DNA from: Microglena sp. YARC
Lineage: Eukaryota > Chlorophyta > Chlorophyceae > Chlamydomonadales > Chlamydomonadaceae
Direction: 5' to 3'
NCBI GenBank assembly: GCA_022414725.1
Contig: CM039464.1
Coordinates: 9,541,527 to 9,605,526, forward strand
Length of the DNA stretch: 64,000 bases
Position numbers and translations under genes: made by a program. This document shows, piece after piece, positions 1 through 64,000 of this stretch. How positions within the stretch are numbered: position 1 is the stretch's first letter; the number at the start of each line of letters is the position of its first letter. The notes under the pieces are model-generated. The model had not been told where the DNA came from, ran no database searches, and saw only the letters and a list, made by a program, of their open reading frames with translations.

Positions 1-237
1 ATAATGTGTTCATTTATTTATTATTCATGTATTTCTTTCTTTCTTTTTTATTATTGTATTTATTTATCTACTCAAAAAATGTAGTTAATTTATTAAAAGA
101 TCAGCGTCATTCACTGGCACATAGTGGATGACCCCCTTTTTCCTTATAAGAGCGCCATCTTCCCTAACTTGTCCCTGGAGGGGTCATGCAGCAGCTCGGC
201 GGTCTACTCACAAAAAAATGTACAGTGGTAAGGATCA
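1..237. other. AT-rich non-coding start of window
   Basis: This stretch is T-rich, then mixed sequence. I see no exon, RNA gene or recognisable element. It presumably lies in an intron of the hexosaminidase gene, whose earlier exons would lie before the window. Confidence 0.4.
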
Positions 238-705
238 GCCAGCCACCAACCACCAACTACCACCAACCACCACCTACCACCTACCACCAACTACCAACTA
301 CCACCAACCGCCACCTACCACCACCACCTACCACCAACCACCAACAACTACCACCTACCACCATACACCACTACCTACCACCTACCACCAACAACTACCA
401 CCAATCACCACCTACCGCGTACAACCACTATCTACCACCACCAACTACCACCAACCACCACATACCAACTACCTGAACTACCTGAACTACCACATATCTG
501 AACTACCACCTACCATCAACCACCACCTACCATCAACCACCACCTACCACCACCAACTACCACCAACCACCACATACCACCTACCTGAACTACCTGAACC
601 ACCACATATCTGAACCTGCCACCTACCATCAACCACCACCTACCACCAACCACCAACCACCACCTCCCCCAACTACCACCTATCTGAAGTGTTACAAAAA
701 CCTCA
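238..705. repeat. ACC-rich simple repeat (CCACCAACTACCACC type)
   Basis: Degenerate repeats of CCACCAACTAC and CCACCTACCA fill about 470 bases. Two long open frames here read only as Thr/Tyr/His/Pro low complexity and are artefacts. The tract is C-rich and purine-poor and lies upstream of the acceptor array of the first visible hexosaminidase exon. Confidence 0.85.
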
Positions 706-1028
706 ACCTTTCACTGCTCTAGGCTCATCCATGCAGCTTACAACAGTGACATGAAGTGTAACAAAGTGTAACAAAAACCTCAACCTGTCACTGATCTAGG
801 CTCATCCATGCAGCTTACGACAGGGACATGCAGTGTAATGAAGTGTAACAATACCTCAACCTCTCACTGCTCTAGGCTCATCCATGCAGCTTACGACAGG
901 GACATGCAGTGTAATAAATTGTAACAATACCTCAACCTCTCACTGCTCTAGACTCATCCATGCAGCTTACAACAGTGACATGAAGTGTAACAAAGTGTAA
1001 CAAAAACCTCAACCTTTCACTGCTCTAG
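700..1028 (+). repeat. Exon-edge array: four copies of the acceptor and 5' edge of hexosaminidase exon 1029-1149
   Basis: The unit is about 77 bp, with decoy acceptors ending at 722, 799, 875 and 951, and the real one at 1028. Each unit carries a pyrimidine tract, an AG and a degenerate copy of the first 30 or so exon bases (GGCTCATCCATGCAGCTTAC against exon GGCTCATTCATGCTGCTTAC). The spacing is regular at 76-77 bp. Only the last copy continues into the conserved GH20 sequence. Confidence 0.85.
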
Positions 1029-18661
<17,633 letters not shown>

Positions 18662-18856
18662 GCACACAAAAAAAGGAAAAAAAAGAGAACGTCTGCAGGG
18701 GCGTGGTGTTAAGGGGACCCTCCCGTACGCTGCAGCTAGAGCACAAAAAGCATTATTAACTATTTTTACCACATTAGCCATCTGATTATCATTATTATAT
18801 ATGATTTATTCGTTTTCCAACGTAGGCCATCTGATCGCAAAATTGAATTATCACAG

Positions 18857-19108
<252 letters not shown>

Positions 19109-19169
19109 CATGTAACAATCAAACCCAATCCAATAGATTAATAAGACAAAATGACAAAAAGAGGCGACA

Positions 19170-19310
19170 AAACCACAGTTACTACTGAAAGGACCCCTCC
19201 TAAACCAATATAACGATAGATATAGCCCCCCCCACCCCCCCCCACCCCACCCTACCCTACACACACACATGCACAGTTCAAACCAATATAACGTTAGAGA
19301 CAGCCCCCCC

Positions 19311-19341
<31 letters not shown>

Positions 19342-19345
19342 CCTA
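19170..19345. repeat. C-rich and CA-rich spacer with a repeated AACCAATATAACG word
   Basis: Two diverged copies containing AAACCAATATAACG, an AGA-rich patch and a poly-C tract, followed by (CA)n. Confidence 0.6.
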
Positions 19346-19504
19346 AACTAATTTTGAAAACAGTATAAAGGATGCATATGTAGTGTGGAATTTGGCTACC
19401 CCTGGACTGTATCAACATTATCTGGACCTGTACCAACATAAGCTGATCCAACAGACGTGATCTTTTTTATTCCCACAACCAACCACTTGCCCCACCGAGT
19501 CCCA

Positions 19505-19702
19505 TTTTGCAGGTGTTCAGGGCCCCCGTTGGTAAAACGATTGTTTGGGGTTCAATTCATCAGTTTTTTTTTTTCTTTTTAAGCCCTTCCTACACAGTTG
19601 GGCACGTCCCTTTAGCCTATTTGGCCTACCCCTGGACTGTAATATACATACATACATACATACATACATACATACACACATACATACATACATACATGCA
19701 AC
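19505..19702 (+). mobile_element. SINE-like element with (ACAT)n tail
   Basis: The head is GGGCCCCCGTTGGTAAAACG, then GGGGTTCAATTCATCAG and poly-T. The body ends TACCCCTGGACTGTAATATA, followed by (CATA)n. Confidence 0.8.
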
Positions 19703-19867
19703 CCACCACTTGCCCCACCGTGTCCCATTTTGCAGGTGTCCTGGGGCTTTCCTGCTGGACCTATTGGGCCTGGGCACTGCCCTTCCGAAATGAATGAGAA
19801 TTGAGACGCTGGCTGTGATATACTGGTGCACTTCTGAGTTCTGACATGGTTGCTTTGCTTACCTATA

Positions 19868-20385
19868 CGTATGTTACAGTCCAGGGGTAGGCCAAATAGG
19901 CTGAGAAGACTTGACCGACCATGATAAGAAGGGATTAAAAAGAGAAGGCATTGATGAACCTGGCTACCAATGTCTTATTTTAGCCCTTCCCATTGTAGAA
20001 TTACAAGATCACTGTAGCACGAACTCAGGCCCCCCGTCAATAAAATGATTGCTTGGGTTTCAGTTCTCCATTGCTTTTTATTTTTAAGCCCTCCGTATCA
20101 CAGTTGGGCAAGTCCCTTTAGCCTACCCCTGGACTGTAACATACATTCAAACTATACACTTGGGCAGCGTACACGACTACTCTAGCCAGTGGCAAGATTT
20201 GGATGTTGATTGATTACATGGCCTTTCAGCCTCCAAGCTGCTTACCTGCTTGCCCGCCAGTAAAACGATCGTTTGAGGTTCAGTTCATCAATGCTTTTCC
20301 TTGTTAGCCCTTCCTATAACGGTTGGACAAGTCCCTACAGCCTATATGGCCTACCCTTGGACTGTACCATACTTACGTACCTGGC
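19868..20385. mobile_element. Cluster of three SINE-like copies
   Basis: One minus-strand copy at about 19872-19985 (TTACAGTCCAGGGGTAGGCC) and two plus-strand copies at about 20025-20145 and 20262-20375 (GTAAAACGATCGTTTGAGGT, then CCTACCCTTGGACTGTA). Confidence 0.7.
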
Positions 20386-21137
20386 ATATCATTCATTACA
20401 TTGATATATACAGGCTATAGTTGACCAAAGACAAGCCCACTCCATATCATCCGGGTGGGCCGAAGTCAGCCCCCATTTAAGTTGAAGGGGGTTAGGGTTT
20501 AGTGGTTCAGGTTTTGATTCAATTCAAAAATCAAGCAAACGGACAACGGGGAGACCCTGGGGGCGGGGTTGGGGGGGCCTGGGGCGGGCCTGGGGGGGCA
20601 TAGCCCGGCATAGCCTGCGTCCTGCGACGCTACTACCCCACTGAAGCTGCGTCAGCTACGCAACAATTCCCTCCCCACGTTGCGTCTCAGGATGCAACGG
20701 AACCTTCGACGTTGTGTCTGCGACGCAGGACGCAGCGTCCTCAACAACCCTGTGCCAAAGAGACTCGCCCAACCTCGGGAGACGAAGATGAACTCCAGAT
20801 ATAATTATATAATAACGTACGTCGGCGTGGCACGTCGATGTGGCGAATTAACCGAACAACCCAGCGAAGAAGGCGTTTGCCGTTCCCAGACTTTCAACAG
20901 GAAATTCAACGAGGGCCAGTTAGATAATTAGATGCAAGATAAGATCATACGAGAAAGAATCCGTCGTACCGCGTGTTGTACCGTCTACGTGGGCTGATAC
21001 ATCGATTTTTGCTACGAACATGGGCTTCGATTTCGAGCGGAGAGAGAGTGTGCAACTTCGTTTCTGTATCTGAAATCCCGTCTGCCCCCCAACCTGCATT
21101 TGCTGCTGTTTGCTGCCCGATTTAGATCAGACGCTCA
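20386..21137. other. Intergenic region with a dispersed CGTCGCAGGACGCA-type repeat
   Basis: This lies between the hexosaminidase gene and the next one. At 20640-20740 lies a repeat (CTCCCCACGTTGCGTCTCAG, TCTGCGACGCAGGACGCAGC) that recurs inverted at about 31985-32060 and directly at about 37640-37710. No promoter motif is identified. Confidence 0.55.
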
Positions 21138-21155
21138 ATGAGTGGGCAATGGAAG
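21138..21155 (+). CDS. Beta-helix gene exon 1 (MSGQWK)
   Basis: A short first exon with ATG at 21138 and donor GTTAGT at 21156, phase 0. It was chosen because it joins in frame to the next exon. A longer or different 5' exon is possible. Confidence 0.5.
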
Positions 21156-24100
21156 GTTAGTCTTTCCAAATTGCAATTTCGTCCAGCCAACCTGCTTCAC
21201 AACGGAGGCCGATTCTTATCTTTGATTGACGCGGGATCCATGACATTGCCTATTACGAAGTACTGCCCGCTTTCGGGTTTCGACCCGAATGCAGCTTGCC
21301 TGAATACGTCTCATGCGTATTTCATTTGGTATCCCCCCCCCCTTCTCTACACTTCGACGTGCCTGTGCAACCTTGAATTATCATCACCACCATCCTTCCT
21401 TCCCTCTCGCAGCAGGGATTCGAGGATTGCCTCGCGGTTTGGTTAGAGAAGGAGAACGTTTCTGCCGAGGCTATCGATCAGCTGTGTCAGTATGGCTACA
21501 CCTCCCTCAACAATCTGGGGGTGGCATATGGAGGTATGTTACACCGGTGTAAGACATGCAGAGTACGTTGAAGCAATCTCCACCTACACCTGAGCCATGC
21601 ATACTAGCAGGACAGGGATTTAAACCTTGGCAGTATATATCTTGATACAATATATGCTGAATGATCAGGTGATCAAATGAAAGAAATCTCAAGATTTTTG
21701 ATTGAAGGATTAGCCTATAAAAATCGTGTGTCCGTGTGTTCGTGTGTCACATACTACTATTTCAGGTTTCACCTCAAATAAAAAACAGCACGTTTTAAAG
21801 TGTATAACAATCATAAGACTTATCAACCCCGGGCAGATTCTCAGGAGAGCACAGATAAGCTTCGCAATGGAGGTTGAAGAGATGGGAAACAGGAGGGAGG
21901 AGCTTCCGTGTTCCAAGTATTTTTGTACCTCATGCGTCCAAATGAGTGCTAGCGTGCACTTTTGACATGTGATCGTACGTGTAAATCTTGGGGATATGGG
22001 TTGAGCAGCTCAGGATATATAAAATGAGCTTAAAAACTCAAACTCACCTGGGGGCTTGTTGCCAAAACTTTGAATTCAAACTCAAACTCAAACTCAGACT
22101 CAAATTCAAATTCAGGAGCACTGCTTGCATCATCCCATCTTTGCAGGGGCCTGTGACGACATCGCTGTGTGGGAGGGTGATGATGCTCGTCAGTTGAATC
22201 TGTTGCTCAGCGAGGTTCCAGCCTTGTCCTCCCTCATGGCCATGAAGCTTCTCAAACATCTGGCTAAGCATAAAAAGAGACAAAGCAGAAGGAACGGCTT
22301 GGTGAGAATGACGGGGTACATCTTCAATGGCACAACACACAATTATAACATGTAACATGTAACTGTCAAAATATCAAACCGACAAAATAAGAAACTGATA
22401 TATGTGAAACTGACAGAATATGAAACAGACAGTAAAAACATGCTGACTGGATGAAAGGCACAATATAATATTGGAGAGACTCGGGCTGAAAGTAAAAGAT
22501 TATATTTCGAAACGAGTTAGTTCATGGAACAGTGACACAAGCAAGGATATAAAAGAAATTACACAAGCAAGGAAATGAAAGAAATTACATAAGCAAGGAT
22601 GTAAAAGAAATGACACAAGCAAGGAAATGAAAGAAATGGCACAAGCAAGGGAATGGAAGAAATTGCACAAGCAAGGAATTGAAAGAAATGACACAAGCAA
22701 GGAAATGAAAGAAATGACACAAGCAAGGAAATGAAAGAAATGACACAAGCAAGGAAATGAAAGAAATGACACAAGCAAGGAAATGAAAGAAATGACACAA
22801 GCAAGGAAATGAAAGAAATGACACAAGCAAGGGAATGGAAGAAATTACACAAGCAAGGGAATGGAAGAAATTACACAAGCAAGGAAATGGAAGAAATGAC
22901 ACAAGCAAGGAAATAAAAGAAATGACACAAGCAAGGAAATGAAAGAAATAACACAAGCAAGGAAATGAAAGAAATTACGCAAGCAAGGAAATGAAAGAAA
23001 TTACGCAAGCAAGGAAATGAAAGAAATGACACAAACAAGGAATTCAGCTTCACTGTCATTCTCTTGGCTTCTCCTCTTAATTTTTACCATTATCCCCAGA
23101 TGATTGTCGTAGTATGTGTAGATGGTAGTCTATCTAGCTTCTATCTAGCCTCCGGGTTTAGGTTTTAGGGTTTGGGGAGTGAAGCAGGTCCTCTTGATCC
23201 ACAGCAGAACTGGTGTACAGCACATAGATCACACACACATTCCCCTAAGTACTGTGTGTACACGAGGCCTTTAGTTTCCAGGGAGTCATTTCAGGATTTA
23301 GGGAGTGATTGACGGGTTTTAGGGGGGGGGGGGGCTTTGGGAAAGATTTAGTGAGTGAAGGGAGTTTAGAGGGCGCTTAGGGAGTTTAAGGGCGTTAGGG
23401 AATGCTCGTGTTTTCTGCCACCCAGCCTGGAGGGATTTAGGGGGTGAGGGAATGTTCTTAAGTGGATTTCTTAAGGGGGTCCTTCGAGGTGCTAAGGGAG
23501 GGATGTAGGGTATGATGGAATGTTCTTGTGTGGATTTCTGAAGGGGGTCCCTTGAGGGGCTAAGAGAGGGATGTAGGGGATGAGGCAATGTTCATAAGTG
23601 GATTTCTGAAGGGGGTCCCTTGAGGGGCTAAGAGAGGGATGTAGGGGATGAGGCAATGTTCATAAGTGGATTTCTGAAGGGGGTCCCTTGAAGGGCTAAG
23701 AGAGGGATGTAGGGGATGAGGCAATGTTCATAAGTGGATTTCTGAAGGGGGTCCCTTGAGGGGCTAAGAGAGGGATGTAGGGGATGAGGCAATGTTCATA
23801 AGTGGATTTCTTAAGTGGGTGCCTTGAGGAGCTAGGGGAGGGATGTAGGGGATGAAGGAATGCTTATGTTTTCTGCCACCCAGCCTGGCGTATTTTGACT
23901 GTCCCATGTGTTGTTGCTCTACTCTGGGATTGGGATAGGTGTAGTGATGACCCAGGCCCTGTTTGGCACATGAGTGCGCGTCTAACCTACATACTGGTAT
24001 TCTACCCTGCAGCCTGGCGTATGTGGCATCCTGTTCCACCTGTTGTTGCTCTGCTCTGGCATCGGGATGGGTGTGGTGATGATGCAGGCCCTGTTTGGCG

Positions 24101-27100
24101 CATGAGTGCACGCCTAACCCACATACTGGTGTTCTACCCTGCAGCCTGGCGTATGTGGCATCCTGTTCCACCTGCTGTTGCTCTGCTCCGGCATCTAGAT
24201 AGGTGTGGTGATGATGCAGGCCCTGTTTGGCACATGAGCGCATGACTAACCCACATACTGGTATTCTACCCTGCAGCCTGGCGTATGTGGCATCCTGTTA
24301 CACCTGTTGTTGCTCTGCACCGGCATTGGGATAGGTGTAGTGATGACCCAGGCCCTGTTTGACACAGAGGGCATGACTAACCCACATACTGGTATTCTAC
24401 CCTGCAGCCTGGCGTATGTGGCATCCTGTTCCACCTGTTGTTGCTCTGCTCTGGCATCGGGATAGGTGTGGTGATGATGCAGGCCCCGGCTGAGAGACAT
24501 CATCATGTGAGCAAGGCAATAAATTTCATGCAGAGCAAGAGCAACGAGTTTAGTGACTTTGTCAAGAGCAGCGAGTTCAGCGACTTCGTGAGCAGCCTCG
24601 TGGAAAAGGCGAAGGTGAGAGGTGGGGGAGGAAGGGGGATGGGGGAAGGAAGAGCAGGGAAAGGCAAGGGAGATGAGAGGTGGGCCAGGAAGAACGGAGG
24701 AGGGTAGGACTTTGTGAGCAGCATCGTGGGCAAGAGAAAGGTGAGAGGTGGAAGTTTTATTTGTTCGATATTGCATTTGCAATTGTCGATGAGTGAGGAC
24801 GATGCAAATATTTTTGTTTTGGGGTGTAGGGTTTAGCGTTGAAGGAGGGGGAAGGGGAGGGGGAAGGGGAGGGGAGAGGAAAGCGGGGTGGGGTGGGGGG
24901 AGGGGAGGGGGAAGGGGGAGGGTAAAGGGGAAGGGGGTGGGAGAGGGAAGGGGGACGGGAGAAAGAAGGGAGAAGGGGGATGGGAGGGGAAGGGGAGGGG
25001 AGAAGGAAGGGATGGGCAGGGGGGAGGGGAGGGGGAGGGGGGGGAGGGAAAGGGGGGCAGAGGGAAGGGGGGGGGGGGGGGGAGAGGGAAGGGGAGAGGG
25101 AGAGGACAGGGAAGGGACAGGGAAGGGGAAGGGGAGGGAGAAGGGGAGGGGATAGGCAGTGAAGGAAGAGCAAGGAAAGGCAAGGGAGATGTGAGGAGGG
25201 GCAGTGAGAACGGAGGAGGATAGGCAAGGGGAGGAGTGGAACGGGAGAGAGGGGAGGTATGTACACACATGCACCTACCTCATTACACAGATCAAATATT
25301 CATATCCATCTTATATGTAGGGTTGGGAAGCAAGCATATATTTTGGTTTTTATATGCCATATAAACGTAAACGTATTAACGTATTAAAGTATGTATATAA
25401 ACGTACAAAAACGTTTGATAATTTCGTGCACTTGTGGTGGAAATACTGTCACTTAGGTTTAAAGCTATTGCCGCGTAGCTAATTTTATATTTTACTCCGC
25501 CAATTTTCCGCGTCGCTTGCGACGCTGCATAGGACTTGTTTGATTAATGCATCCTGATATATCACCAACATGTTTGAACATGGAACCACGATTGGCTGTT
25601 CAGGATGCTCGAGCTGTTGCAGCTGCTGTATATTATTGATTATGCAGATATATATAGTCATATTACCTATATTACCTATACATATATACAGCTCGCCTAC
25701 ATATATAATATCTCTGACAGTTTGGGCCCTGCTCAGGATGCTCAAGCTGTTGCAGCTGCAGCTGCTGCGCAAGCGAGCACCATGGCCAGCTCAACCATGG
25801 CCAGCTCATTCGGATCAGGAGGAAAGCAGCGTACACATATAGTGTATGTTAGTTCCTCCAAGTTGGCTGACCTGGCAGACCTAATCAGCGCTGCCAAGGA
25901 GCCCACCATCTATGACCTCCAGGAAAAGACTATCAAGGGGGACCTGCTAAACGTGATTCAGGTAGGGAGGTTGTGGAGTTGGGGTGGGTTGGGCTAGGAC
26001 CTCCAGGACAAGACTATCAAGGGGGACCTGCCAAATGTGATTCAGGTAGGTAGGTTGTGGAGTTGGTGTGGGGTGGGCTAGGACCTCCAGGACAAGACAA
26101 TCCAGGGGGGGCTGCCAAATGTGATTCAGGTGGGGAGGTTTTGGAGTTGGGTGGGTGGGGGGGTGGGGGGGCTGTGAGGGTGGGTAACAGGATGGTGTGG
26201 GGTTTGTGGGGTGTGGGGTGTATGTTTTTTGTCCACATGTTAGAACTATTTCTGCTTGTTTATTGTCCGCATGATGGTTTAATACCGACACTCGTCACTA
26301 CTTGTCACAGCTTTCATTACTCTCCCATTTCCTCTGTTTTGGTCTGATTCGGAAACAGTGCCTATACCCCCCCCCCCCCACACACACCCCCCCACACACA
26401 CACACATTCTCAGATCCACATACCCACACGCCCACACACACCAAGATGAGATTGAATCATCAGAGCTCCCCCCAGTCTGAATACCATTGTTCATTACGTA
26501 ATATTTCTTCATGTCCGGATTGTACAAGAATTTTTAGACTTGGCCGTAATCGCCTATTTATTTAATGATTGTCAGGATTAGCCCGTTCTCTACCGCCGTA
26601 AGGCAGGGCTCCCTTAATACCACGCAACGCCAGGTGTTATCATTACTAATGATTGTCAGTAGGATGCCGCTTGTTCCTATTATAATACATGCTTCACGAT
26701 TTGTGTTTCCATCCATTACTGTTTCTTTTTTGGCTACGCTTAGCAGCTTCTAGGTAGCTCTTTTCCCCCGTCCTTGGGCCAGCATAGCAGCTTCTTGGCA
26801 GCTCCTTTTCCCCGACCTTGGGCCAGCCTAGCAGCTTCTTGACAGCTCCTTTTCCCCGTCCTTGGGCTAGCCTTGCAGCTTCTAGGAAGCTTCTTTTCCC
26901 TGTCCTTGGGCCAGCCTAGCAGCTTCTTGGCAGCTCCTTTTCCCCGTCCTTGGGCTTACCTGGCAGCTTCTAGGCAGCTCCCTTTCCCCGTCCTTGGGCC
27001 AGTCTAGCAGCTTCTAGGGAGCTCCTTTTCCCCGTCCTTGGGCCAACCTCGCAGCTTCTAGGGAGCTCCTTTTCCCCGTCCTTGGGCCAGCCTAGCAGCT

Positions 27101-30100
27101 TCTTGGCAGCTCCTTTTCCCCGTCCTTGGGGAAACCTAGAACTTAGCTAGTATATATAAAAGCTGACGTTACGGGCCCTCAAATACAACTGAAATGTTTG
27201 GACTAAATCTAAACTAAAATAGACCTAAATGCTAATGACCCATGACCTCCTGTAACCTGCAGGTTCAAGCAGCCAACACTACCATTTGTAGCGGATCCAT
27301 AGACAGCTCGTCCTGTGGCAGCTCGTACTAATTTGTAATTTTTGACCTACGACCTCCTGTAACCCATACACCCTAACCCATACACCCTAACCCATGACCT
27401 CCTGTAACCTATACACGCCGACAACCTACAGGTTTGAGCTGACAACATTACCATTTGTAGCGGATCCATAGACAGCCCCAATAGATTCGTATTTTTTAAT
27501 TATTGACCCATGACCTCCTGTAACCCTTACACCCTGACCCATGACCTCCTGTAACCTATACATGTTGACAACCCGCAGGTTCGAGCTGACAACATTACGA
27601 TCCGTAGCGGATCCATAGACAGCCCCAATGCATTACAATTATTTGAGGTGAGGTCTGGTGTTGGTTAGACTAGATTGTTGAATGGAATTCATGATGGCAT
27701 GTATTTTTTACTGCTTGCTTTTTTGTTTGAACCATGTGCAGAATTAATGATACACAAATGTTTACTGTTTGCTTTTTTGTTTGAACCATGTGAAGAGTAA
27801 ATGATACAAGTTCTATGCAGCGTCGCCTGCGGCGCTACAAAATGGCGGAGAGTTATCGCTAGGGAGCGACAGGTGGCAACGGAAGCGAGTTAGTTACGAG
27901 GCCGTTGGCTGACGTGTCGGGCTTCATCACGGTCAGATGGATGGATGGATGGATGGTCGGACGGACGGACAAATGGGTAACACTGGGGGCTACCACCCCC
28001 CAGAAGGGGGGGCTCCGCCAAAAAACATGTTTTACTGCTTGCTTTTTTGTTTGAACCATGCGAAGCATTAATGATGAAAAGGAAGATGATAAACCTATAT
28101 GTTTGCTGCGTTATGAAGAATTAACATATACATCGTTATCTTTTTTTTGTTGCTATTAGTCTCATGGGACTATCTTATCTTCTCATTACAACTCAAACCA
28201 ATGGGGTCCCAAAGCCTATTTTGCTGCGTTATGAAGAATTAATTATGAATTCGTTTGAATTATGCGAAGCATGGTTAGAAGTCCCCCCCCCGAAGTTGTG
28301 GCGCATGCTTGAGGACTAATGTCAGTAAATAAATAAATACATGGTACGCCTTGTGTGTGGGTGTGTGTGTGTGCGTGGGGTGCGCATGTGTGCCGTGTGT
28401 GGTGGTGGTGGTGTCACATGGTGTGTGTCACTCTCCTCTAAACTCAATGTCTCTCTCTCCCAATGTGAGAGGACTGGTGTGGAAGCTGTGGCGCTTGCTT
28501 GAGGACTGGTGTCAGTAAATAAAGAAAAAGTACGCCTTAAGCATACCTTATTACAAGGCGTGAGGTTGAGGGGGCCAGAAAGACCAAGTAAAAGTAATGA
28601 GAACTCCTGGTGAGGTTGAGGGGGCCAGCCCGTTTGCTTGCGGACTGGTGTGGGAGTTGCGGCGCACGCTTGAGGACTGGTGTGGGAGTTGTGGCGCATG
28701 CTTGAGGACTGGTGTTAGTACATAAAAAATAGCACGCCTTATTACGAGGCGTGAGGTTGAGGGGGGCAGACCGTTTGCTTGCACTGGGGACAACCGCCAA
28801 CTTCGTACGATCTTTGCTTCTTTTCCTCTCTAGCAGTGTCATAAAAATTCAGTAGATGATTTGAATTTGAATTCAGTAGATGATTTGAATTTGAATTCAG
28901 TAGATGATTTGAAGTTGTGGCGCATGCTTGAGGACTGGTGTCAGTAAATAAATAAATAGTATGTCTTAATACGAGGCGTGACGTTGAGGGGGCCATCAAC
29001 AACAACAAGTAGAAGTAATGAGAACGCCTGGTGGGGCGTGGTGTTAAGGGAGCCCCGTTTTACGGCGGTAGAGAATGGGCTGCTACTTTACCTGAACAAG
29101 GCAACTGGTGTCAGTAAATGAATAAATGGTATGCCTAATAACGACAGGGATATTGTTTTCAAATAAAAAAGCGGAAATCTTATTCCTTTTTATTTTATTC
29201 CTCCCTATTTTCCTCCCAAAACAGGATCCTTTTTCCGATTTTGGTCGATTTGGGTAATTTTTAGTCAATTTCAGTAAACAAAAAAATCAGGTTTCTTATT
29301 CCGGCAATTTCGGCCAAAACGGGGTCTCGTATTCCGATCGGAATGTATCCCAGAAACTAAATCCCTGTATGACGAGGTGGGGGTTCAGGGGTATAGCCCG
29401 TTTGCTTGCACTGGGGCCAACCACCAAGATGTTTTGATAAGTAAATAAATAGAAAGTACGCCTTATTACACGGCGTGAGGTTGAGGGGGGCAGCCCACTT
29501 GCTTGCACTGGGGCCAACCACCAAGATGTATCAATAAGTAAATAAATGAATAGTACGCCTTATTACGAGGCATGAGGTTGAGGAGGCCAGCAACACCAAT
29601 AAACCCTAAACCCCAAACCCCAAACCCAAGGCAGGTACTAGGCCACCACTTCAAGCTGGAGGAGTTGACGGTGAACGACAAGAGCAAAGAATTCGATAAA
29701 CCCCAAACCCTTAACCCTTAACCCTAAACCCAACGCAGGTACTAGGCCACCACTTCAAGCTGGAGGAGTTGACGGTGAACGGCAAGAGCAAAGAATTCAA
29801 TAAACCCCAAACCCTAAACCCTAAACCCTAAACCCAACGCAGGTACTAGGCCACCACTTCAAGCTGGAGGAGTTGACGGTGAACGGCAAGAGCAAAGAAT
29901 TCAACGGGTTTGGCGCTACAGGGCTCATCCACTTCAAGGCAGCGAAGCATGCGAAGGTCAAGGGCTGCACTATTGCTGGGGGTGAGGCGGCTATTGCCAT
30001 CAAGGATGGGGCGTCAGTGGACGTGACAGGCTCAGACCTCAGTGGCTTGGCCGTACATGGGGAGGGCACCAAGGTGGTGGTGAAGAAGAGCAAGGTAGGT

Positions 30101-30909
30101 GTGGGTGTTAGTGTGGGTGTAGCTCAGGCCTTAGTGGCTTGACCGCACATGGGGAGGGCACTAAGGTGGTGGTGACGAAGGGCAAGGTAGGTTTGTGTGT
30201 TGGTGTGTGTGTGCTGGTGTGGGTGCTGGTGTGTGGGAATCAGGGTGATGGGAGGGAAGGGGAGGGGAGTGCCATAAGACCTTCCTTCACCACCCTCCAC
30301 CACATCCACCACCCTAAACCATCTCCACCGTCCTACACCACCCTCCACCCCCTCCACCTCCCTCCACCCCCTACACCACCCTACACCACCCTACACCACA
30401 GGATCCCCACCAAGTACCCTATCCACCCACCTACCCCTTGTGCCCTGCACACCCACAGCAACCTTGTCATCACCACCTCACCCACCACCACCTCCACACG
30501 TCCAAACCCACCCACCACCTCCACCTCCACCCAATTACCTCTCCCTACTCACACAGCTGCCCCCTGCACTCTGCAGATCCATGGAAACCGTGGAAATGGC
30601 GTGGTGGTGGATGAGGCTGCCCACGCACAGATGTCTGACTGTGAAATCAGCGGTAACGGGGGGGAGGGAGTGTCACTCACCAGCGAAGGCACCATCCTCA
30701 TAGGTCACCGCCTAAGCATCACCTCTAACCAGCAGGGTGGCGTGTGGGTCGGTGATGAAGCTTTCGTTGAGTTGTACGAGTCCAACCTGGTCGGGGGTCA
30801 CTCGGAGAGTGTGTTTGTCATGGGTGGGGGCACCTTGGCCCGTTTGCACAAGTGCACAATAGACAAGGATCCTAAAGCTAGTGTGAATGGGAAGGTGGAG
30901 CGATTGTGA
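21138..30909 (+). CDS. Unrecognised protein: helical N-terminus, one hydrophobic segment, C-terminal right-handed beta-helix
   Basis: Exons 21138-21155, 21416-21533, 22147-22301, 24408-24614, 25737-25961, 27579-27647, 29843-30094 and 30577-30909 join in frame into about 458 residues. Residues 1-97 form a charged, helix-rich region (CLAVWLEKENVSAEAIDQLC, then EVPALSSLMAMKLLKHLAKH) of SAM/death-fold size, not assignable by eye. About residues 98-120 are hydrophobic (GILFHLLLLCSGIGIGVVMM), a likely membrane segment. EFSDFV occurs twice after it. An Ala/Ser linker leads to a beta-helix region with repeated N-G-x-G-V turns (NITIRSGSI, HGNRGNGVVVDEA, ISGNGGEGVSL, TSNQQGGVWVGDEA). Such folds bind or cleave polysaccharide or act as scaffolds; no catalytic residues are evident. 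The first exon (MSGQWK) is the least certain. Introns contain exon-edge arrays. Confidence 0.78.
21416..21533 (+). CDS. Beta-helix gene exon 2
   Basis: The tandem acceptor CGCAGCAG (NAGNAG) allows a start at 21413 or 21416, giving an optional Gln. It encodes GFEDCLAVWLEKENVSAEAI onward and ends in phase 1 at donor GTATGT (21534). Confidence 0.82.
22147..22301 (+). CDS. Beta-helix gene exon 3
   Basis: The acceptor TTTGCAG ends at 22146. The frame continues YGG from exon 2 into ACDDIAVWEGDDARQLNLLL and a Lys/Arg-rich end. Donor GTGAGA is at 22302, phase 0. Confidence 0.85.
22525..23045. repeat. 26-bp minisatellite GAAATGAAAGAAATGACACAAGCAAG
   Basis: About 20 units with small substitutions. 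The unit resembles the end of exon 3 (AAAAAGAGACAAAGCAGAAGG), so it may be a very old exon-edge array. That origin is not certain. Confidence 0.92.
23155..23870. repeat. TTTAGGG-like patches and a 68-bp tandem repeat
   Basis: TTTAGGG words at 23157-23175 and 23290-23360 are followed by about six units containing GGATTTCTGAAGGGGGTCCC, TTGAGGGGCTAAGAGAGGGA and GATGAGGCAATGTTCATAAG. Confidence 0.88.
23875..24407 (+). repeat. Exon-edge array: four copies of the 5' edge of beta-helix gene exon 4
   Basis: Copies begin with CAGCCTGGCGTATGTGGCAT at about 23881, 24009, 24142 and 24274, with the real exon at 24408. Each keeps about 85 bases of exon sequence (TGTTGTTGCTCTGCTCTGGC and so on to GATGATGCAGGCCC), then switches to CTGTTTGGCACATGAG and intron filler. 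Confidence 0.9.
24408..24614 (+). CDS. Beta-helix gene exon 4 (membrane segment and EFSDFV repeats)
   Basis: The acceptor CCCTGCAG ends at 24407. It encodes PGVCGILFHLLLLCSGIGIG, then VVMMQ, a polar stretch with HHH, and the duplicated EFSDFV motif, ending VEKAK at donor GTGAGA (24615), phase 0. A 3'-edge copy with donor lies at 24697-24745. Confidence 0.82.
24615..25260. repeat. GGGGAGGGGAAGG purine-rich tract with one exon 3'-edge copy
   Basis: The 3'-edge copy (GTGAGCAGCATCGTGGGCAA, then GGTGAGAGG) lies at 24705-24750. From 24840 the intron is G/A-only low complexity. Opposite-strand Pro/Leu/Ser frames are artefacts. Confidence 0.88.
25490..25540 (-). mobile_element. Fragment of the dispersed 0.2-kb family
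   Basis: Its reverse complement starts ACAAGTCCTATGCAGCGTCG and continues CAAGCGACGCGGAAAATTGG, matching the 5' end of the copies at 27806 and 49130. Confidence 0.7.
25737..25961 (+). CDS. Beta-helix gene exon 5
   Basis: The acceptor GCTCAG ends at 25736. A 5'-edge decoy (CAGGATGCTCGAGCTGTTGC) lies at 25601-25625. It encodes an Ala/Gln/Ser-rich linker, then SSSKLADLADLISAAKEPTI and GDLLNVIQ. Donor GTAGGG is at 25962, phase 0. Confidence 0.82.
25962..26150 (+). repeat. Exon-edge array: two copies of the 3' edge of exon 5 with donor
   Basis: Copies of GACCTCCAGGACAAGACTAT ... AATGTGATTCAG followed by GTAGGT (ending about 26045) and GTGGGG (ending about 26129). Confidence 0.9.
26370..26445. 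repeat. C-run and (CA)n microsatellite
   Basis: A C homopolymer followed by CACACA and CCCACACG words. Confidence 0.8.
26576..26646 (+). mobile_element. Truncated tRNA-derived SINE with 13-bp target-site duplication
   Basis: Reverse orientation of the copy at 46503. It is flanked by the perfect direct repeat TAATGATTGTCAG at 26563-26575 and 26647-26659. Only the 71 bases of the 3' end are present. Confidence 0.88.
26740..27135. repeat. About 45-bp minisatellite, eight to nine units
   Basis: Units contain AGCAGCTTCTTGGCAGCTCC followed by TTTTCCCCGTCCTTGGGCCA. Confidence 0.93.
27236..27578 (+). repeat. Exon-edge array: two copies of the 5' edge of exon 6
   Basis: Copies begin after TGCAG at about 27262 and TACAG at about 27432, each with ATTTGTAGCGGATCCATAGA. 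They match the real exon at 27579. The intervening words are CCATGACCTCCTGTAACC. Confidence 0.9.
27579..27647 (+). CDS. Beta-helix gene exon 6
   Basis: The acceptor ACCCGCAG ends at 27578 and donor GTGAGG starts at 27648. It encodes 23 residues, VRADNITIRSGSIDSPNALQ and LFE, phase 0 at both ends. This is a typical first turn of a beta-helix. Confidence 0.83.
27806..28025 (+). mobile_element. Dispersed 0.2-kb family, full copy
   Basis: It runs from ACAAGTTCTATGCAGCGTCG to GGGGGGCTCCGCCAAAAAAC. An internal (GGAT)n/(GGAC)n patch lies at about 27940-27970, where other copies have GGTCACACAGACGG. Confidence 0.8.
28320..29600. repeat. Array of a TACGCCTTATTACGAGGCGTGAGG repeat
   Basis: At least eight copies of a unit with AATAAATAGTACGCCTTATT, ACGAGGCGTGAGGTTGAGGG and CCCGTTTGCTTGCACTGGGG. 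Single copies also occur at about 35265-35340 and 36325-36400 inside the pyrophosphatase introns. A truncated tRNA-derived SINE lies at 29015-29100. Confidence 0.8.
29015..29105 (-). mobile_element. Truncated tRNA-derived SINE
   Basis: GAACGCCTGGTGGGGCGTGG and TGTTAAGGGAGCCCC match the 3' portion of the full-length SINE. No clear target-site duplication was found. Confidence 0.7.
29600..29842 (+). repeat. Exon-edge array with telomere-like CCCTAAA filler (two copies of exon 7 5' edge)
   Basis: Exon-edge copies start after GGCAGG or CGCAGG at about 29634 and 29739, with the real exon at 29843. Each carries about 70 exon bases (TACTAGGCCACCACTTCAAG and so on to GCAAAGAATTC). The space between is CCCTAAA/CCCCAAA telomere-like repeat, which serves as the pyrimidine-rich stretch ahead of the acceptor. 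Confidence 0.92.
29843..30094 (+). CDS. Beta-helix gene exon 7
   Basis: It encodes 84 residues, VLGHHFKLEELTVNGKSKEF to KVVVKKSK, with beta-helix turns (VKGCTIAGGEAAIAIKDGA, VDVTGSDLSGLAVHGEG). Donor GTAGGT is at 30095, phase 0. A 3'-edge copy with its own GTAGGT lies at 30121-30190. Confidence 0.88.
30095..30576 (+). repeat. Intron with one exon 7 3'-edge copy and CCACC-rich tract
   Basis: The 3'-edge copy at 30121-30186 (GGCCTTAGTGGCTTGACCGC, then GGTGGTGGTGACGAAGGGCA) is followed by GTGTGTG and CCACCTCCACC low complexity up to the acceptor. Confidence 0.85.
30577..30909 (+). CDS. Beta-helix gene last exon
   Basis: The acceptor CTCTGCAG ends at 30576. It encodes 110 residues with repeated turns (IHGNRGNGVVVDEA, DCEISGNGGEGVSLTSEG, NQQGGVWVGDEAFVELYES) and stops at TGA 30907-30909 after GKVERL. 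Confidence 0.9.
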   Translation: MHGNRGNGVVVDEAAHAQMSDCEISGNGGEGVSLTSEGTILIGHRLSITSNQQGGVWVGDEAFVELYESNLVGGHSESVFVMGGGTLARLHKCTIDKDPKASVNGKVERL

Positions 30910-31065
30910 TAGCGCTCTTCCTTATTTAGCGTAGGGGAGGGCACCCGGTGCCTCAGAAAGTGTGTTTTGCATGGGTGGGGGCACCTTGACTCGGTTGATA
31001 CCGAGCTAGTGTGAATGGGGTGGTGGAGAGATTGTGATAGTGCTCTTCCTTATTTAGCGGAGGGG
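30910..31065 (+). repeat. Diverged duplicate of the beta-helix gene 3' end
   Basis: CTCTTCCTTATTTAGCG occurs at 30914 and again near 31040. Between them lies a diverged copy of the last exon end (GAGAGTGTGTTTGTCATGGG against GAAAGTGTGTTTTGCATGGG) including the GAGCGATTGTGATAG/GAGAGATTGTGATAG stop region. Confidence 0.85.
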
Positions 31066-32859
31066 AGGGCACCTCGTATGGTAACTGTGTGGGGCACCCT
31101 TCATAAAGGGTACCAAGAATTTGAATTTGAATTGTTACGTGGTGTTTCAGCCAACCCCGGGCTGCTCTATGTATTACAATTCCAAGTCCCCCTGTGCAAT
31201 ACCCACGGATTCCAGGGAGCTAAGCGGATTATACCGTTTAAACACGTGCCCAGGTCCTTAAAACGTTTTGCAATTAGGATGGCCAACAATTTTTCTAAAA
31301 TGTAGTGAATCTACTGTGCATCTAGGGCCTTAGGAAACCCCTCAACCACTCCTCCTCGACCACACACCTCGACCTCGACCACACTTCGACCACACCTCAG
31401 AATTCACTACCTTGTTGGAACAAGGGTGTCCATCATAACTGCACAATTTGAACTTGAAGTTGGTTACATAGCTTCAGCCAGTAATTTGGCTGCTCGCCGT
31501 CTTCATTACTGAAAAATGCTATAAGGACACCAAAGCAAAATGAAATCCGCCTGCCTGTTCACTTGGGAATGGATAGGGAATGGAACAAATTGCATCATAT
31601 GATATCATGTCATCATACGATATCATATGATGCCGGCAGTCTTCTTGGGCCAAAGTTACCATTTGTATACAATATCATATGGTGCAATTTGTATGATATC
31701 AATATCATATGATATCATACTCGCCTATGGTCAATATCATATGATATGCCTGTCCCTGGGTATGAAGGGGCCTGGTTCTAGTTTAGATGGTGTTGCTTAG
31801 GTTAGGCTGAAAGTTGGTATTCTTATAGTGGAGTCCCCACTGCTTGGTGGGTGGGATTGTGGTTGTTGAGGCCGCTCTGTCCACCGTCTCAAGTGTACGT
31901 GAACAAGATGCTTAAATATACTATATATATACGGCAAGCACCGTTGATACTGGAAGCTGGGATTGTTGGGAGGGGGGGTCGTTCAGGACGCTACGTCGCA
32001 GACGCACCGTCGAAAGGGTCCGTTGCGTCGCAGGACGCAATGTGGGGAGGGTCTGTTGACCAGAAGAAAGGGTCCGGACGCAGGCTATAAAATTGGTTGC
32101 GTCTCAGGCAGCAAAGCTGGGGGTCGTCCTGAAGTACCCTGGGGGGGGGATTCTCCCGTATACATCATTGCATTCGGAAGTCAGGACCTCCTGAGTCTTG
32201 ACATATGATTCCCCGCAATTTTGATCATTACGGCGCTATTCAACTATTGAGCTGGTGTGTGACGTTCATAATCGGGTTTGCACAATATATTGTGGTTAGG
32301 GGAAAGCCTGACTGTTGCCCGGCTTCATAAGTGTGCAAGGGACACGGTTTTGTTTGTATTCATGCTCTCTATTCAACGTCCATTCGGTCCTCATTTTTCT
32401 GGTATTGGGCGAATTTATCAGCCTGTAGGCTGCTAACCGTCTGCGGACAGAGTAAACAGAGGTTGTATGAACGCTACTCCTGCACACTCCAGATTGGATT
32501 TAATTTTTGAATGATCTTTAAACCAACCCTGGGCTGCTCACCGTCCTCCAAATCCAAGCATTTGCAGGAGTGAAAAATGATTTGGGCAGTCCAAGCACTA
32601 CTCCTAAACAAACGTTATTATCCTACAAATAACGCAAGAGATCACGTTTCGAATTTCAAATCAAGATAAGACTCGCAAAACGCTTGGCCGGCTGAGTCTA
32701 CATGGGCGATCCGGTACAGATCCGGTTATAATAATCAATCCGGTACTATCGAAGCGTTTGAATGACTGAGCATTGAGATTGTCGCTCGGATAGCATTCCC
32801 GTATTTCTTTTGTTGGAAACTCTCCGATCGGCTGTCGTCGATCTTGACGTCTGTTCACA
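31066..32859. other. Intergenic region upstream of the pyrophosphatase gene
   Basis: 1.8 kb without a recognised gene. It holds palindromic ATCATATGATATCAT words at 31595-31750, an inverted copy of the dispersed CGTCGCAGGACGCA repeat at 31985-32060, and otherwise complex sequence. The promoter of the pyrophosphatase should lie near 32.5-32.8 kb, but no TATA box or other motif is convincing. Confidence 0.5.
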
Positions 32860-32942
32860 ATGTGGTCGGAGTCATTTGTTAGTTTTTTTATCTTTGGCTC
32901 TGCCATCCTCGCGGTTGTCTTCGCTGCCTGGACATGGAAGAG
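32860..32942 (+). CDS. Pyrophosphatase exon 1 (start, first membrane helix)
   Basis: ATG at 32860. It encodes [20 protein letters not shown] then FAAWTWK and two bases of an Arg codon. Donor GTGCGA is at 32943, phase 2. Equivalent to the first helix of plant enzymes ending WYVVSRV. Confidence 0.85.
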
Positions 32943-35900
32943 GTGCGATCTTTTGCATCCGCTGTCCTCTTCGGGTAGCATGACTTGGTTACCGCCCCTC
33001 CATGGGTAGCGACTTCGGTTCCATTCCACAGTGGCCAGCAACTGCTTTTTTAGTATTTCAAAATGGTTCCATCTGATCTCCCCCTTGAACCAAGCTAAGG
33101 GCAGCTTGTTTTTTTGTTCGAGGGTCGAGATTGGTGAATAGCTTAATTAGCTCTTGTGATTTTCGGGCCTCTGGAACCCAGCCGAGCCTTCCCCGTTTTT
33201 CGACCCCCCCCCAGGGTTGCCCAGATCGAGGTAGGCAGCTCTAGCGGTGGCCCTTCCGCGCGCGACCTTTTCGAGGAGGGACGAGGTGAGGAGGCTCGAG
33301 GTACCGGTGTCGGTACCAGCACAGGCAAGGTTGCCGCCAGACGCGGGGTGAAGCAAACCCAAGGGAAGGATGCAAAGCCCTACGAAGGCATGCTCGAGGA
33401 GGCTAGGGGAAATGAGGTGAGAGGCGAACTGTTCTCACATTTGACAGTTATGACAACATCCTGACTAAAAAAGAGGGCTTAGTCAGGGCTTAGGTAAACC
33501 TGATAAGAAGTGCACTTAGCAATTAAACCTCAACTATTTCTGACAAGCTCATGTACGTGGGGCTGAGTCCAATTGTTAGACTGGACATCATGGTGTGTAC
33601 TACAGCTCAGGGATGGACAGAGGCTGGGGCTGTTATGGAGATCCCAGGAGAAGATATAGCTGATACTATGTAGCTGAAATGCCTTGTTGCATGAACTCCT
33701 ACGAAAAGGGGGTTAGGTGCACTTAATCTGTATAACTCCCTCAGTGTCTACTCTCATGGCATGGAGCTGTGGGGGGTTGGGGTTGGGGTTGGGGGGGGCT
33801 GATCAGAAGGGCTCTTGTACATGCTTAACCCTTGGGGGTGACGCATGAACCACCATAACCACCACCACCTTCACCACCACCACAACCATCACCACCACCA
33901 CCATCACCACCACCCTCACCACCGCCCTCACCACCACCACCACCGCCACCTTACCCACCACCACCACCAAGTTCCACCCCCCTAATCGCCCCCTACCTTT
34001 GTCACCTGCGCAGGAGGCGGTCACCAAGGCTGCTGAGATTCAGGAGGCCATCACTGAAGGTGCCACCTCTTTCCTGGTGACTGAGTACAAGCACATGGGC
34101 GTCTTCATGGTGCGGTTCATGTCTAGGGAATGGCAACTAATATTATTGTTTGAAAAACTAATATTAATAACATTATTACAGTGTCACAATCAAATTACTT
34201 TTTCAAATAGATTCAAAATTTTGGTGAGACAGCTTGTCCGACTAATATTATATAATATTACATAATATTATGTATTCACTAATATTATAGAACATAGCCG
34301 AACCCTACTCATATCTTGTGAAGCCTATCGGTAGACAAAGCTTATATCAATAGGCTGAGAGCGATATGATATACCCGCTCCCGCAATACAGGTTAGGGTT
34401 ACAGCGGGCATGTACGGCTGTACCCTCTCTACTATAACATCATGCATGTTGGCAGCATATTGGATACCAAGAAACTTGAATGCAAGCGGTCATCTCTATT
34501 CTCCTCTCAATTTTCGATCACTGCATGGTAACCAACTCATAACCAGTCCTACGCTAGCAGTCCCCCCCCCCCCCCCCCCTGCCTCATGCATGTGCATATT
34601 TATTTATATTGTTGCCCCCACCCCACTCCACCCCAATATAATGCATGTCATCATGCACGGTGCATTTGTATATTTATTAATATTGTCGCCCCCACCCCAC
34701 CCCACCCCACCCTAATATAATGCATGTCATCATGCAAAGTGCATGTGCGTATTTATTTATATTGTGCCCCCCCCCCCACCACCACCACCACCACCACACA
34801 CACACCCTAAGCTAATGCATATCATCATGCACAGTGCATGTGCACTTCTTTCTAATGTTGCCCCTCCCCCCACCCCCCCACCCCCCCACCCCTCCTCCCA
34901 ACCTACCCCCCCCACCCCCACCCCCCACCCCAACTTACTGCAGATCATCATGGCCGTCTTCATGTGCACCCTCCTGTCACTGGTTACACCCGAGGAGGGC
35001 CGCACCGTTGAGGACGAGCGAAGGAACGGAATCTTCTCTACCATTGCCTTCTTGCTCGGGGCCCTCACCTCATGCCTGTCAGGATACCTGGGCATGATGA
35101 TCGCAACCTTCGCTAACGCCCGGGTTGCCTTGGAGGCTCGCAAGGGTATTGCCCCTTCTTTCATGTGTGGTACGTATACATGAACACTTTTTTAGTACAT
35201 TTCATGTATGAATATATATAGTACGAAAATATAAATTCCAGCCACCATGTGTGGGGCGTATAAATACATACATGGTACGCCTTCTTACGAGGCATGAGGT
35301 TGAGGGGGGCAGCCTATTCGCTTTCACTAGGGCCAACCACCATGTGTGGTGCGTATCTCAGCTGGCCTGCCATTCACGTTTTTGTTCTGACGACGCGCCG
35401 CCATTCCGTCGCTGCACGGCAATGCATGTGTCTCGCTTCATTAGTCAGAAATGCCCCCCCGAACACCCTGGGCTTCCTGCTCTGCGGGGTTTGGGGGGCA
35501 GCGCGTCGCATTGGAATCACACAGAGTATTGGAATCACACCGTCGCACACAAATAAAACAGTACTGCCATTGTGTGACACACAAATAAAACAATACTGTC
35601 ATCGTGTCGCACACAAATAAAGCAATACAAATATAGCAATACAAATAAAGCAAACAAATAAAACAAAACAAATAAAACAATACAATTAAAACAATACTGC
35701 CATTGCGTGGCATGCAACAAATTATAAATATAACAATACAAGTAAAACAATACTGCCAGTGTTCAATATTTGGTTGCCTATGAACTCATTGCTCATTTAT
35801 TTGGGTTCATGTTAGTTTGTATTTGTGTTCCTCTCTCATGCTTCAATCATTCATTGCCCCCATGCCTTACCTGCCCTAACTTACCCCTGTGCCCATGTGC

Positions 35901-36997
35901 CCATGTGCCCATCCCTAACCTGCCCTACCTTACCCCTGCTCTCCTGTGCTCTGCCCTTCCAGCCTTCCGCTCTGGAGCCGTCATGGGATTTTTGCTTGCC
36001 GGTTTTGGTCTCCTCAACCTGTACCTGGCCATCCAAGGTTTCAAGCAGGTAATCTGCTGCCCTTATTTTGGTCGTGCACTCGATTTGAATTTGAATTTAA
36101 ATTTGTGTTTCTTACTGCTCGGCTTTGGTTTTCTCAACCTGTACCTGACCATCCAAGGTGTCAAGCAGGTAATCCTCTGCCGGTCTGCCCTTATCCTTGT
36201 CTTGCACTCGATTTGAATTTGAATTTGAATTTGTGTCTCTTGCTTGCTGGTTTTGGTTTCCTCAACCTGTACCTGGCCATCCAAGGTTTCAAGCAGGCAA
36301 TCCTCTGCATTTCTTTTGATTGTGCATAAATAAATAAATAGTAAGCCTTGGTACAAGGCGTGAGGTTGAGGGGGCCAGCCCGTTTGCTTGCACTGGGAGA
36401 TTTGAATTTTTGTTTCTTGCTGGCCGGTTTTGGTCAACCTGTTTTGAACCTCTACAACCTGTATCTAGCCATCCAAGGTTTCAAGCAGGTAATCCTCTAC
36501 CCTTATCTTGGTCATGCACTCGATTTGAATTTGAATTTGAATTTGTGTTTCTTGATGGCTGTTTTTTGTCAACCTATTTTGACCCTCCACAACCTGTATC
36601 TGGCTATCCAAGGTTTCAAGCAGGTAATCCTCAGCCCTTATCTACATTTTGCACTCGATTTGAATTTGAATTTGAATTTGTGTTTCTTGCTGCTTGGCTT
36701 CGGTCTCCTCAACCTGCACCTGGCCCTTCAAGTTTTCAAGGATGTTGCTTTCTGCCCTCATCTAGATTGTGCATTCGATTATAATTTGAATTTGTGTTTC
36801 TTGCTGCTTGGCTCGGTCTCCTCAACCTGCACCTGGCCATGCAAGTTTTCAAGGAGATCATTTTCTGCCCTTATCTAGATTGTGCCCTAAATTTTATTTT
36901 TTCTAATTGCTGGCTGGCATTGGTCGCACTCACCCATTCACCACAACTCACTTACTCACCCACACACTCAGCCATCCAACTTCTTCCCCACTTCGCC

Positions 36998-37029
<32 letters not shown>

Positions 37030-40000
37030 TTCCGCCCCCACACACTCTCTCTCTATCTCACCCTACCTACATGTACACTAACACCCTCCCCCCCCTCCAC
37101 CTCCCTACCCCCCCCCCCCCCCCCCCCCCCCCCTACCCCCACCCCACCCCCACCCCCCTACCATGCAGTTCTTTGGGGATGACTGGGCTAGCCTGTACGA
37201 GGCCATCACTGGATTTGGTCTTGGTGGATCCTCGATCGCCCTGTTCAGCCGAGTGGGTGGAGGAATTTACACCAAGGCCGCCGATGTGGGTGCTGATCTG
37301 GTCGGCAAGGTTGAGAAGGGCATTCCAGAGGACGATCCTCGCAACCCTGCCGTAATTGCTGGTGAGTTGCCTTGGTGCCTCAATTTGTACCGGTTTCCTT
37401 CCCTGAATTTATACTGGTTGCCTTCCCTTTGTACTGGTCGCCTTTCCTTTGTACCGGTTGCCTTCCCTGGATTTGCACATGTTTCCTATCATTTGTACTG
37501 GTTGTCTTCCCTGGATTTGTGCTTGTTTCCTTCCCTTTGTACTGGTTGCCTTGCCTGATTGTGTACTGGCTTCAGTTGTCCTGTCCTGGTTGGCACTTAT
37601 TGTTTCCGCAGGCCACCACTTGTGTTGTTGTCCAACCCACTGAAGCTGCGATGCGGCGCAACGGACCCCACGTTGCGTCTGCGACGCAGGAAGCAGCATC
37701 CTGAAAAACCCCGGCCACCCCCACCTGCACTACCACCAGCTCCATCGTCAACACCTCCACCTCCCTAACCATCACCAGCAGTAGCATCAACTCAATCACC
37801 ACCACCACGACACACACGCAATTGCACTGCCTACCACCATCTCCACAGACAATGTTGGTTACAACCTTCACCACCATCCTCGTAGACAATGTTGGTGACA
37901 ATGTTGGAGACATCGCTGGCATGGGTGCTGATCACCACCATCTCCATCACCACCACCGCCACCATCTCCATCACCACCACCGCCACCACCCATCGCCACT
38001 CGCACAACCAACACCATCCCCGCAGACAATGTTGGTGATAATGTTGGAGACATCACTGAATACATCGCTGGCATGGGTGCAGATCACCACTATCACCATC
38101 ACTGCCATCACCATCACTGCCATCACCATCACCACCATCTCCATCTCCACCACTGCCACCACCCACCACCCATCGCCACTCGCACAACCACCACCATCCC
38201 CGCAGACAATGTTGGTGATAATGTTGGAGACATCGCTGGTATGGGTGCTGATCACCACTATCACCATCACCACCATCACCATTACCATCACCACCATCTC
38301 CATCACCACCACCGCCACCACCCATCGCCACTCGCACAACCACCACCATCCCCGCAGACAATGTTGGTGACAATGTTGGAGACATTGCTGGTATGGGTGC
38401 TGATCACCACTATCACCATCACCACCATCACCATTACCACCATCTGCATCACCACCACCGCCACCACCCACCACCCATCGCCACTCGCACAACCACCACC
38501 ATCCCCGCAGACAATGTTGGTGACAATGTTGGAGACATCGCTGGTATGGGTGCTGATCACCACTATCACCATCACCACCATTACCATCACCACCATCACC
38601 ATCACCACCACCGCCACCACCCATCGCCACTCGCACACCCACCACCATCCCTGCAGACAACGTTGGTGACAATGTTGGAGACATCGCTGGTATGGGTGCT
38701 GATCAACACTATCACCATCACCACCATCACCATTACCATCACCACCATCTCCATCACCACCATCACCATCACCCATCGCCACTCGCACAACCACCACCAT
38801 CCCCGCAGACAATGTTGGTGACAATGTTGGAGACATTGCTGGTATGGGTGCTGATCACCACTATCACCATCACCGCCATCACCATTACCACCATCTGCAT
38901 CACCACCACCGCCACCACCCACCACCCATCGCCACTCGCACAACCACCACCATCCCCGCAGACAATGTTGGTGACAATGTTGGAGACATCGCTGGTATGG
39001 GTGCTGATCACCACTATCACCATCACCACCATCACCATTACCATCACCACCATCTCCATCACCACCACCGCCACCACCCATCGCCACTCGCACAACCACC
39101 ACCATCCCCGCAGACAATGTTGGTGACAATGTTGGAGACATTGCTGGTATGGGTGCTGATCACCACTATCACCATCACCGCCATCACCATTACCACCATC
39201 TGCATCACCACCACCGCCACCACCCACCACCCATCGCCACTCGCACACCCACCACCATCCCTGCAGACAATGTTGGTTACAATGTTGGAGACATCGCTGG
39301 TATGGGTGCTGATCACCACTATCACCATCACCACCATTACCATCACCACCATCACCATCACCACCACCGCCACCACCCATCGCCACTCGCACACCCACCA
39401 CCATCCCTGCAGACAACGTTGGTGACAATGTTGGAGACATCGCTGGTATGGGTGCTGATCAACACTATCACCATCACCACCATCACCATTACCATCACCA
39501 CCATCTCCATCACCACCATCACCATCACCACCACCGCCACCACCCATCACCACTCGCACACCCACCACCATCCCTGCAGACAATGTTGGTGACAATGTTG
39601 GAGACATCGCTGGTATGGGTGCTGATCACCACTATCACCATCACCACCATCACCATTACCATCACCACCATCTCCATCACCACCATCACCATCACCCATC
39701 GCCACTCGCACAACCACCACCATCCCCGCAGACAATGTTGGTGACAATGTTGGAGACATCCCTGGTATGGGTGCTGATCACCACTATCACCATCACCGCC
39801 ATCACCATTACCACCATCTGCATCACCACCACCGCCACCACCCACCACCATCGCCACTCGCACAACCACCACCATCCCGCAGACAATGTTGGTGACAATG
39901 TTGGAGACATCGCTGGTATGGGTGCTGATCACCACTATCACCATCACCACCATCACCATTACCATCACCACCATCACCATCACCACCACCGCCACCACCC

Positions 40001-43000
40001 ATCGCCACTCGCACACCCACCACCATCCCTGCAGACAATGTTGGTGACAATGTTGGAGACATCGCTGGTATGGGTGCTGATCACCACTATCACCATCACC
40101 ACCATCACCATTACCATCACCACCATCTCCATCACCACCATCACCACCACCGCCACCACCCATCGCCACTCGCACACCCACCACCATCCCTGCAGACAAT
40201 GTTGGTGACAATGTTGGAGACATCGCTGGTATTGGTGCTGATCACCACTATCACCATCACCACCATCACCATTACCATCACCACCATCTCCATCACCACC
40301 ATCACCATCACCACCACCGCCACCACCCATCGCCACTCGCACACCCACCACCATCCCTGCAGACAATGTTGGTGACAATGTTGGAGACATCCCTGGTATG
40401 GGTGCTGATCACCACTATCACCATCACCACCATCACCATTACCATCACCACCATCTCCATCACCACCATCACCATCATCACCACCGCCACCACCCATCGC
40501 CACTCGCACAACCACCACCATCCCTGCAGACAATGTTGGTGACAATGTTGGAGACATCGCTGGTATGGGTGCTGATCACCACTATCACCATCACCACCAT
40601 CACCATTACCATCACCACCATCTCCATCACCACCATCACCACCACCGCCACCACCCATCGCCACTCGCACACCCACCACCATCCCTGCAGACAATGTTGG
40701 TGACAATGTTGGAGACATCGCTGGTATGGGTGCTGATCACCACTATCACCATCACCACCATCACCATTACCATCACCACCATCTCCATCACCATCATCAC
40801 CATCACCACCACCGCCACCACCCATCGCCACTCGCACACCCACCACCATCCCTGCAGACAATGTCGGTGACAATGTTGGAGACATCGCTGGCATGGGTGC
40901 TGATCTCTTTGGCTCTTTTGCGGAATCCACTTGTGCCGCTCTTGTCATCTCAGCTGTGTCATCACTTGGAACCTCGCATGACGTGGTGGGCATGTCCTTC
41001 CCTCTGCTCATCAGGTACCTTATGACATGATGATCATAAAACTACTTTTAAAAAGTGATAAAAACCTTGCATGATGTGGTGGGCATGTCCTTCCCTCTGC
41101 TCATCAGGTACCTTGTGACATGATGATCACAAAAACATTATTTAAATTATGATAAAATACCTCGCATGACGAGGGGGGCATGTCCTTCCCTCTGCTTATC
41201 AGGTACCTCATGACATCATTATCATACAAACGATATTTAAATAATGATAAAATACCTTGGATGACGAGGTGGGCATGTCCTTCCCTCTGCTTATCAGGTA
41301 CCTCATGACATCATTATCATACAAACGATATTTAAATAATGATAAAATACCTTGGATGACGTGGTGGGCTTGTCCATCCCTCTGCTTTTCTGGTACCTCA
41401 TGGCATCATTATCATACAAACGATATTTAAATACTGATAAAATACCTCGGATGACGTGGTGGGCTTGTCCATCCCTCAGCTTTTCTGGTACCTCATGGCA
41501 TCAATATCATAACAACGATATTTAAATACTGATAAAATACCTCGGATGACGTGGTGGGCATGTCCTTCCCTCCATCATCTGAGCGCTAAGCGTTCAGCAA
41601 CACTATGTAGATACTATGCAAATACTGTGCAGATATTTTGCAGATACTAAGCGATCGGTGTATACTATGCAGATACTATGCAGATACTATGCAGATACTA
41701 TGCAGATACTATGCGATCGGTCGATACTATGGGATACTATGCATAGCGGTCGGTTCGATCGAGGCCGGAGTATTGATATTTCGGTATCATTGTGTGCATC
41801 TTCACCACCATCATGTCCTCAGCCCCACACCAGCACCAGCACCACCACTATGCGCACCATCTGATTTCGACTCCTCCTCTTCACAGTGCTGCCGGTATCA
41901 TTGTTTGCATCTTCACCACCATCGCGTCCTCACCCCCACAGCACCACCACCACTATGCGCACCACCTGATTTTGACTCCACCTCCTCACAGAGCTGCTGG
42001 TATCATTGTTTGCATCTCCACCACCATCTTGCCCTCACCCCCACACCACCACCACCACCATCACCACCACCGCCACCACCACCACTATGCTCACCACCTG
42101 GTATCGACTCCTGAACTCTGCTCCCAATGCCCGCAGCGCTGCTGGTATTATTATTTATATCTTCACCTCCAACACGTCCTCACCACCACCACCACCACCA
42201 CCACCACCACCACCACCACCACCACCATCATCACCACCACCATCATCACCACCACCACCACCACCATCACCACCACCACCACCACCACCCACCACCCACC
42301 CACCACCACCACCACCACCACCACCACCACCACCATCACCTGAAGTCGACTCCACTCCCGATGCCGGTATCATTGTCTGCATCTTCACCACCTTCATCGC
42401 CACCATCGCGTCCTCACCACCAAAATTTCCTCCCCACAAACACCTCCGCACCACCAACACGTCCTCACCAACACTTTGCCCACCACCTGATGTCAACTCT
42501 ACTCCCGCAGTGCTGCCGGTATCATGGTTTGCATCTTCACCACCTTCATCGCCACCGACTTGAAGCCTGCCCGTGTGATTGCTGATATTGAGCACTCTCT
42601 GAAGATGCAGCTCATCATTTCCACTGTCCTCATGACTCCAGTGAGTGCCTTGGGTGGTGTGCTGGGGAAGGAGTTATGAGGAGTGTGGTGGGGATGGATG
42701 TTGTGGTGTGGGTGGGAAGGATTTTTGTGTGGTGTAGTAGGACTGATGGAGTCCAAGGCTGCTTGTGTGATTGTCGATATTGACCATTATCTGAAGATGC
42801 AGCTCATCATCTCCACTGTCCTCATGACTCCAGTGAGTGGCTTGGGTGGTTTGCTGGGGAATGATGTTGTGGAGAAGGTTGGTGTGGGTGGGAAGGATTG
42901 TTGAGTGGTGTAGTAGGGCTGATGGACTGCTATGCTGCTTGTGTGATTGTCGATATTGAGTACTATCTGAAGATGTAGCTCATCATCTCCACTGTCCTCA

Positions 43001-46000
43001 TGACTCAAGTGAGTGACTTGGGTGGTGAGTTGTAGAAGGACTAGGGAAATAAAAGTGTGATGTGTTGGGGAGGGAGTGTGTTGGGGAAGGGTGGTGTGTT
43101 GGGGAAGGAGTGTTGAGTGTTGTGGTGGAGAAGGATGTTGTCGTGGGGAAGGATGTCATGGTGTGGTGCTGACTGATTGTTGAGTGGTGTAGTAGGACTG
43201 ATGGACTGATATGCTGCTTGTGTGACTGTCGATATTGAGCACTCTGAAGATGCAGCTCATCATCTCCACTGTCCTCATGACTCCGGTGAGTGGCTTGAAA
43301 GGAGTGATGAGTGGTGGGGTGATGTGGTGTGGTGTAGAAGGAAGTGGGGTGTAGGTGTGGGGTGATGAAGGTTGTGTGGTGTAGAAGGAAGTGGGGTGTA
43401 GGTGTGGGGTGATGAAAGTGGTGTAGTGTAGAAGGAAGTGGGGTGTAGGTGTGGGGTGATGAAGGTGGTGTGGTGTAGAAGGATGTGGTGTGGGGTAGAA
43501 AGAAGTGGGTGTAGGTGTGGGGTGATGAAGGTGGTGTGGTGTAGAAGGATGTGGTGTGGCGTGGTGGGTTGATGTGGGTTGTAGAGGGAGTAATGAGGAG
43601 TGTGGTGGGGAAGGAATGTTCAAGCTGACGTAGTGGGACATTCGCTGGTATTGAGTCATGATTTTGTGGGGTTGACTAACATGTCAGCTGTATAGCGAAT
43701 ATCCTAAACCAGTGTAAGATCCATAACACAGGAGATTTAAAGCAGCACTTCTGCCAACAACGGGAAGAAGCCGGCAACAAGCCAACGAGGGATTCGTCCG
43801 CGAGTTCCAGTTCTTGGTTCTTTGTGTTCTTGCTATGAAATGAAATGAAATTGTTACATCCGTGTAATACATTCACTCACAGGACGTGAAGTTAAGGACA
43901 CCATAGCCTAAGCTGGAGCTAGCTATAGTCACCGTGTGTTCTTGCTATGTATTCTTATCTGCCACCCTGCGAGTGAAGGGTTCAGTGGTTGGGACATTTT
44001 TTGTGTGTGTTGTGAAAGGAATTTCTTGTTGTGTTGTGGAAGGAATTTCTTGTTGTGTTGTGATGTGTTGTGAAAGGAATTTCTTGTTGTTTTGTGATGT
44101 GTTGTGTTGTGAAAGGAATTTCACCCCAGGAGGTGGGTCTCCCGATACAAACCAGCAACACCAAGGATTCAGTATGAATGGCGCTGCCACTCCTATAAAA
44201 GAGTAGGCGCACTTAGTTAAATGCACTTGGGACATGCAATTTCTTGTGACTTGGGTGTGTTGACTGCTATTCATGCCTTTATTAATAACTATATTTGATT
44301 GATCTGATCATTTGTGGTGCCCAAGCGTACTGATGTACCTGTGTACATGCATCTATTAATGTACCTCTGTACCTGCAGCTGTACATGTAGATATTAATAT
44401 TCCTCTGTACCTGTAGATATTGATGTACCTCAGTACATGCAGATATTGATGTACCAATGTACATGCAGATATTGGTGTACCTCTGTACATGCAGCTGTAC
44501 TTGTACCTCTGTACCTGTAGATATTGATGTACCTGCGTACCTGCATCTATTGGTGTACCTCTGTACATGTACCTATGTATCTGTGGATATTGATGTACCT
44601 GCGTACCTGCATTTATTGGTGTACCTCTGCACATGCAGCTCTTGATGTACCTGCGTACCTGCAGCTGTGCATGTACCTCTGTACCTGCATCTATTGGTGT
44701 ATCCCTGTACCTGCAATTATATATGTACATCTGTACATGTAGATATTGGTGTACCTCTGTACATGCAGCTGTACATGTACCTCTGTACATGCATCTATTG
44801 ATGTACCTCTGTACATGCAGTTGTACATGTACCTGTCTACCTGCATCTATTGGCGTACCTCTGTACCTGCAGCTGTAGATGCACCTCTACCTGTAGATAT
44901 TGATGTACCTGCATACCTGCATCTATTGGTGTACCTCTGTACATGCAGCTGTACATGTACCTCTGTATCTGCAGATATTGATGTACCTGCATACCTGCAT
45001 CTATTGGTGTACCTCTGCACATGCAGCTGTACATGTACCTCTGTACCTGCATCTATTGATGTACCTCTGTACATGCAGTTGTACATGTACCTGTCTACCT
45101 GCATCTATTGGCGTAGCTCTGTACCTGCAGCTGTAGATGTACCTCTACCTGTAGATATTGATGTACCTGTGTACTTGCAGCTACTGATTTATTTATGAAC
45201 CCCCATGCAGGCCACCTACTACGTTGCTATCAGCTCTCTCCCGGCCACCTTCGAGCTGACTGTCCCAGGTGATGTTCCTGGTGAGCCCTTCATTACCAAG
45301 GTCAGTACCAGGGATTTTGTTGTCAAATCTGGAAATAGTTTTTTCTAGCTTTCTTTTATTTTACAAAATCCGGGTAATACTCCAATGCACAAAAACTGAA
45401 GGAATGTAATGATAACGCCTGGTGGGGCTTGGTGTTAAGGGAACCCGTCGTACACGGGTGGGGAGCGGACCCTACCTCAACTGGACAATCTACCATTGCG
45501 GTTGACAACGACCTGCAACGCCAAGAGCAACCGAAGGAGGAGTCGATCCCCCGACTCTTCATCCTCAAGCAATCAGGTCTACCAGTAGACCATTATATAT
45601 CACTGAAAGGGGCTTAAAAAAAAAAAGACTACAATCAATATTTAAGAATAGCTGAGGTACTGACGAGGGATTTGTTTTTGCTATGTATATCGATCGCTAC
45701 TTTTGACCCCGTTTTGGCCCAAATTGCCGCTAGAAAAAACCCACTGTCAGATTCGGTGAGTTGTCCCAGGTGATGTTCCTGGTGAGCCCTTCATCACCAA
45801 GGTCGGTACCAGGGATGTTTTTTTCAAACCTGAAAGTGGGATTTTTCTAGCTTAACGGTTTTACATCTCCTCCAGGGACAGCGTTCTTGTAGCTTTTTAT
45901 AGCTTTTCGGGGTCAAAACGTTGTTGACTAGCGGCAACTTGGGCCAAAACGGGGTCAAAACGTTGTTGACTAGCGGTAACTTGGGCCAAAACGGGGTTAA

Positions 46001-49000
46001 AACGTTGTTGACTAGCGGCAACTTGGGCCAAAACGGGGTCAAAACGTTGTTGACTAGCGGCAACTTGGGCCAAAACGGGGTCAAAACGTTGTTGACTAGC
46101 GGCAACTTGGGCCAAAACGGGGTCAAAACGTTGTTGACTAGCGGCAACTTGGGCCATAACGGGGTTAAAACGTTGTTGAATAGCGGCAACTTGAGCCAAA
46201 AGGGGGTCAAAAGTAGCTATCGTTGTCAATAACAAAAACAAATTCCTTGTCAGTACCTCAGCTATTCTTAAATATGGATTAAAGCCCTTCAGTTTTTGTG
46301 TCTTGGGAGTCTGTATAGTCAGCATATCTATGAAGTCAGCACAAGTCAGCATAAAATCAGGGAAGTCAGCATGAGTCAGCATACGTCAGCATAAATTCAG
46401 CACTAGTCAGCATTAAATCAGCACACATCAGCACAAGTCAGTATGACTCGGCAGAAAGTCAGCACAAGTCAGCATGAGTCAGCGTGAAGAACTATCTAGA
46501 TAGTAAGGTAATGATAACGCCTGGTGGGGCGTGGTGTTAAGGGAACCCGTCGTACGCGGGCAGGGAACGGTCTACTACCTTGACTGGACAAGCTACCATC
46601 GCGGTTGACAACGACCTGCAACGCTAAGGGCGGCCGTAGGAGGAGTCGATTCCCCGACCCTTCTTCGTTTCAGCGATTTGGTGTACCACTAGACCAATAT
46701 ATATCACTGAAACGGGCTAACTATCTAGATATTCAACCCTAACATTTGAGTTGGAACCTTGCCCCGCACACACAAGCTCTTTTCTTACCCACTCAAGCTC
46801 TTGCCTCAACAACACCCCTCCTTATCTACCTGCTCACAGACTGTGGCCAACTGGCACATGTCTCACCCACACTGGCACATGTCTAACCCACCTTGCCTCA
46901 CCCACACTGGCACTTGTCTCACCCACACTGGCACATGTCTAACCCACCTTGCCTCAACCACACAAGTCCTTGCCTCAACCACACTCTCCCTGCTCACAGA
47001 CCGTGGCCAACTGGCACAGGCCTCACCCACACTGGCACTTGTCTCACCCACACTGGCACATGTCTAACCCACCTTGCCTCACCCACACAAGCCCTTGCCT
47101 CAACCACACTCTCCCTGCTCACAGACCGTGGCCAACTGGCACATGCCTCATCCACACTGGCACTTGTCTCACCCACACTGGCACATGTCTAACCCACCTT
47201 GCCTCACCCACACAAGCCCTTGCCTCAACCACACTCTCCCTGCTCACAGACCGTGGCCAACTGGCACATGTTCATCACTGTAGCCGCTGGACTGTGGGGC
47301 GGACTGCTCATTGGTCTGCAGACCGAGTACTTCACCTCGAACAGGTATGAAGTGTTGAGCAACTCTACTCTAGTGGGCCCTTTAGGGATGAATTGGAGGC
47401 CTTTGGTTTCAAGTGGGTGTCAAAGTAAGGAAAGCTGGGTATTTTCTTTAAGAAAGATGGAAATACTAGCTTTGAGGTTTATTACCTTTAGTCCTTTCTT
47501 CCCGGGGTTGGTCCTGCCACAATACAAATGGTTTTATGGGGTCACTAAAGGGGCAACTGTTGCCTGAAATGAGGTAAACTACTCTCGTTCAACGGCTGGT
47601 CCCTTAGTAGAGCAGCACTACATAGTTTATTGTAATGCTTTAATTTAGCTCATAATGAGTTCAATGATATAATGGCCGGCTTAAGTTATGATTTAAATTG
47701 TTGGATTGAATGGTTTAATTTAAGGATTTAATCAATATTACACACCAGGTACAAGCAGCACTAAATAATTGAATGTACTGCTTTCATGATGATTCCAATG
47801 ATATAATTGTATTTTTTAATCAGGTTGTCTCGTCTTTCATTATGGTTTAAATGATATATTTTAATATATGATTTATTTTAATCATTTAATTAATGGAACA
47901 CTCAACATCACCGTAGCCACTGGACTGTCGGGCGGACTGCTCATTGGTCTGCAGACAGAGTACTTCACCTATTATTGGTAATTTTATAAAATTAATAAAA
48001 ACCTGTTTTTTCAGGTATATTTGTTGTATGTTGAAAATCTACGTGAGAGCAGACGACGATTTGTGTTATCGCTATTCTTCTCCAATTCACCAGTCACCCT
48101 CACCAATCAACTGCTGCTACGGACAGCGCGTAGAATGCACCCGACACCTTTTTCTTCCTTGTGCTATTTCAACAGCATAGACGCCACAGATTGTTTTTGA
48201 TTTCAAGCAGATTTGTGAGCGGTAGAATGGCAAACTGAGACCGAGAATAACAGGTACGAGCAACACTAAATGATTTAATTTAAAGCTAATGGTGATTTCA
48301 TGCTGACGATGATTTAATTTAGTGAATGGAACCTAACAAGCAAAACATCAAATGATTTATTGTATTTAATTAATTGATGTAACACTCAACATGTATGTCA
48401 CCAAAGCCACAGGATTGCGGAGTGGACTGCCCATTAGTCCGCAGACCAAGTACTTCTCCTCAAATATGTACGGGCAACACTCTGATGTTTTGATGAGGTG
48501 TTGATATAATGATATACTAATAATATAATAAAAACATACAACAATAAACATATGATGCTAATGTAATATGTACGGGCAACACTCTGATGTTTTGATGATG
48601 TGTTGATATAATGATATAATAGTAATATAATAAAAATGTGCAGTAAATATATAATGCTAATGTAATTATAAAAAAGGATATAAGCATCGCCGCAAGATCA
48701 AGGGGATGTGAAAGTGAAACAGTGCTCGTCAACTAGTTAGGATGCTTGTAGCAGCTGCTAGTTAGTGTGCGTATGCTGCTACTCGCAGCTACTACTTAGG
48801 CTAGTAAGGATGCTACTAGCAGTAACTACTTGGGCTACTTAAGTTGCTACTAGCAACTCCTTATCAACTAAAGTTGAAGGCAATAATACAAGCTCATTTG
48901 TATGAACACAAGCAGAAGGCTTGCCACTGCTACACCCAACCGTGGTACGGGGGAAACACACACCTCACCAGCCCAAACCCTGAAGAGGCCCACAAGGCTG

Positions 49001-52000
49001 CTAGATGGGCTCTAGGCAGTGCCACACATGCTCACACCCTTGATGCCCCCACGTGCACCATCCTCTTGGTCCCACACAAACCCACCTATGCCCATAACAC
49101 CCAATCAGTGACAATGGATGAGGGCAAAGCAACAAGTCCTAGGCAGCGTCACAAGCGACGCGGAAATTGGCGGCGAGTGTTGGCAACGGAACAGCCGCAC
49201 GTCGGCCGCACAAACCAACTAACAGACGACGGGGTGACCCTGGGGCTCCCGCCCCCCAGAAGGGGGGGCTTCGCCAACAAGGCGTCTGGTTCATTGTTAC
49301 TAGGGATGTCCATATCACCCTAGTCCCTAAGATATCGGGCGATATATCATACTGTATATCGTACGATGCATCATATAGGGAGCGGCAGGTAGCCCTAATC
49401 GCGGCCAAAAGTAGGACTAATAGTCCTAATAGCTGGGTTAAACCTAATAGCTGGGAGCTAACTTAGCCAAATGTAGCCATGGAAAATCTTACCATGAGAA
49501 ACGGTAGGTCGCGACAGGCTCCGGGTTGCCTTGCTGTATGAACAGAATCACACTTAGCGAATGCGAAGTTCGGATTCCTTGTGAAAAGCTGTGCAAAATC
49601 GGTACCAAATAGCAACTAAGAGGACAAGTTACCGACATTAATAGCTCAAAACCAGCTATGCGAGCACGGCAGGTAGCGCTAGGTAGCGTGAGTAGCGCTA
49701 GGTAGAGCTACCAGCTACCCCCCCCCCCCCCCCCCTGCCGCTCCCTAATCATATGATATCGTCGATATATCCTAAGACATAGCACTCTAGTCCCTAAGAT
49801 TATCGGGTGATACATCACACTGTATATCGTACGAAACATCATATGATATCTTCGATATATCCTACGATGTATCTAAACGATATCACGCTGTTGGTGCTGC
49901 TACCCTGTTGTGTACTTCTCCCCCTATCCTGTGCTACAGATTCTAGCGCTGTTGATTACCATAATAGCACCTGGATGAAATGAATTTGGATGTTGAATGA
50001 AATGAATTCGGCTGAAGTGATTGAAAAGTTGGCGATATACAACATTGTCAACATAGGGGAGCCAAAGGTGAAGGCGAGCGCCTCAAGATTGAAATGGGGT
50101 TGGGATGGGATTCAAACGAGATTCTGTTGGTGCTACCACCTCTCACCCCCTGCCCTCCTTATTCCCCCCCACCAGGTACCAGCCCGAGCAGGAATATGCT
50201 TCCCCCTATCCTGTGCTATTGGTTCTGGTGCTGTTGGTGCTGCTACCTCACCCCCTCCCCCCTATTCCTGCCATGTTGGTGCTGCTACCGCTTACCCCCT
50301 CCCCCTGTCCTCCCTATCCCCACCCCCCCCCCCCCCCCCCCCCCACAACACACACACACACACACACACTAGGTACCAGCCCGAGCAGGAGGTTGCTGAT
50401 GCCTGCCGTACTGGTGCTGCTTACCCCTCACCCCCTCCCCCTTCCTACCCTGTTGGTGCTGCTACAGCTTACCCCCTCCCCCTATCCTCCCTATCCCCCC
50501 CCACACCAGGTACCAGCCCGAGCAGGAGGTTGCTGATGCCTGCCGTACTGGTGCTGCTACCCCTCACCCCCTCTCCCTATCCTACCCTGTTGGCGCTGCT
50601 ACAGCTTACCCCTCCCCTATCCTCCCTATCCCCCCCACACCAGGTACCAGCCCGAGCAGGAGGTTGCTGATGCCTGCCGTACTGGTGCTGCTACCCCTCA
50701 CCCCCTCCCCCTTTCCTACCCTGTTGGTGCTGCTACAGCTTACCCCCTCCCCTATCCTCCTATCCCCCCCCCACACCAGGTACCAGCCCGAGCAGGAGAT
50801 TGCTGATGCCTGCCGTACTGGTGCTGCTACCCCTCACCCCCTCCCCCTATCCTACCCTGTTGGTGCTGCTACAGCTTACCCCCTCCCCCTATCCTCCCTA
50901 TCCCCCCCCCCACACACACCAGGTACCAGCCCGAGCAGGAGATTGCTGATGCCTGCCGTACTGGTGCTGCTACCCCTCCCCCTCCCCCTTCCTACCCTGT
51001 TGGTGCTGCTACAGCTTACCCCCTCCCCCTATCCTCCCTATCCCCCCCCCCCCCACACCAGGTACCAGCCCGAGCAGGAGATTGCTGATGCCTGCCGTAC
51101 TGGTGCTGCTACCCCTCCCCCCTCCCCCTTCCTACCCTGTTGGCGCTGCTACAGCTTACCCCCTCCCCCTATCCTCCCTATCCCCCCCACACCAGGTACC
51201 AGCCCGAGCAGGAGATTGCTGATGCCTGCCGTACTGGTGCTGCTACCCCTCCCCCCCTCCCCCTTTCCTACCCTGTTGGTGCTGCTACAGCTTACCCCCC
51301 TCCCCCTATCCTCCCTATCCCCCCCACACACCAGGTACCAGCCCGTGCAGGAGGTTGCTGATGCCTGCCGTACTGGTGCTGCGACGGACATCATCTTTGG
51401 CCTTGCCCTTGGGTACAAGTCCACCATCATCCCGACCATGATCATGTGTGTGACTATCTACGTCAGCAACTCCCTGGCTGGCATGTACGGCATTGCATGC
51501 GCCGCCCTGGGCATGTTGGGCACCCTTGCCACCGGTAAGCATGGCCGCCTGCCTACACTGTGCTGCGTGTGGTTTATATGGGCTAGGGGGTGCGGGGGAG
51601 GGGAAGTGGCCCACCATCATCCTGACCATGATCATGTGTGTGACTATCTACGTCAGCAACTCCCTGGCTGGCATGTACGGCATTTCATGTGCCGCCCTGT
51701 GCATGTTGAGCACCTTGCAGCTGGTAAGCATGGCCGCCTGCCTACACTGTTCATGTTTGGATGCTACGTGTGGGTTGTATGGGGTAGGGGGTGTGGGGGA
51801 GGGGAAGGGGAAGGCGCCCACCATCATCACGATCATGATCATGTGCGTCACTATCGATGTGAGCAACTCCCTGGCTGGCATGTATGGCGTTTCATGCGCC
51901 GCCCTGGATATGTTGGACACCCTTACAACAGGTGAGCATGGCCGTCTGCCTGCACTGTGTTTGGATGCTACGTGTGGGTTGTATGCGGTAGGGGGCGTGG

Positions 52001-55000
52001 GGGAGGGGATGGGGCCCACCATCATCCCGACCATGATCATGTGCATCACTATCTACGTCAGCAACTCTCTGCCTGGTGTGTACGTTTAGCTTTTCATGCG
52101 CCGCCCTGGGCATGTTAAGCACCCTCGCCGCAGTTAAGCATGGCCGGTCTGCCTACCCTGTGTGTGTTTGTGTATGTCGAGGGTGTGGTGAAGATGTACA
52201 TATAGCAAGCTCTACGTCAGCAACTCGCTGGCTAGCATGTACGGTATTGCATGCGCCGCCCTGGGCATGTTGGGCACCCTTGCCACCGGTAAGCATGGCC
52301 GCCTGCCTACTCTGTACATGTTTGTATGCTACGTGTGGTCTGTATGGGGTAGGGAGTGTGGGGGAGAGGGAAGGGAAGGGGTCCACCATCATACCGGTCA
52401 TGATCCTGTGCGTCACCATCAATGTGAGCAGCTCCCTGGCCGGCATGTAGCAGGATAGCCTGCTAATAGCCTAACTTGACATCTCGAGTCCGTCTTTTCG
52501 ATATGTCCCTATAGCCTAGCTCCGGCTTCACGGCATGTGCGGCATTTCATGCGCCACCCTGGGCATGTTGGGAACCCTTGCCACAGGTAAGCATGGCCGT
52601 CTACCTGCACTGTGTTTGGATGCTATATGTGGGTTGTATGGGGTAGGGAGCGTGGGGGAGGGGAAGGGGAAGGCGCCCACCATCATCACGATCATGATCA
52701 TGTGCGACACTATCGATGTGAGCAACTCCCTAACTGGCATGTAAGGCGTTTCATGTGCCGCCCTGGATATGTTGGGCACCCTTGCCACAGGTAAGCATGG
52801 CCGCCAGCCTACTCTGTACACGTTTGGATGCTACGTGTGGGTTGTATGGGGTAGGGAGTGTGGGGGAGGGAAGGCACCCACCATCATCAGGATCATGATC
52901 ATGTGCGACACTATCGATGTGAGCAATTCGCTGGCTGGCATGTATGGCGACTCATGCGCCACCCTGGGCATGTTGGGTACCCTTGCCACAGGTAAGCATG
53001 GCCGTCTGCCTGCACTGTGTTTGGATGCTATATGTGGGTTGTATGGGGTAGGAGGCGTGGGGGAGGGGAAGGGGCCCACCCTCATCCCGACCATGATCAT
53101 GTGTGACTATCTACGTCAGCAACTCCCTGGCTGGCATGTACGGCATTTCATGCACTGCCCTGGGTATGTTGGGCACCCTCGCCACTGGCAAGCTAGTCCC
53201 GCCTGCCTGCACTATATTTAGAGGAGATGCTGTTTGTGTGTAGGGGTGGAGGGGGGTAATGTTGTGTTGGCCCACTTGCCCGCGCTAGATGTGTTTGTTT
53301 GAGGGTGCGGAGGGGATGGTGAGGATGTGTATGGAGCTGGGTGGTGGTGATGGGCATGATATGTAGGCCAAGTTACTTACCTGACCCCACAGATTTAGGA
53401 AATGATACTTGACTGACCCCATCCCGTTCCTGACACCCAGGCCTGGCCATAGATGCCTGAGATTTAGGCCATGTTGCTGTACTGACCCCATCCCTTTCTT
53501 GATCCCATCCCGCTCTCTCCATCCCGTTCCTCACACCCTTTCACTGACACCCAGGTCTTGCCATCGATGCCTGAGATTTAGGCCATGTTGCTTTACTGTC
53601 CCCATCACTTTCTTGATCCCATCCTGCTCTCTCCATCCCGTTCCTGACCCTCTCCCGCTGGCACCCAGGCCTGGCCATCGATGACTGATTTTAGGCCATA
53701 TTGCTGTACTGACCCCATCCTGCTGACCCCATCCCGTTCCTCTGACCCCATCCCATTATTTACATTTTCTCGCTGACACCCAGGTCTGGCCATCGATGAC
53801 TGAGATTTAGGCCATGTTGCTTTACTGACCCCATCCCTTTCTTGATCCCATCCTGCTCTCTCCATCCCGTTCCTCACACCCTCCCACTGACACCCAGGCC
53901 TGGCCATAGATGCCTGAGATTTAGGCCATGTTGCTTTACTGACCCCATCCCTTTCTTGATCCCATCCTGCTGACTCCATCCTGTTCCTCACATGCTCCCG
54001 CTGACACCCAGGTCTGGCCATCGATGCCTGCGATTTAGGCCATGTTGTTTGCCTGACCCCATCCCATTCCTCACACCCTCCTACTAACACCCAGGTCTGG
54101 CCATAGATGCCTGAGATTTAGGCCATGTTGCTTTACTGACCCCATCCCTTTCTTGATCCCATCCCGTTCCTCACACCTTCCACTGACACCCAGGTCTGGC
54201 CATTGATGCCTGAGATTTAGGCCATGTTGCTTTACTGACCCCATCCCGTTCTTGATCCCATTTAGCTCTTTCCATCCCGTTCCTCACCCCCTCCCGCTGA
54301 CACCCAGGCCTGGCCATCGATGCTTCAGATTTAGGCCATGTTTTTGCCTGACCCCGTCCTGTTCCTGATCCCATCCTGTTCCTGACCCCATCCCGCTGAC
54401 CCCATCCCATTCCTAACACCCTCCTGCTGACACCCAGGTTTGGCCATCGATGCTTACGGTCCCATTTCTGACAACGCCGGGGGCATTGCCGAGATGGCTG
54501 GCATGGGTGATGAAGTGAGGGAGCGAACCGACGCCCTGGATGCTGCTGGCAACACTACCGCCGCCATCGGCAAGGGCTTTGCCATCGGATCTGCTGCTCT
54601 AGTGTCTCTCGCCTTGTTTGGAGCTTACATCATTCGCGCCAAGATTGATCTGGTGAGTTGATTCATGTGTTGGACGCATCACACAGAGACATGCACATAC
54701 AGAGACATGCACAGTAACTGAAGGAAATAGCCGGCGCAAGGTTTAATAAGAGCCCCATGCGCGATCCCCTCCTTAAGGCCACGGTCGAACCACGGCCGTA
54801 CACCTTCCGCTTTAATAACTACTTGCCCCCTTCTTCACAACTTACTACCCGTTTTCCAATATAATCATCCACCCCTCATGTCTCTAAAATGGCTAAGTCG
54901 AAGGGACATTGTGTCTCTTGTGACACTGTGACATAATGCATACACACATCACGCAACACACACATTCCTCACGAACACTTTCACTTGCACACACACATCC

Positions 55001-55152
55001 CCCCGCAGGTCCACGCCTCCATCCTTGACCCCAAGGTCTTAGACAGCCTCTTTTTTTCGGCTCCATGCTCCCCTACTGGTTTAGCGCCATGACCATGAAG
55101 TCTGTAGGCAAGGCATCCCTCACCAACTATCCCTCCCTCTCTCTCTCTCTCC

Positions 55153-55206
<54 letters not shown>

Positions 55207-56662
55207 CTCACCAACACTCTCATACACATGCACATCCCTCACCAATACACACACATCCCTCACCAACACTCAACACACTCACACACACATCTCTCTCACA
55301 CACACACACCCCACCCCCGCAGGTCCACGCCTCCATCCTGGACCCCAAGGTCTTCGCTGGTCTGCTCTTTGGCTCCATGCTCCCCTACTGGTTCAGCGCC
55401 ATGACCATGAAGTCCGTAGGCAAGGCCGCCCTTTCCATGGTCGAGGAAGTCCGTCGCCAATTCAACACCATCCCCGGCCTCATGGAAGGCACCGCTCGCC
55501 CCGACTACAAGCGTTGTGTTGAAATCTCCACCCAAGCTTCCTTATCCGAGATGCGCCCTCCGGGTGCCCTGGTCATGCTCACTCCCATTGTGGTCGGTAC
55601 ACTGTTCGGCACGCAGGCCCTAGCTGGCACCTTGGCAGGCGCTCTGGTGAGCGGAGTGCAGCTGGCCATTTCTATGTCCAACACTGGGGGCGCTTGGGAT
55701 AACGCTAAGAAGTATATTGAGGTAAGTGCTTGGGATAACGCTAGGAAGTACAACGAGGGGAGTGGGGATATTACTAAGAAGTACATTGAGGTAAGTGCTT
55801 CGGATGACGCTGAGAAGTGCAATGAGGGGAGTGGGTATATTAATTAGAAGTACATTCAGGTGAGTGCTTGGGGTAACACTGAGAAGTACAATGAGGGGAG
55901 TGGGGATATTGCTAAGAAATATATTCAGGTGAGCACTTGGGATAACACTGAGAAGTGCAATGAGGGGAGTGGGGATATTGCCTGCCTGGAAGGTGAGGGA
56001 GCAGGATTAGGGGAGCAAGACTTTGGAGACGGATGACCTGGAGCCGGCCAAATCAGATATGCATGAGCGCGTGGGTAACATTTTGCACCCAACACTAACG
56101 CAACCACAACAAAACGATACAATCACATATGGCTGTACAAAACAAACACGAACATCGTCCCTATCCCATCCCCACCCGTAGCCTCCTGAGCACACCCTCC
56201 CCACCCCCCACCTGCTCAGGCTGGCAACACGGAGCACGCCGGCAAGCTGGGTGGCAAGGGCTCCGACTGCCACACGGATTTGGTGACAGCACACCTGCAC
56301 ACCCAACCAACACTGACGCCTAAACAGCCACATCAACACCCAACAACCACACCTAACCATCTACAACAAAACGCTGACAAGGAAATAACCACATACGACC
56401 GATCACCGCCTGATCACACCCTCTCCACCCAACTGCTCAGGCTGGCAACACGGAGCATGCCCGTGAGCTCGGTGGCAAGGGCTCCGACTGCCACACAGCT
56501 GCTGTCATTGGCGACACCGTGGGTGACCCCCTGAAGGACACCTCAGGACCCTCTCTCAACATTCTCATCAAGCTCATGGCTGTCGAGTCCTTGGTCTTTG
56601 CCCCCTTCTTCTACGCATGTGCCGGTGGGCAGGGCCTCATCTTCAAATACCTCGGTGTCTAA
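32860..56662 (+). CDS. Vacuolar H+-translocating inorganic pyrophosphatase (type I, K+-dependent), 14 exons
   Basis: This membrane pump couples hydrolysis of cytosolic pyrophosphate to proton transport into the vacuole or acidocalcisome. Fourteen exons join without a frame error into 2394 bases (797 residues; plant enzymes have about 765). Exon 1 gives the first membrane helix, exon 2 an acidic Gly-rich loop, and from [14 protein letters not shown] on the protein aligns along its whole length. Motifs in order: [38 protein letters not shown] (pyrophosphate and Mg binding), [90 protein letters not shown]. Ala in GNTTAA marks the K+-dependent type, where Lys marks K+-independent enzymes. It ends GLIFKYLGV. 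Intron phases are 2,0,0,1,0,1,2,0,0,2,1,0,0. Start ATG 32860 opens a hydrophobic helix and phases correctly into exon 2. Nine tenths of the gene is repeat-filled intron. Confidence 0.96.
33215..33416 (+). CDS. Pyrophosphatase exon 2 (N-terminal loop)
   Basis: The acceptor CCCCAG ends at 33214. The first base completes Arg, then [20 protein letters not shown] and a Gly/Glu-rich loop follow, ending EARGNE. Donor GTGAGA is at 33417. The loop is longer than in land plants. Confidence 0.85.
33840..33975. repeat. CCACCA simple repeat in pyrophosphatase intron 2
   Basis: CACCACCACCATCACC-type tract that forms the pyrimidine-rich region before the exon 3 acceptor. Confidence 0.85.
34014..34109 (+). 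CDS. Pyrophosphatase exon 3
   Basis: The acceptor CTGCGCAG ends at 34013. It encodes [20 protein letters not shown] to HMGVFM (32 residues). Donor GTGCGG is at 34110, the same rare GTGCG form as intron 1. Confidence 0.93.
34560..34943 (+). repeat. Exon-edge array: about three diverged copies of the exon 4 5' edge
   Basis: Words such as TAATGCATGTCATCATGCA, then GTGCATGTGC, recur at about 34641, 34721 and 34815, against the real edge TGCAGATCATCATGGCCGTC and CATGTGCACC. C-rich filler and a C homopolymer at 34561-34580 lie between. Confidence 0.7.
34944..35169 (+). CDS. Pyrophosphatase exon 4
   Basis: The acceptor TACTGCAG ends at 34943. It encodes [20 protein letters not shown] to [14 protein letters not shown]. 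Donor GTACGT is at 35170, phase 1, chosen over nearby GTGTGG because it restores the conserved [10 protein letters not shown] junction. Two copies of the 3' edge (CCACCATGTGTGG followed by GGCGTA or TGCGTA) lie at about 35245 and 35340. Confidence 0.94.
35262..35345 (+). mobile_element. Single copy of the TACGCCTT...GAGGCGTGAGG repeat
   Basis: ACATGGTACGCCTTCTTACG, AGGCATGAGGTTGAGGGGGG and CACTAGGGCCAACCACCA match the array at 28.3-29.6 kb. It lies between the two 3'-edge copies of exon 4. Confidence 0.7.
35530..35760. repeat. AAATAAAACAATAC repeat
   Basis: Degenerate units of ACACAAATAAAACAATACTG with CCATTGTGTGACAC words. Confidence 0.85.
35963..36048 (+). CDS. Pyrophosphatase exon 5
   Basis: The acceptor CTTCCAG ends at 35962. 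It encodes (A)[19 protein letters not shown] to IQGFKQ. Donor GTAATC is at 36049, phase 0. Confidence 0.95.
36049..36900 (+). repeat. Exon-edge array: six copies of the 3' edge of exon 5 with progressive donor decay
   Basis: Copies end at about 36168, 36297, 36488, 36623, 36740 and 36854. Each repeats GGTTTTGGTCTCCTCAACCT through CAAGGTTTCAAGCAG. The first two bases after the edge read GT, GC, GT, GT, GA, GA. Copies are linked by GATTTGAATTTGAATTTG and TGTTTCTTGCTGCT. One TACGCCTT-type dispersed repeat is inserted at 36325-36400. Confidence 0.95.
36985..37165. repeat. C homopolymers and CCCCA tracts before exon 6
   Basis: Runs of 20-30 C at 37002-37030 and 37111-37132, with CCACCTCC words. 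They act as the polypyrimidine region of the exon 6 acceptor. Confidence 0.9.
37169..37361 (+). CDS. Pyrophosphatase exon 6 (substrate-binding loop)
   Basis: The acceptor CCATGCAG ends at 37168. It encodes [20 protein letters not shown], then [18 protein letters not shown] and [11 protein letters not shown]. Donor GTGAGT is at 37362, phase 1. DVGADLVGK is the signature pyrophosphate-binding loop. Confidence 0.97.
37362..37640. repeat. TTCCCTTTGTACTGGTTGCC minisatellite
   Basis: About nine units of 20-30 bp of the type GTACTGGTTGCCTTCCCTGG fill the start of intron 6. A dispersed CGTCTGCGACGCAGGA repeat follows at 37640-37710. Confidence 0.85.
37790..40857 (+). repeat. Exon-edge array: about twenty copies of the exon 7 acceptor and [15 protein letters not shown] edge
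   Basis: Each unit (about 150-168 bp) has CCATCCCTGCAG or CCATCCCCGCAG, then about 50 exon-like bases (ACAATGTTGGTGACAATGTT and GGAGACATCGCTGGTATGGG, to GTGCTGATC), then CACCATCACC filler. Starts lie near 37848, 37887, 38025, 38205, 38356, 38506, 38655, 38806, 38960, 39113, 39266, 39411, 39581, 39732, 39882, 40035, 40195, 40365, 40530 and 40690, with the real exon at 40858. The most distant copies are the most diverged. Long His- or Gly/Asp/Val-rich frames on both strands come from this array. Confidence 0.96.
40858..41014 (+). CDS. Pyrophosphatase exon 7 (DNVGDNVGD motif)
   Basis: The acceptor CCTGCAG ends at 40857. With the leftover G it encodes [20 protein letters not shown] to [10 protein letters not shown], phase 2 at donor GTACCT (41015). 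It is the only copy in the array that continues into [12 protein letters not shown]. Confidence 0.97.
41015..41590 (+). repeat. Exon-edge array: about six copies of the 3' edge of exon 7
   Basis: Units of about 94 bp with GATGACGTGGTGGGCATGTC, CTTCCCTCTGCTCATCAG and GTACCTxxTGACATxAT. Later units change GCATGTCC to GCTTGTCC and TCATCAGG to TTTTCTGG, so donors are lost with distance. Confidence 0.93.
41600..41760. repeat. ATACTATGCAG minisatellite
   Basis: About ten units of 11-12 bp, ending in a GCGATCGGT-rich patch. Confidence 0.9.
41765..42510 (+). repeat. Exon-edge array: about five copies of the exon 8 5' edge, with (CCA)n filler
   Basis: Copies (GTGCTGCCGGTATCATTGTT, then TGCATCTTCACCACC) occur near 41779, 41888, 41993, 42136 and 42360. 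The real exon is at 42511. A pure (CCA)n tract lies at 42184-42335. Confidence 0.92.
42511..42640 (+). CDS. Pyrophosphatase exon 8
   Basis: The acceptor CTCCCGCAG ends at 42510. The first base completes Ser, then [20 protein letters not shown] to [10 protein letters not shown]. Donor GTGAGT is at 42641, phase 0. Confidence 0.95.
42641..43300 (+). repeat. Exon-edge array: three copies of the 3' edge of exon 8
   Basis: Copies end near 42830, 43008 and 43285. Each carries GTGTGATTGTCGATATTGA, GATGCAGCTCATCATCTCC and CTCATGACTCCAGTGAGTG, about 85 exon bases plus a consensus GTGAGTG donor. GGTGTGGTGGGGAAGG-type filler lies between. Confidence 0.94.
43300..43640. repeat. GTGGTGTAGAAGGAAGTGGG minisatellite
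   Basis: About five units of roughly 55 bp with GGGTGTAGGTGTGGGGTGAT and GAAGGTGGTGTGGTGTAGAA. Confidence 0.9.
43980..44125. repeat. GTGTTGTGAAAGGAATTTCTT repeat
   Basis: Four to five units of 20-40 bp with GGAATTTCTTGTTGTGTTGTG. Confidence 0.85.
44300..45190. repeat. GTACCTCTGTACATGCAGCT array
   Basis: About 20 units of 40-48 bp combining GTACCTCTGTACATGCAGCTG, TACATGTACCTCTGTACCTG and ATATTGATGTACC. A higher-order period of about 155 bp is visible between 44,760 and 45,130. It lies directly ahead of the exon 9 acceptor. Confidence 0.93.
45211..45300 (+). CDS. Pyrophosphatase exon 9
   Basis: The acceptor CCATGCAG ends at 45210. It encodes [20 protein letters not shown] to EPFITK. Donor GTCAGT is at 45301, phase 0. 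This segment varies between families. Confidence 0.9.
45387..46312. mobile_element. Foldback element with 42-bp tandem core, interrupted by a SINE
   Basis: The left flank (CACAAAAACTGAAG at about 45389, then 45635-45735 with AATATTTAAGAATAGCTGAG) is the inverse of the right flank (46195-46310). The centre (about 45905-46215) is seven to eight units of ACGTTGTTGACTAGCGGCAA / CTTGGGCCAAAACGGGGT. The inverse flank at 46280 lacks the SINE. A copy of the exon 9 3' edge (CAGGTGATGTTCCTGGTGAG to CACCAAGGTCGGTACCAGGG) sits at 45765-45815, inside the element. Confidence 0.75.
45404..45617 (-). mobile_element. tRNA-derived SINE, full length
   Basis: On the minus strand it begins near CAGTGATATATAATGGTCTA with A-box-like TGGTCTACTGGTAGACC, then GAGTCGGGGGATCGACTCC resembling a tRNA T-arm/B-box. 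The remainder matches the 46503 copy. An A-run at 45616-45626 adjoins it. Confidence 0.88.
46310..46488. repeat. GTCAGCACAAGTCAGCAT repeat
   Basis: Short degenerate units of AAGTCAGCATGAGTCAGCAT. Confidence 0.88.
46503..46718 (-). mobile_element. tRNA-derived SINE, full length with 13-bp target-site duplication
   Basis: Flanked by perfect AACTATCTAGATA at 46490-46502 and 46719-46731. The minus strand starts AGCCCGTTTCAGTGATATAT, then TTGGTCTAGTGGTACACC (A box, like tRNA-Asp/Glu heads), then GGGTCGGGGAATCGACTCC (B-box-like), followed by a 150-base body ending GGCGTTATCATTACC. Reference copy for the family; others lie at 6822, 8292, 26576, 29015 and 45404, with a fragment near 18695. Confidence 0.93.
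46750..47249 (+). repeat. Exon-edge array: three copies of the exon 10 5' edge
   Basis: Copies start after CTGCTCACAG at 46840, 47000 and 47125, with the real exon at 47250. Each has ACCGTGGCCAACTGGCACA, then CCTCACCCACACTGGCAC filler. The last two units are exactly 125 bp. Confidence 0.95.
47250..47344 (+). CDS. Pyrophosphatase exon 10
   Basis: The acceptor TGCTCACAG ends at 47249. It encodes [20 protein letters not shown] to TEYFTSN plus two bases. Donor GTATGA is at 47345, phase 2. Diverged 3'-edge copies lie at about 47908-47975 and 48388-48475. Confidence 0.95.
47345..48700. repeat. Pyrophosphatase intron 10, first part: AT-rich with two decayed exon 10 edge copies
   Basis: ATTTAAT-rich DNA. 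Copies of the exon edge: GGACTGTCGGGCGGACTGCT with GTCTGCAGACAGAGTACTTC at 47922-47975, and GGAGTGGACTGCCCATTAGT with CCAAGTACTTCTCCTC at 48418-48465. A 90-bp duplication with ATGTACGGGCAACACTCTGA lies at 48465-48650. Confidence 0.75.
49130..49290 (+). mobile_element. Dispersed 0.2-kb family copy, internally shortened
   Basis: Starts CAACAAGTCCTAGGCAGCGT and ends CCAGAAGGGGGGGCTTCGCC. The middle is shorter than in the 27806 copy. Confidence 0.78.
49310..49880. repeat. Duplicated GATATATCGTACGAT palindrome-rich unit flanking a TIR element
   Basis: ACTGTATATCGTACGATGCA at 49351 and ACTGTATATCGTACGAAACA at 49819 start two copies of a unit rich in ATCATATGATATC. The first copy is split by the inserted element at 49376-49747. 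Confidence 0.75.
49376..49747. mobile_element. 372-bp non-autonomous TIR element (MITE-like)
   Basis: Terminal inverted repeats TAGGGAGCGGCAGG and CCTGCCGCTCCCTA. The perfect 6-bp direct repeat ATCATA flanks it (49370-49375 and 49748-49753), and the uninterrupted site is visible in the neighbouring duplicate. Sub-terminal GGTAGC words are repeated at both ends. A C run adjoins the right terminus. No transposase. Confidence 0.85.
50145..51334 (+). repeat. Exon-edge array: eight copies of the exon 11 5' edge
   Basis: Units of about 136-143 bp. Exon-like starts lie near 50175, 50372, 50508, 50644, 50779, 50922, 51061 and 51196, with the real exon at 51335. Each has GTACCAGCCCGAGCAGGAG, TTGCTGATGCCTGCCGTACT and GGTGCTGCTACC, then CCCCTCCCCCTATCC filler. 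All copies read GAG where the exon has GTG. Confidence 0.96.
51335..51534 (+). CDS. Pyrophosphatase exon 11
   Basis: The acceptor ACACCAG ends at 51334. The first base completes Arg, then [20 protein letters not shown] to [10 protein letters not shown] plus one base. Donor GTAAGC is at 51535, phase 1. Confidence 0.97.
51535..53220 (+). repeat. Exon-edge array: eight copies of the 3' edge of exon 11 with donor
   Basis: Units of about 200 bp, each with up to 115 exon bases (CCGACCATGATCATGTG, GTCAGCAACTCCCTGGCTGG, GCCGCCCTGGGCATGTTGGG) and a donor. Edges near 51728, 51932, 52136, 52290, 52588, 52791, 52993 and 53187 are followed by GTAAGC, GTGAGC, TTAAGC (broken), GTAAGC, GTAAGC, GTAAGC, GTAAGC and GCAAGC. 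Positions 52446-52515 contain a 70-base segment also found in the gene's 3' flank. Confidence 0.95.
53425..54437 (+). repeat. Exon-edge array: nine copies of the exon 12 5' edge
   Basis: Units of about 114 bp: GACACCCAG acceptor, GTCTGGCCATCGATGCCTGA (exon edge), GATTTAGGCCATGTTGCTTT, then CTGACCCCATCCC filler. Copies start near 53441, 53554, 53669, 53783, 53898, 54011, 54094, 54194 and 54308, with the real exon at 54438. Only the first 18 or so exon bases are repeated. Confidence 0.94.
54438..54652 (+). CDS. Pyrophosphatase exon 12 ([10 protein letters not shown])
   Basis: The acceptor CACCCAG ends at 54437. It encodes (G)[19 protein letters not shown] to RAKIDL and includes [19 protein letters not shown]. 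Donor GTGAGT is at 54653, phase 0. The Ala after GNTTA classifies the enzyme as K+-dependent. Confidence 0.97.
54653..55322 (+). repeat. Intron 12: one long damaged copy of the exon 13 5' edge, (CT)n and (CA)n
   Basis: A 125-base copy of the exon 13 start (55009-55135: GTCCACGCCTCCATCCTTGA to GTCTGTAGGCAAGGC) contains substitutions and frame-disrupting indels (CTTAGACAGCC, T run). A CT microsatellite at 55137-55202 and CACACA-rich DNA follow up to the real acceptor. Confidence 0.93.
55323..55721 (+). CDS. Pyrophosphatase exon 13
   Basis: The acceptor CCCGCAG ends at 55322. At 133 codons it is the largest exon: [53 protein letters not shown], then [15 protein letters not shown]. Donor GTAAGT is at 55722, phase 0. 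Confidence 0.98.
55722..56000 (+). repeat. Exon-edge array: four copies of the 3' edge of exon 13
   Basis: Units of about 68 bp with GCTTGGGATAACGCTAGGAA, GTACATTGAGGTAAGTGCTT and CAATGAGGGGAGTGGGGATA. Edge copies (TACATTGAG or TATATTCAG) are followed by GTAAGT, GTGAGT and GTGAGC. Confidence 0.93.
56001..56440 (+). repeat. Intron 13, second part: one copy of the exon 14 5' edge
   Basis: At 56213-56278, acceptor CTGCTCAG is followed by GCTGGCAACACGGAGCACGC to CCGACTGCCACACG, about 66 exon bases. It then departs from the exon. The real exon starts at 56441 behind an identical acceptor. Confidence 0.93.
56441..56662 (+). CDS. Pyrophosphatase exon 14 (C-terminus)
   Basis: The acceptor CTGCTCAG ends at 56440. 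It encodes [54 protein letters not shown] and GLIFKYLGV, stopping at TAA 56660-56662. Confidence 0.98.
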
Positions 56663-56890
56663 CTGCCATGCGCGCGCTGGTGGGGAGTGAAGCAGGATAG
56701 CCTGCTACTAGCCTAACTTGACATCTCGAGACAGCCTTTTCGATATGTCCCATCAGTCTAGTTCTGTCACAGGGAGGGCCTTATCTTCAAATACCTCCTG
56801 GAGACTTCCTTATCGATATGTCCCATAGGCTTAGTTCTGTCATAGGGAGGGCCTCATCTTCAAATACCTCGGTGTCGAAGTGCCATGCCA
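56663..56890 (+). repeat. Diverged duplicates of the pyrophosphatase 3' end
   Basis: AGGGAGGGCCTTATCTTCAA (56774) and AGGGAGGGCCTCATCTTCAA (56846) with ATACCTC repeat the end of exon 14. CTTxxCGATATGTCCCAT and TAGTTCTGTCA words alternate with them. The segment AGCAGGATAGCCTGCTACTA at 56691 also occurs in intron 11 at 52450. Confidence 0.88.
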
Positions 56891-57480
56891 CAAGCATGGT
56901 ATGATTGGTCCCACAGGACTAGTCAATACTAGTGGGAGGATCATACAAGTACTAGTACTAGCAGCATACGAGCACGGGTACCAGTACACTCCTAGGATCA
57001 GTACAGAGACCTCACTGGTATCATGCTAGACCCACCATGATCATTCTAGAACCGGTACTTGCAGCATACAAGCATGCTACCAATACCCCCTAGGATCAGT
57101 ACAGATACCACACTATGACCACACTAAGGCCATGAGCATACTTGTTTAGGGAGCATTATGGTACCAGTACGCCCCAAGGATCATTAACCCCCACGGTGAT
57201 CATACCAGTTTTTTTTATCGAATCTCGCATTAGGCCTCGGCAACTCTTAGCCCTTCCACAATGTACACTTGATTCGCTAGTTTCTCTATGCCTTGGTAGT
57301 TCGCTCTGCTTTTTGTTGAGCTTTTTAATTTGCTTTTTCGTACGCTATTTAGAGGTTACCTCCTGGACCAGGTTGTGGTGTATGTTGCCCAAACCCTCAC
57401 TGTTATAAAAATGTCCAGCTGCCCCGGCGCAGTTCAGTCTCGGCATTGATTTCTGCTAAGTACGTAACAATTTCCTCTCT
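56891..57480. other. Intergenic, with a diverged repeat of about 100 bp
   Basis: Words such as GGATCAGTACAGA and ACTGGTATCATGCTAGACCC recur at about 56990-57180. The rest is complex sequence without a supported gene. Confidence 0.5.
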
Positions 57481-57489
57481 CTCACATAA

Positions 57490-57880
57490 AGGTATGTTCA
57501 AGACCCTGCCGTTAAGGCTTCGGCGACAGGAGTTCGAGCCCCGCTGCCGGAGGACGGCGGGTGGTTTCTCGAGTCCGACTATAGGGCGGTGTTGTTTCAC
57601 TGCTAGGACATGAGCCCCTTGTAATCTTTCTTTCTACTGAAAATCATACATGGATTCTGGGTATTTAGACAAGGGCATGGTGCACACAATGGCATCCCCA
57701 GAATTTGTGCCCAGTCTGCAGGGCGGTATGGTCTAGATACCGGTGTTAAATTCGTGCCCCGCTGCCGGTCGACAGTGCACGTCTCAAGTCCGTTCTGTCG
57801 AGGGCGGTGGTGTCCCACTGCCATAGCAAGTGCCAATTGTAATCTTTATTCTTTCTTCCAGAATTCAAAAACAGGGATTG
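57490..57880 (+). mobile_element. Possible tRNA-related SINE, two tandem copies
   Basis: GGAGTTCGAGCCCCGCTGCC (57530) and AAATTCGTGCCCCGCTGCC (57748) resemble tRNA T-arm/B-box sequence. Each is followed by TCGAGTCCG / TCAAGTCCG, GGGCGGTGxTGT and AATCTTTxTTCTTTCT. GGTCTAGATACCGGTG at 57729 resembles an A box. No target-site duplication was found. Confidence 0.5.
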
Positions 57881-58997
57881 CATGGTACCAGCAGTCAGAA
57901 TTCAGTTCTGCCCCCTTCCCCCAATGGGTTGCCCAAGTACCTTGGTCACCCTTTGCTTTCGCCGGGGACGGCCAGAAGCTGGAGTTCTCATTAATTCAAA
58001 CAAAACGGTAGCGATACAGTTTTCTTAGCATGGTCCAGCTACACTTCCCCTTGGGGCTAGGCCCACCCAACTCGGGCCCAATTTTGATTAGGCATTGGCC
58101 GAAGGCCAGTTTAGGTTTCGTTCCAATCATGTATGCGAATGATGGCAGCAGGGAGGCTCAATAAAGGCACCACAATAGACACACCAAAGATGTACCCATG
58201 GCACCCCAAGGACTGCTTTTTTTATTATTATTATAAGCGCGCCCTGTGACTAGGCGCAGGATTCAGGACTGGTCACAGCTTCAGCTTTATCCACCCATCC
58301 ACACCCATCCATATATACCCACCCACCCTTACACCCATACCCACCCACATTTCACACCTCCCCCCCCCCCCCCCCCCCCCCCTGTGTGTGGTGCCAAATG
58401 AACCCTTGCCAACAAAAAAATCAATGGTGGTCTGAGAATGTCATTTGGAGGCAGGTCGAGTAAAAAGACCGCAAAAAAGCGGAGAAGGCCTGCCCCCCCC
58501 CCCCCCAAATGAGGTGCTCAAAGTGACTTGAAAATGGGTCAAAACATCGCCATGAATCATATGCCATTATAGCCCCATTCTTATAATAAATCAATTGGCA
58601 TGAAGCAAAATTTGGAGGCCTTGGCACCTCCTGTCGCTCAGAATAATTTAAAATCGTGACAAGCCGATAAATGATGCTTACTGCGTACCGTAGCGTGTGT
58701 TCTAGAGAGAGCACTGAAGCCCAGGGGGAAACGGGGGCGCGGGGAAACATGTGAGCACAACAAGCGTTATTATGGTTAAACCACACCCATGCCTAATTGC
58801 CTAGTAGTTCCTAACAAGAACCCACACCCATAACCCCCCCATGCACACATGCCATCCTGCTTTTGTAATATTGTTGCCGCGCACTCAAAATCTCAAAATC
58901 TGCATGATTGTACCAATGTTCATAAGTTCATGACCACACAGCCTTGTCAGGGTGCCCAAACCTGCAAACTCCATGATTTTGTATGCAGGTGTGCACG
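57881..58997. other. Intergenic sequence without recognised genes
   Basis: It includes C runs at 58363-58382 and 58493-58506 and CCCACCCA tracts at 58290-58350. I find no exon-like conserved sequence. Confidence 0.5.
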
Positions 58998-59110
58998 GAT
59001 GTATTTTTACAGTCCAGGTGTAGCCAAGTTGGATAAAGGGACTTGCAAAACCTTACAAATAGGAGAGCCAGTTTAAGAAACAAGAACTAGTGAACGGAAT
59101 CCCAGCAAAT
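58998..59110 (-). mobile_element. SINE-like element copy without microsatellite
   Basis: TTTACAGTCCAGGTGTAGCC and ATAAAGGGACTTGCAAAACC match the family seen at 8162-8272. Confidence 0.65.
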
Positions 59111-59547
59111 CGTTTACATTGGGACTTCGAGTTCTTGCTATGCTAATAATTAAACTTCAAGTTTCTAGCCACATTTATGGAGAGATATATCATATGCGCA
59201 GTTCCGCGCGACGTCCAACAAAGCGCGCTTGCAAGAGCAAGTAAACGGGCGGCCGCACCCTTGTTGGCACTAAACCGTAGGATCAAGAGTCCAGCTAGCA
59301 CAACAACGGTCTGTTTCGCTGGTTCATTGGAACAAGTATAAGTGGACCTAACGGTTTAGGGGAAACAAGGGTGCTCACGAGCATAAACCGTTAGCACAAG
59401 GGTGTATATGCCACGTAAACGGTTGGCTTGGCAGGTCCATTTTAGCAGTATATTTATAAATGTAACAAGACCTAAACTTTCAAATTGCACCTGTCACCCG
59501 GCACCCAATAACTCGCTGCTCTCCCAACTAAACCTGTGCGAATAGCT

Positions 59548-60406
59548 ATGACAATAACTAGAAGTCAGACGCAAGACATGAGCATTGACCCTGGATCACC
59601 CGGGGATAATGCACCCCCCCCGTGGTTTGCAATGTGGTACGCTACAACGCTTAAACCCACACTGGACAAATCGTTCGACTCGATTAAAAAAGAGTCGCAT
59701 CAAACATTGAAGTCGGTGGAAGGACTTTTGAGTGAGATGCGGGAAACCGTTCAGAAACAGACCAATAAGATCGCAAACATAGAGGCCACTCTGAAACGCC
59801 CAGAGGGATACGATAGTATCCCAGGAGAAGCGCATTTCCGCCCTGGAAGCTGCTATCAAGGATCGGCCGGTGGTGCCCCCAGCAGGGGGAAAAGAATCTG
59901 CATGGAGTCGGCCACTCATACAGCGACCGGGCTCAGCCCCCCCAGACCAAGCAGGTTACGACATGCAATTCAGGATCTCAGGCATCCCTGAAGATCCCAA
60001 CGAGAACGACAGGCAGCTAGCGGTGGCTGTAAAGTCTAAGCTCACCCAGGCTTTAGAAGCCAACAACACCTACGCCCAGAAGGAGCAAGACAAGGCAGAG
60101 TTTACTATTGTGTCCGCTCGACGCATGGGAGGCAAGGTGGATCCCTCACGACCCCGCCTTGCCCTAATCACAGTATCCTCCAGCTTCGATGCTTCCTCCA
60201 TTGTGAGGAACCGAAGGTTCCTCAAGGATAGCGGAATAGCAGCTCTGGATTTCTTGTCTCCTGAGGAGCTGAAGCTGCACAAGGAACACCTTCCCGCGTT
60301 TCTGGAAGCTAAGAGGGACCCCTCTAAGTGGGTTTCGTTCAATAGAGGACTCCTGAAGGTGCGGGACAAGGCTCCCCCTTCAGGTGTCTCATCGACTGAT
60401 GCATGA
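59548..60406 (+). pseudogene. LINE ORF1 (coiled coil and RRM-like), one frameshift
   Basis: ATG at 59548. The N-terminal half (to about 59815) has a coiled coil with heptads through SVEGLLSEMRETVQKQTNKI. The coil resumes one frame over (QEKRISALEAAIKD), which shows a single frameshift near 59815-59830. The second half (YDMQFRISGIPEDPNENDRQ to DPSKWVSFNRGLLKVRD) resembles the RNA-binding part of L1-type ORF1 proteins. It stops at TGA 60404-60406. Confidence 0.8.
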
Positions 60407-63400
60407 AGTGGACTAAGGTGCCTTGCATGGAACATCAGAGGACAACTCAGTGTTCTGAGCAGCTGCGGTGCAGCAATGAAAGTGGTGAGAAAACACGACA
60501 TTTTATTGTTTTCACACACAGGGGTGCGTGGCCAGCTAGACACCCCCCACATTCCAGGTTTCAAATGCCTTTCTTGTGCCCCTCGCCCCAAGTTGAGCAA
60601 GGATGGGGGGTCGCTATCTATGTCCGCACTTGCCTAAATGCTACTTTAGTCCATGAGGCACCTGAATTAGGCATGGCATGGATTCGCATACATGGAACAC
60701 ACATTGGTGTGTGCTATATCCCACATGCTAACAGCTCATACTACAAACATGGTGACGACTGCATTAGTATAGAGGACCACTTCCTCACTCTAGGTAAAAT
60801 CATTGGGAACTTCCAGGAAAAAGGCAACGTTGTGGTGATGGGTGACTTCAACGCTCGGGTTGGTCTTGGTGTGGACAATGATGATACCGAGTTAGGAGAT
60901 GAACCAGTATCCCAAACCAGTAGTACAGCCCCCAACCAAACCATTCAACCGAGGTGTAGCATGGACACAGCTCCCCCCAATCGATTGGGGGGGCCCTACT
61001 CCAGCTATGTGTAGTAACTGGTCTTATCATCCTTAACGGTAGAACAGAAGGTGATATGCAAGGTGCACATACCTTCTTTGCAGATGGCATGGACAAGAAA
61101 TCTGTCATTGATTATGCGCTAGCCGCCCCTAGTCTTCTCAACACCCCAGGAGTCAAGTTTAGTGTGGCTCCCAAGCATGACTGCCCTCTCAGGCCCGGGG
61201 GTGGAAAGTTTGACCACATGCCTATCACACTCCACATACCAGATGCTGCCCTTAGGCCTTCTCAAGGTACTATTAGTACACCTGCTGGTGGTAAACCTTC
61301 GCCCAAACTGAAATGGAAAGACAACTATGTCCAGATGTATGCACACACAATTAAGCGTGATCCAGACGTTAACCGATTACTTGACAATGCACTCCATAGC
61401 TCATCTATGGAAGATTCAGAGAAGGGGATTGCTAGTGCTATTGAACTAGCCATAAGCAAATGCACACCATGTCACAAACCTGTAGCTAAGCGTAAGCACG
61501 GGCCCGTGAACGCATGGTATGATGATGAATGCAATCGTGCTAGACAGGCAGCAAGCCAAGCAGAACATCAACATGGCTCTAGCTCTGACTTGGCTGGTTC
61601 TATGCACAAGGAGTACAAGAGGATTCTCAGAAGAAAGAAGAGGAAGTGGCTAGAAACACGCATGGAGAACCTTCATACGAATCTTCGGCATAATCCGAAA
61701 AGTTTTTGGAAAGACGTGCGTGAGCCTAACAAGGCCACTACGGCAGATATCACAATTCATGATTGGACTGATTATTTTGCAGACCTCTTTGATGTGCAAG
61801 TAGGTATTGATCCAAGTCTGGATGCTAGGGACTTTGTCCCTCAAGCTGATGGACCTCAGATAGAGGCCGCACCAACATGGTTATGTCAAGACTTTACCAC
61901 CCAGGAGGTGTTTTCTGTTCTCCAATCCCTACGGAAAAACTCCTCCCCCGGGGTAGATGGTATCCCTGCAGAATGGTACAGATTTGCTTCCCATGAGGCC
62001 AACTCCCGATTTGTACAAGCTATGACTAACCTGTTTAATCTCATCTGGAAGACTTCTTACCCTAGCCAATGGGCTGCAGCTGCCTTGGTACCCGTACCCA
62101 AATCCAAAGGCAGTGTGTATGACAAGGACAACTATCGAGGTCTTGCGGTGAGCAACTCCATAGGAAAGATCTTCTCCCTTTGCATGCTACGTAGACTAGA
62201 TGATTGGTCAGAAGAATTCAACCTCAGAGCCGCTGGCCAATATGGATTTAGAAGTGGTAGGGGTACTGCAGATGCATCATTCATTCTTAACCATAGATAA
62301 ATATAGAGAAAAGAAAAAACCACTCTTTGTGGCTTTTGTTGATTTCAAGAAGGCTTATGATTGGGTCAACAGAGACTTGCTATGGGATTGCTTAGCAAGG
62401 CTAGGAGTCAAGGACCCCTATCTCAGTATTCTGAAGTCCATGTATAATCATGTTGTTTTCCAAGTTCGCCTACATGGGGACATTGGATCCTCCTTTCCAT
62501 CCCTTGTAGGAGTTAAACAAGGAGACCCCCTATCCCCACTCCTATTCGGTCTGTTCATTGATAGAATTGAATCGTTCCTCCAATCCAAGCTCCCAAATGT
62601 AGGGGCTGAGCTTAGGGGAAAGATTCTGCAACTGTTACTTTATGCTGATGACCTAGCTATAATGGCAGAATCCCCGGCAGATATGCAAGCGATGCTTGAC
62701 TGCCTGAGAGATTTCTGCGAGGCTACTAAGATGGCTGTGAATATAAAGAAAACTGAGATTGTCGTTTTCAACAAACAATTCTGTGATGAGGCCCGCATGG
62801 ATCCTGATTACAAATTTGTCTATGATGGAGCACAACTTTCTACAAAGTTATCTTTTATCTACTTGGGATCCCTCTTTGTGGATGGTGACTCAAGCAATCG
62901 TGCAAAAGCTGCTTTTTCTAGGATGCTCACTAAGGCCCAAAAGGCACACCACATGCTTCGTAGGCGATGCCATACTATGGAGATATACAATATTGATATT
63001 CTCACCCACCTGTTTGATTCTCTTGTACAACCTATCCTGAATTTTGGCTGTGAGGTGTGGGCTCCTTCTATTCTGAACAACACACTTATCTCAAATGACC
63101 ATGCTTGTGAGAAATGGCATAGAGGTATACTTAAACAAATGTTGGGTGTTTGCCAATCTACTACATCTAATATTATCATGGAAGAGCTGGGTAGAACCCC
63201 GTTGTGTTTTGCTTGGCTTAAACAAGCTTTGCGCTTCTGGAACAAGACCATACATAAAGAACCTGAGGATCTCATTAGAATGGCTCTTGAGGAATCTTTT
63301 GACTCCAACACTGGCTGGGTTCATGACTTGCGTTGTGCTCTCCACAAGCTAGGATCCAGTAAAAACATCAACATTTTGGAGGCTGTCGATGTCGAAGGTA

Positions 63401-63969
63401 TTATGTCTGAAGTTTTTGAGTCATGGAGGTTTAAGTACCCAAGTGACACCAATGCAGTTAGAGACATCCCTGATGAGAGAAGGGTTGGCTTTAAACGCCT
63501 CCGATACCAAAAATGGTTCGCAGCCAACAGCAATGATGAGAATGGCTTGATTCCCTTTACATCCGCCTTACATAAGCAGGATCAGATTCGTTCTATAGCA
63601 CAGTTTAGAATGGGTTCCCATTGGCTGAACACAGAAAGAATGAGGGTGGTGGATAGAGCACACATCCCTCGCTCAATGAGACACTGTCAAATGTGTGGGT
63701 TCCAAAAAACTGAGGATGAAATGCATATGTTTGAGTGCCCTTTTTATAATGATATTCGCCTCCGCTACCAGAATCTGTTTACAGATATTTATAGGCATGT
63801 CCATGAGGATACCGACTTAACCGTATGGAATGTGGAATTCTGCGATTCCACATTCAGAACCTTTATGAATGGAAATGGCACTAAGTCTTTTTGGAGCAAC
63901 CTAGCCGACTATCTTTCTACTTGTAGAAGAGCAAGACAGGAAGCCCTGGACTGCTTAGTGGCACCGTAA
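60407..63969 (+). pseudogene. LINE ORF2: endonuclease, reverse transcriptase, zinc knuckle (frameshifted)
   Basis: The endonuclease begins LRCLAWNIRGQLS in the same frame as ORF1, directly after its stop. It shifts frame near 60602-60612 (G run) into GVAIYVR and VVVMGDFNARVG, and shifts again near 60975-60995 (C and G runs) before LNGRTEGDMQGAHTF, SVIDYALAAP and FDHMPITLHI. The reverse transcriptase starts at about 61860 (SPGVDGIPAEWYRF, AAALVPVPKSKG, NYRGLAVSNSIGKIF, GQYGFRSGRGTADASFIL). A frameshift near 62290 follows, then FVAFVDFKKAYDWVN, GVKQGDPLSPLLFGLFI and the catalytic LLLYADDLAI. Downstream is CQMCGFQKTEDEMHMFEC, a C-x2-C-x8-H-x4-C knuckle. It ends CLVAP at TAA 63967-63969. Confidence 0.9.
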
Positions 63970-64000
63970 TTTATTATCCCTTTTTTTTTCTTCTTGAGAC

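Follow-up and report, generated by a model that had tools for sequence, protein, structure and literature searches.

Why do introns of three unrelated genes, lying side by side in a green alga, contain tandem copies of the edge of the neighbouring exon together with its splice site, and is there anything special about the exon edge itself? The question is raised by a stretch of 64,000 nucleotides from Microglena sp. YARC (G000:C3:9541527-9605526, referred to below as the window), which belongs to a genome of 568 Mb in 2390 contigs. An earlier note on this DNA had described such arrays at 17 or more exon borders and had proposed them as a general rule of the exon edge.

The window, its genes and the exon-edge arrays

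Most of the window is occupied by three plus-strand genes, encoding a GH20 hexosaminidase, a right-handed beta-helix protein and a membrane pyrophosphatase (mPPase). The mPPase model, built from the sequence, comprises 14 exons and 797 aa and is open throughout, as is the beta-helix model (8 exons, 459 aa; Pfam match PF13229). The best match of the mPPase is the EukProt protein P0001 (99% identity over aligned columns, 88% in the local alignment), and it is otherwise closest to chlorophycean proteins, which makes the host a chlamydomonadalean green alga. The hexosaminidase gene (Pfam match PF00728) has seven exons inside the window and, according to tblastn, starts about 9 kb upstream of it. 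Its reading frame is broken within exon 4, which may mean that the gene is a pseudogene or that the model or the assembly is in error; this exon (8676-9416) contains a coding tandem repeat of 75 bp (25 aa), with the break near 9260. All 26 modelled introns are of the GT-AG type, but GT-AG guided the choice of the models.

The window also contains repeats of other kinds. A GH20 intron shows, at 5500-6800, inverted arms (by eye, about 5500-5790 and 6510-6800) around a seven-copy tandem array of 101 bp, and the EukProt GH20 model treats part of this region as coding. By eye, a dispersed SINE-like repeat starting GGTAATGATAACGCCTGGTGGGGCGTGGTG is present in both orientations near 6830, 8290, 26560, 29020, 45410 and 46510, and a dispersed element with microsatellite tails (ACAG, ATAC, CATG) and the motif TACAGTCCAGGGGTAGGCCAAATAGGC at about 7980-8260, 14680-15000, 18940-19120, 19600-20400 and 59010. 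On the 3′ side of the mPPase gene, a plus-strand retrotransposon (59500-63970) with an RVT_1 reverse transcriptase match in Pfam is free of tandem arrays; by eye it is of the non-LTR type, with an endonuclease-like part. An Rfam search of the window gave no family at the gathering score.

At least one copy of the exon edge plus splice site was found in the adjoining intron at 28 of the 53 junctions of the three genes (local score of at least 34, a count made without a shuffle control; Table 1), where the earlier note had counted at least 17 borders. The 28 arrays comprise 108 copies, with the junction mapped in 107; once the 18-bp GH20 array is counted unit by unit, the mapped copies are 112. 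Arrays hold from 1 to 20 copies, in line with the original estimate, and the largest is formed by the 20 acceptor copies before mPPase exon 7. Chance matching was controlled by shuffling. Within 1 kb, a copy that scores at least 40 and beats each of 20 shuffles was found for 27 of the 53 40-mers centred on junctions; when the search was confined to the junction's own intron, 27 of the 52 junctions bounded by an intron have a copy that beats each of 30 shuffles.

The shortest unit measures 18 bp (GH20, 1137-1321) and the longest about 500 bp (mPPase exon 9 donor), with units of about 150 bp at mPPase exon 7; the earlier note gave 18-200 bp. Its figure of 12-125 bases for the exon pieces is about right, the exonic part measuring 12 nt in the 18-bp GH20 array and 23-114 nt in the 21 edge-anchored arrays measured. 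The copies sit on the intron side of the shared exon edge; inside the window this placement is a consequence of the search region, and the same placement was obtained from family searches elsewhere in the genome, which bears out the description of the intact exon as lying at the exon-proximal end. Any tendency of exon-proximal copies to be more exon-like is weak (mean rho -0.21, negative in 9 of 14 arrays). Outside the window, on its upstream side, GH20 has four further acceptor-side copies in front of the exon at -324..-136. Several 5′ junctions had no copy when their own introns were searched against shuffles (mPPase introns 1-4 and beta-helix introns 1-2). The introns also contain many tandem arrays without exon sequence, so that the description of these introns as built from exon edges is only partly right.

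Table 1. Exon-edge copies and arrays of the three genes, in window positions
Feature	Position	Strand	Remark
GH20 donor-side copy, 3′ edge of exon at -324..-136	97..225	+	tblastn of P0122, 81% over 43 aa
GH20 acceptor-side array before exon 1029-1149	687..1028	+	4 copies of acceptor plus exon 5′ edge, 76-bp unit
GH20 exon	1029..1149	+	
GH20 donor-side array	1150..1321	+	18-bp unit, TATGATGCTCAG followed by donor GTACAT; 9 extra donors, all in frame and open
GH20 acceptor-side array	1656..2284	+	4 copies, up to 84 nt of exon 5′ edge
GH20 exon	2285..2434	+	
GH20 donor-side array	2435..3330	+	8 copies
GH20 acceptor copies before exon 8676-9416	8265..8675	+	2 copies, very short exonic edge
GH20 donor-side copies, edge of exon 8676-9416	9945..10060	+	2 copies
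GH20 donor-side copy, edge of exon 15053-15123	15124..15310	+	further decayed copies to about 15830 by eye
GH20 acceptor-side copy before last exon 19736-19804	19490..19735	+	1 copy
Beta-helix acceptor-side array before exon 24408-24614	23881..24407	+	132-bp unit
Beta-helix donor-side copy, edge of exon 24408-24614	24708..24745	+	
Beta-helix acceptor-side copy, edge of exon 25737-25961	25600..25640	+	
Beta-helix donor-side array	25962..26160	+	2 copies, 84-bp unit
Beta-helix acceptor-side copies before exon 27579-27647	27262..27578	+	2 copies
Beta-helix acceptor-side array before exon 29843-30094	29634..29842	+	2 copies, unit about 104 bp
Beta-helix donor-side copy	30095..30190	+	
Beta-helix stop-codon edge copy	31004..31037	+	stop at 30907-30909; not a splice site
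mPPase donor-side array after exon 35963-36048	36049..36860	+	5 copies
mPPase acceptor-side array before exon 40858-41014	37840..40857	+	20 copies of acceptor plus DNVGDNVGD exon edge
mPPase donor-side array	41015..41560	+	5 copies, unit about 95 bp
mPPase acceptor-side copies before exon 42511-42640	41886..42400	+	3 copies, junction mapped in 2
mPPase donor-side array	42641..43300	+	3 copies; first (42743-42877) coding in EukProt P0001
mPPase donor-side copy, edge of exon 45211-45300	45760..45815	+	
mPPase acceptor-side copies before exon 47250-47344	46839..47249	+	3 copies
mPPase acceptor-side array before exon 51335-51534	50175..51334	+	8 copies
mPPase donor-side array	51535..53200	+	8 copies, exonic part up to 114 nt
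mPPase acceptor-side array before exon 54438-54652	53440..54437	+	9 copies
mPPase acceptor-side copy, edge of exon 55323-55721	55008..55322	+	
mPPase donor-side array	55722..55940	+	3 copies, 69-bp unit
mPPase acceptor-side copy before last exon 56441-56662	56219..56440	+	
mPPase stop-codon edge copy	56845..56879	+	not a splice site

Exon borders, intronic background and the rest of the genome

The frequency of copies at exon edges acquires its meaning by comparison with the introns at large. Tandem copies within 1 kb were found for 370 of 600 random intronic 40-mers (62%), for 27 of 53 junction 40-mers and for 108 of 400 exon-interior 40-mers, and the duplication rate at junctions is 0.8 to 1.3 times the intronic one. 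When 30-mers are arranged by distance, those with a tandem copy make up a share of 0.43-0.65 within introns (0.43 at both +15 and +30), the junction itself reaches 0.49, and exonic positions give 0.44 at -15 and 0.16 at -120; this profile has no clear peak at the exon-intron border. A one-sided null matched within the intron gave 41 observed junctions vs 32.9 expected at threshold 34 (P 0.018), an excess of 1.25-1.33-fold over thresholds 34-46 (P 0.013-0.018) and 25 vs 19.4 at threshold 52 (1.29-fold, P 0.05), in all cases with junctions that are not independent within one gene. This modest excess may come from slower divergence of the constrained exon copy, or from a weak hot spot; copies are only slightly more similar to the exon than to each other (identity 0.87 vs 0.85, with the former higher in 14 of 24 arrays).

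Copies were also found just downstream of 2 of the 4 stop-codon edges tested, and at none of the 3 start codons tested. Splice sites and splicing are therefore unnecessary for the pattern. A hot spot at the exon edge was rejected, given the lack of a clear border peak and a matched null exceeded only about 1.3-fold. The general exon-edge rule of the earlier note is thus not sustained, since junctions behave much like the intronic background and two of the four stop codons tested have copies as well.

The pattern is present well beyond the window. In six chaperonin genes on C1, C2, C3 and C5, copies were found at 15 of 28 junctions, belonging to 14 modelled introns (of 28 pairs of neighbouring hits, 14 gave the introns used, 2 fell out for low score, 5 had no model, 6 were passed over because of profile gaps or overlaps, and in 1 the hits were adjacent). 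When all 48 modelled introns are pooled, a copy is found at 42 of 96 junctions, with acceptor-side copies in 23 introns and donor-side copies in 19, and the repeat content of an intron correlates with the copies at its own junctions (Spearman 0.61, p 4e-6). Family searches, in which a match counted as a copy if it reached less than 0.75 of the main match's length, placed 12 of 12 partial dynein copies and 8 of 8 partial kinesin copies on the intron side, sharing one exon edge; the kinesin count covers the 18 rows that form pairs. If any shorter match is accepted, 6 of 13 dynein matches are as predicted, 6 share both edges (copy against copy) and 1 neither, while for kinesin 7 of 10 are as predicted, 2 share both edges and 1 is against. 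Among three overlapping chaperonin pairs, one has the predicted placement and two share neither edge, and of the nine pairs obtained with the mPPase query (seven from the window gene, two from a third paralog), three are placed as predicted, two have both edges in common and four have none. Two dynein heavy-chain loci (G000:C1:29814573-29815400 and G000:C1:61038333-61039040) show acceptor-side arrays at a common domain residue, 314, with an exonic part of about 31-36 aa; they may owe this to shared ancestry or to a duplication-prone sequence.

The repeat load is uneven over the genome. In twenty 10-kb stretches of C1-C3, chosen at roughly even places and sampled irrespective of gene content, the tandem-copy share goes from 0 to 0.92, with a mean of 0.36. 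A compact mPPase paralog with low-repeat introns (C3:7.52 Mb) has copies at none of its 16 junctions, and its eight introns sum to 4.9 kb, where their counterparts in the window gene take up 13.1 kb. The third mPPase paralog (G000:C1:11391471-11461819) spans 70 kb, with partial exon copies near 11427 kb. From repeat-poor DNA in the sampled and flanking stretches, 20 of 68 open frames were searched, and 7 had a Pfam match, including copia-type fragments and family-B DNA polymerase. One repeat-poor stretch (L007, G000:C3:14500001-14510000) carries long family-B DNA polymerase open frames (PF00136, PF03104) and is possibly a viral or mobile insertion.

Origin of the copies and choice of the splice site

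The reading that we favour, with a probability of roughly 0.75, is that the arrays are splice-neutral, junction-spanning tandem duplications that drift. Slippage or unequal exchange would frequently create tandem duplications of about 20-500 bp in the introns, many of which would expand into minisatellites. Where a duplication spans a border, the intact exon and its site would stay and the spare copy of edge plus site would fall on the intron side, so that neither the mRNA nor the protein need change. The spare copy would then be kept or lost like other intronic repeats, decaying as neutral sequence, and the arrays would be those members of the general intronic repeat population that overlap an exon edge. 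Only the exon-proximal site would be used, probably by way of a spliceosome that pairs sites across the exon; a decoy acceptor would have no donor behind it, and a decoy donor no acceptor before it. The geometry and frequency of the arrays, the background rate of duplication in introns, the copies at stop codons and the absence of special constraint on the copied sites are all matters of direct observation. Several results count against this reading, namely the junction excess left by the matched null, the closeness of decoy scores to those of real sites, the scarcity of tandem copies in intergenic DNA and ahead of start codons, and the chaperonin and mPPase pairs that share neither edge. The earlier note had itself proposed that duplications leaving one intact exon-proximal site are tolerated and accumulate, and this part of it gains support, on several chromosomes.

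A less probable, tentative alternative is that transcription or splicing itself provokes duplications, through R-loops or polymerase collisions, and makes transcribed or spliced borders a hot spot; the restriction of the duplications to gene bodies and the small excess at junctions would both follow. Over the kilobase that precedes the start codon the tandem-copy share is 0.03 (3 genes); after the start (9 genes) it climbs from 0.13 in the first 500 bp to 0.36 at 1-2 kb and 0.51 at 3-5 kb, distances in the chaperonins being measured from the first exon match and not from the start codon. Beyond the stop it drops to zero in all three window genes, from distances of 250, 500 and 750 bp on, and in GH20 it is at most 0.2 over the first 5 kb, including a first intron of 4.4 kb. 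Only 5 of 300 intergenic points, in stretches picked by eye, have a tandem copy. Repeats are thus not found in all non-coding DNA, and neutrality alone is insufficient to explain where duplications arise. Several observations fit a hot spot poorly, however: the share is 0.23 at 1-2 kb before the start (2 genes, in stretches that enter the preceding gene), two of the nine genes, at the chaperonin loci L026 and L031, are repeat-rich from the first exon match onward, and two mPPase genes of the same genome differ strongly. Moreover, the intergenic stretches are short or bear a retrotransposon, and could be empty through constraint in the former case and youth or turnover in the latter, which makes the link with transcription no more than a possibility. 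A more specific and somewhat more doubtful version holds that duplication is linked to transcription within the gene body, from at least 1 kb past the start to the end of the transcript, with the exon-proximal site picked by cross-exon pairing.

It is improbable that the copies are functional, as alternative or backup splice sites under selection. In support of such a role, the splice dinucleotide is kept in 110 of 112 copies (GC counted as donor), and the decoys, which according to the earlier note may shape splicing, score near the real sites. With a small position matrix trained on copy-free sites (29 donors, 25 acceptors), decoy donors average 5.96 vs 7.26 for real ones (p 0.10; random GT -0.63) and decoy acceptors 7.72 vs 9.12 (p 0.10; random AG -3.47), and decoys equal or exceed the score of their own real site in 34 of 55 cases on the donor side and 39 of 86 on the acceptor side. 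Moreover, all nine copies of the 18-bp GH20 array are in frame, and the EukProt GH20 protein P0122 includes one extra VQYDAQ unit of it (1150-1167). Against this, no extra conservation of the copied dinucleotides over their neighbours was seen, the values for donor GT (0.84/0.90) and acceptor AG (0.95/0.93) being within the range of the neighbouring columns. If used, 97 of the 112 copies would lead to a frame shift, a stop or a lost site; an open in-frame extension would result from 15, a count in which the reading phase at GH20 exon 4 (2 copies) is uncertain and 9 come from the 18-bp array. The copies at stop-codon edges also speak against a role in splicing. Finally, the copies read as coding in P0001 and P0122 are probably prediction errors; the P0001 protein lacks the conserved DNVGDNVGD region.

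If the copies are indeed drifting duplications, the tolerance of up to 20 upstream acceptors needs a selection rule beyond site score. Acceptor decoys lie before the real site and donor decoys after it, so that neither a first-come nor a last-come choice explains both; pairing of sites across the exon would account for the choice at either side. None of 89 copies spans 90% or more of its exon, a comparison of low power given units mostly shorter than exons. Volvox and Chlamydomonas are described, in an excerpt of one source, as intron-definition organisms on account of their short introns (PMC4378016).

An origin of the introns themselves by tandem duplication of an exonic AGGT segment (the Rogers/Hellsten model) is highly unlikely here. 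Tandem duplication is an established source of introns, according to partial text of PMC3443670, and the window mPPase has 13 introns vs 8 in the compact paralog, with exon lengths that sum exactly where the extra introns lie. The model predicts that the intron start resembles the downstream exon and the intron end the upstream exon, but over 48 introns both similarities equal the null (10.85 vs 10.90 and 10.90 vs 10.81), with none above its 99th percentile, in a comparison that old, diverged cases would escape. In addition, match boundaries of the third mPPase paralog (residues 168, 196 and 312) suggest that three of the five extra introns are shared, which makes loss from the compact gene no less likely than gain. 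Lastly, chance similarity of low-complexity introns or an assembly artefact can be set aside although many introns contain simple repeats, since the copies of the two shuffle-controlled counts score above all shuffles of their own flanks or intron, differ from each other and so are not collapsed duplicates, and show the same geometry on several chromosomes.

Relation to known repeats and significance

The arrays are an extreme case of a known kind, the intronic tandem repeats of green algae, with nearly half of the checked junctions embedded in them. According to excerpts of a survey of Chlamydomonas reinhardtii and Volvox carteri, tandem repeats are densest in introns and, among genic regions, least dense in 5′ UTRs; they rise with distance from genes in intergenic DNA, are enriched near intron-exon junctions and are frequent in 3′ UTRs, reaching 42 kb per Mb in C. 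reinhardtii (PMC3887541). The repeat-rich introns are common to these algae and to Microglena, whereas coding sequence comes second in repeat density there (PMC3887541, excerpts) but not here. The 42 kb per Mb and the 62% of intronic points found here are different measures, and the available passages of that survey make no mention of units that join an exon edge to a splice site (PMC3887541).

Repeats that meet splice sites are known from other systems. A minisatellite supplying several splice donors in an interferon-induced transcript, reportedly of a human gene, is said to have been described by Turri et al. 1995, to judge by the title. A repeated splice donor is common to both cases; a single locus is concerned there, and 42 of 96 junctions here, on the donor and the acceptor side. 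In human segmental-duplication genes, variable internal tandem repeats occur at exon-intron boundaries and, with RNA support, modify exons or make new introns, whereas the copies here lie within existing introns and would mostly break the protein (PMC2812944, in part). Intron gain by tandem genomic duplication, as presented in the accessible portion of PMC3443670, also involves a duplicated splice site, but the cross-similarity that it predicts is absent here. According to part of PMC10809524, tandem repeats such as polyubiquitin contain dual-specific AGGT sites, able to act as donor as well as acceptor, while each unit here has one kind of site and one exon edge. Among the matches listed (open-licence texts, by title or start of the abstract), none was found to present arrays that join exon edge and splice site as a general property of any genome.

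From a practical point of view, the EukProt models of two window genes read copies as coding, and care is therefore needed when such genomes are annotated. Should the restriction of duplications to gene bodies prove general, it would point to a mutation process linked to transcription; if that version is true, the arrays would be at once a record of transcription-coupled mutation and a natural competition assay between copied splice sites. Several real splice sites face up to 20 near copies with flanking sequence in common and often an equal score. The arrays thus constitute a natural experiment on how the spliceosome chooses among like sites, in a lineage thought to rely on intron definition.
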